From Brucella oryzae (GTDB lineage Bacteria; Pseudomonadota; Alphaproteobacteria; Rhizobiales; Rhizobiaceae): a DNA stretch of 64,000 nt. Below the pieces are notes generated by a model that saw nothing but the letters and a program-made list of their open reading frames with translations, was not told the origin of the DNA and did not search any database. The stretch is taken from contig JAAVLL010000003.1 of assembly GCA_012103035.1 (NCBI GenBank), forward strand, positions 1 to 64,000, written 5' to 3'. The translations under genes and the position numbers were made by a program. Shown here piece after piece: positions 1 to 64,000 of this stretch (its first letter is position 1; each line of letters begins with the position of its first letter).

Positions 1-1627
1 CGGCCACGGCTTTGTGGATGACGGCCTCCACCTTCGATCTGTTGCCTGATAGTGCGGTTTCGCCGGTCATGCAGACTGAGGCAAGCGGCCAGACTGGAGC
101 GCTTCCGGCGACGATGGAACCGCTGCGGCAGATACCGGTTGCGGAAATGCGCAGCCTGTCATTCGCCGATCCATCCAACCCGATGGACATTCTCACCCAA
201 GACCGACCGGGGCACCGGCTATATCGATCAGGGCACGGGCGCGCTTCTCGGCTGGAGCGGCCTGACCGGATGGCAACGTCTGTCGGAAACCATTTATATG
301 CTCCATACGGGACGGGGGCTTCTGTTCTGGCGCTGATCCTTGGCCTGGCGGCTCTTGGTGTACCAGTCATGGCGGGCACGGGCGTTGTTCTCTGGTTCGA
401 CGGGCGTCGCGGACGGCCACGTATTCGCGGCAATGTTTCCGCAGGAAAGGCGGAGACGATCATTCTCGTCGGCAGTGAAGGCGGTAGCACATGGGGCTTT
501 GCCGCTACGCTGCATGCGGCGCTGTCCGACGCCGGTCAGGCAATCCATTGTCGGCGTTACGGAGGCGGCGCATCATCCTGGCCGCGACTTATGGCGACGG
601 CGATGCGCTTCGGCCAAGGGGTTTCTCGAAGGACTGTTATCTCAGGAAGCGGATTCGGCAATTCCGCTGGTTGTGCTCGGTTTTGGCGATAGTAGCTTTC
701 CAGCCTATTGTGGATTCGCGCGAGCGGTGACGGAGACGGCGCATGCCGTCGGATGGAGAATGCTCATACCCTTTGACACGGTGGACCGTCAGTCGCCGCA
801 GGCTTTTGCCCGATGGGGACGGACACTCGGTGCTGCGTTGGACATAGACCTGGAACTCACGCACCAGGCCGTTCAGCCCGCCGCCGTAACGCTTACGCTT
901 GTGTCGCGCCGTGATTATGGTGCCGAAGTGCAAGCGCCCGCAGCAATACTGCGCTTTGCCTTGCCGAAGCTTTCCTTCAAGCAAGTGCGTGGCCGCGGAC
1001 TGGGGCGCTTTGTGGCCGGCGATCTCCTCGCCATCGTTCCTCCGGATCAACTGTTCCCCGGTTCTACTCACTGGCTTCTGGACGCAAGGATGGCTTTGTC
1101 GAGATCGTCGTGAGAAAACATCCGGGTGGGCTATGCTCCTGCCAGCTCCTGGAACTGGAGCCCGGACACACGATCAGCGCTTTCCCGCGCCGCAATCCCG
1201 GTTTCCATGCGGACAATCGGACACACATGCCCCTGATTTTGATCGGCGCGGGAACCGGAATCGCACCTTTGGCGGGTTTTATCCGTGCCAATACGCGACA
1301 TCGCCCGATCCATTTGTTCTTTGGAATGCGCCGGACGAATAGCGATTTTTCTATGGCGACGAACTCCGTGAATGGAAGCAGAAGGGGCAAGTTGCGCAGA
1401 TTAGCTCCTGTTGTTCACGCGGGAAAATGCCGCGCTATGTGCAGCATGCTCTTCGGGAAGAAGCCGATGACGTCACTCGGCTGATTCAGGAGGGCGCGGA
1501 TCATGGTATGTGGCGGACGCGATATGGCCAACAGGTCTCGTTGGTTCTTGCCGATATTCTGGGTTCCACGGGGCTGACATTGGCCAAACTCAGGGCGGAG
1601 GGACGTTATGTCGAAGACGTCTACTGA
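1..1627 (+). pseudogene. PepSY / flavodoxin / FAD-NAD reductase fusion protein, frame-broken, 5' end outside window
   Basis: The reading frame changes several times, but successive frames give one protein. It has a PepSY-like C-terminal stretch (GTGYIDQGTGALLGW, about 220-270), a hydrophobic membrane segment (about 325-390), a flavodoxin-like FMN domain (ETIILVGSEGGSTWGFAA, then VVLGFGDSSFPAYCGFARA) and an FAD/NAD(P) reductase tail (LILIGAGTGIAPLAGFIRA, then LVLADILGSTGLTLAKL). This matches inner-membrane PepSY proteins fused to a sulfite-reductase-like flavoprotein, which move electrons from NAD(P)H across the membrane and often take part in iron reduction. The last codons overlap apbE, which fits because ApbE attaches FMN to partner proteins. 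Several frameshifts are needed, and the N-terminus lies left of the window. Confidence 0.7.
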
Positions 1628-2621
1628 GATGCAACGTCACGCTTTGAGCGGGCCTACCATGGGTACACGTTGGTCAGCGTTGCTTTACCAAGCAGCGGGG
1701 TTCGATCCACAATCCGTTCGGGCCGCACTTCAGGCGGCAATGGACGCGGTGGACATGCAAATGTCAACATGGAAGCCGGATAGTATTCTAATGCAGGTGA
1801 ACGCCGCGCCGGTGGGACACTGGACAAAGGTGCCGCAGCAACTGCTGGACGTTTTGCGCCTTGCGCTCGACATTGGCCGTGCATCGGGCGGCGCGTTTGA
1901 TATCGGCATGGGGATGCCGTAAGCGCCTGGGGTTTCGGGGCGTCAGAGGCGGTCCCTGAGCAGATACGAGCAGCGCTTGAGGCGCGAGCGCCGACCAGCC
2001 CATGACGTTCTGGAACTGGACGTCGAGCTGGGAATGGTGCGAAAGTTGGCTCCCATCACGCTTGATCTCAATGGAATTGCCAAGGGATATGGCGTGGATC
2101 GTCTGGCGGAGACATTGCTGTCTTTCGGGATTTCGTCAGGCCTCGTCGGAATCGATGGGGAGATGCGGGCGCTCGGGTTGCGGCCAGATGGGTCCTTGGT
2201 CGATTGCAGTAGGGCTCCTGACTATGATCGTCGCGCTCATTCGGTTCTCGCTCTTCAGGATGCGTCGGTCGCCACGTCGGGCGATTATCGGCATTGGATT
2301 AATGTCAGCGATTATCGCCTGTCGCACACCATGGACCCACGTCGCGGTGCTCCCGTCATGGAGCCTCCGGCGTCAGTCACCGTCGTGACACGTACCTGTG
2401 CCGAAGCGGATGCATGGGCAACAGCGCTAATGGTACTCGGCTCGCAGATCGGTGTGACGCTGGCCAGGCGGTTAAGCTTCAATGTTCTGTTCTTATTACG
2501 TGCTGGAGGAACAGTAATTCAGTGCGAAGCTGTAGGTGAATTATTCACCAGTTCACATTCTGGTAAACCACGACGCCCTTTAGCCGATGTTGGGAGATTC
2601 TCAACGCCCGGAGCGCATTGA
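1608..2621 (+). pseudogene. apbE: FAD:protein FMN transferase (ApbE), one frameshift
   Basis: ApbE hydrolyses FAD and attaches FMN covalently to Ser/Thr of redox partner proteins outside the cytoplasm. The N-terminal half (GPTMGTRWSALLYQ, MSTWKPDSILMQVN, GGAFDIGMG) and the C-terminal half (LDLNGIAKGYGVDRLAE, GLVGIDGEMRALGLRPDG, SHTMDPRRGAPV) are typical. The halves lie in different frames. Adding one G to the GGGG run at about 1912-1916 joins GMG to DAVSAWGFG and restores the protein. The start ATG overlaps the end of the PepSY reductase by 20 bases, so the two are probably translationally coupled and the reductase is the likely flavinylation target. The extreme C-terminus diverges from the family and its 3' end overlaps the convergent metal ATPase gene. 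Confidence 0.78.
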
Positions 2622-4408
2622 GGATAACAGCGACATCGATCACTTCCTGGAGCAATGCACCTGGACAGGTAACAGATAACCGAACGCTGCCGCGATCATG
2701 GCGATCACGGAAGGCCGATGCCCACCACAACACTTTCGATCGCAATGCGCCTTGACCGCTTCGCAATCTCCATCCCGGTGCGAAGCCTGTCTATCCTGTC
2801 AACGAGAAGAACGACGTCGGCTGCCTCAGCCGACGCTGCCCTCCCTTGCACCCATCGCAACGCCGACATCAGCCGCGGCAAGTGCGGGCGCGTCGTTGAC
2901 GCCGTCTCCAACCATCATCACAGCACCGTTCTTGCGCTCGCTGAGTACGGTCAGCACTTTTGATCGGGTGAAAGTTCGGAGGATGGCGTCAAGCCCCAAG
3001 CCCTTGGTGATGCGTCTGGCCACCGCAGCACGATCGCCTGTCGCCAGCACTATGCGCCTCACGCCGTCTTTGCGTATACCGCGTAACGTATCGACCACAT
3101 CGCTGCGCAACGGATCGGCCATGACGATATAGCCCGCAAGCCTGCCGTCTATTGCGACTGCAACCAAGACTGCTCCGGCTTCCGTATTGGGGATTTCGAC
3201 CAGCTTTGCATTGGCTTGTCTCTCAACGAAGCTGTGTCCGCCGACAATGACGCTTTTGCCATCGACCCGGCCAGCCACTCCATCCCCGGCCAGTTCGCTG
3301 ACGTCAGTCGGCAATACAAGATCTATACCGCGCCCCTGAGCGGCCAGTACAAGGGCCTGTGCCATAGGGTGTTTGGACACCTGGTCAAGGGAAGCAGCGA
3401 ACCGCAATACCTCGCTTTCACTGAATCCCGGCTCAAGGTGGATTGAGGTGATTTGCGGACGACCGTCGGTCAGCGTTCCGGTCTTGTCCAGCACCAGCGT
3501 ATTGATACGGGCCATATTCTCCAATGGACGGGAGCCTTTCACCAACACCCCGAAATGAGCCGAACGCGACAGTCCGCAACAAGAGCGACGGGCACCGCCA
3601 GGATGAGAGGACATGGTGTCGCCACGACGAGAACGGCGACCGACCTTATCGGGTCTCCCGTGAACCACCATGCTCGAAGGCGATTATGACGGTCACGATC
3701 AGAAAGCCGACAGACCACTGGTCTGCCAGTCTCGACATTGGAGCCTTGGAATGCTGTGCTTCTTCCACGAGGCGAACGATGCCAGCGTAGGTGCTATCCT
3801 TCGCTTCGTGCTTGGCAACGATATCGAAAGCATCGCCGGCATTCATCGAGCCGCTCAGCACATCCGCTCCCGACGCAAGCGAAACCGGAAGTGACTCTCC
3901 CGTGAGCGCAGACGTGTTTACGAAGGCCTTTGCGGAGGCGATACGCCCATCAACGGGACATCCCCTTGACGGATCAGGAGGCGGTCACCCGGACGAACCG
4001 TATCCACGGCAATCTCTTCGAGATGGTCATCGATATAACGCGTTGTCGTTCGCGGCGCACGGGACAGCAAGGCATGCATCTCACGGCGTGCCCGCCCTTC
4101 GGCAAAGCTTTCAAGAAAGGCTCCCCAGTATACATGAGGGCGACGATCGAAGCCGCCAGCATTTCCCCGAATGCCAGCGCGGCCGTCATCGACATCGCCG
4201 CGACGATATCCAGCCCGAACTCCTTTCGCCATAAACTCCGGAGAATTTCGACGAGCAAAGTCGCCAGCACAGGCAAAGTGGCAATAGTCCAGGCTAGCCG
4301 CGCGCCGTATGAGTAGCCGGAGAAGTGCAGGCCGAGCCCGATAACAAGTCCGCAGAAGGCAAAAATCAAAAGGATTGTCTTTGATCGACCTTCACCTGAA
4401 AACCGCAT
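2545..4408 (-). pseudogene. heavy-metal-translocating P-type ATPase (P1B), frame-broken
   Basis: The central piece carries the phosphorylation motif DKTGTLTDGRPQ and the hinge motif GDGVNDAPALAAADVGVAMG, diagnostic of P-type ATPases. The length (about 600 residues when joined) and the absence of a recognisable N-terminal HMA domain suggest a short P1B-type exporter for Zn/Cd/Co-like metals. The N-terminal membrane part starts at MRFSGEGRSK (4408). An actuator region follows (RYIDDHLEEIAVDTVRPGDR), and the C-terminus ends VILNALRALRISQHRLKG. At least four frame changes interrupt it. The CPx-type metal motif of the sixth helix falls in a broken stretch and could not be read, so the metal is not predicted. 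Confidence 0.75.
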
Positions 4409-4517
4409 CTTTAGCGTCTCCCCGACCTATAGAATGAGCAAATTATAGAGCCCTGCCTCTGACCGACTACAGTAATTCTTCTTTACATATGTATTCCCTA
4501 TAAACTCAGATCGACGG

Positions 4518-5212
4518 TCAGACCGCTGTGCCGACTAGGGCCCCAATACCAGCCGTGATTGCCATGGCCAATGCGCCCCAAAAGTGACGCGAACGGTTGC
4601 CTTAAGCATATTAGCTCCTCCCGCCTTGGCGCCGATTGCGCCTAGTAACGCTAGAAACAGCAGGGAAGAGATAGCAACCGCATAAAGCAAGATCGAGGGA
4701 GGCGCGATGACCGCCATCAGCAAGGGTAGGGCGGCCCCAATCGAGAACGTGGCCGCTGAGGTCAGCGCTGCTTGCACTGGCCGTGCTTCCATGTGTTCGA
4801 CAATTCCCAGTTCGTCACGGGCATGAGCAGACAGAGCATTGTGTGAGGTCAGCTGTATTGCCACCTGCCGCGCCAGTTCCGGAGTTAGGCCGCGATCAAT
4901 ATAGGCTTGCTTCAATTCATCGAGCTCTGCTTCGGGCTGAGTTTTGAGTTCCTTGCGCTCTCTGGCAAGATCTGCCAACTCCGTATCGGATTGAGAGCTG
5001 ACAGAAACATACTCACCCGCCGCCATGGACATCGCGCCTGCAACAAGGCCTGCGATGCCAGCGATCAAGATCTGCGTCGTTCCCGTTGAAGCAGATGCGA
5101 CGCCCATAATGAGGCTCGCCGTTGAGACAATACCATCATTGGCGCCGAGTACCGCTGCGCGAAGCCAACCGATCCGCGATACGAGGTGGTTTTCTGTATG
5201 CAATCGGCTCAT
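4518..5212 (-). CDS. VIT1/CCC1 family iron/manganese transporter
   Basis: The family moves Fe2+/Mn2+ across membranes. The protein has the typical start (GWLRAAVLGANDGIVSTASL), the glycine/methionine-rich helix (AGLVAGAMSMAAGEYVSVSS), a charged cytoplasmic loop (ERKELKTQPEAELDELKQAY) and C-terminal helices. The start is placed at MSRLHTENHLV (5212) because homologues begin there; an in-frame ATG 27 bases upstream is possible. As read, the frame ends at 4535 with an odd tail. Adding one T to the T4 run (A4 on the plus strand at 4580-4583) gives the family-typical end WGALAMAITAGIGALVG and a stop at 4518. It is adjacent to the metal ATPase on the same strand. Confidence 0.85.
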
Positions 5213-5388
5213 TGAGGTACCTCCGGGCATTGGATGCATATCATCATACCTTCATCGAGACCCTTTGCCAGTGGCCTGAAAGTTTGAAGTTATCGAATTG
5301 TTCTCCGACGATCGGGCTTTTGCCGTTTTCGTTAGAGCTCCTGCGCGGATTTTTAAAAATCTGCGTTTTCGAGGAGGCTTGAAAACGT

Positions 5389-5423
5389 TAACATTATACA
5401 TTATAGTATATTATATAATGTTA
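5389..5423 (+). promoter_or_regulatory. AT-rich inverted repeat, probable BigR operator
   Basis: TAACATTATA (5389-5398) and its exact reverse complement TATAATGTTA (5414-5423) flank 15 AT-rich bases, 15 bases upstream of the blh start. In Xylella and Agrobacterium, BigR represses its own operon by binding an AT-rich palindrome overlapping the promoter. The composition, position and downstream genes here match that arrangement. Assignment to BigR is inference. Confidence 0.65.
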
Positions 5424-5437
5424 CGTTGGAGGCATAA

Positions 5438-6727
5438 ATGCCCGTCACCAGAATATCTGAGAAGCTGTCGGTATCTTCGCAGCCAAACGCGCAAGAACTC
5501 AGTGTACTCGATCGAAGCGGCTTCAAAACGCTGATCAACAACCGCCCCGATAACGAAAGCGCAGACCAGCCGGGAAACCAAGCGGAATGCGATGCAGCCC
5601 ACCAATGCGATCTCTCTTATGCGTATATTCCGGTCACAATGAATACGATCACTGAAGCTGATGTGCGTGCGTTTCAGGCGGCGGTCAGAAAATCCGATGG
5701 CCCCGTGCTTGCGCATTGCAAAACAGGTACGCGTTCGCTCAGCCTTTATCTGATCGGTGAGGTATTGGACGGACGCATGTCTGTTGAAGACGTCGTACCA
5801 TTCGGACATCAACTCGGCTTTGATACCAGTGTCGCGGCATCGTGGCCTCAACGCTTCGCTGACCGTCGCCCGCAGGTAAAGGCTTTTCGATAGGCGAACC
5901 TCCAGTGTTCAGTACGTGGTGTCCGATCCGGCAACCGGTATGTGCGCAATTGTAGATCCGTTCTCGACTTTGATGAAAAGTCGGGGCCACGGCGACGATC
6001 AACGCAGACGCAATACTCAATTACGTCCGCAATAGTGGCCTGACGGTCGAATGGATTCTCGACACTCATCCACACGCCGACCACTTTTCAGCAGCTCAGT
6101 ATCTCAAGGAGAAAACGGGCGCAAAGACGGCGATAGGCGAGCATGTAATCAGAGTCCAGAAGCTGTGGAAGGAGATCTACAACTGGCCCGAACTAGCTAC
6201 AGATGGCTCGCAATGGGATCGGCTCTTTGCCGATGGTGAGACGTTTAAGGTTGGTTCCATCGATGCCAGAGTTATGTTCTCGCCTGGCCATACTCGCTTC
6301 AATCACTTACGTGATCGGCGACGCGGTATTTGTCCACGACACAATTTTATGCCCGACAGCGGTACGGCACGGGCCGATTTTCCCGGCGGCGATGCGCGAG
6401 CATTGTGGGGTCAATCCAGAATATCATGGCACTTCCCGATGAGACGCGGCTATTCACCGGACATGATTACCAGCCGGGCGGTCGTGCGCCGCGTTGGGAA
6501 TGCATCGTGGCTGATCAAAGAAGCACAATCCGCACCTGGCGGGCGTATCGGAAGAAGCCTTCGTTGCCTTACGGACCAAGCGCGACAAAACGCTGCCAAT
6601 GCCAAGGCTCATCTTGCATGCGTTGCAAGTGAACATAAGTGGTGGACGTCTACCTGAGCCAGAAGCCAACGGTAAGCGCTATCTGAGGTTTCCGCTGGAT
6701 GCTCTGGAAGGGGCTGCATGGGAATGA
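5438..6727 (+). pseudogene. blh: Blh-like persulfide dioxygenase: DUF442 (phosphatase/rhodanese-like) domain fused to an ETHE1-type metallo-beta-lactamase domain, frameshifted
   Basis: The first 150 residues are a DUF442/TIGR01244 domain with the Cys-loop LAHCKTGTRSLSLY. In the next frame the sequence continues as a metallo-beta-lactamase-fold persulfide dioxygenase (VQYVVSDPATG, ILDTHPHADHFSAAQYL, VMFSPGHTLAS, FTGHDYQPGGRAPRWE). In BigR operons both domains form one protein, Blh, which oxidises glutathione persulfide made during sulfide detoxification. The linking frameshift is in the T run near 5883, with further ones near 6290, 6340 and 6500. The start ATG has a good ribosome site (GGAGG at 5428-5432). 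Its stop overlaps the bigR start (ATGA). Confidence 0.8.
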
Positions 6728-7063
6728 CCGTGAACCGCATAACGATGATGAAAGATGGACTATCTTCAGTTGAATTATCTCTGCGCGCGAACGAAGTCGC
6801 AGACCTGCTCAAGACGCTGTCCCATCCAGCGCGTCTGATGATCGTTTGTACCTTGGTGGAAGGCGAGTATTCCGTTGGTAGGATGGAACAAAAGATCGGG
6901 TTCATCAACCGCACCTGTCGCAGCATCTAACGGTGTTGCGCAGTTCCGGAATAGTCGAGACGCGACGGGAAGGGAAACAGATTTTTATCGCCTCACAGAA
7001 GAAAAGGCGGCGCAACTGGTCGCCTCCCTTTACGACATCTTCTGCGTGGAGAAGGCTAAATGA
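6724..7063 (+). pseudogene. bigR: BigR, ArsR-family sulfide/redox-responsive repressor, frameshifted
   Basis: ArsR-type winged-helix repressor of about 110 residues: LRANEVADLLKTLSHPARLM, recognition helix QPHLSQHLTVLRSSGIVETR, wing REGKQIFYRLTEEKAAQLV. Both cysteines known in BigR to sense sulfide by forming a disulfide or trisulfide are visible (LMIVCTLVEGE and YDIFCVEKAK). The frame breaks inside the recognition helix (near 6900) and again near the T run at about 6982; the restored reading follows the family throughout. The start is set at 6724 because it overlaps the blh stop by four bases, although an in-frame ATG sits at 6718. Confidence 0.8.
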
Positions 7064-7095
7064 GCGCTGACAGTGCGTGAGAGAGTTAGGATCCT

Positions 7096-7871
7096 ATGGT
7101 GCTGAGTAACTCCATCCTTGCGGCGGTGGGTTCCGGAAGTGTTGTTGGCTTTATGCTGGGATTGCTTGGCGGCGGCGGCTCCATCCTCGCTACACCGTTG
7201 CTCCTTTATGTCGTCGGTGTGAGCCAGCCCCATGTCGCCATCGGTACGGGTGCACTTGCTGTTTCAGTCAACGCGTTCGCGAATTTTACGAGCCATGCCC
7301 TGAAGGGGCACATCTGGTGGCGTTGTGGTGTTGTCTTCTCCGCACTGGGCACTATCGGGGCACTTATCGGTTCCAGTCTTGGAAAAGCTCTAGACGGTGA
7401 TCGTCTCATCTTTCTGTTCGGCATCCTCATGATCGTGGTCGGGCTGTTCATGCTGAAGCCCAAAAGAGGTTGGACGTCGAACGCCGCCCGATCGACTTAA
7501 GAATGTGTCTCGTCACAGCAGCAGTAGCTCTCGCTTCGGGTTCGGCATCCGGATTCTTCGGTATCGGCGGCGGCTTCCTGATTGTGCCCGGCTTGATGTT
7601 GGCAACAGGTATACCGATGATCAACGCAATCGGCACGTCCTTCTTCCGTGGGGCCTTCGGACTGGCTACGGCTTTGAACTATGCCACCTCCGGGCTGGTG
7701 GACTGGTGGCTTGCTGGTGAGTTTATCGGAGGTGGCGTTATCGGAGGAGTATTTGGAATGATACTCGCCACGCAATTGAGTGGATATAGGAACACATTGA
7801 ACCGCATTTTCGCTGCAATAATCTTCATCGTTGCGGCATATATCCTGTATCGCAACTGGACCGGCATCTGA
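7096..7871 (+). pseudogene. TauE/SafE (DUF81) family sulfite/sulfur-anion exporter, one frameshift
   Basis: Two repeats of the family are visible: GSVVGFMLGLLGGGGSILATP near the N-terminus and GSASGFFGIGGGFLIVPGLML in the second half, each starting a four-helix unit. Total length of about 255 residues is normal. It follows bigR by 32 bases and completes the usual sulfide-detoxification operon: persulfide oxidation by Blh yields sulfite, which this inner-membrane protein would export. The halves are in different frames, with the break near 7465-7475. Confidence 0.8.
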
Positions 7872-8071
7872 TAACTATGCAATTGGCAGCCTTACACAGC
7901 GGTGACCAAGTGAAAACTGAATGATTGCCCATCCGACAGCCCGTGCATCTCGGGCCTGTTCAATGAACGGGCAATCTCTAAGCAGAACTTGATACCATTA
8001 TCATAAAAGAAAAAGTTATATTTGCCAATGACATAACTAAAACTGCCAACCACCCCAGACTAACCATCCAT

Positions 8072-10075
8072 ATGGGTGCTGTCAGTCGCCCCATGATACG
8101 TCGTTCGATTCCGAGATACGGTTTCGCCCGCTGGCACCGATTGCCGCTCGTATCGTCGGGTTCCTGCTCATCGTTTTATCTTTGTTTCACTACTATACTG
8201 CGGGTTTCGGCCTTTTGACGGAAATGGTGCATCGCGGGATCCATCTTTCCTTCGTGTTGGGCTTGGTTTTCTCGTCTTCCCTTTTCGCGCAAAGGTTATG
8301 ATCAGCCTGAAACCTCTTCGCTGCTAAGGCCTCTCGGTATTTCGATCATTGACTGGACGTTGGCGATTATCGCTGTTGTGGCAGTACTCCACGTCCCTTT
8401 AATACCGCTTGACGATCTTGCTTTCCGGGTTGGCAACCCGACCACCATAGACGTTGTTCTTGGAGGTTTGTTGGTCGTAGTGCTTTTGGAGGCGACACGG
8501 CGTTCGGTGGGCTGGCCGCTGCCCATTATCTCAATTCTGTTCCTGCTTTACGCGCTCTATGGACGCTACATGCCCGGCATATTGGTTCATCCAGGTGCGT
8601 CTGTAAGCCAATTGATTGATCATCTTTATCTGACGACACAGGGCATCTATGGTATCGCGCTCGGCGTCGTTGCCACCTATGTCTTCCATTTTGTCTTGTT
8701 TGGTGTTTTCGCGACCCGTATCGGTTTGGGCCAGTTGTTTCTTGATTGTGCAGCCTGGGTGGCAGGGCGCTTCGCTGGCGGACCTGCAAAGGTCTCGATT
8801 TTTGGATCCGCGCTGTTCGGTATGATCTCTGGTTCTTCAGTCGCCAACACGGTCACGGTGGGTTCTTTGACTATCCCTGCAATGATCCGGCTTGGATATA
8901 AAGGCATTTCGCGGCAGCGGTGGAATCGGCATCCTCAACGGGGGCAAATTACGCCTCCGATCATGGCGCAGCTGCGTTCCTGATGATCGAGTTTCTCAAC
9001 TTGCCTTATACGACTATCATCCTGGCCGCTATTGTGCCGGCCTTTATGCATTTTTTCGGTGTGTTGATGCAGGTTCATTTGGAGGCCAAGCGCAATGGTT
9101 TGCGCGGCATGACCAGGAGGAGTTGCCAGATCTCGGTGAGGCCTTTAAGCGCGATTGGCCGACAGTCATTCCACTCGTGGTGCTGATTGGTGTGCTGTTG
9201 TCCGGCTATACGCCTTATCTCGCGGCCTTCTGGGGATAACCTTGTGTATTGCGGTCGGCCTTCTTAATCCCCGCAAGCGCATGACGGTGGGGAGATACTA
9301 GACGGTCTGCGAGATGGTGCGAAATACGCTCTTGCCGTTGGTGCAGCGGCGGCTACTGTCGGCATTATAGTGGGCGTGGTGACGCTCACTGGGGTTGGTT
9401 TCAAAATTTCCTATATAGTAACATCGACAGCCGCCCAGCTCGCTGGTTTTTGGGACGATCCTGCCAGTCACTTGGTTTGGACCGCAGAGTCTCACACTCC
9501 TTTTACGCTCATAATGACCGGAATTGTCTGCATCCTCATGGGGTGCGGCATTCCGACAACGGCGAACTACATCATTATGGCCACGATTGCCGCACCTGCT
9601 CTGGGGCTTCTGGGTGTGGAGCCTATCGTCGCGCATTTCTTTGTATTCTATTACGGCGTTCTGGCCGACATAACACCACCGGTGGCGCTCGCCGCCTATG
9701 CAGCTGCGGGTATGGCGGGGCCGATCCATTCAAGACCGGCAATACCGCGTTTCGCCTCGGATTGGGCAAAGTATTGGTGCCATTTGTCTTCGTTTTCTCG
9801 CCGTCCCTGTTATTGGTAACATCCAATTTCAACTGGCCTGACTTCTTTATAGCGTTTTTCGGTTGCGCCATCGGTATTACCGCACTTGGCGCTGCGCTCT
9901 CTGGCTTTTGTTGGTGAGAACAAAGCCTTGGGAGAACATCCTGATGATCTTGGCGGCGGTTCTATTAGTCGCACCGGAGATTTACTCATCGATGATGGGC
10001 TTGCTAATGTTAGTTCCGGTTGAAATTCGGCAATTTTCTGGGTTAAAGACAGCAAAGATGCCTGAAGCCCACTGA
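8072..10075 (+). pseudogene. TRAP transporter fused permease (4TM/12TM, TAXI type), several frameshifts
   Basis: The reconstructed protein (about 660 residues) is a fused small-plus-large TRAP permease: RPLAPIAARIVGFLL at the start, then HLYLTTQGIYGIALGVVATY, the conserved GSALFGMISGSSVANTVT, ESASSTGANYASDHGAAAFL, MGCGIPTTANYIIMATIAAP and DITPPVALAAYAAAGMAG. Such permeases work with a periplasmic TAXI-family binding protein, and none is encoded nearby. One break is in the T run near 8270; others lie near 8900, 9110, 9240, 9290, 9720 and 9915. The exact start is uncertain; the ATG at 8072 is one option. The preceding 200 bases (7872-8071) hold no recognisable gene. Confidence 0.75.
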
Positions 10076-10436
10076 AGCTCTTCCATCCGATGCAAATTGC
10101 GATGCCCCATGTTACTCTGCCCGCAACGCTCACGATATATATTGTGCCAAATGTTGAATATGACGGTGGATACTGCGGTCAGTAGAGAAAGAATTGTGGC
10201 GAGAGTTGGCGATAGGACGCCGCATCTCCCGAGACAGAATTTTGACTGGTAATCAGCACATCGTCCAATTCCAGGGGCCATCGGTTCATACCCTTTCAAG
10301 GCCTAGCGGTCTACGCTTTTTCGACAGGTGCGTTTCCCGACTGGCAATCAAATGGCAATATGATTTCGCTAAGTTTCAGGCTGGAGACCATGTCAGCAAG
10401 GTGGTTTGGAGCCACGAAGGTACCAAAATAGAGGTT
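10076..10436. other. intergenic stretch before IS6 copy 1
   Basis: About 360 bases between the end of the TRAP permease and the left end of the IS6-family element. Short open frames exist on both strands, but none resembles a known protein. I see no clear promoter or repeat. Confidence 0.4.
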
Positions 10437-11247
10437 GTTGTCACGTTAAGTTTCTCTGGCCGGAAAGGCCAGGGGCTCGTAGATATTCAGGCGAAACAGG
10501 CCGCAATTTTCCATGCATCGAAAGCTTCGAGGCGATGGTAGCGAATTGTGTGTGCGGCTCGGCGACGAGATGGAACAGAGAAACAATTGCGGGTCGCTGA
10601 GTGCATGGAGACGAACCGTTGCAACGCTCCAGGTGACCGATGACCTTGCATGGTTCGCTCCCGTTTCCTAAACGGCAGATGGCTATTTTCGGCCCGATTA
10701 TTGAGGCCCTTGTGCGACCAATGGTCAAGGCCGGGTGCCACTTCTGCCTTTGCTGCACCGTAGGAGCGGAGCTTATCGGTGATGATCCGTTTGGGAGCAA
10801 AGCCATAGCGCTTCATTAACGCCACAAGCAATCGCTTTGCCGCCCTTTTATCACGCCGCTTCTGCAAGATTTCTTCGAGAACGGAGCCATGTTGATCCAC
10901 CGCACGCCAAAGCCAGAATTTTTCTCCAGCGCATTTGACGACCACTTCGTCCAAATACCAAACATCGCCGGGGCGCGCCTGACGCCGCCGCAAGTTGCGT
11001 GTGATCTGGGGGCCGAACTTGGCGATCCAACGACGAACTGTCTCGTATGATACGTCGATTCCACGCTCAAGCAGCATTTCTTCAACTTCACGCAGACTAA
11101 GGTTGAACCGCAGATAAAGCCACACCGCATGAGCAACGATCTGTGGCGGAAAACGGTGACGCTTGAAGATGATATCTGATGTCTGCATCGCCAAAATTTA
11201 CGCCCAAACCGTCAGGCAGGCAACTGCAGCCCAGTTAACGTGACAAC
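10437..11247 (-). mobile_element. IS6-family insertion sequence, copy 1 (811 bp)
   Basis: The ends are perfect 13-base inverted repeats, GTTGTCACGTTAA at the left and its reverse complement at the right. One transposase gene lies inside on the minus strand. No 8-bp target duplication is seen (ATAGAGGT left, ACCGCTCA right), as expected after cointegrate formation or recombination between copies. A second copy lies at 14563-15372 in the same orientation. The right end cuts an IS110-family transposase remnant. Confidence 0.9.
10487..11194 (-). CDS. IS6-family DDE transposase
   Basis: Full-length, 235 residues. An N-terminal helix-turn-helix region (LSLREVEEMLLERGIDVSYE, TVRRWIAKFGP) precedes the DDE catalytic core. 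Visible catalytic residues are D in WYLDEVVVKC, D in RIITDKLRSYG and E in NNRAENSHLPFRKRER. The protein catalyses replicative transposition by cointegrate formation. This copy is intact, whereas the copy near 15 kb has lost one base. Confidence 0.93.
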   Translation of the reverse strand: MAMQTSDIIFKRHRFPPQIVAHAVWLYLRFNLSLREVEEMLLERGIDVSYETVRRWIAKFGPQITRNLRRRQARPGDVWYLDEVVVKCAGEKFWLWRAVDQHGSVLEEILQKRRDKRAAKRLLVALMKRYGFAPKRIITDKLRSYGAAKAEVAPGLDHWSHKGLNNRAENSHLPFRKRERTMQGHRSPGALQRFVSMHSATRNCFSVPSRRRAAHTIRYHRLEAFDAWKIAACFA

Positions 11248-11431
11248 ACCGCTCAAATCGATCCAGCAGCTCTGCTACATTGCCACCGGCCACTAAATGC
11301 TTCGACATCCTCTCGCCACTGCCCGGCGACAACGAAGTGATCAACCAAGTCGATCGGCTCAGTTCCAATGCCACAAAAATTGCGCCAAGATCAGTGCGGA
11401 CAGCGGTCGGATGAATGGATGCGGGTTCCAT
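11248..11431 (-). pseudogene. IS110-family transposase, N-terminal fragment
   Basis: About 60 residues beginning MEPASIHPTAVRTDLGAIF and continuing FVALELSRSTWLITSLSPG, which resembles the N-terminal DEDD (RuvC-like) part of IS110-family transposases ('vgLDlSrktWlv'). It stops exactly at the right end of IS6 copy 1, so the rest was removed by that insertion or a later deletion. Non-functional. Confidence 0.6.
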
Positions 11432-11728
11432 AAATTGCTCCTCCTGAGCGAGTGTTTTGATGCAACCTCACTCTGCCAGAGCGACGGCCGCTGTTCACTC
11501 CTCATGGGATCTAAAGCCGAAGAGGTGGATATTCACCCGCCCCCATTCCTCGTTTGCAACCCCGACCAGCCTCTCGGAATGGGGCTGAACGTCAGCATCT
11601 GTCGCATCTCTATTTTGCTGGGAACGTCGCAACTTTAACTTGCTAAAACAAGTCATTGACTTTTTGGCTATTTCTACAGTATCTCGTTTAGGTCAGAGAG
11701 CCAACCACTCCTCACATCGCGCCTTTGC
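11432..11728. other. non-coding stretch
   Basis: Nearly 300 bases between the IS110 remnant and the thermonuclease remnant. A purine-rich site (GGAGGAGCAA on the minus strand) just upstream of the IS110 start is its likely ribosome site. Nothing else was recognised. Confidence 0.35.
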
Positions 11729-12452
11729 TCAATTTCCGCCATACCCATGGTTCGACAAAGTTCCTTGCCAGATGCCTGCCTTTCGGCTTTTGGCTTCTGA
11801 CTGAGCGCTAGAATAAGCGCCCTTTGAATACATTGGCCAATCGAGAGCATGCCCGTTCCGGACGAGCCATGTCGCTAGGTCCTGGCCGAAGGTATTCACG
11901 CACGATGCTACAATGCGATTATACTTATCGACATCCCGTTGAGCACAGATAATGGGTTGAGCCTCATCGAGATAGCTGGCCAGCTTCATCGAACTGATTT
12001 GTCCACAGCGATACTCACTGCCGGATGCATTTTACATGTCTGCGCACCCTCTGGCGCGTCAACACCCCAAATTCGGATGCGTTGGCCATGTATCTCGATA
12101 GTATCGGCATCGATAACAGATGCGCGTCCCGCAATCGATCCGCTGGGTTTCGCAGGCTTTGTCACTGTCTTGGCGTCGGATGGTGCGTAAAATGAAGACG
12201 AGGGAGTTTCCTGACCTTCGCACCGCCGAGTTCATATGTGCACAGTGCTTCTGACGGTGGAGAACCACAGTTCTGTGCTAGATTTCGATAGCTAGCGCAA
12301 CGTCCCGTGGCATGAATACGCCAGCCGGGGCCGCCCTTGCAGCCGCAGCCACGGCATTGACCTGAAATCTGTATAACCGGTCGCGTTACCTGTTCTGCGG
12401 GTGGCTGCCAACTCATGACAGATACCGCCAAAATCAACCCCAACATTCCCAT
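11729..12452 (-). pseudogene. thermonuclease (SNase-like) family protein, frame-broken
   Basis: The C-terminal half contains the staphylococcal-nuclease-like end FGQDLATWLVRNGHALDWP followed by YSKGAYSSAQSEAKSRKAGI. The preceding frame supplies the conserved core AGRASVIDADTIEIHGQRIR and IWGVDAPEGAQTCK. The N-terminus (MGMLGLILAVSVMSWQPPA) is hydrophobic, suggesting export, and is followed by a Cys-rich stretch. Two frameshifts separate the three parts. This family degrades nucleic acid outside the cytoplasm and is common on rhizobial plasmids. Confidence 0.7.
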
Positions 12453-12593
12453 GCCCCATAAATCAGTTATTCGTTCGGATCAGTTCCCGCATAGCCAACC
12501 CGGATTGCCTTAGCTATTTCAGTGACCGCCCTCACCGCTTCGTCGGCGGCTCACTGAACCGCGCCGGGTTTGCCGGAGGCCATTTCGTTTAAG

Positions 12594-13496
12594 TTATGCG
12601 GCCACGGCCGGTGCGTCCAGCATGGCGTAATATCGTTCTTCGGCTTCGGCTGGCGGTATGTCGCCGATGGGCTCCAGAAGGCGACGGTTGTTGAACCAAT
12701 CTACCCATTCCAGCGTGGCGAACTCCACCGCTTCGAAGTTGCGCCACGGTCCTCGCCGATGGATGACCTCGGCCTTGTAAAGACCATTGATCGTTTCAGC
12801 GAGAGCGTTGTCATAGGAATCTCCAACACTCCCGACCGACGGCTCGATGCCCGCTTCCGCCAGCCGTTCGGAATAGCGAATGGACACATATTGCGATCCG
12901 CGGTCGGAATGGTGAACCAGTCCGCCACGATGGACGGGCCGCCGATCATGAAGCGCCTGGTCGAGGGCATCGAGAACGAAACCCGCATGGGCAGTCCGGC
13001 TTGCTCGCCAACCGACGATGCGGCGAGCGAAGGCATCGATCACGAACGCGACGTAAACAAAGCCCTGCCAAGTGGCCACATACGTGAAATCAGAAAGCCA
13101 GAGCATGTTGGGCGCAGGCGCGAAAAGTGCCGGTTCACCCGGTCGAGCGGGCATGGTGCGGCCTTGTCCGACACGGTGGTTTTGACCGGTTTGCCACGGA
13201 TGATGCCCTGTAGTCCCATCGACCTCATAAGCCGAGCGACCGTGCAGCGGGCGATGTCGTAGCCTTCGCTGCAACTGCCGCCAGACTTTACGCACGCCGT
13301 AAACCTGGAAGTTCTCATTGAACACCCGGCGTATCTCGATCTTCATGCCGATATCGCTGCGGGCGCGAACCGACAGGCGGTCAACATCCAACCGCTTGGC
13401 TACGTTCTCGTAGTAGGTTGATGGGGCAATCGGCAAAAGCCTGCAGATCGGCTCGACCCCGAACACGCTACGGTGTTCGTCAATGAACGAGATCAT
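12594..13496 (-). CDS. IS3-family transposase OrfB (integrase core)
   Basis: About 300 residues with the DDE integrase core: D in [14 protein letters not shown] in [15 protein letters not shown] and E in [16 protein letters not shown]. It begins at the ATG reading [13 protein letters not shown]. The same open frame extends upstream to 13592 and overlaps orfA by more than 100 bases, as usual when the active OrfAB fusion is made by -1 frameshifting. It is the larger of the two proteins of this element. Confidence 0.88.
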
Positions 13497-13818
13497 CGTT
13501 TGAAGGGGCGGTCGAGCTCGCCATCGCGAAATAAGCAGACGCCTTGCGCAAAATCTCGTTGGCCTGACGAAGCTCGCGGTTCTCCCGCTCAAGAGCTTTC
13601 ATCTTCTCGGCCGCGTCGCTCGGCAAGCCTGCTCGTTTGCCGCTGTCGACCTCGGTCTTCTTCACCCATTCATGCAGCGTGGCTCGCGAGCAACCGATCT
13701 TGCCCGCAATAGATGAAACGGCCGCCCACCGCGACGGGTGCTCTGCCTCGTGATCCAGCACCATACGGACGGCGCGTTGGCGGACTTCGGGTGAAAACTT
13801 GTTCGTTGTCTTGCTCAT
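13480..13818 (-). CDS. IS3-family transposase OrfA (helix-turn-helix)
   Basis: 112 residues: helix-turn-helix ([35 protein letters not shown]) followed by a leucine-zipper-like helix ([25 protein letters not shown]). Homologues end with AELDRPFKR just before orfB. Here the end reads [13 protein letters not shown], which fits loss of one G near 13518. It recognises the ends of the element. Confidence 0.88.
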
Positions 13819-13869
13819 ATCGGCTCCACTCTCTCAGAAGTTGGAGCCTCCGGCAAACCGGGCGGTTCA

Positions 13870-14248
13870 CACCAGCTTCGGCTGCATCATTTTGTCAGAT
13901 CAGAAATCCCGTGAGTAACGGCGGTTTAACAGTCCAGATCGCAGTCAAGGTATATGCCAGATTGCTTCAGCCCCATCATTTGAAGTCCCTCCAATCAGAG
14001 ACTGACAATAAACGATTTTCGAAACGAAGATTGGAGAAATTATCACCCGCCGGATTGCAGTCAATCCTTGTGCCGTTTGGTCTCGTGTCATCGACGTTTT
14101 CATGAGTATGTGGCTCATTTCCACTTACTAGCTAAGATTCTGCTGGGCAGCTTTTCTCAATAATTTTTGTTTTGCGCCCGACATGCGGGTACGTTTCGCC
14201 GCACCCCTAAAGAAGTATATCATTTGCATGTTTTCGTGCGGACGTATA
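13870..14248. other. spacer between IS3 element and flavohemoglobin promoter
   Basis: About 380 bases. Short frames occur on both strands but none matches a family I know. The segment becomes AT-rich towards 14210-14280, as expected for the promoter of the following gene fragment. Confidence 0.35.
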
Positions 14249-14267
14249 GATGCATATTAGATACATG
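14249..14267 (+). promoter_or_regulatory. NsrR-like nitric-oxide-response operator
   Basis: The 19-base imperfect palindrome GATGCATATTAGATACATG closely resembles the alphaproteobacterial NsrR consensus (ATGYAT-N5-ATRCAT). It sits about 15-30 bases upstream of the flavohemoglobin fragment. Hmp is the classic NsrR target, which supports both calls. No nsrR gene is in the window. Confidence 0.5.
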
Positions 14268-14281
14268 ATTTTATTATGTAA

Positions 14282-14562
14282 TGCGCATTCCGGCGACCTT
14301 ACCGTCGAAATGCACAACAGGGCCGGACAATGGTCCCTGATCTCAGGATTCTGGAACATGCGCGAATACATTTCATGAACAATATCAAGCCCATGGGAAT
14401 TGGTGACGCCTCATCGCAGCCCAGAGCACTGGCGGGGCCATTCTTGCATATGCCGGCAATATCGACAATCTCGGTGCGCTGGCTCCGGCAGTGGAGCGGA
14501 TCGCACAAAAGCATGTCGGCCTTCAGATCCTGCCGGAACACTACCCGCATGTGGGCGAGGGA
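14282..14562 (+). pseudogene. hmp: flavohemoglobin (NO dioxygenase) globin-domain fragment, cut by IS6 copy 2
   Basis: The frames SSQPRALAG and AILAYAGNIDNLGALAPAVE then RIAQKHVGLQILPEHYPHVG form the E-to-F helix part of the globin domain of Hmp, including the proximal-side HVxLxILPEHY motif. The join needs one extra G in the GGGG run at about 14434-14437. The protein then stops at the left end of the IS6 copy, so the rest of the globin and the whole FAD/NAD reductase part are missing. The first 40 codons are hard to align and may be disturbed. Non-functional as placed. Confidence 0.7.
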
Positions 14563-15372
14563 GTTGTCACGTTAAGTTTCTCTGGCCGGAAAGGCCAGGG
14601 GCTCGTAGATATTCAGGCGAAACAGGCCGCAATTTTCCATGCATCGAAAGCTTCGAGGCGATGGTAGCGAATTGTGTGTGCGGCTCGGCGACGAGATGGA
14701 ACAGAGAAACAATTGCGGGTCGCTGAGTGCATGGAGACGAACCGTTGCAACGCTCCAGGTGACCGATGACCTTGCATGGTTCGCTCCCGTTTCCTAAACG
14801 GCAGATGGCTATTTTCGGCCCGATTATTGAGGCCCTTGTGCGACCAATGGTCAAGGCCGGGTGCCACTTCTGCCTTTGCTGCACCGTAGGAGCGGAGCTT
14901 ATCGGTGATGATCCGTTTGGGAGCAAAGCCATAGCGCTTCATTAACGCCACAAGCAATCGCTTTGCCGCCCTTTTATCACGCCGCTTCTGCAAGATTTCT
15001 TCGAGAACGGAGCCATGTTGATCCACCGCACGCCAAAGCCAGAATTTTTCTCCAGCGCATTTGACGACCACTTCGTCCAAATACCAAATATCGCCGGGGC
15101 GCGCCTGACGCCGCCGCAAGTTGCGTGTGATCTGGGGCCGAACTTGGCGATCCAACGACGAACTGTCTCGTATGATACGTCGATTCCACGCTCAAGCAGC
15201 ATTTCTTCAACTTCACGCAGACTAAGGTTGAACCGCAGATAAAGCCACACCGCATGAGCAACGATCTGTGGCGGAAAACGGTGACGCTTGAAGATGATAT
15301 CTGATGTCTGCATCGCCAAAATTTACGCCCAAACCGTCAGGCAGGCAACTGCAGCCCAGTTAACGTGACAAC
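14563..15372 (-). mobile_element. IS6-family insertion sequence, copy 2 (810 bp)
   Basis: Same 13-base ends and same orientation as the copy at 10437-11247. The two differ by one substitution (near 15090) and one base lost from a G5 run (15134-15137 here, 11008-11012 in copy 1). No target duplication. Its left end truncates the flavohemoglobin gene and its right end enters a SyrB-like remnant. Confidence 0.9.
14613..15319 (-). pseudogene. IS6-family transposase, one-base deletion
   Basis: Identical to the transposase of copy 1 except for a substitution giving V to I (GDIWYLDE) and loss of one G at 15134-15137, which shifts the frame after residue 62 (IAKFGP). The N-terminal helix-turn-helix and the C-terminal DDE core are therefore in different frames. 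It would be inactive if the deletion is real. The comparison with copy 1 makes this the cleanest indel example in the window. Confidence 0.9.
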
Positions 15373-15543
15373 ACCACTGCGATACCTCCGGTCGCAGAGA
15401 CAGACAGTCGCTCCGAACTACTGTCCCTCGAAAGCGAGAATGCATCTCTCAAGCGCGAACTGCTTGCGAAACTGCGCGCAGAAAATGATGCCTTGTTCGC
15501 GCTGCTCAGACGAGCCGATCTGCGGGCCACCCACATTAGATAG
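15373..15543 (+). pseudogene. SyrB-like protein, C-terminal remnant
   Basis: An open stretch with no start directly after IS6 copy 2 reads VAETDSRSELLSLESENASL then KRELLAKLRAENDALFALLR. This pattern of a leucine-rich helix ending in 'LLAEKLRAENADLR' is characteristic of the C-terminus of rhizobial SyrB-like putative regulators. The similar tail of the gene at 15.8-16.6 kb points to a duplicated pair, this member being cut by the IS. The following 220 bases hold no recognised gene. Confidence 0.45.
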
Positions 15544-15834
15544 ATCCGTTTTATTCAGGCCTGCATGTTCATGGGCCCGACGACGACCTGGCTGAAACTG
15601 GCATGAAGCAATACCAACCGCGTGTTCTGGTCATTTGGGAGCGTCCGGTTTATCGTTGCCAAGGCTGTCGCATGTTGGGAAGCAGGCAACACCAAGTCCA
15701 TTTTGGCGCGATCGGGGAGGTTGATTGACAATGAAATCATGGAGTAAGCGCCTCGTCGCGGGCTGAAGAACTGGCGATCGCGCGACAACGACACCGGGGC
15801 GGATGCAACGTCTGGTGGACAAAGCCCAGCTGAT

Positions 15835-16585
15835 ATGACTCCAGAGCGATCTGATGACGGTTCAAAGGCAAAACTGTCGATTAAGGTCACGGTGGAAGAC
15901 TTTGAAGGAACAGGCGTTGATGCAAATCCGCAGATAAAACCGACAACCCCACTTGAAACTTCCCCGTGCCTGCGAACGAAGTACAGCCGCCTGAGGCATC
16001 GTCAAGTCAGCCGGAGCCGACGCACGAGGCGGCAGATGAGCCTTCCTCATCATCTGTTTCAAAGCCGACGCAAAATCTGTCCCGGAGAAGATCATCAAAG
16101 TCCAAGGTTGGATTGTTGGGAGGCAATGACCTGGCGGTGTCAGACGGGGAAGGGACTCAGCTACCGAAGCGGCTGAGAACAAAAGCGTCACCCGCGAGAG
16201 GAAGTTGCAGACCGATCATGAATTGCAGAAGTTCACCATCAACACGACCCCGGCAAAAGAGCTTGAAGACGCAGATGGCAACGCATCCATCGGGGCAGAG
16301 CCAAGAAACCCATCGGAAGCGTTAGTGTCGTTTGAGGAAGCGAATGCACTTCACGAACCGTCCAGTGGTGCGGAGCCATCGAGAATAGATCAGGCGACAG
16401 ACAAAGATGCGACGATCCCTGGGGCGCCCATGTCACCGCAAATGCGCTCCCGTGATCGAAAGCCCAAAGCGACTGATGAACTGGTGACCGACGCAATGCT
16501 CGCAGAACTTGAAGCGGAAAACGCCCGCCTTAAGCGCCTTCTCCGTGAAAAGCTGAGTGCGACCAAGGATAATTCTGAGAATTGA
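15835..16585 (+). pseudogene. SyrB-like putative regulatory protein, frame-broken
   Basis: Three successive frames give one Ser/Pro/Asp-rich, low-complexity protein (PPEASSSQPEPTHEAADEPS, SKPTQNLSRRRSSKSKVG, RSRDRKPKATDELVTDAMLA) ending in the helix LAELEAENARLKRLLREKL. This architecture, a disordered basic N-terminal region plus a short coiled coil, is that of SyrB-like proteins of Rhizobiales, once proposed to modulate transcription. In-frame sequence extends upstream to about 15760 without a clear start. The biochemical role is unknown. Confidence 0.5.
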
Positions 16586-16648
16586 ACTAAGGGTCGCGTG
16601 CGACATCGCCAGACTACCGTCGAACGATTTTGAACATAAGGATTTGTG

Positions 16649-16924
16649 ATGGCTGTTACATTGTTGCATGGAACCGGTAATCTTGTCTGCGACGGAGTGG
16701 ATGCGGGCCGGGTCGAATTCAGCATCGCCAGTCCGGCGGATGGGCCGGACATGACAAGACGTGGAAAGGTCTGGGGCAACAGGCAGGCGATAGCTGCCTC
16801 GATGGATGCTGAGAAGATTGAGCTGATTGTGTCAGAGCCGAGTGAGACGCTTCTCCTGGATCTCCAGGATCTGGATCGCGATGGTGTCGCCTTGTTCTCT
16901 GTTTTACACGCCACAGCTGCTTGA
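16649..16924 (+). CDS. hypothetical protein, 91 residues
   Basis: Small uninterrupted frame beginning MAVTLLHGTGNLVCDGVDAG and containing SIASPADGPDMTRRGKVWGN. A compact, mixed beta/alpha composition without membrane segments. It lies 60 bases after the SyrB-like gene on the same strand, with AAGGA 8 bases before the start. I do not recognise the family. Confidence 0.5.
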   Translation: MAVTLLHGTGNLVCDGVDAGRVEFSIASPADGPDMTRRGKVWGNRQAIAASMDAEKIELIVSEPSETLLLDLQDLDRDGVALFSVLHATAA

Positions 16925-17433
16925 CGACGGCTGACCAGTGAGCGCTGATAGAGCGGTCAAGCAGTATCCTTCGGCAGGCAAGCGACAGTCAGGTTGCAAG
17001 CCACGGCGTTCGGTAGATTCAGTCCCGATCTGCTTGAAGCCTCACTTCAAGATTCCGTCCACCAAAAAGCCCATAAAGGGGACGGTTTGCCGTTGCTTAT
17101 CAGAATTAAACCCGAGAACAGTTCGTCGGCGGAAACTTGGCATGGGCAGAATTGTAATAACGCTTCAGACCGGTCGTTAAAATTACCCGATCGTGATTGA
17201 TCAGCTTCAAACTTCAGGCGGCAATTGTTAATATCGTCGCGTGTAAACATCGCGGAAAACCTGACCGGAGGTGTCTACATGTCCCCGGCGGTCCGGGAAG
17301 AGCGCCGGGGATTCAGATCATTTGAGCGTTATAAAATGCGAATGCTGCAATGACGAATTGCCGAGAAGGTGAATTCTTCACACCAATGAGAAGGTAGCAG
17401 CTTCTGATGAACCTTGCCGGTGAGCATCATCCT
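16925..17433. other. intergenic stretch with one stem-loop
   Basis: About 500 bases. A 68-codon frame at 16994-17200 reads plausibly (FGRFSPDLLEASLQDSVHQK) but matches no family I know. TCCCCGGCG at 17282-17290 can pair with CGCCGGGGA at 17303-17311, forming a strong 9-bp hairpin with no T run behind it, so it is not a classical terminator. Confidence 0.35.
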
Positions 17434-17460
17434 GAACAAATAGGACAAACTGGACAAATG
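17434..17460 (+). promoter_or_regulatory. three 9-bp tandem repeats upstream of the antitoxin gene
   Basis: GAACAAATA, GGACAAACT and GGACAAATG follow one another without gaps, ending 44 bases before the antitoxin start. Such iterated sites in front of a toxin-antitoxin operon are typical operators for autorepression by the antitoxin. The spacing of nearly one helical turn fits cooperative binding on one face of DNA. Function is inferred. Confidence 0.5.
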
Positions 17461-17504
17461 GAAATAATGTTCTTATATTGAGCTGCATGTAGACGGAGTA
17501 CACC

Positions 17505-18226
17505 ATGGCTAGTCCAAATATGCAGACGCACCAGAGCAGCCGCACCAACGTAGCAGAACGTGTCACCAACAAAGTCACGAATGCGCTCAAAAGCGACAAG
17601 GCATTTGAGTCAGGAACGCTTGCGCTTTCAGCACACATAGCGGGAGCCGCATCAGCGGCCGTACTCGATCTCCCGCTAGAAGCCCGGCAGGAACTCCGGA
17701 AGCGGCAGGCCGAGTTGACGCAGGGCATCAACCGACTGATTAAATCCTTTGGCAAGAAGCCGGTTTACAGCAAGATTGGTCTCACGAGGCCCGATGTCGT
17801 TGAACCTTCCAACGGCGACGGTCTTGGTACGATTGTATCCGATGAAGAAGGACAACAGCTACTCAACGACATTGCAGTTGCCCGGAAGATTGAGGACTGG
17901 GCCGGAGAGGCTGTTGGCGCAACCGAACTCAGTCGCGACTACGGCATTCCTCGCTCGACACTCCATCGCTGGCAGCATTCCAATGAAGTAATAGCGCTTC
18001 TCAAGGGAACTAAAAGCATGTCTATCCGACTGAGCAATTCATTGACGGACGCCCCGCAAGAGGGATTTCCACCATCATCGATATAATCGGTAGTCATCGA
18101 ATTGCCTGGCTCTGGCTACGCCAGGTCAATCCCGTCCTAGGTGGGCGGAAACCTATCGACTGTCTCAAGCAGGACCGCCTTGATGAAGTCATCGATGTTG
18201 CTCGTGCATATTTCGAAGCGCATTGA
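17505..18226 (+). pseudogene. Xre/MbcA/ParS-type antitoxin of a RES toxin-antitoxin pair, one frameshift
   Basis: The first 170 residues include a DNA-binding segment (ATELSRDYGIPRSTLHRWQ). In the -1 frame the gene continues with the family's toxin-binding domain (PTEQFIDGRPARGISTIIDI, IAWLWLRQVNPVLGGRKPID) and ends ARAYFEAH. The shift lies in the A4 run at 18012-18015; five A's would restore LLKGTKKHVYPTEQF. Either the run is one base short or a -1 slip at AAAAG is used. The stop TGA overlaps the toxin ATG by one base. The protein is expected to neutralise the RES toxin and repress the operon. Confidence 0.75.
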
Positions 18227-18795
18227 TGCTTCATCCGAATATCTTGCAGCAACTTGCCGTTCAAGTAGATGTCAGCAATTATGTGCGGATTCTCCCGCGC
18301 ATCTATGCGGCCACACCCTTAGGTATGGGGTTTGGACTTACGCGGTTCTCAAGTCCGAAGAATAAATTTCAATTGCTCTACCTTGCGCAAAATCCGATGA
18401 CGGCAGTTGCGGAAACGATAGTACGAGATAGGTTTGAAAAGACAACGGACCGCTACCTTATGCGCGAAGAGCTTGATCGCTATTCAATTGCTGTGATCCG
18501 TAATCCGAAGCCGCTATTTTTGCTCGACTTGCGCTATGAGGGTGCCAGCCTGCTTGGAATATCGACCGATACCGTACGAGCAAAGGCTCAAGCCGCAGGT
18601 AGACGATTAAGTCAGGAAATCTACGACCAAACCGAATTCGACGGCATCATTTATATGTCTCGCATTACAAACAAGGAATGCGTCGCTGTTTACGACAGGG
18701 CAGTCCACTTCAATCTCGAGACTGAAGCTCCAGCCTTAAACTTGACGAGGTTATCAAGCTTGACCGATATTTTGAGAAGTTGTTCGTCACTATAA
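18226..18795 (+). CDS. RES-domain toxin (NAD+ phosphorylase family)
   Basis: About 189 residues, uninterrupted. Conserved RES features are visible: YVRILPRIYAATPLGMGFGL then TRFSSPKNKFQLLYLAQNPM and TAVAETIVRDRFE, supplying the Arg, Tyr and Glu of the NAD-binding pocket. Characterised RES toxins deplete cellular NAD+. The start at 18226 is one base inside the antitoxin stop, so translation is probably coupled. A TTG three bases upstream is also in frame. The pair probably stabilises the plasmid. Confidence 0.8.
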   Translation: MLHPNILQQLAVQVDVSNYVRILPRIYAATPLGMGFGLTRFSSPKNKFQLLYLAQNPMTAVAETIVRDRFEKTTDRYLMREELDRYSIAVIRNPKPLFLLDLRYEGASLLGISTDTVRAKAQAAGRRLSQEIYDQTEFDGIIYMSRITNKECVAVYDRAVHFNLETEAPALNLTRLSSLTDILRSCSSL

Positions 18796-19098
18796 TGGCG
18801 AAGCCATAACACCCGGCATTTAAAAGGTAGGTCGATCCAGCGGAGCGGACCGTAATTCGCAAACAGGAGGTCGCTGTCCGTTTGCCTGAAGACAGGACGC
18901 GCTCATCATCAGGACCAGTGCCCGGAAGCTCAGCGCCTTGTTGTATACCTGAAATGTCCAACGGATTATACGCAAAATTCAGCTTAGACGACAATTCTCC
19001 GCCTATCGGCGCGCCAGGGCGCGTCTGAGACCACTTCGGTGTGGAATCGCGCAAAAATCCGATGAGATTCATATCTTTCTGCTGTAACGGATAAATCC
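18796..19098. other. stretch between toxin and methyltransferase genes
   Basis: About 300 bases. A minus-strand frame (MNLIGFLRDSTPKWSQTRPG, then GELSSKLNFAYNPLDISGIQ) runs from 19072 to about 18835 and has a protein-like composition, but I cannot assign it. No regulatory element was identified. Confidence 0.3.
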
Positions 19099-19637
19099 GT
19101 GAAGGCATACGCGTGGGGTATTCGGATTGCGGGCGGTTGAGTTGTTTTGCGGGGCAGGGGTATGTCTCTTGGGTTGAAACGTGCAGGTATCGAAGTGGTC
19201 GGGGCATATGATGCCTGGGATCCCGCCGTTGAGACGTACCGTCATAATGTCGGGCAATATGTTCACAAACACGACCTGAAAGATATTTTCGCTGTTGCGC
19301 CTGCGATAGCCCGAATGGCCCCGGATCTGATCGCTGGCGGACCGCCATGCCAGGATTACTCGGTTGCGGGCAAGCGGGTGGAAGGAGAAAACGCGTCGTT
19401 GACGCGGGCTTTTGCAATGCTCGTCTGTCTCGCCAGACCACAATGGTTTGTGATGGAAAACGTTCCACAGGCAGCCCGCTCCGAAGCGTGGGCGGATGGG
19501 CGCAAAATGCTAGTGCGGTCCGGATACGGATTGAGCGAGTGCAAGCTGGACGCTTCCTGGTATGGCGTTCCGCAGCTCGAAAGCGTCTGTTCGTTATTGG
19601 GCGTCTAGGAGAACGTGACCTTGCCCCGTTGAAATAA
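19099..19637 (+). pseudogene. dcm: DNA (cytosine-5) methyltransferase, 3'-truncated and frameshifted
   Basis: N-terminal part of a C5-MTase. Motif I AVELFCGAG and MSLGLKRAGIEVVGAYD are separated by a one-base loss in a G run at about 19160. Motif IV with the catalytic cysteine is GGPPCQDYSVAGKR and motif VI is ENVPQAARSEAWA. A second shift near 19580 leads into RKRLFVIGRLGERDLAPLK. The gene ends at the IS3-family element, so the target-recognition domain and motifs IX-X are missing. No partner endonuclease is visible. Confidence 0.8.
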
Positions 19638-19679
19638 TCCATTTTGAAGTAAGCTCTGGCCCATTGAGAGGACCAGGGA

Positions 19680-19946
19680 ATGAAGCGCAAGCGTTTTACG
19701 GACGAACAGATTATCGGCATTCTGAAGGAGCACGAGGCAGGCACTCCGGTCGCGGAGCTTTGCCGCAAGCACGGTGTCAGCGATGCCAGCATCTATAAGT
19801 GGAAAGCCAAGTTCGGCGGCATGGACGTGTCCGAAGCGAAGCGGTTGAAGACGCTGGAGGACGAGAACACGAAGCTGAAGCGGCTCCTGGCGGATGCCAT
19901 GCTCGACAATGCTGCTTTGAAAGACCTTTTGGGAAAGAAGTGGTGA
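19680..19946 (+). CDS. IS3-family transposase OrfA
   Basis: 88 residues with the helix-turn-helix TDEQIIGILKEHEAGTPVAE / LCRKHGVSDASIYKWKAKFG and a leucine-zipper-like tail (KTLEDENTKLKRLLADAMLD). Full length for this subgroup. It overlaps OrfB, which is produced as a fusion by -1 frameshifting in this family. Confidence 0.88.
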   Translation: MKRKRFTDEQIIGILKEHEAGTPVAELCRKHGVSDASIYKWKAKFGGMDVSEAKRLKTLEDENTKLKRLLADAMLDNAALKDLLGKKW

Positions 19947-20492
19947 CGCCCGCAGCAAGGCGAAAAGCTGTCGCGCATCTGATGGATCACCATCGGATGA
20001 GCGAACGGCGGGCGTGTAAAGCCATTGGCTTTTGCCGGATGACGATCCGTTACGAAACCAGGCGCATCGACGACCATGACCTTCGCGAGCGGATGAAGGC
20101 ATTGGCGCATGAACGCCGCCGCTTCGGATATCGACGCATTCACGTGCTGCTCAGGCGCGAGGGCCACATTGTGAACCACAAGCGGCTCTTCCGGCTCTAT
20201 CGGGAAGAGAAGCTGACGGTGCGCAAACGCGGCGGCCGCAAGCGAGCGATCGGCACACGAGCACCGATGCTGATTCCGATCGCAGCCAATGATCGTTGGT
20301 CGCTGGACTTCGTGTCGGATCAACTCACCGATGGTCGCAGGTTCCGGGTCCTGACGGTCGTCGACGATTGCACCAGGGAATGCTTGGCACTCGTCGCCGA
20401 TACGTCGCTTTCCGGTCTGCGGGTTGCCCGTGAGCTGGACCGGATCATCGAGGACGAGGCAAGCCGAAGATGATCGTCAGCGACAACGTCCT
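19943..20492 (+). pseudogene. IS3-family transposase OrfB, truncated
   Basis: Contains the HTH_21 region (AARRKAVAHLMDHHRMSERR, RFGYRRIHVLLRREGHIVNH) and the first catalytic Asp (NDRWSLDFVSDQLTDGRRF). The second Asp (KPKMIVSDN) is reached only after a one-base correction in a G run at about 20458. The gene then ends at the IS6-family insertion, so the catalytic Glu is missing. Inactive. Confidence 0.82.
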
Positions 20493-21306
20493 GGCTGTGT
20501 CGCAAAATTTTCACTTCTGCTGAGCTATGTGAGCGTCAGTGCGCATAATTGAGTGAGGCGAATGCGAATGACGGTCGCTTTCAAAGGTACCCATTTTCCA
20601 AAAGTATCATCCTGCATGCAGTCTTCTTTTACGTGCGTTACCCGGTTTCCTATCGTGACCTTCAGGAAATTCTGGCAGAACGCGGCATTGCTGTGGATCA
20701 TGCGACCTTGAACCGATGGGTTGTCCGGTACTCACCGCTGATCGCTGCCCAGGCGCAATCGCGCAAGCGACCCACGGCCCGTTCCTGGCGTGTTGACGAG
20801 ACCTATATCAAGGTTCGTGGTCAATGGACCTATCTGTACCGAGCCGTTGACCGAGATGGCCAAACACTGGATTTCATGCTCTCCGAACGCCGGATCTGGC
20901 TGCAGCACGGCGTTTCTTCAAGAAAGCCATCGCAGCCAACGGTGTTCCAGACAAAATTGTCATTGATAAAAGCGGAGCCAATCTGGCCGGAGCACAAGCT
21001 GTAAACACAATCCTGAAAATCACCGGTCACAGCAAAATGATTGAAATCCTGCAGGTTAAATATCGCAACAACATCCTTGAGCAGGATCACCGGTTTATCA
21101 AGCGAATTACCAAACCGATGATGGGCTTTAAGGCGTTTCATTCAGCCGCAGCGACAATCGCGGGCATAGAAGTGGCGCATATGATCCGTAAGAAGCAGTT
21201 CGCAAATGACAACCGCTCGCCATTTAAAGTCTTTGCGGAGCTCGCAGCATAATTGCGTCTGAAGATCTGGCCGCTTCTAACATCATGATAAATTTGCGAC
21301 ATAACC
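20493..21306 (+). mobile_element. IS6-family insertion sequence, different type (about 814 bp)
   Basis: The ends read GGCTGTGTCGCAAA (left) and, as reverse complement, GGTTATGTCGCAAA (right). These imperfect 14-base repeats resemble the GG..TGT.GCAAA ends of the IS26/IS240 branch. Its transposase is unrelated in detail to the two copies at 10.4 and 14.6 kb. The left end truncates an IS3 element and the right end truncates a KefB-type gene. Confidence 0.85.
20549..21252 (+). pseudogene. IS6-family (IS240/IS26-like) transposase, one frameshift
   Basis: The two parts together give about 234 residues: RYPFSKSIILHAVFFYVRYP, YRDLQEILAERGIAVDHATL, catalytic D in SWRVDETYIKVRGQWTYLYR, second D in DKIVIDKSGANLAGAQAVNT and E in NNILEQDHRFIKRITKPMMG. 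The frame breaks near 20894. One more G there (CGGG) gives LSERRDLAAARRFF and restores the full protein. Confidence 0.88.
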
Positions 21307-22777
21307 CTATGGGCCATGCGCGGGGCAATCTTCGGTCTGGGGCTTGTTCAGGTTGCCGCCTGCATCGGCCTGCTGATCTGTGTCGGGCTGGCGCTTGGCT
21401 ACCCCGTGGCGCAGAGCTTCGTCGCCGGAACCGGCTTCGTGCTGACCTCGACCGCCATCGTCATGCAGATGCTGGAGGAACGCCGGACGGCCGGTGCCCC
21501 GAAAGGCCGCCGTATCGTCGCCATCCTGCTGCTTGAAGACCTTGCGATCGTCCCGCTGCTGGCGCTTGTGGCCTTCTTGGCGCCGAGCGCGGAAGCAGTC
21601 ACGTTGGGAGAGCGGTTGACCGCCGTCGCGATCGGACTTGCCTCCATCCTTGGGCTGGTGCTGGCCGGGCGTTATCTGCTTGATCCACTGTTCCGCCTGC
21701 TTGGCAAAGCCAGGGCGCGTGAGGTCATGACGGCCGCGGCGCTGTTGGTCGTACTCGGCTCGGCCTTCGCCATGCAGCTTGGAGGCCTTTCGATGGCGAT
21801 GGGCGCCTTCCTCGCTGGCGTGCTTCTGTCGGATCGTCCTTCCGCCATCAGCTCGAAGCCGATATCGAACCTTTCCGGGGCCTCCTTCTCGGCCTGTTCT
21901 TTCTTGGTGTCGGTATGGCGCTCGACCTGTCGGTCATCGCCGCCAGCTGGCGGCTGATCCTGATCGCGGTCGTCGCCTACATGGCGCTGAAGACGATCGG
22001 CATATATGCCGTCGCCCGACTGTTTCGCGCCGACAATCGCGAGGCGATCGAGCGCGCTGTGCTGATGGCCCAGGGCGGTGAGTTCGCCTTCGTGCTCTAT
22101 GCCGCCGCCGCGACCGCCGGCATCATCGACGCCCAGGCCAACGCCACCCTGACCGCGACGATCATCGTCTCCATGGCGCTAACGCCCATTATGGTCATCC
22201 TGCATGATCGTCTGATGCCCAAAAGCGCGCCGTCGATGGACGGTGTCGAAGCTGCTGACGGGCTGTCGGCGAGTGTACTGCTGATCGGCTTCGGTCGGTT
22301 CGGACAGATCGTGAGCCAGCCGCTTCTCGCCAGCGGCTGTGCGATCTCCATCATCGAAACCGACACGGATACGATCCGTGACGGACAGGATTTCGGGTTC
22401 AAGGTCTGTTATGGCGACGGGGCAAGGCTCGATATCCTCCACACGGCTGGAGCCGGCTCGGCAAGCCTCGTTATCATTGCCGTCAACGACCGCGAGGCGA
22501 GCCTGAAGATCGCGGAACTGATGAAAGCGGAATTTCCCTGGTGCCGGTTCTCGCCCGGTCGTTCGACCGCGAGCATGCCATCGAACTGGTGCACGCCGGG
22601 GTCGCATGGCAGATTCGGGAAACCTTCGAGTCAGCCCTGGCGCTCGGCGAGAAAGCGCTGGCATTGATGGACATCGGCGACGAAGAGCGCACGCGAGTGA
22701 TGGACGAGGTTCGCCGTCGCGACAGCGAGCGTTTCGCCATCGAGACTGCCGAGGGATCTACGCCGGCCGGGTCTTGA
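21307..22777 (+). pseudogene. kefB: KefB/KefC-type potassium-proton antiporter (CPA2), N-terminus removed by IS and frameshifted
   Basis: Coding starts at the IS6 junction with LWAMRGAIFGLGLVQV, deep inside the antiporter domain. GTGFVLTSTAIVMQMLEERR, the ion-pathway segment AILLLEDLAIVPLLALVAFL and AMQLGGLSMAMGAFLAGVLL follow. A TrkA-N (RCK) domain carries the NAD-binding motif LIGFGRFGQIVSQPLLASGC. Frame changes lie near 21831 and in a C run near 22540 (FPLVPVLARSFDREHAIEL after correction). The first 100 or so residues are missing, so the protein cannot work. KefB-type systems are glutathione-gated K+ efflux channels. Confidence 0.8.
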
Positions 22778-22780
22778 TCC

Positions 22781-23397
22781 ATGGCAACGCCTCACAGGCG
22801 GGCACCCATAACCCATCGAGGGACGCGTGATGGCATTGCACAAAAGACAGGCGGCTTGCCGGACGTTATCGCCGACGTCGTCGCCTTCTGGGCGGACGCC
22901 GGCGAGCGAGGCCAGTGGTTCGCCAAGAACGCGGCCTTCGATCGTGCCTTCCATGATCGCTACGTCGATCTGCATATGGCCGTCGCGAGCCGCCGGCATG
23001 ACGACTGGATGGCGACGGCCCAGGGTGCGCTAGCTCTCCTGATTCTCACCGATCAGTTTCCGCGCAATGCGTTTCGCGGGACAGGCCGCATGTACGCCAC
23101 TGATCCGCTCGCCCGCTCTTATGCACGGCAAGCGCAGGACATGGGTCACATGGAGCATGTGGACCCGGACTTGAGGCTGTTCTTCTGTCTGCCGTTCTCA
23201 CATTCGGAGGATCTGAACGATCAGGATACATCCGTCGTCCTCAATGCCCGATTGGGCCAACCGTGGCTCAGTCTTGCGGAAGGGCATCGCGACATCATCC
23301 GGCGCTTCGGACGGTTCCCCATCGCAATGCGATCCTGGACCGAGCGACAACAGAGGATGAGGCTTCGTTCCTACGCTGCGGCGGTTTCCCAGGTTGA
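22781..23397 (+). pseudogene. DUF924 family protein, C-terminal frameshift
   Basis: Conserved blocks of DUF924 are present: VIADVVAFWADAGERGQWFA, LLILTDQFPRNAFRGTGRMY, RLFFCLPFSHSEDLNDQD and HRDIIRRFGRFP. The family is predicted to be all-helical and has no established function. Adding one C to the C4 run at 23317-23320 restores the usual ending PHRNAILDRATTEDEASFLR with a stop at 23397. The start may be 22781 or an internal codon nearer GLPDVIADVV. It directly follows the kefB remnant on the same strand. Confidence 0.78.
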
Positions 23398-23642
23398 CTT
23401 GAGTGCACGTAGAAAATTTAAGTGCTTGCGTCCCATCAGCTTGTCTGCCTCGCGGCGATGGCAGACGCGGGAAACTTCCGTCGTCGTCTAGACGGCGAGA
23501 AGTGCAGGCAAAGAGCGCAATATCCGGGCTTCCGCCATGTTGGCAAACACCCGGATATTGGTAAGGCCCACTGGGCGAAAGCTCTTCAAAGTGCCGCGAT
23601 AGGACGCCGCTATCGTCAAGCGTCGGCTTCGCCTGGCAGCAA
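23398..23642. other. junction between IS-rich zone and aromatic cluster
   Basis: 245 bases without a recognisable gene. A minus-strand frame ending near 23490 (LTIAASYRGTLKSFRPVGLT, then ARILRSLPALLAV) reads like the tail of a protein but is not identified. It may be a remnant from the join between two DNA segments. Confidence 0.3.
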
Positions 23643-24851
23643 CTACTTCAGCATCTCAGACGAGACTGCTCCGTCGAGGCCCGTTGTCCCGTAAAGCCAC
23701 GCAACTGAATCATGCCAATCCTCAGCGGTCTTCGCGCGCATCATCGCATTGCGAAGCCGCGCATGGGCGCCGGCCGGATGGTAGATATGTTGACCGATCT
23801 CGCGAGATTGAAGCTGAATGCGCGCGGTACGAAGCGCGCGCTTCGAATTGGCGCGAGGAGAGCGCTTTCAAGGCTGCCTTCGTTGCCCTCGAGCTCCGCG
23901 GCAAGGCAGACGGCGTCTTCCATTGCCATACAAGCACCCTGGGCAAAATATTGCAGCATCGGGTGTGCAGCATCGCCCAGCAACGCGACCCGCCCATCGA
24001 CCCAGTTCGATACGGGATCGCGGTCACAAAGGACCCAAAGTTTCCAGTCTTTGCCGCGCTCGATCACCTGGCGAGCGACCGGAGCCACATGCGCGAAACC
24101 TTTGGCGACCTCTTCTTTCGTGACCGGCAAGCCCGCAACCGGTTCCGCCGCGTCGTTATGGTAGGTCACCACCAGATTGAAGGTTTTCCAACCGGAAAGC
24201 GGATAATGCACGATATGGCATTTTGGGCCGGCCCAAAGTGTAGCCGCGTTCCAGCGAAGGTCTTCGGGCATCTCTTCGATCGGAATGACGGAACGATATG
24301 TGGTGTGCCCCGAAACGCGGGGGCGCCATCACCGACGAGCTTGCGGCGTATGTTCGACCAGAGCCCATCGGCCCCGATCAGAGCCCTACCGACGACCGCT
24401 TCGCCATTGGCCAGGAACGCTGTGACGCTGGAACCATCCTGATCATAGGTTTTCACCTCCGACCCGACGCGCAGCTCAACCAGCGGGTTTTCCTGGCAAG
24501 CCCGCAGAAAGACGCCGAACAGTTCGCCACGATGGACGACTGCGTAGGGATTTCCAAAGCGGGTGCGAAACGTATCGTCGAGCGGGATACGCGTAACTTC
24601 CTCGCCGGTCATGGCATCCATGAAGCGCAGGCTGTCAATATACACAGCCATGCGCCGCGCCATGTCGCCGACGCCGAGATAGTCGAAAGCGTGGAAGGCA
24701 TTCGGCCCAAGCTGGATGCCCGCGCCGATTTCACCAAGTTGCGGCGCCTTCTCCAGGACGATGGAGCGAAACCCTTTGCGGGCGAGGCCCAAGGCCGCTG
24801 CAAGGCCGCCAATGCCGCCCCGGCGATGATAATGGGAAGCTGTTCGGACAT
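23643..24851 (-). pseudogene. 3-hydroxybenzoate 6-hydroxylase / salicylate-5-hydroxylase-like FAD monooxygenase, frameshifted
   Basis: Class A flavoprotein monooxygenase. It has the Rossmann motif GGIGGLAAALGLARKGF, the NADPH/FAD DG motif LIGADGLWSNIRRKLVGD and the GD motif GRVALLGDAAHPMLQYFAQG. Similarity to the NagX/XlnD group and its place in a gentisate operon indicate hydroxylation of 3-hydroxybenzoate to gentisate. The first break is in the C4 run at 24818-24821, just after MSEQLPIIIAG; a second lies near 24270 and a third near 23840. The correct C-terminus is AEDWHDSVAWLYGTTGLDGA with the stop at 23643. Last gene of the hyu-gentisate unit. Confidence 0.75.
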
Positions 24852-24901
24852 GATATTTCCTCCACAAGCAGCCCGCGCGTTCGCAACGGGCGTAGTTCTC
24901 T

Positions 24902-25545
24902 TTATTCGCTATCGGGTTGACGGGATGGGTGCGCGGACGCAAAGGCCGCAAGCGCATCGCAGGCATGCCCAATTTCAACGAGCCGCGGCATGGCCGAGAG
25001 GTCGACGCCGAAGCGGTTTGCGGAATAGAGTTGGGGACAAGGCAGATGTCCGCGAGGCTCGGACGCGCGCCAAAAGCAAATGGACCGGAACGATCTACCT
25101 TCGTCAGCAGAGCTTCGCACGCAGCAAGCCCGTCACCGATCCACCGGCGACACCAGGCGTCGAGTGCTTCCTGCGACTGACCGAGTTCTGTCCTCAGATA
25201 ATCCAGCACCCGCAGATTCTGCAGCGGATGGATGTCGCACGCGATCGCCAGTGCAAAGGCTCGAACCTGAGCGCGGCCAATCGCGTCCGCCGGCAGGAGC
25301 GGTGGCTCGGGAACTGTTTCATCCAGCCATTCGGCGATCGCAAGCGATTGCGTGAGAACCGCGCCGTCGACTTCAAGGGCCGGCACGAGGGCTTGAGGAT
25401 TGAGCGAACGGTAAGCCGGTGCCTTCTGTTCGCCACCGCCCCGCCGCAGGTGGACGGAAACAGCATCGTAGGAAACGCCTTTTAAGTTGCAGGCGATGCG
25501 GCAACGATAGGCTGCCGAACTGCGGAAATAGCCATGCAGAATCAT
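24902..25545 (-). pseudogene. maleylpyruvate isomerase, zeta-class glutathione S-transferase type, one frameshift
   Basis: The N-terminal thioredoxin domain starts MILHGYFRSSAAYRCRIACN, with the zeta-class Ser motif SSAAYRCR, followed by SLNPQALVPALEVDGAVLTQ. A helical domain (PLQNLRVLDYLRTELGQSQE) and a C-terminus ending ACDALAAFASAHPSRQPDSE come next. Zeta-class GSTs isomerise maleylpyruvate (or maleylacetoacetate) with glutathione; the setting favours maleylpyruvate to fumarylpyruvate. A one-base loss in a C run (G4 at 25033-25036 on the plus strand) breaks VPQLYSANRFGVDLS. The start overlaps the preceding gene's stop by four bases (ATGA). Confidence 0.82.
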
Positions 25546-26246
25546 GCTTCGGCCTCCCCGATCGTCAGGGGAGACGGGAGGAAGACCGTCGATTTCTCCG
25601 ACCACGACATTGCCCGGCATGACTGCGCCGACCCCGCGGGCGTGCCCGTGAAGATGAGGTCGCCGGCATCAAGATGGTAGAAGCCCGACAGGTGCGCGAC
25701 GATTTCGGGCACAGACCAGACGAGATCGGAAAGACGCGCGTCCTGGCGAGTCGTGCCATCCACGTCAAGACGGATGCGCTGTTTTCCGACGGCGCCGAAG
25801 TCGGTTGCCTTGACGATGTCCGACACCACCGCCGACTGTTCGAAATCCTTGCCGAGATCCCACGGCCGCCCCTTGGCGCGCGCATCAAGCTGCAGATCGC
25901 GGCGCGTCATGTCGAGCCCAGCGGCATAGCCGTAGATGGCCGGCGCGGTCTCGTCCGGGCGGAGGCGGAAGGCTGGCCCACCGATGGCGACAACCAGCTC
26001 CATCTCATAATGGAAATTTGCGGTGCCCGGCGGATAGGGTAGCGTCAAACCGCTGCTCACGGCCGACAGCGGCGACTTTAGAAAATAGAAAGGCGCCTCG
26101 CGGTCGACCTCGACGCCCATTTCCTTGGCGTGCTCCGCATAGTTGCGGCCGACACAGAAGATGCGATGAACGGGATAGGTCGCCTCTTCTCCAAGGACCG
26201 CGATGGAGGGAAACGCCGGAGACGGAAACAGTTTGCGGGACGTCAT
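25542..26246 (-). pseudogene. fumarylpyruvate hydrolase (FAH family), frameshift near the end
   Basis: FAH-fold hydrolase: YPVHRIFCVGRNYAEHAKEM, metal-binding ANFHYEMELVVAIGGPAF, then YGYAAGLDMTRRDLQLDARA and DLIFTGTPAG. The expected product splits fumarylpyruvate into fumarate and pyruvate, the last step of the gentisate route. The final 25 codons are in another frame (VGAVMPGNVVVGEIDGLPP) with a break near 25635. The start MTSRKLFPSP gives the usual length of about 234 residues. Tightly coupled to the downstream isomerase. Confidence 0.82.
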
Positions 26247-26305
26247 TGATGTTCTCCTGTCTGAGGCGCCCACGCGGCGCCATCGAATTGCTTGCCGAGT
26301 CGTGG

Positions 26306-26911
26306 TTAGCTCTGCTGATCGTTCGTACTGATGCTCGTTGGCCGGATCTCGCCCGGCACGTCGCTTAATCGGCCGCCATTTCCGAGAGCCACGGCGCTGA
26401 GCCAAAGCGTGACGGCGCGTTCGCGAACCATCTGCCTCGGCGTCACCCGGCGGCCCGTCAGCGAAACGACCGCACGGTCCCATGCCGCATCCGTCAGGTC
26501 ACGCCATTCGACATTCAGATGTGCCTGGGCATGCTCGAAGAGGTAGCGCAACGCGTGGGCCGGAAGGCAGGCACCCAGCACCTCGTCATCGGGCTCCTGT
26601 TCGGGGTCGCCAAGACTTTCCTCCCCGCGTTCTTCGCGCGCGGCTTCTGCGATGCGCGCCATCGCGCGGGCCTCGTACCCGACGCGAGCGACAATCAACC
26701 GGCGACCGACCCCGTTCAGGGACGAACTGCCGTCGAGCGCCACATCGTCGAGCTCGTTAAGCTTGCGGGCAAAATAGGCCGCTCCTCGTCGTGCCAAGAG
26801 AAGGTCGGAAGCCGGGGCCGCGGCTGAATCATACCGTGCGCCCTTGCCTTGCCGAGCCCGGAGCGCGGCGAGCGCCTCCCGCTCGTCGAGTGGTCGCTCT
26901 TCCACGTTCAT
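26306..26911 (-). CDS. maleylpyruvate isomerase-like protein (mycothiol-dependent/DinB-like family)
   Basis: 201 residues, uninterrupted. SDLLLARRGAAYFARKLNEL then DVALDGSSSLNGVGRRLIVA and ALRYLFEHAQAHLNVEWRDL match the N-terminal DinB-like domain of the mycothiol-dependent maleylpyruvate isomerase family. In that family a metal-binding His lies in a 'GWxRxHVxAH' segment. Here the same place reads GVGRRLIVARVG, so that ligand appears to be lost, while E and H of FEHAQAHLNVEW remain. Alphaproteobacteria lack mycothiol, and a glutathione-type isomerase is in the same operon. The role is therefore uncertain. Confidence 0.65.
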   Translation of the reverse strand: MNVEERPLDEREALAALRARQGKGARYDSAAAPASDLLLARRGAAYFARKLNELDDVALDGSSSLNGVGRRLIVARVGYEARAMARIAEAAREERGEESLGDPEQEPDDEVLGACLPAHALRYLFEHAQAHLNVEWRDLTDAAWDRAVVSLTGRRVTPRQMVRERAVTLWLSAVALGNGGRLSDVPGEIRPTSISTNDQQS

Positions 26912-28010
26912 CTCGGTTCTTCCTCAACGAACACGCGGTCAAAATGCAGGCGCTCCATGATCGGTGCATCGGAAAAGCGGAAGAGATCGAACCGCGTTTC
27001 GGCCTGCAGCGACCAGGATATCCAGGACGGCACGACGAACAGATCGCCGATGTCGAGCCGGTGTTCCACATCACCGAGCACAACAGAGCCGCGACCATCG
27101 AACACCTGGAAGACGGATGACCCCACCTCACGGCGTGGCGGCGTCTGCGCGCCCGCCCTCAGCCGGTGAAACTCGGCACGAATGGTCGGCATGACATCGC
27201 CGCCGGTCGTCGGGTTGACGAAGCGTATGGCGGCATGGCCCTGTCCAACCGTTGCGGGCTGGCCTTCATCCTCCAGAAGAAGCTGCTCGGTCAGCGCCCT
27301 GTCCGTGTGCTCCCATCGGTAGGCGCCGATGGGCGAGCTGACGGTGCTCTGCAAGCCGGACAGCGGACGCAGACCTGGATGGCACCACAGGCGCTCGCCG
27401 CGTGAGAAACGCGGCGTCGCGTAGTCCGTCACCCGCTCAGAACCGAACTCGAAGAAGCCGACATCGTTCTGGTAGGAAAGGGAATATCCAACCCGTCGAT
27501 CCAGGCCATCGGCTGGTCGGTATCGTTATGATGGCCATGGAAATGCCATCCCGGCGTCAGCAGGAAATCGCCACGACTCATGCGAACAGGGTCGCCGTTC
27601 ACAACCGTCCAGACGCCCTCGCCTTCTACCACGAAACGGAAGGCATTCTGGGCATGACGATGCTCAGGTGCGGTTTCCCGCGGCCCGAGATACTGGATCG
27701 CCGCCCAGAGCGTCGGGCTCACATAGGCGTTGCCGCCGAGGCCCGGATTTGCCAGTCCAAGCGCTCGTCGTTCGCCGCCGCGCCCAACCGGCACGAGATC
27801 GCCGGAGCGCTTTGCCAGCGGATAGAGGTTGGCCCATTTCCAGACATGCGGCACGGCCCTCGGTTTGGGATGAACCGGCATGAGATTCCCGAGCTGCGTC
27901 CACAGGGGCTTCAGATGCTCGCGCTCGAAGCCGGCATAGAGTTCGCGCAGTTCCGGCGTATCGTCCGGCTGCATAGCGTTCTTGACCGCCGCGTGGTCCT
28001 TCGTCGTCAT
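26908..28010 (-). pseudogene. gentisate 1,2-dioxygenase, one frameshift
   Basis: Two cupin domains. The N-terminal one holds the Fe(II)-binding site region TAPEHRHAQNAFRFVVEGEG and LLTPGWHFHGHHNDTDQP. The C-terminal one includes RAEFHRLRAGAQTPPRREVG and DIGDLFVVPSWISWSLQAET. The enzyme opens the ring of gentisate to maleylpyruvate using O2. Adding one T to the short T run at 27477-27479 (A3 on the plus strand) gives the native GLDIPFSYQNDVGFFEFG and joins the halves into about 366 residues, the usual size. The stop overlaps the next gene's start (ATGA). Confidence 0.88.
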
Positions 28011-28027
28011 GATTTTCCTCCTCCTGA

Positions 28028-28812
28028 TCAGAAGGCTGCGCGCCGGGCACGAGCCTGTTCGACCCAGAGTTCCCAGGGCCGATGAACCTGCGCTTCGATG
28101 TTCTCGGCTGCCGCGCGGCATTCCCCTCTGTGAGGTACACGACCTCACCGAGCTTGCTGGCATCCATCAGGTAGCGGGCATTGAGTTCGGCATAGATTGC
28201 CCGATAGACCGCGCGCTGGACGCTGTCGGCGACGACGGTGGAACCATGGCCGCGCATCAGCACGATATCGCTGGCATCGAATTTCCCGGCGAGAGCGCGT
28301 CCGAGATGGTTGTTGCTGACAAGGGTCGGTCGCGTCGCCGCCCGCCTCGCGGATCTCGTAGACCGGCACATCCTGACCGACGAAACCGGCCATGTGGAAC
28401 ACGGCGTTCATGCGGAAATTCTTGGCGATGCTGAACGGTACAATGGCGTGGAATGGCTGTGCACCACGGCCTTGACGTCGGGCCGGCGACGGTAGATTTC
28501 GCCGTGGATGAAACGTTCGAGATAGACCTTGCGGCCAGCAGCGTCGACCGCATCGCCATCGAGCGTGAATTCGACGATATCCTCTCGGCTCACACGGCCC
28601 GGCGCCATGTTGCGGGCGAGAAGGAACCGGTCGGGCCGCTTGTCATGACGAACGCTGACATGGCCGAAGCCATCCACCACGCCCTGGTCGAAAAGGATAT
28701 GATTGGCTGCAACCAGGTCCTCGATCAGTTGCGGGGACGGCGGTGGCCCAGCCTCGGCTGTGTCGGCGATCGCGACGGCAATGGGCTGATGCGGATTGTC
28801 AGGCGAACACAT
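28028..28812 (-). pseudogene. class II aldolase/adducin family protein, frameshifted
   Basis: Class II aldolase fold: ANHILFDQGVVDGFGHVSVR, EIYRRRPDVKAVVHSHSTPL (metal-binding HSH), then VLMRGHGSTVVADSVQRAVY and ENIEAQVHRPWELWVEQARA at the C-terminus. Besides sugar-phosphate aldolases the family includes aromatic-acid decarboxylases such as 3,4-dihydroxyphthalate decarboxylase. In this operon a C-C cleaving or decarboxylating step on an aromatic side chain is plausible, but the substrate cannot be read from sequence. Two or more frameshifts (near 28410 and 28330). The start is taken at MCSPDNPHQP. Confidence 0.75.
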
Positions 28813-28869
28813 GAGCGTAATCCTTGGCAAGTCTGTGAAAACAGATCGGCTTCTTTCCTGCCCGGCCGA

Positions 28870-30320
28870 TCAGCCGAGCATGATGTTGATGGTCTTCGCT
28901 TCGGTGTAGGACAGCATCTCCTCGATGCCCTCTTCGCGACCGACGCCGGAATTCTTCATTCCGCCGAAGGGAACGCCGAGGAAATGGTTGGAGCAGCCGT
29001 TGATCCACATGTGGCCCGAACGCACGCGGCGCGCGACGTTGAGTGCGTTTTTGATGTCGTTGGTCAGACGGCGCCCGTCAGGCCGTATTCCGTACTGTTG
29101 GCGAGGGCGATAGCCTCTTCCGCGGTCTTCCAGCGGCCAACAGACAGAACCGGACCGAAGACCTCTTCCTGCCAGAGCCGCATGCCGGGTTTGACGTCGG
29201 CATAGACCGTCGGCTCGACCCAGAAGCCCTTTTCGAAGCCGCGCCCGACAGGCCGCTTGCCTCCGGTCATCAACCGCGAACCGTCGTGACGGGCCGTTTC
29301 GAAGAAGGACAGCACCTTGTCGTACTGCACACGGGAATTTAGCGGCCCCATATCGGAAACCGGATCGGCGGGGTCGCCGACCTTCAGCCCCGCAACGCGC
29401 TCGACCACGCGCGCCAGCACGGCATCGTGAATATCCTCATGCAACAGAAGGCGGCTGGTCGAACCGCAGGACTGCCCCTGCCAGGTGAAGTTCATGCCCC
29501 GAACGGCGGCGGCGGCGATCACGTCGGGATCCATGTCCGGGAACGCGATCAGCGGGTTCTTGCCACCCAGTTCCAGCGTGACGTGCTTGACCGCGACCTC
29601 GGCCGCTGCCCGCTGGATCGCACGCCCCGTCACGGGAGAGCCGATGAAAGCGATGCGCTTGATATCGGGATGGCGGACAATCGCGTCGCCCACCGTCGCG
29701 CCCGTTCCCGTCAAGATGTTGAACACCCCCGGCGGTAACGCTTCGCGCGCAACTTCCGCCAGGACGAGGCGGAGAGCGGACTGGTTTCCGGCGGCTTGAC
29801 GACGACGGCATTGCCGGCGGCGAGCGCCGCGGCAGTCCGGGCGACGGCGAACATCAGAGGATGATTGAACGGCGCGATGCGGGCGACGACACCGTAGGGC
29901 TCACGCACCGTGATATGCAGATTCTCGGCTGTTGCCGGAATGGTCTCGCCCTTCAGCTCGTGGATGAGGCCCGCATAATAATCCAGGCTCTCCACAGCCA
30001 TGCCGACATCGCCGCGCATCGGCGTGATCGTATTGCCGGTATCGGCAACTTCGACATGCAGGATTTCTTCCGCCCGCGCCTTCAGCGCGGCTCCGAAACC
30101 CGCAGGCGCGCCCACGCTCCGACGGTGTCAACGCCGCCCAGGCGGGCCAAGCTGCTTCCGCCGCCTCGACAGCACGGGCGACATCGTCGCGTGTGCCGCG
30201 CGGAGAGCGGCCGATGATTTCCTCGGTCGCGGGATTGATGGAGTCGTCGAATTCCCCGGTAGAGCCGTGCACCAGCTCGCCACCGATCAGCATGCGATCG
30301 GATGCGGTCACGTAAGCCAT
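28870..30320 (-). pseudogene. NAD(P)-dependent aldehyde dehydrogenase, frameshifted
   Basis: Complete ALDH when three or four frames are joined (about 483 residues): SINPATEEIIGRSPRGTRDD, IAPFNHPLMFAVARTAAALA, the catalytic Glu in TLELGGKNPLIAFPDMDPDV, the catalytic Cys in FTWQGQSCGSTSRLLLHEDI, WVEPTVYADVKPGMRLWQEE, and a C-terminus GVPFGGMKNSGVGREEGIEE. It oxidises an aldehyde to a carboxylate. In context it could turn an aromatic aldehyde such as 3-hydroxybenzaldehyde into 3-hydroxybenzoate (inference). Breaks near 30115, 29725 and 29070. Confidence 0.82.
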
Positions 30321-30365
30321 GACAATGTTTCCTGTTAATGTGTGGCGCCGAGCGCCATCTGATCG

Positions 30366-31124
30366 TCAGTAAGTGATCATGCCGCCATCGACATTCAGAA
30401 GCTGGCCGGTCACCCAGCGCGCCTGTCGCGAAAGCAAAATGCAATGGCGTCCGCAATGTCATCCGGGCCGCCCGCCCGTTTGAGGCACTGTTGCTCGATC
30501 ATCGCTTCCTTCTGCGCCGGTGTGACGGTTGCCCGCTCCACCTCGGTGAACGTCGGGCCCGGCGTCAGGGTATTCACACGCACGCCGAACGCGCCGAGTT
30601 CGCGCGCCATTGCCCGGACAGGCCCATGACGCCAGCTTTTGACGAGACATAATGGGCGTAGTTCGGCCGTCCGAAATGAATGGTCGAAGACGCTATATTG
30701 ACGACCGATCCTTCCCCGGAAGCCACCAGCGCCTCGCGAGCCGCGCGCGTCATATTGAACACGCCCTTCAGGTTGACAGCCTGCACGCGGTCCCATTCTT
30801 CACTTGGGATGTCCCAGAAGGGGCGCATTTCGAGCGTCGAAAAGATGGAGGCATTGTTCACCAGGCCGAAAACGCCGCCAAAGGCATCCTTGGCCGTTTG
30901 AATGGTGGCGCGGCAGCTCTCCTCGCTGGCGACATCCGTTCGAACGAAGAGCCGGCGACCGGTGCCAGGTGCCGCCTCGAGCGCCACAGCCTCGCCCTTT
31001 TCGGCATTCCAGTCGGCGATCAGAACATCGACGCCCTCGGCCACCAGGCTGAGCGCCAGCCGTCGGCCGATACCCTGCGCCGCACCGGTGACGACAATAG
31101 CGCCTTTTCAGGATAACGAGTCAT
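30366..31124 (-). pseudogene. short-chain dehydrogenase/reductase, frameshifted
   Basis: Classical SDR of about 250 residues. The first break is in the A run of MTRYPEKGAIV (plus 31106-31109), where one extra A restores VTGAAQGIGRRLALSLVAEG. Visible elements: cofactor Asp (VLIADWNAEKG), FGLVNNASIFSTLEMRPF, the catalytic Ser region NIASSTIHFGRPNYAHYVSS with Tyr and Lys (YVSSKAG), and NTLTPGPTFTEVERATVTPA. The end is VTGQLLNVDGGMITY. Likely oxidises a hydroxyl to a carbonyl on the pathway substrate; which one is unknown. Confidence 0.8.
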
Positions 31125-31137
31125 AACTTTCTCCCAG

Positions 31138-33280
31138 TCAGGCCGCAGTGTCCGTTGTGTCGGTGATGTCGAGCAGGCATGTAACGAGCGATGCGTCTCC
31201 CTTGCGCACGGTTTCGGCTTCGAGCAGAGAGCCACAATCGGTGCAGACATGTTCGCGCAGTTCCAGATCCGCGTGGGTGCGGATGTGCGGGCCATAGGAC
31301 GAGGGCTCCACGCGATAGCTACGCGCCCGCACCTTCCAGTCTTCGTCGGTAGGGCCGAGATCGCAGCCGCAACCACACCTGAACCTGCCGTTCGCGACCT
31401 GCATCTCGCCCGCACGCGCCACCCTCTGCGGTGCATTGCCGCCAAGCCGTCGAGTCCGGATCGCATGACGCTCGGCCTCCGTTTCGGCGGCGGCAACGCG
31501 ATCGTCCACGATGATGACGCCATATTGCGCGCGCGCAGCCTCGACGCTTACATGCCCGTTCAGGACATCCACAAGCACCGCGGCCAGATCACGTTCCAAG
31601 GGATCGCCGTAGCCGCCACCGCCCTGGAAGGCGTATCCGAGCACATCACGCTGGCTGAGCCCCATGCGACCCGGCTTCGGCCCCAGTTGCTCGACGCCGA
31701 CGTCGAGAAGCGCCGCCATGTTCCCGGCAAGGCCCGCGATTGTCGCCGGATCACCGGCGTCACGAAGCAGGATATTGCGGCCGCACGCGCCCGGCAGGCC
31801 GCCGAACTGACCGGTCGAATTGGGAACTTCGACCCCATGGCCGAGCATCATCGCCTGCAATCCGTCCGTGCCATAGGGAACGATAGCGAGGGCCGTGCCC
31901 GCGCCGCCTCGCTGGCGGCCCGGCCCGCCGGTATCACGAACAAAGGAACGGAACAGGTAAAGAAACGGCCCGTTGCCTTCGTTCGCCTCGACGTTGGCGA
32001 TGGCGGGACGCGGGACGCAATAGTCGCCAGAACCGTCGAGGCCATCATGGTCCGGAAATGCGCCGCCGCCGCCGGCCGTCGAGTCGAGCAGGAACGTGCC
32101 GAACGGTGCACCGTCTCGGTCCTTGCCTGCGAGCGTCATCACCATCATATGGCCCTTGGTCACCGCCTGGCCCTCATTCCGGTGCTCCGGCGAGCAGGCG
32201 ACCATGCGTGACAGGGCCGCGACTACGACGTTCTGCACGATCCAAGCCGTCGAGATCGTTCCCGAGGAAATCGGAGCCGGCCATGTCGCGTTGCACAGAA
32301 TGCCCTCGGGTGCGACAAAATCGACGGCCCGCATGATACCCTCGTTCCAGCGGATACGCGGCGCGAGAATGGGCAGGAGGCCGGTCAACGCCGCCCCTCG
32401 CATGCCTGAGGCGGTGCAATTGATGAAGCCCGGCGCCTGCGGCGAGGTCCCGGTCATGTCGAGGGTGAGCCGGTCGCCTTTCTTGGTGGCCGTCACGCAA
32501 ACCTGGTAGAGTACGTTGTCGTGGCCATCATGCTCGATGTAGTCGCGAGCACGGAACACGCCGTCGGGCAAGGACGACAGCACCTGTCGCACCTGCCGCT
32601 CGGAGCTGGCAATCTCCTCGCGCATGATGGTATCGACGACATCACCGCCATAGCGGTCCATCAGTTCGACAAGCCGGCGCACCGCGACGTTGTTGGCCGC
32701 GATCATGGCCTTGAGGTCGAGGCCGAGCACATGGGGCAGGCGCGTCATGCCCATGATCATCTGCCAGAGGTCCTGGCGCAGGACGCCGCCCTCGACAATC
32801 CGGATACCGGGCAGCAGCATCGCTTCCTGCTGGATCTCCGTGGCGCCGATCGCCCAGGAGCCAAAGCTCATGCCGCCGACGTCAAGCTGGTGAGCGCAGG
32901 AGCCAGCCCAGGCGACGTGCCGGCCATTGTGGAAAACCGGCGCGACGATGGAAACGTCGGGCTGGTGGATCGCACCGCGATAGGGGTCGTTGAGGATGAA
33001 CATATCTCCTTCACGAATCGGGATTGTCCGAGAAGTTCTCGTTGATCGAGCGGATCACCGAGGACATCGTGCCGGTATGGAAGAGGACCTGCGGCCCCAT
33101 CGTGACGATCGAACCGTCGGCAAGGTAGAGCCCGTTGTTGAAGTCCGTCGCCTCGGTGACCACAGGGGAGCCGGAAACGGATTTCAGCGTGATCGCCTGC
33201 TCTTCGGTGATCGCCTGAAGCTTGTTGCGTACGACCTCGAAGGTGATCGGATCGATGGTTTTCTTGTCGCTCGCGGCCAT
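31138..33280 (-). pseudogene. HyuB/oxoprolinase-B family carboxylase-type subunit with C-terminal acetone-carboxylase-gamma-like zinc domain
   Basis: Long HyuB protein (about 713 residues). It starts DPITFEVVRNKLQAITEEQA, shifts frame near 33008, then reads REGDMFILNDPYRGAIHQPD, the family's hallmark, and LDMTGTSPQAPGFINCTASG. After the HyuB domain come CGCGCDLGPTDEDWKVRARS and ELREHVCTDCGSLLEAE. These closely follow the cysteine pattern of acetone carboxylase gamma (CxCGH...NWKLxARV...REYxCPxCG). That fusion points to an ATP-dependent ketone carboxylase of the acetone/acetophenone type rather than a simple hydantoinase. It begins 1 base after hyuA. Confidence 0.75.
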
Positions 33281-33281
33281 G

Positions 33282-35384
33282 TCAGATCTCCTCCCGCTGC
33301 TCGATGGTGATGTTGGAATGGCTGTCAAGCCGGGCGATCTGGCTCGCTGCCACGAAGACCGAGGTTTCGGGGTGCTCGATGACAGCGGGTCCTTCCACGG
33401 TGAAACCCGTCGGCAGGTCACGCCAGTTGTAGACGGCGCAATCCATGCGGCGCCCGACCACCGGCTCGAAAATCGAGCGACGGCCTGCCTTCGGCGTCTC
33501 GGTCGGCGTGCGCAGGGCTATTTCCGGACGGCGCGTCTTGCCGAATGCCTCGATGCGGATATTGGTCAGCTCAATGCCGGCTTCACGGAACGCCGAACCC
33601 TTGCCGTAGGTCTGCTCGTAGGTCTGTTCGAAACGGTCAACAAGGCTGGCGATGGCAGCATCGGTAACGGCGCCGTCGTCCAGCGGAATGATCAGATCAT
33701 TGGTCTGCCGCCGGTAGCGCAGGTCCGCTGTGCGTACCAGGCTGACATCCGACGCCGTGACACCGGCCCGGCTCATGGCTTCGAGGCACTCGATTTCAAG
33801 CTCCGCGAGGGTTGCGGCGATACGGCCGGCTTCCAGCCCTTCGCCAAGCGGTCGGGATCCCCACCGCCGCGCATGAGAAGCGCCCGTTCGGTGGAAAACT
33901 GCAGATCGGCAGCCAGCGCCCCATAGGCGGAATGCGCCATCGATGTGACGGGCACCACCATTTTCGGCACGCCAAGCTCCGCGCCGTAGCCCGCACAGTG
34001 CACGGGGCCCGCGCCACCGTAGGCGAAGATCACGAAGTCCCGCGGATCAGATCCGCGGCCGATCGTCACCTCGCGCAATGTATCGGCCATCTGCGAGTCG
34101 ACGATGCGGCGAATGCCGGCGGCCGCCTCCTCAACGGAAAGGCCGAGCGGCTTGGCGATGTGCGTCTCGATCGCGGTGAGGGCGGCATCGCGATCCAGCT
34201 TCATCTTGCCGCCAAGGAACGTCTCGGGATCGATGACGCCAAGAACGACATCCGCATCCGTGACCGTCGGCAACGTGCCGCCACGCCTGTAGCATGCAGG
34301 GCCCGGCCAGGCGCTGGCGCTGTCTGGCCCCACGCGAAGTTGGCCGTCGATGACGCGTGCGATGGAACCACCGCCGGCGCCAATGGCCCGCACCTCGATC
34401 ATCGGCGTCGCGATATGGGATCCGCCAGCCTCGTGGTTGGTCGACATCAGCGGCTTGTCGTCGACGACAATGGCGACGTCGAACGAGGTGCCACCCATGT
34501 CCGTGGTAATGAGATTGCGGTAGCCGAGCTTCTTTGCAAGATGAACTGAACCCATGACGCCGCCGGTCGGGCCTGACGTGACGAGGGTGACCGGCCGCCG
34601 GGACGCCTCGGAAACCGGCATGACGCCGCCGGCCGAGTTCAGGATGGAAAAGGCCCCTTGAAGCCCTTGCGGCGCAGCATCTGCTCAATGCCGTCAAGGT
34701 AGGAGACGACTTTCGGAGCGAGATAGGAATTGAGCGCAGCGGTCGCGGTCCGCTCGTATTCGCCGAGGACCGGCGCGATCTCGCTCGACAGGCTAACATA
34801 AACCCCCGGCGCCTCTTCGCGGATAATCCGTGCGGCGGTACGCTCGTGTTCCGGATTGCGAAACCCCAGAGGAAGGCGACTGCGAATGTCTGTACGCCCT
34901 CTGCAACCAGCGAACGGACCGCTGCGCGGACCTCTTCCTCATCGAGCGGCACCAGGATCGTGCCGGCATGATCGACGCGCTCGCGCACCTCTCGCACCAA
35001 CTGTCGCGGCACGATCGGCTGCGGATAACGCCGCCGCGAGTACCAGCCGAGCCGGTCAACCGGAACACCAGCGGTAAATCCCATCAACCGCTGGATTGCC
35101 AGCGTATCGCCAAAACCGCGTGTAGCAATCAGGCCGGTCCGCGCACCATCGCGCTCAATGACGGCATTGGTCGCCTGTGTCGTGCCGTGGCCAAATGCGG
35201 TGACCTTGGCCAATAGCTCCTCGCCCGACATGCCCCGCTGCCGGGCCGCATCTTCGACTGCATTGAAGACGCCGACTTCCAGTTCGCCAGGCGTCGATAG
35301 CGCCTTCGTTGTCACCAGGTCGCCGTTCTCGTCCAGCATGACGAGGTCCGTGAACGTCCCTCCGATATCCACTCCCAGAAACAT
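33282..35384 (-). pseudogene. HyuA/oxoprolinase-A family ATP-dependent subunit, frameshifted
   Basis: Actin-fold ATPase subunit of about 700 residues: MFLGVDIGGTFTDLVMLDEN, AFGHGTTQATNAVIERDGAR, SILNSAGGVMPVSEASRRPV, LITTDMGGTSFDVAIVVDDK and IGAGGGSIARVIDGQLRVGP. It works with HyuB to activate a carbonyl by phosphorylation and to hydrolyse or carboxylate it. Frame changes near 34850, 34640 and 33840; the restored sequence follows the family throughout. First gene of its unit, with a conserved upstream motif at 35523-35549. Confidence 0.8.
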
Positions 35385-35522
35385 TCCGCTCCTCCCGAAT
35401 TGGCTGCGCACCTGCCGAACCCTCCGCGCCATACGGCACGGCCTCATCATTTTGTGGCGAAGGTGTCCGCGGGATCTTTGGCGCCGCGGTTGGAGGAAGA
35501 TAGCCGTCGTTTTAGAGCCTAT

Positions 35523-35549
35523 CCAATATATAATTTCACGAGAACCATA
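35523..35549 (-). promoter_or_regulatory. 27-bp conserved upstream motif, hyuA copy
   Basis: On the plus strand it starts CCAATATATAATTT and ends GAACCATA, with 22 of 27 positions identical to 43468-43494 at the head of the transporter operon and no gap. It lies 139 bases upstream of hyuA. The LysR gene between the two units is the natural candidate to bind it. The AT-rich half may also supply a -10 box. Confidence 0.6.
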
Positions 35550-35594
35550 GTCATTTGCGTATGCATTATCGCAGCCTAACGGCTTGCCGGCCAT

Positions 35595-36558
35595 CTACCT
35601 GATGGGCAGCTTGACGTCGGAAGACTCAAAACCGACCGGCGGCTGGCCGTCCACCGCCGCGTCGCGAACATAATCCATCAAGCTGGACTGAAAATCGGAG
35701 AAGCTTTTGTCCCGTCTGCTCACCAGAAAGACAGGGACAGAAAGATCAACGCCTGGCGTCGTAACACGACGCAGGAGACCGCTCGCATTCGTCTCGCACC
35801 GATGTCTCCATCACGAACGCGACGCCTGCATGAGCACGGACCGCCTGTTTCATGGCCTCAGGATGCCCAAGTTCGAGAACGACTCGTCGACCAACGATGC
35901 CATGGGCGCGCAGTGCGTCCTCCTCCAGCTCCCGGCGAACCTGATTGCGCGGTGACGATACGAAGGGAAGGGCAGCTATTTCCTCCGGCGACACTGCTTC
36001 ACCGGCGAGGGTACTGCCAGCGGCCGCAACCAGCACGAGACGCTCGGTCCATAGTTTTTCGACATTCAGTCCATCCACGTCATGGCGAGGATCTAGAATG
36101 CACACACCAAAATCGCAGCTCCCATCGCGAACGGAGGCGGTCACGAGTTGGGGATTGGAGACGAAGCGAGATACCTCCTGTCGCGTGCACCTGGCGAAAC
36201 GTGGAAAAAGGGGCGGGAGCACATAGGAAGCGACGGTCATCGACGCCGAGACAATTGCCGTCCCCACTTCGGCATCCCCTGAGATATTGAGTTCGCGCTC
36301 CAATTCGCGTGTCCGTGTGATGACTTCGTTGGCCCAGGTATGTACCCGTCTGCCGGCAGCCGTCAGCACGAGGCGTCGGCCGCTACGCTCGAACAGCCGG
36401 ACGCCCAGTTTTTCCTCCAGGAACCGGATATGTGCCGTCACAACCGGTTGCGCGACGCGCATGCGCTCGGCAGCACGCGTCACGCTCTGGAATTCACAAA
36501 CCAGACAAAAGATTTCCAGCTTGTGCAATGTCATCTGCGACGCGAAAACCCGTTCCAC
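35595..36558 (-). pseudogene. LysR-family transcriptional regulator, one frameshift
   Basis: N-terminal winged helix (MTLHKLEIFCLVCEFQSVTR, AAERMRVAQPVVTAHIRFLE, EKLGVRLFERSGRRLVLTAA) and LysR substrate-binding domain (GTAIVSASMTVASYVLPPLF). The frame breaks near 35800; the continuation ASGLLRRVTTPGVDLSVPVF then LVSRRDKSFSDFQSSLMDYV completes a protein of about 320 residues, stop at 35595. It sits at the end of the transporter unit and just upstream of hyuA. It is the probable activator of both units. Start is 36558 or the internal MTLHKLE at 36534. Confidence 0.85.
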
Positions 36559-36630
36559 TTTCCCTCCACAGGCGGCTCGGCACGTTTCACAAATGCCGGC
36601 CGCAGCGAAGCCTTATCACAATAGCTGACG

Positions 36631-36929
36631 TCACCCCACCGCGAGTGTCGTATGCTCGATGAACGGTTCCGCATCGAAGAAGCCGCCTACCGCCTCGATG
36701 AAGATCAGAAAATCCGGCGAACCCATGAAGCCGACCGTGTGGTCCTCCACCTTTCCCACGCAACCAGAAACACATAGGCGCGCTCGTTCTCGACCGAGCG
36801 ACGAACCGAAAACCCCTTGTTTCCGGCCGCCTTCAGGAAAAGAGGGCGCAGCTGCGTCACCGCCTCCTCGAACGCATCACCGCAACCGGATTTCACGACG
36901 ACGCGTGCGATTTCCAGAATCCCGCTCAT
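36631..36929 (-). pseudogene. small putative quinol monooxygenase (ABM superfamily), one frameshift
   Basis: About 98 residues: MSGILEIARVVVKSGCGDAF, EEAVTQLRPLFLKAAGNKGF, SVRRSVENERAYVFLVAWE, then in the next frame KVEDHTVGFMGSPDFLIFIE and EPFIEHTTLAVG. This ferredoxin-like alpha+beta fold without cofactor occurs in YgiN-type quinol monooxygenases and other small oxygenases. It may protect against or process a reactive quinol formed during aromatic breakdown. The start follows a good site (CAAGGGGAAG) and lies 21 bases after the aldo/keto reductase gene. Confidence 0.72.
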
Positions 36930-36950
36930 ATCTTCCCCTTGCATCCCGCT

Positions 36951-37817
36951 TCATTCCGGGATCGCGCCGATGCCGTTCAGCGCATCAAGCGCCTTGGCTG
37001 GCAGAACGATCTTCGCTGCGGTGACATTTTCCTTGAGATGAACAAGCGAAGACGTGCCCGGAATCAACAGGATGTTCGGCGATCGCTGCAGCAGCCAGGC
37101 AAGCGCCACCTGCATCGGCGTGACCGACATCTCGCGGGCGACGTCCGACAGCGCCGCCGATTGCAGCGGCGAGACACCGCCTAACGGGAAGAACGGCGTG
37201 TAGGCGATTCCATCGGCCGCCAGTTCGTCGATGAGCGCGTCGTCCTGCCGGTTTGCGACATTGTAGAGGTTCTGGACACAGACAATTTTCGCTATCGATG
37301 TGCCTTCGCGATATTGCCCGTGGCTGACATTGCTCAATCCGATGTGGCGGATCAACCCCTTCTGCTGAAGCTCAGCCAGCGCCTCGAGCGGCTCCACGAT
37401 CGAGTCTTCCGTGCGGCCGAAAGCGTCGCCGACTCGAAGGTTTACAACATCGAGCACGTCCAGCCCGAGATGACGCAGATTGTCCATGACGGCGGCAACC
37501 AGTTCCGCCTTCTGGCGCGCCGGCACCCAGGATTTATCAGCGGTGCGCGCGAAGCCAACCTTCGTGATGATGACCAACCCGTCTGGGTAGGGCGAAAGCG
37601 CCTCGCGGATCAGTTGATTGGAAACGTGCGGACCATAGAAGTCCGACGTGTCAATATGATTGACGCCGAGTTCAACAGCCGTCCGGAGCACGGCAAGCGC
37701 CGTGTTCTTGTCGCGTGGCGGCCCCCAGACCTCGGGCCCCGGCAGTTGCATCGCACCGAAGCCCATACGCGCTACGCTCAAAGCGCCGCCGGCGAATCTA
37801 TAAGTTGCATTACCCAT
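36951..37817 (-). CDS. aldo/keto reductase
   Basis: 288 residues, uninterrupted. TIM-barrel AKR with catalytic Asp and Tyr (GVNHIDTSDFYGPHVSNQLI), Lys (DGLVIITKVGFARTADKS) and NADPH-binding end (VALAWLLQRSPNILLIPGTS). The position usually holding the catalytic His reads LDVVNLRVGD, as in some bacterial AKR subfamilies. It reduces an aldehyde or ketone, or runs in reverse; the substrate in this cluster is unknown. One of the few intact genes of the unit. Confidence 0.88.
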   Translation of the reverse strand: MGNATYRFAGGALSVARMGFGAMQLPGPEVWGPPRDKNTALAVLRTAVELGVNHIDTSDFYGPHVSNQLIREALSPYPDGLVIITKVGFARTADKSWVPARQKAELVAAVMDNLRHLGLDVLDVVNLRVGDAFGRTEDSIVEPLEALAELQQKGLIRHIGLSNVSHGQYREGTSIAKIVCVQNLYNVANRQDDALIDELAADGIAYTPFFPLGGVSPLQSAALSDVAREMSVTPMQVALAWLLQRSPNILLIPGTSSLVHLKENVTAAKIVLPAKALDALNGIGAIPE

Positions 37818-37863
37818 TGATCACCCCTTCTGGCTGCTGCGCTATAACGTTCGCCGTCCGCGC

Positions 37864-38661
37864 TCATTCGTCCGGCGGCCACTTCACCGGATCCGTGAGA
37901 ACTGCCGCCGAGAAACCTCCATCGACCGCGATGTCGACGCCATGCACCCGCCGAGACGTCATCCAGCAAATAGGCAATCGTGGGCGCGATATCCTCCGCC
38001 ACGGCGGCACGGCGCGTGCGCGCGATGTCGAAGTCGATGAACTGGTCGCCTAGCGCCGAACGGAATTCGCGCAGCATTGGAGTAGCTACGGGTCCCGGGC
38101 TAACTGTGTTAATGCGCCGCTCGGACGAAATCCATTCCACGGCCTTCATCTGCGACCATGCGATCAGCGCCTGCTTGCTACGGGAATAGGAGTGCAGCCC
38201 GTCCTGCGGATGCTGTTTCAGCCAGGCAAGGCCGGCTTCGTAGTCCGGCGTCAGCGCCAGCTCTTTGAAGAACGGGAACCATTCAAGCCAGCGGATGGCG
38301 GTGCCGGAGGCGACATTCACCACGGAAGCCGTAGGCGACAGCATGGGCTCGATGCGGGTGACGAGATGGCGGGTGCCGAGGAAGTTCACTTTGAACTGGA
38401 GTTCGGTTGGCGCAGCAGAGGATGCGCCCGCCACGTTGGCGATGCCGTCGAAGGTTCCCCGAGCGCGGCGAGGACGCCGTCAATGCTGTCGCGATCGGCA
38501 AGGTCGATCTTGCTAAACGTATCGAACGATATGTCGGCGGGTGCTTCGCTGCGGTCGACGCCGACCACCTTCGCTCCGCTCTCCACCAGCAAACGCGCAG
38601 TCGCGGCGCCTATACCAGACGAAGCGCCCGTGACGAGAATTCTCTTGTTAGCCAATGACAT
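37864..38661 (-). pseudogene. short-chain dehydrogenase/reductase, frameshifted
   Basis: SDR: ILVTGASSGIGAATARLLVE, the cofactor Asp in KVVGVDRSEAPADISFDTFS, FDGIANVAGASSAAPTELQF after correction of a short T run near 38455, the active-site region SVVNVASGTAIRWLEWFPFF, Tyr/Lys in YSRSKQALIAWSQMKAVEW, and INTVSPGPVATPMLREFRSA. The second break, near 37945, leads into RRVHGVDIAVDGGFSAAVLT and the stop at 37864. About 265 residues. It resembles 3-alpha-hydroxysteroid-type SDRs; the substrate is not predicted. Confidence 0.8.
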
Positions 38662-38685
38662 CTATTTACCTCCTAATGTGTTGTG

Positions 38686-39717
38686 TCACGAATGGGAACG
38701 TTCTGCCTGCAACGCCGATGCAGGGAATTCACGCGGTGGCGCGTGGGAGACAGGCACTAGCGGTGCCGATGAAAAACGACGGATGATCCCCAAAATACCG
38801 CCCGGCTCCACGATGATGATGGCAATAGCCACGACGCCGAGGATCACGAAATGCCAGGCACCGAGATTGGCGAAGTAGCCGCGGATCGCGAAGAAGAAGA
38901 TGGATCCGAGGATCGGCCCCTCTATGCGTCCCACCCCGCCGATCACCGCCGCGAATAGCGGGTAGATCGTCCAATCGACCAAGCTGAACGATGCGTTCGG
39001 TGAGATATGAAGCTTCTGCAGCGTGTTAAGCGCACCGACGATGCCGAGGATCGGGGCGACGCCAATCATGCAAGCGATGCGGGCGCGCGTGATATTGACG
39101 CCGACGCTTGCCGCACCCGCCTCATTGTCACGCATGGCCGTCAGGCCGAGCCCTATCGGGCGCCGCAGGAACAGCCAGGTTCCGATGAACGTTATCACCG
39201 CTAGCGCCAACGTGATCCAGTATATCGTTTCAATGCGCTCGGCGGGTCGAGCGCCGAAGGCCTTGGCCAGAGAGACCGGGATGCTTACGCCCGTGCCGCC
39301 GTTGAAGGCCGGCAGTTTTCCGGAAATCAGCATCACCGTTTCGGCCACGACCCATGTGCCGACTGCCAGATAGGCCGCTCTCAAACGCAGGACGAAAACC
39401 GTGAAGGGAACAGCGAGCAGCACGGCAATGACGGCTGCAAGCAGAAGTGACAGCCATGGGCTAAAGCCCAACAGTGTGGCGCAAGCGTAGAAGCCGTAGG
39501 AACCCGCTCCGACGAGGGCATGCTGGCCCAGGGTGACAATATCCGCATAGCCCGCAAGCACGTTCCATGTCATCGCCAGGGTGAGCGTTATGAGGAATGT
39601 AGTTCCGAACGCAAGCAGACCGCTTTCGGCGCCAAAGGGTAGCGCAATGAAAGCCAAACCGAAGAGAACGAGAACGGCGCGGCCGATCCAAGTGACATAA
39701 TCCGAAGAATGCATCAT
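38686..39717 (-). CDS. livM: branched-chain-type ABC transporter permease (LivM)
   Basis: About 343 residues, uninterrupted from MMHSSDYVTWIGRAVLVLFG. LivM features: LAMTWNVLAGYADIVTLGQH, FGVGAYG-like ALVGAGSYGFYACATLLGFS, YWITLALAVITFIGTWLFLR, TAMRDNEAGAASVGVNITRA and IGGVGRIEGPILGSIFFFAI. Multi-pass inner-membrane protein. Together with LivH, LivF, LivG and the binding protein it makes a HAAT-type importer, here probably for the aromatic substrate. The open frame continues upstream to 39948, but that part overlaps livH. Confidence 0.88.
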   Translation of the reverse strand: MMHSSDYVTWIGRAVLVLFGLAFIALPFGAESGLLAFGTTFLITLTLAMTWNVLAGYADIVTLGQHALVGAGSYGFYACATLLGFSPWLSLLLAAVIAVLLAVPFTVFVLRLRAAYLAVGTWVVAETVMLISGKLPAFNGGTGVSIPVSLAKAFGARPAERIETIYWITLALAVITFIGTWLFLRRPIGLGLTAMRDNEAGAASVGVNITRARIACMIGVAPILGIVGALNTLQKLHISPNASFSLVDWTIYPLFAAVIGGVGRIEGPILGSIFFFAIRGYFANLGAWHFVILGVVAIAIIIVEPGGILGIIRRFSSAPLVPVSHAPPREFPASALQAERSHS

Positions 39718-40580
39718 GCGGACCTTCCGAAAACAGACCTTGCGGACGAAGGAGAAAGACGAGGAGAAAGACAATGTGTCCAGCCAGCGCCTGCCATGCG
39801 GTATCGAATTGCGCTCCGACACTCTGGGCGATGCCAAGCACGATTCCCCGGCAAGGGTACCCCACAGACTGCCTAGTCCGCCGAGGACCACGGTTTCGAA
39901 GGCAATCAGCATACGGCCCTGACCGCTGCTCGATCGAAGTTGGTCCAAATGGACAAAAAGCCGCCGTGATTCCGATGGAGATGCCGATAATTGCCATCGA
40001 AACGGCGTATAACCGTGTCGTGGGCAGGCCCATCAAGGTTGCCGTCGCCGGGTTTTCCGCGACGGCCCGGATGCGTGTGCCAAGCCGCGTGCGAAACAGG
40101 ACGTAGTTGAGCACCATGATGAGCAAAACTACGGACCCGAAGATCAGCAGCGGCAATATACCGACGGTGATCTGATCAGCCAAAGCAACGGAGGCGATAT
40201 CGAGATTGCCCGCCGGCACTTTACGGCTATCCGCCCCGAAAGCGCCGAGCAATCCGTTCTGGATGCAGATGGACAGGCCGAAGGTCACAAGCACCAGCGG
40301 CATCAGCCCCCTTGAGCACCCGCTCCAGCAGCAGCCTCTGGAGAAGCCATGCGCAGACGGCACAGACGACGATGAGGATCGGAGCAGCCACCAACGGATC
40401 AAGGCCGAGCCCCACCACCAGCGCCCACTGCGCGAAGCAAGCGAGCACGATGAGATCGCCATGGGCGATGTTCACGAACCGCATCACACCAACTGACAGC
40501 GAGAGCCCGACGGCATAAAGCGCGTAAAGCCCGCCGATCAGAACACCCTGAAGAATTTGGTTTAGCCATATTGAGGTCAT
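39717..40580 (-). pseudogene. livH: branched-chain-type ABC transporter permease (LivH), frameshifted
   Basis: Starts MTSIWLNQILQGVLIGGLYA then SVGVMRFVNIAHGDLIVLAC. The next frame gives MPLVLVTFGLSICIQNGLLG, RTRLGTRIRAVAENPATATL, MGLPTTRLYAVSMAIIGISI and, after another shift, a C-terminus VFLLVFLLRPQGLF. Breaks lie near 40310, 39940 and 39840. The start overlaps the stop of livF (ATGA), showing translational coupling. Confidence 0.85.
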
Positions 40581-41324
40581 GCGTGATATTCTCCGCTGGC
40601 CTTTTCTGAACCGAAATAATGGATCATCACCGTTTCCCGATCTGTCTCGTGCGGATTGCCGGCCAGCGTGACGCGGCCTTCGAGCATGCAATAGAAACGA
40701 TCGGCCACGGAGAGCGATCGCGTGATGTCCTGTTCGACCAAAACAATGCTGAGCCCCGGCCCGCAGCTCTTCGAGCAGCCGGTAAAGGTCGTTGATGACG
40801 GCAGGTGCAAGCCCGAGGCTTATTTCGTCGCATAGCAACAGTCTCGGGTTCATCAGCAGCGCCCGCCCGAGAGCGATCATCTGCTGCTGACCGCCGGAAA
40901 GTTCACCGGCCTTCTGCCGTCGGCGTTCCTTGAGGATCGGAAACCAGCCGAACACGCGGTCGAGGTCGATGCCGCCCCTACGATTCACCTGCCGCCCGAT
41001 ATCGAGGTTCTCCTCGACCGTCAGGTGGAAAACAGCCGGCGCCCTTCCGGCACGAGCGCAATGCCGCCGGCTATGATGTCGGACGTGCCTTTCCCATTCA
41101 GCATCTCGCCGTCCCATCGAACGACGCCCGTTGAGATGGTCGCCGCCCCATTACAGCATTGAGCAGCGATGATTTCCCCGCGCCGTTGGCACCGATGATC
41201 GACACGATCTCGCCGGGCGCCACCGTCAGACTGAGATCGTGTACCGCCTGGAACTGGCCGTAGCGGACGCAGAGACCCTCAATGGCGAGAAGTGGCTCGA
41301 CACCATCCGCTCGAGCTGTTTCAT
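40577..41324 (-). pseudogene. livF: ABC transporter ATP-binding protein (LivF), frameshifted
   Basis: LLAIEGLCVRYGQFQAVHDL, Walker A SIIGANGAGKSSLLNAVMG, VFHLTVEENLDIGRQVNRRG, signature LSGGQQQMIALGRALLMNPR, Walker B LLLCDEISLGLAP, and the LivF-type C-terminus SIVLVEQDITRSLSVADRFY. Breaks near 41145, 41050 and 40755. The start overlaps the livG stop by four bases. The ATPase sits on the cytoplasmic face of the LivHM permease. Confidence 0.87.
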
Positions 41325-42090
41325 ACTCCAAGATAGACCTCCTGTACGCGCGGATCGGCAAGCACGTCCTCCGGTTCGCCGGTAGTCAGGATTCTGCCGC
41401 CGTTGAGAACAGCGAGCCGCGTGGCGGCCCGCCGCAGCGCGTGCAGAACATGTTCGATCCAGACGATCGTGGTTCCGCGTGCGTGGATCGCACAAATGAT
41501 TGCCAGCAACGCCTCGCATTCGAGGTCGGTCAGCCCGCCTGCGATCTCATCGAGAAGCAGCAGTTCGGGCTTCTGGACCAGCGCCTTTGAAAGCTCCAGC
41601 CGCTTCAGATCCAACAAAGTCAACCGTCCGGCAGGCAAGGCGGCTTTCGAAAGCAGGCCCGTCTGATCGAGCACGTCCATTGCCGCGTACTTCGCCTCTC
41701 TTACTGAAAGGCCGCCGCCATGGATTGCCGGAACGAGTACGTTCTCGAAGACGCTCATATCTGTGAAAGGCTTCGGGACTTGGAATGTGCGGGCGATGCC
41801 CAGCCTACACCGGTCCCACACCGCCATGCGTGAAACGTCCCTTCCCTTGTAGACAACCTTTCCGATACCGGGCCTGAGATTGCCGGCGATGAGATTGAAC
41901 AGTGTGGTCTTACCGGCGCCGTTCGGCCCGAGCACGCCAGAAGTTCTCCCTCGCCGACATGGAGGTCGAGATTGTCTATGATGATGAGGCCGCTGAACCC
42001 ACGGCTGAGCGACAGGAGATCGAGCACGTTGCTTACCTCGCGACAGGACGATGCAGGAAGGGAATCCGGCAGGCTAGCGCGCCGCATCAC
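41321..42090 (-). pseudogene. livG: ABC transporter ATP-binding protein (LivG), one frameshift
   Basis: N-terminal part VLDLLSLSRGFSGLIIIDNL and DLHVGEGELL, then in another frame Walker A LGPNGAGKTTLFNLIAGNLR, GIARTFQVPKPFTDMSVFEN, a LivG-type signature region TLLDLKRLELSKALVQKPEL with Walker B LLLLDEIAGGL, and TIVWIEHVLHALRRAATRLA. The break is near 41938, at the Walker A junction. About 255 residues when joined. Coupled to livF. Confidence 0.87.
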
Positions 42091-42147
42091 TTTGCAATGC
42101 GACGCGGCCGCCTCCAGCCACCCGAAAGCGGCAATAGAGCTTAGCGG

Positions 42148-43409
42148 TCAGCCACCAATCAGGATCGGGCTGGCCGTCACCGCGATTGACGGCGCGAAGC
42201 TATTGTCGACGATCTGCCGTTCATATGGGAATTTCTGCCCCTTGAACCATTGCACGAAGGTGAGATCCGTCTTCGACGTGTTCGGAAGCGGGCCGGTCTT
42301 AAAGTCGATTGTACCGGCGACGGATTCGTAGTGGGACGAGGCAATGGCGTCGCGGATCGATTCAGGCTTGTCTATGTCCTCTGTACGCTTCAACGCATCG
42401 AGTACGAGTTCGAGTTGCGCATGTACATGGCCAAGCGTCTGCTCCCACTGGCGGCCGGTCGCCGCTGCATAGGCATCAGCCAGTTCATGTGCAGTCTGGC
42501 CTGTCAGACCGGACTTGAAAGGATGGAATTGCGTCCACAGGATGGGATTGGCGATTCCAGCCGCCCTGTCACCGAGAGAATACTGCACGTCGGCGAATTC
42601 GCACGACTTGCTCGCCACCACCGCCTTCGGCAGAAAACCCTGCTGCTGGCACTGGGACCAGAACAGGGCGAATTCCGGCCCTGGCGCAAGCGAACTGACC
42701 GCCTGGGCACCACCCGTCTTCAGTGCCGCGATCTGTGCGGCATAGTTGCTGACCGGCAGATCGAAACGGCCGGGATCGACCACCTTGTAGCCTTTTTCGA
42801 AAAACAGCTTCGTCCAGATTTCGCCAAGGATGTGGCCGTCCGCATCGTTCGGCCACAGCGCGCCGGCCACCTTGTCGATTGGAAGCTTGTCCCAAAAGCG
42901 ACAATGGACTTGCCATAATCGTCACCGGAAAAGGAAAAACAGTAGGTCCACTCAAACCCGACCTTGGGGTCACCACTGCGCCCAAAGAACCAAGGCTCCA
43001 ACGGACAAACGGAACCAATGCACGGGACGCCATTCAGCTCGCTCTGGTCAGAAACCGGATTAACGGTCTCCGGCGAGGAGAAAGCGGCAATCACGTCCAC
43101 CTTGTCCTGAAGGATCAGCTCTTGCGCCACTTCGGCGGCGCGGTTGGGATTGCTCTGCTGGTCTTTGACGACGATCTCGATCGGATGTTGCCGGCCGTTG
43201 ATCGCAATCGATCCACCCGTCGCCTTCTGCACCTGCTCCAAGATGAAGGGGATGGGCTGGTGGAATGTAGCCATCTGACCGGAAGCCGGCGTCGTCAGGC
43301 CGATTTTGATTGTTCTCGGCACAGCAAGAGCCGGAGTGGGCAAGAACGGCAGAGCACCAGCTGCCGCCACGGCTCCCATGAAACCGCGACGCGTCATTTC
43401 ATTCCTCAT
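42148..43409 (-). pseudogene. ABC transporter substrate-binding protein (HAAT/LivK-like, Tat signal), one frameshift
   Basis: Begins MRNEMTRRGFMGAVAAAGAL, a twin-arginine signal (TRRGFM) with an Ala-rich core and a cleavage site near ALA-VP. The mature type-1 periplasmic-binding fold follows: TIKIGLTTPASGQMATFHQP, IEIVVKDQQSNPNRAAEVAQ, DKVDVIAAFSSPETVNPVSD. The break is in the T run at 42894-42897 (A4 on the plus strand); one more T gives IVAFWDKLPIDKVAGALWPN and a protein of about 420 residues. It heads the transporter unit, 58 bases after the conserved upstream motif. Confidence 0.87.
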
Positions 43410-43467
43410 GTTCTCCTCCCATGAGTTTGATGTGATGAAATGGCTAACACGCCGAGCAACGAGCGAA

Positions 43468-43494
43468 CCAATATATAATTTGATAGAAACCATA
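43468..43494 (-). promoter_or_regulatory. 27-bp conserved upstream motif, transporter-operon copy
   Basis: Plus-strand sequence begins CCAATATATAATTT and ends GAAACCATA; same length and 22 of 27 bases as the copy at 35523-35549. It is centred about 72 bases upstream of the binding-protein start, a usual place for a LysR activator site. See the hyuA copy. Confidence 0.6.
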
Positions 43495-43689
43495 TGTGAG
43501 AAGCTATGTAATTGGAGGGCTTATCTGACCGCATCGATTGGTCGTCGAGATCGAACCGGGCCGGAAATGTAAACCCGACAGTTCGATCTTCGATGCTTTC
43601 GCGAGCCCCAAGTAGAGCAAGAGCGCACCCAGGTGGCGATCGCTTTCGGCGCTTTCCGGCTGGAAATTCGGGGCGGGCTCGTCGCAAAT

Positions 43690-43890
43690 TTACTGGTTTA
43701 GCCAAATGTTGACCATCAGAAGAGAAATTTCCGCTCCGAATTGTGCAAGGACAGCTCCGGCTAGGACTTCGCCGCCAGCGAAATCAACGAGGCGACGGTG
43801 CGCCAACTGCATCGATGCGAATTCATGGACGGAGCATATACGGCATCCCATGCTGGTTCTTTGTCCCGGATCAGCGCCCTTGAGACAGAT
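43690..43890 (-). pseudogene. C-terminal remnant of an unknown Cys-containing protein
   Basis: An open stretch without a start codon runs from the IS3 element and reads GADPGQRTSMGCRICSVHEF, ASMQLAHRRLVDFAGGEVLA, GAVLAQFGAEISLLMVNIWL, ending LNQ. The composition is protein-like, and a CRIC pair (with another Cys upstream) hints at metal binding. The upstream part would have been removed by the IS3 insertion at about 43900. Family not recognised. The segment 43410-43689 between it and the transporter operon holds only the promoter motif. Confidence 0.3.
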
Positions 43891-43899
43891 TTGGTTTAA

Positions 43900-45355
43900 T
43901 TGAGAGAGAGGATTTTCGGCTCATCGTAGCTCTATCGAAGGAAGCGAAGATGAGACAAAAATCCGGGCCGCAGACATCGGCGGCTGAGAAGACGATCAAG
44001 GACATCCGCCGCGCGACGCAAGCACCATTCTGCGGAAGACAAAATTCGCATTGTGCTGGAAGGGTTGCGTGGCGAAGACAGCATAGCTGCGATCTGCCGC
44101 CGTGAGGGATCGCCGAGAGCCTGTATTATAGCTGGTCGAAGGAATTCCTCGAAGCGGGCAAGAAGCGGCTTGCCGGTGACACCGCCCGCTCGGCGACCAG
44201 TGACGAGGTGAAGGCGCTGCGCCGTGAAAGCCGCGACCTGAAAGAGGCGCTGGCTGACCTCACCCTGGAAAACCGCCTGCTCAAAAAGCATGATCGCGGA
44301 TGGGGGCGACGACGAATGAGATACCCCGCCTCAGAGAAGCTTGAGATCATCCGGATCGTGGAAGATTCGCATTTGTCGGCCAGGCAGACCCTCGACAAGC
44401 TCGGTATTCCTCGGCCAACCTTCTATCGCTGGTATGATCGGTTCCTGACCCACGGTGTCGAGGGGCTGGAAGACCGAACATCTGCGCCGTCACGGGTTTG
44501 GAACCGCATACCCGACGATGTCCGGGATCGCATTATCGAAATGGCGCTGGATCATGCCGACCTGTCGCCGCGCGAACTGGCGGTGAAGTTCACCGATACG
44601 GAAAGCTATTTCGTGTCAGAGGCTTCGGTCTATCGCCTGCTCAAGGCCCACGACCTGATCACCTCGCCAGCCTATATCGTCATCAAGGCCAATGACGAGT
44701 TCAAGGACAAAACCACGCGGCCGAACGAGATGTGGCAAACCGACTTCACCTACCTGAAGGTCATCGGCTGGGGATGGTTCTACCTGTCAACCATCCTCGA
44801 CGACTATTCCCGCTTCATCATCGCCTGGAAGCTGTGCACCAGCATGAAAGTGGACGACGTCACCGCCACGCTCGACCTGGCACTGGCCGCCTCAGGCTGC
44901 GACAAGGTCAAGGTCGAACATCGGCCGCGCCTGCTGTCCGACAATGGCCCGTGTTACGTCGCTTCCGATCTCGGCGAATGGCTGGAGAAATACAAGATCG
45001 ACCAGGTCCACGGCGCTCCTGGCCATCCGCAAACACAGGGTAAGATCGAACGCTGGCACCAGACGCTGAAGAACCGCATCTTGCTCGAAAACTACTTCTT
45101 CCAGGAGGACCTCGAAGCTCAGATCGCGGCCTTCGTCGAGCACTACAACCATCGCCGGTACCACGAGAGCCTCGACAATCTCACGCCCGCCGATGTCTAC
45201 TTCGGACGCGGCCAGACCATCCTGCTCGAACGCGAAAGGATCAAACGAGACACGATCAAACAGCGCCGCTTGAACCACCAGGCCAAAGCGGCTTAAATCA
45301 AAACGCAAACCGAGCCGGAAACTCCATTCTTCCAAAGCCCAAAAGTCTCAAATCA
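43900..45355 (+). mobile_element. IS3-family insertion sequence inserted in a Tn3-family transposase gene
   Basis: A transposase unit of about 1.35 kb flanked by weakly similar ends (TTGAGAGAGAGGATTTTCGG on the left and, as reverse complement, TTGAGACTTTTGGGCTTTGG on the right). Exact limits are uncertain by some 10 bases. To the right, a Tn3 transposase reading frame is interrupted at AQVI. To the left lies an unrelated remnant. Confidence 0.7.
43950..45296 (+). pseudogene. IS3-family transposase (OrfA and OrfB, abnormally in one frame)
   Basis: OrfA begins MRQKSGPQTSAAEKTIKDIR; two small losses (near 44020 and in a G run near 44110) shift its frame before ESLYYSWSKEFLEAGKKRLA. From 44208 the frame is open through the OrfA end (LKEALADLTLENRLLKK) into OrfB without the usual stop, because the A run at 44283-44287 differs from that of relatives. 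OrfB carries D in RPNEMWQTDFTYLKVIGWGW, D in RPRLLSDNGPCYVASDLG and E in QTQGKIERWHQTLKNRILLE. OrfB is complete. Whether a fused protein is really made depends on the A-run length. Confidence 0.85.
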
Positions 45356-45364
45356 TTCGACGAC

Positions 45365-46215
45365 GGACAGATGACTTGAGCCACGATCAGAGCGTGGCGA
45401 CGGCTGGTGTTGAAGTCGTTGGCAAGCCAGGCCGGCGTTGCGTTGCCTCCCGGATCATCTGGTCCCACCGTCCAGATGATACGCACGCCTGCAGTTCCGA
45501 ATCGATCTCCAGCCGCCGTAGAAAAGTTATCCGCTCGGTCAGCCCGACGAGGTTCGACGCAGCCGGCGCTTCTGGCGCCGAGCGCAGCCAATGAAAGCGC
45601 GTCTGGCCGATCGACGGGTCAACCTCTAACAGCCTATCCAGTGATTGAAGCCTATCGAGCGGGATGTTTTCAATCAGAGTTTTTCTGCCCGGCGGCGAGC
45701 AATGGCACGGCCGGCAAGGCCGATGCGTTCGATCGTATCGATCGCCGGCAGAAGAGCTCGCGTTCGCGAAGCGCGGCGACAGCCGAACTGGCTATCGCAG
45801 CACCGTCGTCGGACATGGTCGCCGCTTGAACTGCCGCCAATAGCGCGACGCGGCGATCTTGCAGAGTCGCGCTTCTCGTATTCAGATAGACCATTAGCCG
45901 CGCCATATGATCCCGACGGGTTTCTTCACGACGTGCATAGAGGGCAAATTCGCCTGGAGCGGCGCCGATCTGATCAGCAACATACTTCAGCATGGCGCGA
46001 GGCGGAGTTTCTTCTGCTCCAAGCACTCGACCCGGGTATCGCATCAGACATAGCTGGATGGCAAAGCCGAGACGATTGTGATTACGTCTCCGCAGTTCAA
46101 TCTCCAGGCGATCCGCCGATGACAACAAATAGTGGCGGATTAGGTTATCCTCGTCGACTGGTATGTCGACAAGCTTCCGGCGATCTTGATCTTTAAGAAG
46201 CTTGCGCTTTGCCAT
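45365..46215 (-). pseudogene. Tn3-family transposase (DUF4158 domain), 3'-truncated and frameshifted
   Basis: Starts MAKRKLLKDQDRRKLVDIPV, then RHYLLSSADRLEIELRRRNH, NRLGFAIQLCLMRYPGRVLG and AMLKYVADQIGAAPGEFALY, the N-terminal DUF4158 region of Tn3-type TnpA. Later frames give DAPEAP-like RSAPEAPAASN and a tail AWLANDFNTSRRHALIVAQV, where the IS3 element interrupts it. The catalytic DDE core is absent. No resolvase gene or 38-bp terminal repeat was found. Bases 46216-46434 hold no gene. Confidence 0.78.
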
Positions 46216-46434
46216 CGTCCGACTCCATTGATGAGCAATCTGCTCGAAGCGTTGTCGAGTCGGCCGGACAGAGAAATCAAAATTGGCGCATGTCGGTGGC
46301 AATCCACAGAGATCGGATGTTGCACATCGGATCTACGGCTTCGTTCCGGTTTCGTTCGACCTTAGCGTACGATTTCGACTGCTCTTGTTCTGACCCCAAA
46401 GCGGCCGGCCTCTGAGCCTCCATCCCGATCAGCA

Positions 46435-47252
46435 TCACGGTTGAAGCTCCGCCTCATTGCCTTCCGGCGTCACAATCGTAAGAGAAGCCTCGTCCACCAC
46501 CGTGATCTTCATGTAGTCGCCGACGACATACATTTCTTCCGTGCCGGGTGCTTTCGCAGTAAACCGAACACCGCGGGCCGGCGTTACACCTTTGCAAAAC
46601 ATGGAATAGCGCCGAACGATTCCGGCGTCCGAGAAATCACCGATACGCGACGACGGCAGGTTCCCCACACGTCCCGCCAATCGCGAGGCAGCCTGCCGCA
46701 ATCACCTCGCTCGCCATGGATGATCCGGCTTTGGCCAACAACCAGGCGAACCTCCGGAAGGTAAGTGATCAGAGGGGCATCATCGACCTCCGTTCGCCAC
46801 GGCCTCCATTCCGTGTCCCACGCAATACCGACGGCGACACCCATAGAGAACAATCCCGCACCGGCAAGGGCCAGCAGGATCGCTGTTCCTTGAACTGCCT
46901 TCATCTTCGGTTCCGAAACGATCGGGATCGTTTCATCGGGATCGTGCTTCATAGCACCATCGGCAGCCCGCGCTTGCTCGTAAAGACGATCCCATTGCGC
47001 CATCAGGGCGGAGCCGTCCTCAATTGCCAGAAGCCTCAACAGGACGCGGGCGCTCCTCGGCCTGGGGAGATGGCGCCCAGCGCGCCAGTTGTTAAGGTTT
47101 CGGAGAGCGGCATCGAAGTGCTTCTGGCCGCGTCCGCCGGTCAACTCGCAGTATCGCGCCGCCAGTGACATATTGTCAGAAAAGCCACGATGATGGCAAA
47201 GCTCGTCCAATAGCTTGTGCCACGTGTCGATATGTTCGAGATTATTCACCAT
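46435..47252 (-). pseudogene. hypothetical HTH-like / transmembrane / periplasmic protein (paralogue A), one frameshift
   Basis: About 270 residues. The N-terminal cytoplasmic part (WHKLLDELCHHRGFSDNMSL, ALRNLNNWRAGRHLPRPRSA, RVLLRLLAIEDGSALMAQWD) has the helix pattern of an XRE-like DNA-binding domain. One membrane helix follows (GTAILLALAGAGLFSMGVAV, about residues 118-143). The periplasmic domain ends DAGIVRRYSMFCKGVTPARG, VRFTAKAPGTEEMYVVGDYM, KITV. The break near 46695 is a one-base loss (GDCGQAASRLAGRVGNLPSS after correction). It is clearly homologous over its full length to the next gene upstream. Family not recognised. Confidence 0.6.
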
Positions 47253-47285
47253 GGACGTCCTTTCAGCAGCGTCAATCCGGGAGGA

Positions 47286-48082
47286 CTAAAGGGGCGCCAC
47301 CTCGATCTTAAAATATGCGTCAAAGACCTTCAGTTCTTCGACACCTGGGCGTGCGGCAACAAACTTGATGGCGCGCACCGCCATCTCCTTGCCGCAACCA
47401 TTCATCATCTGCGTGGCAAGACCTCCATCGACAAAGCTGCCGGTTTTGCTGGCGGGCAGGCCGGCTTCCAGGTCACTCCATTCGGACGGGGCGCCATCGC
47501 AACCTTCCACGACACCATGAATGAGCTTTTCAGCGCCTGGTGAAAGAAACGCTCTGGCATTATAGGCGATGGTCGGAAGCTCGGTTTTATCTACAGATGC
47601 CGGTCCTGTGGCCTCACGCCCATTCATGCCTACAGCAGCCAGAAGGCCCACTGGCAGGGTGATCACCACGGCAATGGGAAGCACCCGTCTGCATGCGTGT
47701 ATTCGATAAGATTGGTCGCGATTTGCGACAGGTCTGATACCCCGGGCCGTGGCCCGGAACATAATCGTGTCGCTCGACTAAGGCACGATAAGTGGCGTCC
47801 CATTGCGTTCTGAGGATCGGATCGGAATCCACTTCAAGAAGCCGCGAAAGGACAAGTGCATTGCGTCGAAGGGGTACGCGCCTGCCAAGCCGCCAATCAC
47901 GAAGGTTTTTCTATCGCACGGAAATCACTTTCACCGGAGCGGCCCACTCGATGACAAAAGTCATTGGCCAGATCCGCATTCACGGAATAACCACGCAGTT
48001 GGCACAGTCGATCAAACAATTCATGCCACTTGCCGAAGCTCGGCCAGTCTTCGATGCTCAAATCGTCCCTCCAGTATTGCAA
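47286..48082 (-). pseudogene. hypothetical HTH-like / transmembrane / periplasmic protein (paralogue B), frameshifted
   Basis: Same architecture as paralogue A, 33 bases upstream of it. N-terminal FGKWHELFDRLCQLRGYSVN, then NLRDWRLGRRVPLRRNALVL and SRLLEVDSDPILRTQWDATY; a membrane helix VLPIAVVITLPVGLLAAVGM; and a periplasmic end DGGLATQMMNGCGKEMAVRA, IKFVAARPGVEELKVFDAYF, KIEV. Shared landmarks with A are a first Cys after IHG (EGCDG/GDCGQ), a second Cys-Lys (NGCGK/MFCKG) and PGxEExxVxDxYxKI. Two frame changes (near 47905 and 47760). A membrane-bound regulator or sensor is one possibility; there is no direct evidence. Confidence 0.58.
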
Positions 48083-48263
48083 CGTATTGTAACGACGAGA
48101 TGCGGAAAATGAACCAGTTACACGCTGTGATTTTCCAAAACTTCCTGAGATTGCCGAGTTTTCCGGTGGCCAATCGCGTCAAATCTGCTTGTCTCCCAAC
48201 GTCAGGCGGAAGTTGTCTGACCGACCAATTCATGGGTTAACACGGACATAGGAGTGAACGCAT

Positions 48264-48651
48264 ATGCGCATCCCGACTGCAACAATTATCACGGCACTGA
48301 TCATCGGAAGCGTCTCGGTGTCGACCGCCCAGGCTGCCTGCGAAGGCACAAATGGCAGGGGATGGGGTACTGGAAGAGGGGCCGGACAATTCGAGATGTC
48401 CACTCGCGACAAAATCTGCAAGATCAGTTTTCCCGGCTTCATTGACGACGTCAGAAAAACACGCACCCCGCTACTGACGTTACAATTACCAGACAGCCAA
48501 AAGCGGCAAGGTTTCCGTGGTGGCTGGTCGGGGATTGATTTACACGCCCAATGCCGGCTTCAAGGGTAAAGACCGGTTTTGCACGAAGAACACTACACCG
48601 AAGGTGAAGGGCAAATCCCTCTCGGGATGTATTACCGTCTCCGTCCGATAG
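48264..48651 (+). pseudogene. small secreted protein with Ig-like/cadherin-like C-terminus, one frameshift
   Basis: Signal peptide MRIPTATIITALIIGSVSVS then TAQA, with cleavage before ACEGTNGRGWG. The next frame, after a one-base loss near 48470, reads ATDVTITRQPKSGKVSVVAG, RGLIYTPNAGFKGKDRFCTK and GKSLSGCITVSVR. YTPNAGFKGKDRFC resembles the 'YTPNAGFTGTDSF' strand of bacterial Ig-like/cadherin repeats. Cysteines suggest a disulfide. About 129 residues before processing. Divergent from paralogue B, sharing a 180-bp intergenic region. Function unknown. Confidence 0.55.
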
Positions 48652-48685
48652 CCGCGACTGGTGCCGTTCCGCCTGCCAAATGCAA

Positions 48686-48728
48686 CGACAAGCCTCGTGA
48701 TGCGCTCGGCTTAACATGAGGCTTGTCG
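48686..48728 (+). terminator. inverted repeat after the small secreted gene
   Basis: CGACAAGCCTC (48686-48696) pairs perfectly with GAGGCTTGTCG (48718-48728) across a 21-base loop, 34 bases after the stop of the small secreted gene. No T run follows, so it may be a weak or factor-assisted terminator, or an mRNA-stabilising hairpin. Nothing else is recognised up to 48859. Confidence 0.4.
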
Positions 48729-48859
48729 CATATCTGTTCGCGGTGAACTCACCGAGTTCCTAGCTTCCTTCAAATCCTCAGACCGTCTGGCCTCGACCTG
48801 GTGCCGAACTGAAGCGCCTCACTTCGAGGAACAGCCGGAATGATCCGCCGCTACTGACA

Positions 48860-49623
48860 TCATCGCGATCGTCCGACGAAAGCGGCGGACCTATAAGGCG
48901 CCCTGCCCCTTCCGAAAACGCCGAGCATGTCGAAGGCAACCGGCCTCCGCCGGTCGAGCGCCAGTGCTTCCTGAAGCTCCATGATGTGTTCGCGCATCAG
49001 CTTGACGGCATTTTCCACGTCACCATTCGCACAGTGACGGATGAGGTCGTCGTGATGATCGTGCCATCCGGCCAAACCGCTCTGATTGTCGAACAGGTTG
49101 ACGATGAGGCTGGTGCGGGCGACCAGGAGGCGAACCTGTTCGGCGAGGATCCGATTTCCCGAAAGCTCAGCCATGAGAACATGAAACCCGCCTGACAGGT
49201 GGATCGCTTCCCGTATGTGGCCCTGTTCCCGCAACTTGTTTTCCTGGTCGATATTCTCCTGCAGGCGGGCAATTGCCGCGGGTCGGCAGCACGAGCCACC
49301 GCCTCGGTTGTCCCCGCCTCGATGGCGACACGCGCGGCGAATACCTCCCTCGCCTCGTCTGCATCGGGCGCAGCAACAAACGCGCCGCGCTTGGGGAAGA
49401 ATACCACCAGCTTTTCCCATGTGAGACGCTGCAGAGCGGTTGCGACGGCGCGCCGGCCGACACCGAACGCCTCGACGAGTGCCATTTCCGTCAGCTTGGT
49501 GCCAGGCAGTAGCCGCTGGTCCACGATCGCCGAGAAAAGATGATCATAGGCGTCATCCGCATCCTCGACCTTCGGCCGGTTGCGATCATTCATCACTCCG
49601 ACGAGGCGTTTTTCCTGCTTCAT
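48860..49623 (-). pseudogene. GntR-family regulator (FadR/FCD type), frameshifted
   Basis: Winged helix YDHLFSAIVDQRLLPGTKLT, EMALVEAFGVGRRAVATALQ, RLTWEKLVVFFPKRGAFVAA, then an FCD effector domain (FHVLMAELSGNRILAEQVRL, HDHHDDLIRHCANGDVENAV, KLMREHIMELQEAL) with the His/Asp pattern that binds a metal and organic acid. One break near 49275. About 250 residues. Divergent from the hydantoinase operon and likely its repressor through the palindrome at 49647. Confidence 0.82.
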
Positions 49624-49646
49624 TGTTATTCGCTCTGTTTATTCGG

Positions 49647-49666
49647 TGCGCACGATATTGTGCGCA
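49647..49666 (+). promoter_or_regulatory. 20-bp palindrome, probable GntR operator
   Basis: TGCGCACGATATTGTGCGCA is a near-perfect inverted repeat placed 24 bases before the GntR gene and 94 bases before the divergent binding-protein gene. Size and position are typical of a FadR-type operator acting on both promoters. Confidence 0.65.
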
Positions 49667-49759
49667 ATTTATAGCGCAGCATTGTTTTATTCAAGTTCAC
49701 AAAGTGGCACGCGGCTTGCTCATCTATTTCCAGCAAAACCAAACCAAAAAGGGAAGACG

Positions 49760-50793
49760 ATGACGATACTGAACATGACACGCCGATCCTTCATGTCGAC
49801 GGCAATTGCCGCACCTTTCGTTCTGAAGGCAGGCATCTCGCGCGCCGCGACCTCGGTAAAATTCTCGCTTGCCGCGCCATTCGACGGCTCCAACGCCGCC
49901 TTCTTCCTTGCCCAGCAGAACGGCTGGTACAGGGATGCGGGGCTGGAGTGCCAGTTCGACGCGGGCGGCGGGTCCGGTGAGGCTGTTTCTCGCGTCGGCT
50001 CCGGCGTCTACGATGCCGGCATCGCCGACATCAATTCCATGGCGGAATTCAACGCCAAGAATGACGGTGCGGCGATCCGCAACGTCTACATGGTCTACTT
50101 CCGCAGCCCGCTTTGCGTCGGCACGCTTGCGAAGTCCGGCATCTCCAAGCCCGCGGATCTCGCCGGAAAGACGATCGGCGCCGCCGCACCCGATGGGGCC
50201 TACCGCCTGTTCTCCACCTACGCCCGGGCAGCGGAAATCGATCCGGCGGCGGTCAAATGGAACATGGTGGGCCTTCAGTTGCGCGAGGCCGTACTCGCCG
50301 GAGGCGATGCCGACGCCATCCTCGGCTTCGATTCCACCATGTATTTCGGGCTGATGAAGGCCGGCATCAAGCCTGACGAGATCAGGTTCCTGTACTACGC
50401 GGATGTCGGCCTCGATCTCTACGGTAATGGAATCATCCTTTCGGAAAAATTCAGGACCCGGAATCCCGAGGCAGCCAAGGCGGTTGTCGACGTCAGCGCC
50501 CGTGCCTGGCAAGCTGCTGCGGCAGATCCCAAGGCCGCGATTGCCGCTCTGAAGGTCCATGCGCCCCTGATCAACGCGGACCTTGAGGAGCAGAAGCTGC
50601 TCTGGCTCATCAAAACCAGATGACCACGGAGGAATCCAGGGCCAATGGCCTTGGAGCAATTGACGAGGGCAAGCTGGCCAGGAGCATGGAGGCCGTCGCA
50701 GCGGGCTTCGGGCTGCCTTCCGTGCCGAAGCCGGAAGACGTCTTCGATCCTTCCTTCCTTCCGTCCGTTGAGGCAAGGAAGCTGCCGGCATGA
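49760..50793 (+). pseudogene. ABC transporter substrate-binding protein (NMT1/SsuA-like), frameshift near the end
   Basis: Starts MTILNMTRRSFMSTAIAAPF, a Tat-type signal (TRRSFM) cleaved near SRA-AT. The mature NMT1/THI5-like fold follows: KFSLAAPFDGSNAAFFLAQQ, GSGVYDAGIADINSMAEFNA, KPADLAGKTIGAAAPDGAYR. The A4 run near 50612 is one short: five A's give LIKNQMTTEESRANGLGAID and the true C-terminus, stop at 50793. The family feeds importers of sulfonates, pyrimidine-like and hydantoin-like molecules. RBS GGGAAG. The stop overlaps the next start (ATGA). Confidence 0.85.
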
Positions 50794-52169
50794 CATTCGA
50801 TCTTGTCATCCGCGGTGGCACCGTAGCAACGGCTTCCGACGTCTTCACAGCGGATATCGGTATTCGGGCCGAGCATATTGTTGCCATTGCGGACCGGATC
50901 GTCGATGGTGAGCGCGTCATCGATGCCACCGGGAAGCTCGTCCTTCCCGGTGGCATCGACGCCCATTGCCATCTCGATCAGCCGCAGGCGCCCGGTCTTG
51001 CCTCCAAGGGCGCGCGAATGGCGGACGGTTTCCACTCAGGCAGCATCAGCGCGGCATTCGGCGGAACGACGACCATCGTACCTTTCTGTGTTCAGCACCG
51101 GGGCAGTCCCTGACGGCAGCCGTTGCGGATTATCATCGCCGTGCGGAAGGCCAGACCGTGGGGACTATGCCTTTCACCTCATCGTCAGTGACCCAACGGC
51201 CGCCGTGCTTGGGCAGGAGCTGCCGGCCCTGATCCGGCGCGGACATACCAGCCTCAAGGTCTATATGACCTATGAGGCGATGCAGCTCAGCGATCGCCAG
51301 ATCCTCGACGTGTTCGAAACGGCCCGGCAGGAAAAGGCCATCGTGCTGATCCATGCCGAAAACCACGAGATCATCGGCTGGCTGGCTGACCGCCTCGAGC
51401 GGGCGGGCCGTACAAATCCGGTCGCCCACGCGCATTCCCGCCCGCTTCCAGTCGAGCGCGAAGCCACGCACAGGGCCGTTACGCTCGCGGAAATCGCGGG
51501 CGTGCCGCTCGTCGTCGTCCATGTCAGCGGCGGAGATCCTCTCGATGAAATCAGGCGGGCGCGGGCGCGAGGACATGTCGTCATCGCGGAAACCTGCCCG
51601 CAATATCTCCTGCTGACGGAGCAGGACCTCGACATGCCCGACATGCTCGGCGCGAAGGCGATGTGCAGCCCCTCCCGCGACACGCGGGCACAGGCAGCGC
51701 TCTGGCAGGGGATCGAGGATGGCACCATCGATATCTTCAATTCCGATCACGCTCCTTACTGCTTTGATAGCGAAGGCAAGCTTAAGGCTGGCCCGGCCCC
51801 TCCTTCCGCGCCATCGCCAATGGCATACCCGGCCTGGAGACGCGCCTCCCCATCCTGTTCAGCGAGGGTGTGGCCAAGGGGCGCATCGACCTGCCACGCT
51901 TCGTCGCCCTGACCGCCACGAATAACGCGAAGCTCTACGGACTTCACCCGCGCAAGGGCACAATCGCGATCGGGGCGGATGCCGACCTCGCCCTCTGGGA
52001 TCCGGAAAAACGCGTCACCATCACCAACAGCATTCTCCATCACAATGTCGACTACACGCCCTTTGAAGGGCTTGAGGTACAAGGCTGGCCGGAGACGATG
52101 ATAAGCCGGGGCGAAATTATCATCGACAGGGGAGAACTGAAGGGCAGGCCCGGCAGGGGCGCTTCCTGA
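50790..52169 (+). pseudogene. dihydropyrimidinase / D-hydantoinase, frameshifted
   Basis: Amidohydrolase of about 460 residues: metal ligands in VLPGGIDAHCHLDQPQAPGL (HxH), the carboxylated-Lys site TSLKVYMTYEAMQL, His in AIVLIHAENHEII and PLVVVHVSGGDPLDEIRRAR, and the catalytic Asp in IFNSDHAPYCFDSEGKLKAG. The C-terminal NAKLYGLHPRKGTIAIGADA is also typical. It opens cyclic ureides or imides (dihydropyrimidines, hydantoins). Breaks near 51100, 51165 and 51795. Confidence 0.87.
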
Positions 52170-52212
52170 CGCAGGAAACATCCTCTGCCTGGAAAACAAG
52201 GGAGATCAAGTC

Positions 52213-52973
52213 ATGGACCTGAAGATCAAGGGCAAACGGGCGCTGGTGCTTGGAGGAATCGCGGCATGGGGCTGGCGATTGCCAGGGCGCTCGTCGACGA
52301 AGGCGTGGACGTTGCCATTGCGGCCCGCGACGAAAAGATACTGGCTGCGGCGGCAGCGGAGCTGGGCATTGCGCGCAGCTTCCAGGTCGATCTGGCCGAC
52401 ACCGCCTCCTTCGTCGCATTCGCCGAAACCGTCGGCGACATCGACATTCTCGTGAACAATACAGGCGGTCCGCCTTACGGCAGCGCCCTTGCGCGCAACC
52501 TCGCCGATTGGGAGGAAAGCTTCAGGGCCATGTCGCTTTCCGTCATCCGCCTTACCGACCTTTTCCTGCCTTCCATGCGCCGCAACGGCTGGGGCCGGAT
52601 CGTCACGGTCGTCAGTACCGGGGCGGTCCAGCCGATCCCGGTCCTCGGCATATCGAATACGCTGCGCGCCGGGCTGGTCGCATGGTCCAAATCCATCGCA
52701 TCCGAAGTGGCGGCGGACGGGGTAACGGTCAACGTGCTGATGCCGGGACGGGTCGCGACGGAACGAGTGCGAATGACCGACGAGGCGACGGCGGCCAGAG
52801 AGAAGATCGATGTGGAAACCGTCAGGCAGCGTTCCTTTTCCCAGATTCCGATGGGCCGATATGCCGAGCCGGAAGAAGTTGCCGCGGTCGCTGCCTTCCT
52901 GTGCGGCCAGCCCGCATCCTATGTCACCGGAAGCGTCTATCGGGTTGATGGGGGATACGTCCGTCATGTGTGA
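52213..52973 (+). pseudogene. SDR-family oxidoreductase lacking the usual YxxxK, one frameshift
   Basis: MDLKIKGKRALVLGG, then after a one-base correction near 52258 NRGMGLAIARALVDEGVDVA, DILVNNTGGPPYGSALARNL, IVTVVSTGAVQPIPVLGISN and VNVLMPGRVATERVRMTDEA. Where most SDRs have Tyr-x-x-x-Lys this one reads SNTLRAGLVAWSKSI, as in a known divergent SDR subfamily, so conventional dehydrogenase activity is not assured. C-terminus VTGSVYRVDGGYVRHV. Good RBS (GGGAGATC). Confidence 0.82.
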
Positions 52974-53797
52974 TCCCGACGGCGAAGGCACGGGACTGGC
53001 GGTAGGCTGGCTGCGCGCGCCGGATTTTCAGGAACCACCGTCGGGCACGCGCCGGGCTATGTTCAGGCCAATGTCTACATCCTGCCGGAAACCCATGCGG
53101 CGGATTTCGCGTCCTTTTGCGAACGTAACCCCGAAGCCTGCCCCTTTTGGCGCAAAGTGAGCCAGGGCGCTATCTCATGCCCGGGCTTGGGCGAGGAATA
53201 GACATACGGCGTGATCTGCCTGCCTACCATGTCCATGAGAACGGAAAATGGCGCGCGCTACCGGATATCGTCGAATTATGGCGGCCGGGTCTCGTCGTCT
53301 TCGCCATCGGGTGCTGGCTGGGCGCTGAAGGCGCTCTCGCAGGGGAAGGCATTCGCATGCGTCACCGCGAGCTTGGCCTCCAGGAGGCCTCTACAAAACG
53401 AAACTTCGCTCGAACCCATCCGGCCCCTTCCAGGGCCCGCTTGTCGTTTCAATGCGGCCTTTCAGAAGCAGCGACCTGACGAGGGTCATCGCGATCACAG
53501 GGGAATGCCGCTAAGCCACGGCGCGCCGCTGCATGTCGGCGATGAAGAAGAACTGGGCATCGAAGATCTCGCCCGGCCGGATTGGGGCGACCCGGTTCTG
53601 CCCGAGCCGAATGAAATCGCTGCGTTCTGGCCCTGCGGCCTCACGGCTCTCGCCGCGCTACAGAATTCGGGATTGCCGTTTTTATCAGCCATGCACCGGG
53701 CGCCATGCTCGTCACCGATCTGAAGGAGGTATTCCGCCCATGCCCGCCATCCGTCGCGCCGTCAAGCTCACACACGAGGGCGCATTGCTCGTTCTGA
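52967..53797 (+). pseudogene. DUF1445 / putative hydro-lyase (D-glutamate cyclase-like), frameshifted
   Basis: Joined frames give MCDPDGEGTGLAVGWLRAPD, GYVQANVYILPETHAADFAS, FCERNPEACPLLAQSEPGRY, DIRRDLPAYHVHENGKWRAL, VVFAIGCWLGAEGALAGEGI, then HGAPLHVGDEEELGIEDLAR and HAPGAMLVTDLKEV. This is the DUF1445 family annotated as 'putative hydro-lyase'; a eukaryotic member is D-glutamate cyclase, which acts on a 5-oxoproline ring. Association with a hydantoinase suggests handling of a related cyclic amide. Several frameshifts (near 53025, 53145, 53385, 53505 and 53680). Confidence 0.7.
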
Positions 53798-54172
53798 ATG
53801 CCGCGGTCGAGGCAGCCGGCACGATGGGAATCCCCAATGCATCGCCGTCGTCGACGAAGGCTGCAATCTCATGGCTTTCATCCGGATGGACGGTTCCCGC
53901 GTCCTCTCCATCGAAAGCGCCACCCGCAAGGCCATGACGGCCGCCACCACCGGCCTGCCCACGGGAAACATCTCCCCGACAAGGCCATCGCCCTTGCGGA
54001 GGCGACCAACGGACGCATGACCAATCTTCTCGGAGGGCTGCCGCTGCTTGTGAACGGCCAGATCGTGGGCGGAATCGGGGTTGGCTCGGGAACGGGAGAG
54101 CAGGATCTCGAGATCGCCAGGGCGGCGGTCGCCGCATTCGAAACCCACATCGGTGAAAGGGATATCCCATGA
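53740..54172 (+). pseudogene. GlcG/HbpS (DUF336) family heme-binding-like protein, frameshifted
   Basis: MPAIRRAVKLTHEGALLVLN, AAVEAAGTMGIP, then CIAVVDEGCNLMAFIRMDGS, TRKAMTAATTGLPTGNISP, GGLPLLVNGQIVGGIGVGSG and TGEQDLEIARAAVAAFETH are the blocks of the GlcG/DUF336 family. About 143 residues. Members accompany many catabolic operons and some bind heme or cobalamin; the exact role is unknown. A strong RBS (GAAGGAGG) lies inside the end of the preceding gene. Its stop overlaps the ABC ATPase start (ATGA). Confidence 0.78.
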
Positions 54173-54993
54173 CGGCAGCAGTGAACGCATCCTCATCGCC
54201 ACCTGTGCGGATCGCCCAGCTCGAAGACGTGCAGGTCCGTTTCGGCAGGGGAAAGGATACATTCCTGGCACTCGACCGGACAGATCTCACTGTCTATCCG
54301 GGCGATTTCGTCGCTATGGTCGGACCCTCAGGCTGCGGAAAGTCCACGATCCTGAAGCTGGTCGCCGGCCTGCTGCGCCCGACCGAAGGCAATATTTTCG
54401 TTGCCGGACGGGAAGTGGGAGCGGAGCAAATCGGTATCGGCATGGCCTTTCAAAATCCGACGATGCTGCCCTGGCTGACCATTCGCGAAAACGTCATGCT
54501 GCCGCTGAAGATCGTCAAGCCTTACGCCGACACGTTTCAGCGGGACAAGCACACCCTGTTTCGCGACCGGGCGGAAGCCTTGCTTTCCAGGGTCGGGCTC
54601 TCCGGCTTCGGGGACAGGCGGCCGTGGGAGCTGTCTGGCGGCATGCTGCAACGGGCCAATCTGTGCCGCGCCCTCGTTCATTCACCGAAGCTCCTGATGC
54701 TGGACGAGCCCTTCGGCGCGCTCGACCAGTTCACCCGGGAAGAGCTCTGGTCCATTCTTCAGGAGCTCTGGATGGATACGCAGCCCACCGTGTTCCTTGT
54801 GACCCATGACCTGCGTGAGGCGGCTTTCCTGGCAAGCCGCATTCTGGTGATGAGCGCCCGGCCCGGCCGCGTCACCGAAGACAGGGCTGTCGGCTTCGCC
54901 CGGCCGCGGACTCTCGAAACGACCTTCGAGCCTGAATTCGCTGAACTGACGAACGACCTTCGACGCATGATCGTCGAAGCCCGGCAGATTTAG
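54169..54993 (+). CDS. ABC transporter ATP-binding protein (SsuB/TauB type)
   Basis: 274 residues, uninterrupted. Walker A AMVGPSGCGKSTILKLVAGL, Q-loop MAFQNPTMLPWLTIRENVML, signature ELSGGMLQRANLCRALVHSP, Walker B KLLMLDEPFGALDQFTREEL and H-loop TVFLVTHDLREAAFLASRIL. It powers the nitrate/sulfonate/taurine-class importer formed with the NMT1-type binding protein and the next gene. One of the few unbroken genes. Confidence 0.93.
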   Translation: MTAAVNASSSPPVRIAQLEDVQVRFGRGKDTFLALDRTDLTVYPGDFVAMVGPSGCGKSTILKLVAGLLRPTEGNIFVAGREVGAEQIGIGMAFQNPTMLPWLTIRENVMLPLKIVKPYADTFQRDKHTLFRDRAEALLSRVGLSGFGDRRPWELSGGMLQRANLCRALVHSPKLLMLDEPFGALDQFTREELWSILQELWMDTQPTVFLVTHDLREAAFLASRILVMSARPGRVTEDRAVGFARPRTLETTFEPEFAELTNDLRRMIVEARQI

Positions 54994-55003
54994 GAGCGCG
55001 ACG

Positions 55004-55783
55004 ATGACCTTGTCCCAACGCACGATCGACCATTTCAAATCCATCGCGTTCATCCTGCTTCTCTTCCTTGTCTGGGAGGTGGCCTGTATCGCCTTTGCCG
55101 TCAGCCCGATTGTCCTGCCCCGCCCGAGCGCCATCGTTTCGACTCTGATCCTGCAGATGCCGGCACTTTGGCCGCACATTCTGCAGACGCTGGTCACCAC
55201 GATGATCGGCTTTATCGCCGGCATGATCATCGGCGTGGCGCTCGGCGCAATCGTCGGCATATCCCGGACCGCCTACAACGTCGCCTATCCCCTGCTTGTG
55301 GGTTTCTCATCGATCCCGAAGGTGGCGGTCGTGCCGATCTTCGTCCTGTGGTTCGGCTCCGGCACGGTTCCCGCCATCCTGACCGCTTTGACCACATGCA
55401 TCTTCCCGATCGTCGTCAACGTGGCAACCGGGCTGGCAACCACCGAACCCGAGATGGAGGACGTGCTGAAGGCGCTGGGCGCCAACCGGTCGCAGGTCTT
55501 CTGGAATGTCAGCCTGCCGCGGACGATGCCGTATTTCTTTGCGTCGTTGAAAGTTGCCGTAACCCTTGCTTTCGTCGGCACGGTTCTCTCGGAAACGGTT
55601 GCCGCCAATCGCGGTATCGGAACCGTCATGATGATGGCGACTGCAAGCTTCGACGTGCCGCTCGCCTTTGCCGGACTGTTCGCGCTCGCTCTTCTGGGCA
55701 TCCTTCTCTACGCAATATTCGCAGTCGTCGAGCAACGCATTTGCGGCTGGGCAAATCGAAAACAGGAATTCGCCCTGGGCTGA
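55004..55783 (+). CDS. ABC transporter permease (SsuC/TauC type)
   Basis: 259 residues, uninterrupted, with about six membrane helices. The EAA loop is PEMEDVLKALGANRSQVFWN. Other landmarks are LVWEVACIAFAVSPIVLPRP, GIVVGI-like GAIVGISRTAYNVAYPLLVG and AFVGTVLSETVAANRGIGTV. Pairs with the ATPase 10 bases upstream. Last clear gene of the hydantoinase operon. Confidence 0.92.
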   Translation: MTLSQRTIDHFKSIAFILLLFLVWEVACIAFAVSPIVLPRPSAIVSTLILQMPALWPHILQTLVTTMIGFIAGMIIGVALGAIVGISRTAYNVAYPLLVGFSSIPKVAVVPIFVLWFGSGTVPAILTALTTCIFPIVVNVATGLATTEPEMEDVLKALGANRSQVFWNVSLPRTMPYFFASLKVAVTLAFVGTVLSETVAANRGIGTVMMMATASFDVPLAFAGLFALALLGILLYAIFAVVEQRICGWANRKQEFALG

Positions 55784-55873
55784 TGCTCAGGCGGATATCG
55801 TCTCCGTCAACGTGGCGGCCATCGCCTCCGCGAAGGAGATGTGCGTCTTCAACTCGAACCGGATGAGGTTAAA

Positions 55874-56871
55874 ATGGCATTGAATCCCGCAGACGGCTAT
55901 CCGCATACATTGGAATATTACGCCGAGTTCGCCGGCAATCAGGAACGGCAGTCGTTTCAGTTCGTCAAGGATATCGACACGGCGATGCGCGCCAACTATG
56001 CCGCCAACATCGTGAACATCGGCCAGAACATCTATCCGATGCTCTATGTCGATCGACGTTCGACGGCGGACGCTACACGCTTCTGACGGACGCCAGGACC
56101 CGCTACGTTCATCAGAATGTGGGTCAGATCTATGACGTGACGAAGGCGATCTCGCACATCCCGCTCGGAATATTCTCGATTATATCGGGCTATGGCGAAT
56201 ATCCCTCATTTGGTCAGTGGCTCCAACCACTGAAGGCTTATCGCGACCAGATCATAAAGGTCAGAGATACGAAGAACGACATCTCGGGCATGACGCTTGA
56301 GGACAAGATCACGACCGACGCGATGCTCATCGAAAGCCTCAATTTTATCGACAATATCATTTCCCAAAGTTCATTCTCATATTCGGAGTTTGCCGCCTAT
56401 GCTCGCAGCATCGGTGACATGATCTACTATTGCCAGAACCGCGCGGCCAGGAATCAGGTCGAAGTCATGACGAATGTCCTGAACGGCTGGAAAGCCATGA
56501 TTGGCGAGGAGGCCTGGGACAAGATGTACGTCATCATCGGCGCCGTTTGGACCCTCACCCAGGAAAACGCACACGAACTGATCATCAAGGCACTCATGAA
56601 ACCCGAACTGCGCGAGACGCATGTCGTTGTCAGCGAAGCTGTCCCGGATCTTGAATCGGCGCAGACCTTAATGGGACGGATCGTCGGTGACCGCATCATG
56701 GCCGAACTCGTATTCGACGCCAAGGCCAACCCGGCCTTCGCCCAGGATATCTACTCGCTTTCGACGCGGCGGGACCTTTTGTCTCAAGCCGTCGAAGCAG
56801 TCGTGGGAGACTTTGCCCGAACGCCTCTCCCGCCAAGCGCCGGGGTCGCCTGTCCGCATCTTCGAGCCTAG
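55874..56871 (+). pseudogene. hypothetical protein, one frameshift
   Basis: About 330 residues, starting MALNPADGYPHTLEYYAEFA and, after a shift near 56055, continuing FDGGRYTLLTDARTRYVHQN, ISHIPLGIFSIISGYGEYPS, SFSYSEFAAYARSIGDMIYY and VSEAVPDLESAQTLMGRIVG. Soluble, helix-rich, no signal peptide. It follows the permease by 90 bases on the same strand, so it could belong to the operon, but the family is not one I recognise. The 130 bases after it contain no gene. Confidence 0.5.
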
Positions 56872-57006
56872 TGGGTAACGTGGAGGGCCGGATATGTTTT
56901 CCGGCCCCTCTTGTCCCTTACGCGTTTGCTACGGCCAAACCTTTGCGGGCCAGTTTATTGAACGACGCGTTCGTTGCGATTGGATACAGTTATCCAGATG
57001 GCCGGT

Positions 57007-58064
57007 TTACAGCATTGCCCAGGCCCGAAACCTTCCCCGGCCCGTCATTTCCCGCAGCGGCAATTGCGCCGCCAGGTGCCGCGCTCCTTGCGGGGTGACC
57101 CCGACTTCCCGGGCGATCAGGTTGGCGGATACGACAGGTTTTGCAACAACCAGATCGACCAGCCGCGACAGTTTAGAATTCGTGCTCTTCGCCGATGCTT
57201 GTCGCTCCAGCTGCCGCCGGGCAAGGAGTATCCGGTCATGGTCTTTCATCCCCAGTTCGGCCGCAGCGGTGAACGCTTCGAGCGTTGCCAAAATCCGCGT
57301 CATCTGACTTCCCGCATGACGCCGTTCTCGCCGCACGCTGCGCAGCCCGACATTGAGCGCTGGCAGGTGAGCCGGCGTCGTGCCGTCGCGGCGGAGAAGC
57401 GATGCGACCAGTTGACGGCCGAGTTCAGCGCGATGCTGAAGCACCTCGATCCGGTTCCATGCATCGAGCAGCAGAGCGGCGCACAACACCGGTGGAAGTC
57501 CCTCGGTCTCGATAGACAGCGAACGCCATTGATCGAGCCGCTCGTCTTCGTCCCAGTCGGCCTCATAGACAAGCGGGTCGCGTTGGGCGGTCGGCCGGGG
57601 CATCGTCGATCCGTCAAGAACAGCGGCGCTGCGCGCCAGCACCGCATCGATCTCGGCAAAGGTATCGTCGTTGGCTCGCTCCCCGGAGCAAGATCGTCGT
57701 CGTCTGCCGTTTCCGGCAAACCCGGCGCTGGCAGACCGGGCCTGTCGCCTACACCTCCCCTGCCCCGCAGACGCGCAACGCCCGCAGCGCTCAGCGCCCA
57801 TTCGCGGGGATGGGCAAAAATCTGCCGTCGGGCGCGCAGGATGGTATGGGCGATGGTCAGTTCGTGGGTGGGCGTGCGGATATCGAGGCGGGCGTCATGC
57901 AGGACGAGATCCTCGAGATGCACGAGTTCGCCGTCGATCCACAGCGAGGCGATGGCGTCGGCAAAATTCTGACGCTCGAAAAAGCCGTCGCGGATCGGTG
58001 AGCGGGCGATGCGCTCGTCGAGGCGCGCCAAAGCCTCGCCGGCCTGGGCAGCCGGTAAAATCAG
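57007..58064 (-). pseudogene. RHE_PE00001-family (DUF1612/HTH_13) protein, main part, split by an IS66-type element and frameshifted
   Basis: PAAQAGEALARLDERIARSP, IRDGFFERQNFADAIASLWI, DGELVHLEDLVLHDARLDIR, TPTHELTIAHTILRARRQIF, then in another frame LPPVLCAALLLDAWNRIEVL and a C-terminal helix-turn-helix SANLIAREVGVTPQGARHLA. This family is common next to rhizobial repABC loci; its function is not established, but the HTH suggests DNA binding. The first 15 residues (MFYDIGKIDLRALIL) lie beyond the IS at 60351-60395. An additional frameshift is near 57690. Confidence 0.75.
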
Positions 58065-58207
58065 GTAAGCGGGGCAAATTTGGTGGCCAAGACCCTGTTT
58101 CTGATTCCAAGTCAGAAATATTAAACACTGTGCATATCGTAAGTTCCGCATCGATATTTCATGGCTATGGGATTCCTGATTTTGGCAAATCATGATTCTC
58201 TTTTGCG

Positions 58208-59881
58208 ATGCCGAAGAGAATGCTTCCCTCGCCCAAGCATGCTGACACGCTTTCACTGAACGCGTTGCGCAGTCTGGTCACGGGTTTGGTTGAGAGAACC
58301 GAACGTGCAGAGGCTCGGCTTGAAAAACTGGAAGCTGAGAATACAGCACTCCGTAAGGAGAATGCCGAGCTCCGTCTGGAAAACACCCGGCTTAAAGTTG
58401 AGAACCAACTCCTTCGCGATGAAATTGCGCGGCTGAAAAACCTGCCGCCACGGCCGCCGTTCAAACCGTCGGGCATGGATAAGGCAACGGACGCGAAAGC
58501 TCAGGACAAGCAGGCGGGCAAGAAGAAGCCACGTGGACCGAAACTGGATGTCGAGCGCGTTGATCGGGATGTGGTTCTTCATGCCCGTGTTCCGGACGGT
58601 TCACGCTTCAAGGGCTACAAGAGCTATTACGTGCGCGATATAGTTTTGCGCGCTGAGGTTATTCACTACCGGCGCGAATGCTGGGTTGCTCCGAACGGTA
58701 AGACTATTCTTGCGCCGCTACCTGCCGGAATCGTCGGTGGTTATGGCCCAAACCTCAGGCGGCTCTGCCTGATGCTGCATGCGCAAGGTCAGGTCACAGC
58801 GCAACGGTTGTCGACCCTGCTTAATGACATCGGCATGGACATCTCCAAACGCCAGGTTGTGCGTTTGCTCACCAAGGGGCTGGATGGCTTTGTTGCTGAG
58901 GATGCTGCCGTTCTGCATGCTGGCCTGGTGTCGGAAGCCTATGTAACGGTCGATGACACCGGGGCCCGTCATACGCGCGATAACTTCTATACCACCCATA
59001 TTGGCGGCGAGCATTTTACCGTCTTTCGCACCACGAAAACAAAATCCCGCCTGAACTTCCTGTCGCTCTTGCGCGGCAATTATCAGGATTATGTGCTTAA
59101 CGATGCTGCTTCTGATTATCTGAAGACGCGACATGGCGTGGATCCGACAGTCATCGCCAGGCTGCAAACACGCACACCTCAACGCTTTTGCAACCAGGTC
59201 CCCTTTCTGGAACACCTGGCGCAAAAGGTGTCGACATCTTCGATAAGGACATGGTTCGGGCCGTCGCGGAAGCGGGCATCTGGGGTTCTGTTCGCCACCA
59301 CGGCCTGCTGGGCAATGCCGTCATTATCTCCGACGATGCCGGCCAGTTCCGGGTTGGCAATCATGCGCTGTGCTGGGTGCATGCGGGCGGCTGCTGCAAA
59401 GCTGATGCCGGCGACGCCACAGCACGTCCGGTGGGTGGAAAATATACGCGATCTCATTTGGAGCTTCTACAAGGCGCTCAAGGCATTCAGGCAGAAGAGC
59501 CCCTCACCGGGATCAGTCAGCGCTTTCCGGCAACGGTTTGACCGCATCTTCTCTATCCGGACGGGTTGTGTGGAGCTGGACAAGCTGTTGGCACGCCTGC
59601 TACGCCGCAAGGAAGAACTGCTCAAGGTTCTCGAACGCCCGGAAATTCCGTTGCACACCAACGCCTCCGAGAACGATCTGCGCAGCTGCGTCACCAAACG
59701 CAAAATCTCGGGTGGCACCATGAGCAACGATGGACGCATTGCCCGCGATACCATGCTGGGACTTATGAAGACCTGCAAAAGCTTCGGCTTTCCTTCTGGC
59801 ATTATCTCGGCGACCGGCGGTATATCCAATCAACAAACAGCCATTCCGGAGCTTGCAGGCCTCATTATCGCCAAGGCCTGA
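58208..59881 (+). pseudogene. IS66-family (TnpC-like) transposase with an internal frame-shifted block
   Basis: 557 codons without a stop. A coiled coil (ARLEKLEAENTALRKENAEL) and basic linker precede the zinc-finger-like and DDE regions: EAYVTVDDTGARHTRDNFYT (first Asp) and PLHTNASENDLRSCVTKRKI near the end. Between about 59220 and 59425 the family sequence is in another frame (GVDIFDKDMVRAVAEAGIWG, NAVIISDDAGQFRVGNHALC, with the second Asp). Compensating losses therefore hide a damaged stretch inside an open frame. Inactive if these changes are real. Confidence 0.83.
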
Positions 59882-59887
59882 TCCCAC

Positions 59888-60244
59888 TTACTTACGACTG
59901 TCTGGCTTTGAGAAAGGCACCACCCGACCTGCTCTTGCTGGTGCTTCATCCATAATATGACCGCCCGTCAAGCTCAGTAATGACGGTGAAACATTCCACT
60001 GTTTGTCGTCATCCGTGTGCACCGTCACCGTCTTGCGATTGCGACGAATAACAAAGCCTCGAACCATCGTACCATCTGGCCCTTCAAACATCACGCCACT
60101 GCCGATCTTGATCTCCTGCAGCACAGCGGCTGTCTTTTGTTGATGGAGAAACTGCAATCGCTCAACGATGTGCCGGTTCAATTCCATCAGCGTGGCTTCA
60201 TCCAGACTATCAATATCCAGCTCGGTAATCGGCGTCTTCTTCAT
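59888..60244 (-). CDS. passenger gene of the IS66-type element, unknown function
   Basis: 118 residues: MKKTPITELDIDSLDEATLM, ELNRHIVERLQFLHQQKTAA, IKIGSGVMFEGPDGTMVRGF, VIRRNRKTVTVHTDDDKQWN and VSPSLL. It has an N-terminal helical part and a KOW/SH3-like beta part (VMFEGPDGTMVRGFVIRRNR). It is convergent with the transposase, 6 bases away, inside the element's ends. Similar small genes accompany this IS66 branch; their role is not known. The start is set at the MKK codon; an upstream in-frame ATG at 60313 is less likely. Confidence 0.72.
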   Translation of the reverse strand: MKKTPITELDIDSLDEATLMELNRHIVERLQFLHQQKTAAVLQEIKIGSGVMFEGPDGTMVRGFVIRRNRKTVTVHTDDDKQWNVSPSLLSLTGGHIMDEAPARAGRVVPFSKPDSRK

Positions 60245-60350
60245 CGTGCAATCTATACGACCTTCTTGGGCAAAAGGAATTATGGTAGATCGCAACTCAC
60301 CGCGCAACTGCACAACAAAATGGCATTGCCCCCGGATCTGCCCCGCTTAC

Positions 60351-60395
60351 TAAAATCAGGGCTCGCAGATCAATCTTGCCGATATCGTAAAACAT
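60351..60395 (-). pseudogene. 5' end of the RHE_PE00001-family gene
   Basis: Encodes MFYDIGKIDLRALIL and then, across the excised element, PAAQAGEALARLDER. It confirms that the gene at 57007-58064 was split by the IS66-type insertion and shows where it began. Confidence 0.7.
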
Positions 60396-60440
60396 TGAAT
60401 TCAATGTGATTGATTCGCGTGACGAAAGCAATATAGCTTT

Positions 60441-60454
60441 TACTAGCGCTAGTA
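60441..60454. promoter_or_regulatory. 14-bp perfect palindrome, candidate parS partition site
   Basis: TACTAGCGCTAGTA is perfectly palindromic with a central GC. parS sites of repABC plasmids are palindromes of about 16 bp with a GC centre, and in some plasmids (such as p42d) they lie downstream of repC, as here (148 bases after its end). The arms do not match the common GTT...AAC consensus, so the call is tentative. A second small inverted repeat (CGATA AG TATCG) lies at about 60484-60495. Confidence 0.4.
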
Positions 60455-60601
60455 GCTATTTCTGTCAGGCGGCGCTATCACTAACGATAAGTATCGCTTA
60501 TTGTCCGCGCCCCGCTGGTTCAACATGTGACGCAAATCAACAGCGACGAGTTCCCACGCCAGACAAAGGACCGCAGCCGGTCGAATCTCGCTTGGACTGG
60601 A

Positions 60602-61824
60602 TTACGCAGAGACTTGTCCGCCATTGGCCTTCATCCCTGAAAACAGAAGCTGACTGATTGAAAAGGTCCCTCCCTCGCCTTCTGTGTCAGAGATCGCAGA
60701 TATCCACCAGGTGAGTTGATCGACGCCAGTTTCTGCAGGATCCACGCAATAGCAGTTGAAGCGGTTTCTGCCCCCATGAAATGTATAGCTTCCTGATAGG
60801 CTGACTGACTGATGCCGAGAAAGCCAGAGACAATTCGCGAAGCATCGAAAAGCTCACGCCATGTGTTAATCCCTTTAGCACCATACTCACGGATATCTGG
60901 ACAGGTTCGAAGCACTTGATCGAGAGAAATTGAAGTTCGAGTTCGATCAGAGTTTTCACTTTCGCTGTCGACAGGAACGGATGCTTCCGACGAAAGCACC
61001 TTCAAATCAATCTTTTCGCCATTTTGAGATTCAAAAAGGGATTCTGGCAGGGATTCATTATGCTGCCGCTTAGATTGAGCGACGCTGCCGCTCATTTCTG
61101 GAACAATCTCTATTGTTTTCAAAGCGATAGCTATTTCGCGACCAATGGCTTCAAGATCGGCCTTGATAGCGGACAGTTCATCAAGAGATGCGCGGCGAGG
61201 GATAGCGTCGACAATGGCACGGAAACGAATGAACAATGCTTCGAGACGCTCACTGAGCTCACCTGTTTCTTTGGCGCTATCCGCAAAAGCTGCCGCCATA
61301 TCTCGGCGCATGACCGACACTTCGTCGCGAAGACGCTTCAGTGTTTTCTGATCGGCGAGAATTTTATCCGCGATTGCAGCAATTTCAGATGCGCGATCGA
61401 GCAAGGGCGCAAATGAAAAGCCGAAAGCAAGCTCGACGCCGCCTTCCCTATCTTTATGAGCATAGCGTTTGCGCGTCGGACTATCTTTGCGCGCAATGAT
61501 CCCAGCTTCAATCAGAGATGCCAGATGTCGGCGCAATGTGGACTCCGGCATGCCATGGGCGCGTAGCGAAAGCTGTCTATTGGATGGGAAAACGACGATG
61601 CCGCTTTTCTCAAGTAATTCATCGTCAGGCAGAAATGACAACAGCGAACTCAGCACAGCAAGGCAACGATCATTGAGTTCGAGTGCTGATTTGGCCACAC
61701 AGAGCTGTTTGTAGATTACCCAGCGGTTTACGCCCCTCCTTTGCCTTTTCTGTAGCTCAGGATTTTGGGTAAACGTCTTCATTCGCCCACATAGTGTGGA
61801 CGTGATAGTCTCCAGAATTTGCAT
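60602..61824 (-). CDS. repC: plasmid replication initiator RepC
   Basis: About 407 residues. N-terminal winged-helix DNA-binding region (VNRWVIYKQLCVAKSALELN, DRCLAVLSSLLSFLPDDELL, FPSNRQLSLRAHGMPESTLR, RHLASLIEAGIIARKDSPTR) and C-terminal domain (AYQEAIHFMGAETASTAIAW, LASINSPGGYLRSLTQKARE). RepC starts replication at an origin lying within its own gene. As read it stops at 60631; adding one T to the T4 run (A4 at 60661-60664) gives the family-like end ISQLLFSGMKANGGQVSA, stop 60602. The start ATG at 61824 has a good RBS (GAGAGGAA). Last gene of repABC. Confidence 0.92.
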
Positions 61825-61883
61825 TTCCTCTCACCTTTCGAAAGGCAAAAGAAATCCACCCGCCAAAATGACGCTTAAGACTC

Positions 61884-61969
61884 TTGACACTGATTCATGG
61901 AAATGCGATTCTCAGACTTGCTAAAGATCGAGAGAGGCTTCCATACGGCGACGTTTTGGGGGCCTTTTT
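61884..61969 (+). ncRNA. counter-transcribed RNA between repB and repC (with promoter and terminator)
   Basis: On the strand opposite to repABC: TTGACA (61884-61889), a 17-base spacer, GATTCT (61907-61912), then about 50 nt ending in a hairpin. AGGCTTCC (61935-61942) pairs with GGGGGCCT (61958-61965) using two G-U pairs, followed by TTTTT. All repABC plasmids encode such a ctRNA here; it limits repC expression and determines incompatibility. Transcript limits of about 61919-61969 are predicted. Confidence 0.65.
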
Positions 61970-61978
61970 CTTTGCGTG

Positions 61979-63018
61979 TTATTCTCCGTTCTTACTGATA
62001 TTTGACTGGCTAAATTCGTCGTAAAGCGAGTCCATTCTGCTAGCTAGCCATTCTGCAAAACTGTTTGCATTTCTATTCGTAAGTTCGATAGCTACCTTTT
62101 TCGCGCGATGGTTCATCAGGAGATTTAATGAACCATCATTCGAAGCCCAACGATTAGTGCTGGTGCCGGTACTTGTCTTCTTCGGAGCTAAGGATTTAGG
62201 CGCTGCCAGATACTCGCAGGCTTTTGAAAACGCTCATTACTTTCCAAAGACCTTATGTTGTCCGCGGACAACTCCCGAACAAGGCAATCGGAGTTTTCGG
62301 AAGAAATCAGATCGCCAAACTCCATCCAACGCCTTCTACCGATTTCAGGGGCCGCACCAATCAACTCGATAACCTCAACGGAAATCTGCTTTACGACGGA
62401 TAACATTTTTGACACAGCGGCTTTGTCGACTGCAAGCGATGACATTATGACATCTCTTTCAAACCCCTTTGTCTCAAGCGTTTAGCGAACAAAGCCCGTT
62501 CAATATATGAGAGATTTGTACGAGCATTATTCTCTTGACCTTGATTGATAACGAGCTGCTCATCTGTCAAATCGCGGACGATTGCGCGGACTTTTTCCTA
62601 AAATTTTAGCCGCTGCTAAGCGTCGGTGCCCAAACGCTACCTGATAGCGATCTTGGTTTGCAGGATTAGGCCTTACAAGTATCGGGACGAGCTGGCCGCT
62701 TTCACGAATTTGCGCTACGAGTTCGGAAAGTTCGGTTTGATCGATCTCGAGCCGATCCGAGACAAAAGATCCGTCAATCAAGCTGGGTTCTAGCTCTACG
62801 ACTACTTGTCCTTCTGAAAGCTGCCTTTCAAGTTCATCGACGCGTTCGACTTTCTGTGTGATGTTTGTCAAAGATTTTGTAATTCCACCCACCGGGGCAC
62901 TCCGTGCAGATGGTACGAAACCCGCCAGCGGCCTGGACTTCGTGATATCGGAATCAGGTGTCTTCGGGGACATTGCAGCAGTATCCAATGATACGCCGAT
63001 AAGATTCTTACGCGCCAT
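61979..63018 (-). pseudogene. repB: plasmid partition protein RepB (ParB family), frameshifted
   Basis: MARKNLIGVSLDTAAMSPKT, then VVVELEPSLIDGSFVSDRLE, SGQLVPILVRPNPANQDRYQ, VAFGHRRLAAAKILGK (ParB/Srx N-domain) and, in another frame, an HTH region INQGQENNARTNLSYIERAL, SSLAVDKAAVSKMLSVVKQI. The C-terminus KVAIELTNRNANSFAEWLAS is the dimerisation helix. Breaks near 62600 (run of A on the sense strand), 62455 and 62210. It binds parS and, with RepA, segregates the plasmid. It starts 3 bases after repA. Confidence 0.87.
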
Positions 63019-63021
63019 TGA

Positions 63022-64000
63022 TCACTTCCTCCCCACGTGGCTCTCAAAAGCAATTCGATCTCCCCGTTCACGGCGTTCAGTGAATCCATTGCGCGGTCAT
63101 ACGTGCCACGAATGAATTGTGAGCGTTCCACCTCGTAGAGTGTCTGCTTAGTTACGCCAGCATCTGAAATCGCTGTGGACTTCAACATAGCATTCTGAAG
63201 CATCCGATTACCAAAAATAGCCCTCATAAATCCTGTCATCTGACTTTGAGGGCCGTCATTAGGTTCGTAACGAGTTACGAGATAACGCATCCAATCGTAA
63301 CTTGTTCGGCCGCCGGCCCGTTCCACGACCGCCATGAGTTCACTCGTCATCGCAAGAAACTGGCTCATAGACATGACATCGAGCATTTGTGGATGAACAG
63401 TGATTAACACACCCGTAGCAGCACACAGGGCTGACATCGTTAGAAAGCCCAACTGAGGAGGGCAATCGATAACGACAACGTCATAAAGGCTCTCTATATC
63501 GGCGATAACTTCGCCTATTCGAGCGAAGAACATGCTTTCGGCACGTCCGTGGTAATCGCCTTTGGTGTTTCATGTTCGAATTCCATAAGTTCCAGGTTAC
63601 CTGGAATGACGTGGAGATTAGGCGTATACGTAGCACGCACGATCTCAGTAATGTTGCGGGGTGCTTCGTATCGAATAGCACCGTAAAGTGTTTCGCTCTC
63701 ACCAACGTCCAGTTCAGGTTGATGTCCAAAAGTGCCGATAGAGATGCCTGAGGATCAAGATCGATCGCAAGCACGCGATATCCACGTAACGCGAGAAACT
63801 GGGCGAGGTGCGCAGATGTGGTGGTCTTGGCTGATCCACCCTTAAAATTCATTACCGCTAACACTTGGAGCTTTTCATTAGCTCTTCGCGTTGGGACATA
63901 TTTAGGCGCCCCGTTCTTCTCATCTAATGATCTACGAATGCGATCCATGTCGTCCGGCGAGTACATACGTCGGCCATTTGGCATAGGTTCTGGGCCATGG
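63022..64000 (-). pseudogene. repA: plasmid partition ATPase RepA (ParA family), 5' end outside window, frameshifted
   Basis: Reads in from the window edge with PMPNGRRMYSPDDMDRIRRS, then the deviant Walker A region QVLAVMNFKGGSAKTTTSAH, YRVLAIDLDPQASLSALLDI, and in another frame IESLYDVVVIDCPPQLGFLT and GRTSYDWMRYLVTRYEPNDG. The P-loop has Ala where most RepA proteins have Gly (KGGSAKTTT). Frame changes lie near 63690 and 63540. One more G in the G4 run at about 63033-63036 ends the protein as WGRK with a stop at 63022. RepA drives partition and represses its own operon. Confidence 0.88.

Follow-up and report, generated by a model that had tools for sequence, protein, structure and literature searches.

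What compound is fed into the gentisate pathway by a gene cluster of Brucella oryzae, and by which steps? The gentisate half of this cluster is ordinary. The genes of the upper half, among them those of a fused carboxylase-type enzyme and of a predicted decarboxylase, form a set that is rarely seen, and no account of this set was found among the matches listed in the open-licence PMC literature. The cluster lies in the window, i.e. the whole stretch of 64,000 nucleotides analysed here, which is the start of its contig. By Pfam profiles and by comparison with another genome, L033, all the gene types claimed in the first-pass annotation were found on the minus strand between about 43.5 and 23.6 kb; an isomerase was present as claimed, but two isomerase-like genes, GST-type and MDMPI-type, were detected instead of one. 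The features are as follows.

42151..43493, minus strand, HAAT-type periplasmic binding protein, two frames (Peripla_BP_6 N- and C-terminal halves)
38689..42073, minus strand, HAAT-type transporter ATPases and permeases, frameshifted (ABC_tran, BCA_ABC_TP_C, BPD_transp_2)
37781..38479, minus strand, second SDR, C-terminal part alone found in frame (adh_short_C2, profile 139-222)
36951..37817, minus strand, aldo/keto reductase, PRK10376 subfamily (Aldo_ket_red; NF007695 456.7 bits vs cut-off 280)
36705..36944, minus strand, ABM-domain protein, 79 aa (PF03992 32.9 bits)
35637..36558, minus strand, LysR regulator of the HyuAB operon, two frame segments (Pfam; 78% and 65% identical to L033 LysR)
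33273..35384, minus strand, HyuA, ATP-binding subunit, four frame segments (Hydant_A_N, Hydantoinase_A, Hydant_A_C; 78-89% to intact L033 HyuA)
31138..33280, minus strand, HyuB, two frame segments (Hydantoinase_B)
~31141-31400, minus strand, C-terminal gamma-like zinc-ribbon domain of HyuB (PF08882 20.7 bits vs cut-off 21; CxC and CxxC)
30366..31107, minus strand, SDR, three frame segments (adh_short; 84-86% to L033 SDR)
28876..30323, minus strand, ALDH, four frame segments (Aldedh; 72-95% to L033 ALDH)
28055..28869, minus strand, AldII, class II aldolase-fold, two frame segments, predicted decarboxylase yielding 3-hydroxybenzoate (3-HB)
26923..28001, minus strand, gentisate 1,2-dioxygenase-like cupin, two frame segments (Cupin_2; 85-90% to L033 GDO)
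26306..26911, minus strand, MDMPI_N (DinB-like) maleylpyruvate isomerase-type protein (PF11716; 69% to L033 protein)
25545..26231, minus strand, FAH-family hydrolase, predicted fumarylpyruvate hydrolase (FAA_hydrolase 162 bits; 71% to L033 FAH)
24905..25545, minus strand, GST-type maleylpyruvate isomerase, two frame segments (GST_N; L033 orthologue over maiA cut-off)
23625..24780, minus strand, 3-hydroxybenzoate 6-hydroxylase (3HB6H), three frame segments (74-87% to L033 protein; best solved match of the window piece, 4bjy)

The last ~26.5 kb of the contig repeat its first 26.5 kb, indicating that the host molecule is probably a circular plasmid of ~259 kb. The two copies of this terminal overlap are separated by 50 indels, and internal frame changes were observed in most cluster genes, MDMPI and FAH being one segment each. 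Residues 178-410 of 3HB6H lie in one frame in the second overlap copy and in two frames in the window, so that at least one break of this gene in the window is doubtful; its other frame change, as well as that of the GST gene, is common to both copies. An intact operon of identical gene order was found in L033 (LysR, HyuA, HyuB, SDR, ALDH, AldII, gentisate dioxygenase, two isomerases, FAH hydrolase, 3-HB 6-hydroxylase), indicating that the gene set is not due to chance.

The lower half was previously assigned to conversion of 3-HB through gentisate into fumarate and pyruvate, and both the gene families and the scores of the L033 orthologues bear this out. L033 3HB6H exceeded the cut-off of the curated model NF006021 (3-hydroxybenzoate 6-monooxygenase) with 579 against 459, this score being that of the orthologue, through which the window gene was placed by the 74-87% identity of its three segments. 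The GST-type isomerase of L033 was also over the maiA-family cut-off (294 vs 171 bits); this model is named for maleylacetoacetate, and the context suggests maleylpyruvate as substrate. For the cupins of L033 and L017, the scores (267 and 270 bits) were under the cut-off of 442 bits of TIGR02272, gentisate 1,2-dioxygenase, which was still the best model and, together with the context, points to a gentisate dioxygenase-like enzyme. The cluster is thus similar to the known 3-HB 6-hydroxylase/gentisate pathway in its hydroxylase, GST-type isomerase, cupin and FAH hydrolase, but differs in the extra MDMPI-type protein, the low cupin score and the unusual upper half.

The compound handed from the upper to the lower half was then considered from the neighbours of AldII. 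Close AldII relatives adjoin either of two dissimilar 3-HB hydroxylases, the 6-hydroxylase or a MobA-type 4-hydroxylase, and these two swap within one AldII clade. This pairing argues strongly for 3-HB as the hand-over compound, and it is very probable that the upper half ends at 3-HB, as originally proposed. Among 30 more distant AldII relatives, only two had a 3-HB hydroxylase in the stretch examined, indicating that the pairing is a property of clades and not of the family.

Both by sequence and by fold, AldII was found to be nearest to the HMPDC decarboxylase, 2z7b (Mesorhizobium loti), and far nearer to this hydroxy-aromatic-acid decarboxylase than to any aldolase. In vitamin B6 degradation, to which the HMPDC step belongs, a diacid is decarboxylated beside a hydroxyl group before a flavin hydroxylase acts, and this logic resembles the route proposed below. 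In contrast to that system, AldII adjoins a 3-HB hydroxylase with gentisate genes, and its substrate ring is therefore probably benzene instead of pyridine. AldII is kept near 3-HB hydroxylases even beside NahE/PhdJ-type or ThDP enzymes (labels by homology only) able to supply aldehydes, and was also found beside hydroxylases in stretches where no ALDH was seen. These observations argue against the previous view, in which a class II aldolase and the ALDH trim a side chain to yield an aldehyde and from it 3-HB. A true aldolase is less probable, a decarboxylase being closest by fold and sequence and the neighbours fitting a step directly preceding 3-HB; judged from such comparisons, AldII is likely to be a decarboxylase at this very step. 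With 71 bits against the 200-bit cut-off of the PhtC decarboxylase equivalog, it was not filed as PhtC. In the part of PMC6362003 consulted, a class II aldolase, dhbB, is mentioned as decarboxylase of another intermediate; a word search of the main text of the strain AntQ-1 paper (PMC9836352) gave neither 'aldolase' nor 'gentisate'.

HyuB carries a fused gamma-like domain; a separate gamma gene is absent, and the SDR gene comes next after HyuB in both the window and L033. At E < 0.001, the fold of this domain matched only 5m45_C, 5svc_C, 5svb_C, 5svb_F and 5l9w_C, and the four gamma-type cysteines are present in the window and in 12 of 14 HyuAB loci. A PF08882 search was silent in the own genome and equally in the 14 controls, and so says nothing on this domain; a HyuB search at E 1e-180 returned the own genome alone, within the class (1/385) and within the phylum (1/398). 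The fused domain fits a carboxylase, as was also suggested in the first-pass annotation, but the remaining genes point to no particular ketone. The HyuA scores were 422 bits for hydantoinase, 410 for acetone carboxylase, 408 for acetophenone carboxylase and 387 for caprolactamase, and allow no assignment by score. HyuAB shares with Acx/Apc the alpha and beta subunits and the four-cysteine gamma-like domain, arranged as alpha, beta, gamma (criteria in section 7 of PMC5214803), but differs in the fusion of gamma to beta and in a core about as similar to hydrolases. An Apc-type complex was rejected: neither an alpha-prime nor an epsilon subunit was seen, the window operon and L033 having one HyuA each, and the L017 proteins scored far under the ApcC and ApcD cut-offs (422 vs 1500 and 202 vs 1500 bits). 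The hydantoinase/caprolactamase group (CapAB, N-methylhydantoinase) resembles HyuAB in its two genes, in the HyuA scores at carboxylase level and in the Asp-His-Asp-His metal site of the beta subunit, of which the His and second Asp are kept in 14 of 14 loci, while the first Asp and last His were read from the L033-CapB alignment at positions given in the part of PMC8453981 consulted. A plain hydantoinase or caprolactamase is weakened by the gamma domain, which is absent from hydantoinase complexes according to the consulted section of PMC5214803, and the L017 proteins were far under the CapA and CapB cut-offs (546 vs 1000 and 248 vs 1000 bits). The small neighbour genes (~100 aa) of the second HyuAB of Labrys (L054, L057) gave no Pfam match at E 0.01, gamma included. 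The hydroxyphenylethanone pathway (Hpe, Acv) shares the idea of an aromatic ketone and ATP-dependent carboxylation; it relies, however, on a kinase together with a biotin carboxylase, and the part of PMC9618137 consulted lacks the word 'hydantoinase'. Altogether, we regard a carboxylase as an even call for HyuAB, and a ring-opening hydrolase as a less probable but appreciable alternative.

Gene order, gene families and their conservation are visible in the sequence, and from these we infer the chemistry. The plasmid operon probably turns a hydroxylated aromatic compound into 3-HB and then, via gentisate, into food. In this peripheral plasmid pathway, which would be under LysR control, HyuA and the beta-gamma fused HyuB may activate the hydroxylated aromatic with ATP, by carboxylation or ring opening. 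SDR and ALDH would lead from alcohol to aldehyde to carboxylate, giving a hydroxyphthalate-type diacid, for which 3-hydroxyphthalate is our pick; that the ALDH step directly precedes AldII is fairly likely. AldII, as a metal-dependent enzyme of the HMPDC-decarboxylase kind, would remove the carboxylate beside the hydroxyl to form 3-HB, to be converted into gentisate by the 6-hydroxylase, opened by the cupin, and processed to fumarate and pyruvate by isomerase and FAH hydrolase. The order HyuAB, SDR, ALDH, AldII (decarboxylation), 3-HB, as predicted from these families, falls just short of an even chance. Against it, carboxylation by HyuAB, if this is its reaction, followed by CO2 removal looks wasteful, the sugar-type ABC transporters adjoining several HyuAB loci are unusual for aromatic acids, AldII is under the PhtC cut-off and its pairing with 3-HB hydroxylases is limited to clades, 5 of 14 HyuAB stretches (L009, L011, L012, L014, L015) contain no AldII relative at E 1e-10, and two (L014, L018) lack an ALDH relative.

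The upper genes could serve another substrate, the gentisate genes being merely co-located. Among L005-L018, the stretches that hold the HyuAB core of L007-L015 and L018 lack gentisate dioxygenase, 3HB6H and MobA, and whole-genome searches of L009, L011, L012 and L014 gave no match over thresholds. Yet the operons of the window, L033 and L017 are colinear, the Labrys and Phyllobacterium clusters have 3HB6H or MobA nearby (3HB6H and AldII 11-12 kb from HyuB in Labrys KNU-23), and in L007 and L008 AldII and a hydroxylase occur together on a different genomic stretch, which makes mere co-location very unlikely. With 3HB6H counted at E 1e-110 and MobA at E 1e-180, 8 of 13 HyuAB genomes had one or other 3-HB hydroxylase, versus 46 of the 199 genomes sampled from the order (Fisher p 0.005); for the close HyuAB genomes the figure was 6 of 6 versus 43 of 196 (p 0.00016), both tests ignoring kinship and treating related, non-independent genomes as samples. 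Three HyuAB genomes in the order sample were kept in the former test and removed in the latter; the 13 genomes leave out the plasmid-only record W01, itself lacking a 3-HB hydroxylase, and the own genome was scored negative because its gene is broken.

Two other explanations pass through 3-hydroxybenzoylacetate. In the route of the first-pass annotation, HyuAB carboxylates 3-hydroxyacetophenone to this compound, SDR reduces it, AldII yields 3-hydroxybenzaldehyde and acetate by retro-aldol cleavage, and ALDH forms 3-HB. Every enzyme is used, the gamma-like domain of HyuB is of ketone-carboxylase type, and neither a CoA ligase nor a thiolase turned up in the scanned ORFs of the window; but with the decarboxylase likeness of AldII, its persistence beside other aldehyde-forming enzymes or away from ALDH, and the lack of Apc-type extra subunits, we consider this route unlikely. 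Alternatively, two branches may converge on 3-hydroxybenzoylacetate, one by HyuAB from the ketone and one by alcohol and aldehyde dehydrogenases from a 3-hydroxypropiophenone-type compound, AldII cleaving it directly to 3-HB and acetate. The variable type of alcohol dehydrogenase beside HyuAB (SDR, GMC or Fe-ADH), the ALDH relative in 12 of 14 stretches (absent from L014 and L018 at E 1e-10) and the pairing of AldII with 3-HB hydroxylase agree with such convergence, and lignin hydroxypropiophenone routes make similar use of alcohol and aldehyde dehydrogenases. The nearest relative of AldII is, however, a ring-acid decarboxylase, and we know of no class II aldolase-fold enzyme that cleaves an aroylacetate to 3-HB and acetate; this explanation is hence quite improbable.

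The decarboxylation route through a hydroxyphthalate thus remains our preferred reading. In its boldest form, which is speculative and rather doubtful as a whole, HyuA-HyuB(gamma) would be a new two-subunit ATP/bicarbonate carboxylase acting on a hydroxylated aromatic, and together with SDR, ALDH and AldII would constitute an undescribed route via hydroxyphthalate to 3-HB, the benzene-ring counterpart of vitamin B6 degradation. Both the AldII and the HyuAB readings are testable with few proteins, for which the L033 operon and the Labrys and Phyllobacterium clusters provide clean material. If true, the decarboxylase would join hydroxyphthalate-type compounds to 3-HB, and HyuB with its beta-gamma fusion would add a simple, two-subunit case to the family of ATP-dependent ketone carboxylases and hydantoinases, which is poorly understood.

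All gene types listed in the first-pass annotation were found on the minus strand, at about 43.5 to 23.6 kb of the window. The order of transcription begins with a HAAT-type transporter, a second SDR, an aldo/keto reductase of the PRK10376 subfamily, an ABM protein and LysR. It continues with the hydantoinase/ketone carboxylase-type pair HyuA and HyuB, SDR, ALDH and a class II aldolase-fold protein predicted to be a decarboxylase (AldII), and ends with a gentisate-type cupin, an MDMPI-type protein, an FAH hydrolase, a GST-type isomerase and 3-hydroxybenzoate 6-hydroxylase (3HB6H). The presence of an isomerase was as anticipated, but two were found instead of one, belonging to unrelated families:

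24905-25545 of the window, minus strand, gene for GST-type maleylpyruvate isomerase, in the same gentisate operon as the MDMPI type
26306-26911 of the window, minus strand, gene for MDMPI/DinB-type maleylpyruvate isomerase, unrelated to the GST type

The same pair was observed in five other stretches (L033, L006, L019, L067 and L079). Near the operon region, an element of about 820 bases is present in two copies about 99% identical (window 10431-11250 and 14557-15375), together with a transposase carrying rve and HTH domains (window 44208-45293).

The window is the start of a contig of 285,348 bases, and the final 26.5 kb or so of this contig repeats window 1-26485. This repeat makes it probable that the molecule carrying the window is a circular plasmid of about 259 kb whose assembly ran on beyond one full circle. 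Between the two copies of the overlap there are 50 indels, of which 29 are single-base. Internal frame changes were detected in 9 of the 11 operon genes from LysR to 3HB6H. Since one of the two frame changes in 3HB6H is absent from the second overlap copy, at least one frame break in the operon is doubtful; the other, and that of the GST gene, are present in both copies. By DNA comparison with a plasmid collection, the best matches (Sinorhizobium and Agrobacterium plasmids, 78-80%) span 5% of the region, corresponding to the cupin gene.

An intact operon was found in L033, in the order LysR, HyuA, HyuB, SDR, ALDH, AldII, gentisate 1,2-dioxygenase-like cupin, MPI, FAH, GST and 3HB6H as in the window, with a sugar-type ABC transporter in the opposite orientation. 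Window segments are mostly about 70-95% identical to L033, one LysR piece being 65% and the two frames of AldII 62% and 39%. Another stretch, L017, is colinear with the window as far as its contig end. Gene prediction in the retrieved loci used a simple script based on codon usage, which may overlook small genes. In L033, 3HB6H scored above the curated cut-off for 3-hydroxybenzoate 6-monooxygenase (579 vs 459 bits), as did GST for maiA (294 vs 171 bits); the top model for the cupin was gentisate 1,2-dioxygenase, below cut-off (267 vs 442). The lower half, together with the FAH hydrolase, is predicted from its context to be an ordinary gentisate pathway.

When genome_contigs was scanned with the unbroken portion of the window HyuB, 13 loci of 51-84% identity were identified, in Phyllobacterium, two Labrys, Methylobacterium, other Rhizobiales and alphaproteobacteria, Sphingomonas, Pusillimonas and three actinobacterial records. 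Within the window's taxonomic order, 10 of 397 genomes matched at E 1e-100 or better, four of them, own genome included, with 82-83% identity. At E 1e-180, no genome besides its own matched among 385 of the class or 398 of the phylum. From these counts, the close HyuAB module is rare.

The hydroxylase next to AldII is not always 3HB6H. In Phyllobacterium (L005) and Brevibacterium (L016) it is a MobA-type enzyme of 625-648 aa, that of L005 scoring 910 bits against the solved 3-hydroxybenzoate hydroxylase 2dkh. MobA-type hydroxylases act at another ring position, yielding protocatechuate. In Labrys KNU-23 (L054), 3HB6H adjoins AldII, both lying 11-12 kb from HyuB. The Methylobacterium genome has MobA and AldII as a pair (L053), and on the contig of this pair the parts compared, 8-24 and 46-65 kb, gave no overlap with the HyuAB stretch. 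Among eight loci, L033 included, with AldII at least 71% identical to that of L033, six carry a 3-hydroxybenzoate (3-HB) hydroxylase within 8 kb. The exceptions are L017, where the contig stops inside the GST gene and another contig of this genome carries 3HB6H close to its end, and A. leguminum p1, where about 16 kb separate 3HB6H from AldII across the origin of the record. Of more distant AldII rows, only 2 of 30 (L067 and L079) have such a hydroxylase; L016 and L060, with AldII too distant for the table's threshold, have MobA, or a 3HB6H-like enzyme plus gentisate genes, nearby. In the AldII tree, 3HB6H and MobA neighbours alternate inside one clade (support 0.995; one inner node 0.28), and hydroxylase neighbours reappear in two further clades. 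Because 3-HB is common to both alternating hydroxylases, it is very likely the compound handed over to the lower half.

With thresholds of E 1e-110 for 3HB6H and 1e-180 for MobA, a 3-HB hydroxylase is encoded by 8 of 13 genomes with the HyuAB module vs 46 of the 199 genomes of the order (24 and 22 genomes, without overlap; Fisher p 0.005, kinship uncorrected). For genomes with HyuB of at least 80%, the figures are 6/6 vs 43/196 (p 0.00016, kinship uncorrected).

In the proposed upper half, the pathway would follow the gene order HyuA, HyuB, SDR, ALDH and AldII: the dehydrogenases would convert an alcohol through the aldehyde to the acid, of which decarboxylation would give 3-HB. The alcohol-to-acid steps are supported by the varied alcohol dehydrogenases beside HyuAB (SDR, GMC and Fe-ADH families) and by an ALDH relative in 12 of the 14 HyuAB stretches L005-L018 (missing in L014 and L018). 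AldII is not universal among these: at E 1e-10, no relative was found in five of the 14 (L009, L011, L012, L014 and L015), and in L006, L007 and L008 it is located outside the HyuAB stretch. Ring opening by HyuAB would be required if the starting compound is a hydroxyphthalide-like lactone or lactam; a ketone would require carboxylation, and with AldII as a decarboxylase this start would have no evident enzyme for the cleavage.

Related genes occur in other contexts. A 463-aa protein with a GCV_T domain, the family to which LigM-like O-demethylases belong, adjoins an AldII relative in L010 (2261-3652), and folate one-carbon genes adjoin the MobA-AldII pair in L053 (1173-5468); these neighbours possibly point to methoxylated aromatic substrates. 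The two Labrys stretches carry a second, distant HyuAB of 36-43% identity (L054 3312-9384 and L057 9697-15522), accompanied by ALDH, next to 3HB6H and AldII; Hydantoinase_B was the sole Pfam domain matched in the second HyuB of L054. On a Niveispirillum plasmid (L018 13917-18174), HyuAB and an AldII relative occur with dienelactone hydrolase, two alpha/beta hydrolases, LigB and LigA, a gene set that indicates a different ring-cleavage ending.

Among the titles listed by word searches of the open-licence PMC literature, none is on this gene set. Hydroxyphenylethanone pathways involve a kinase and a biotin carboxylase rather than HyuAB (PMC9618137). The cluster is real; its steps below 3-HB are mostly ordinary, and above 3-HB it is a variant, and new.
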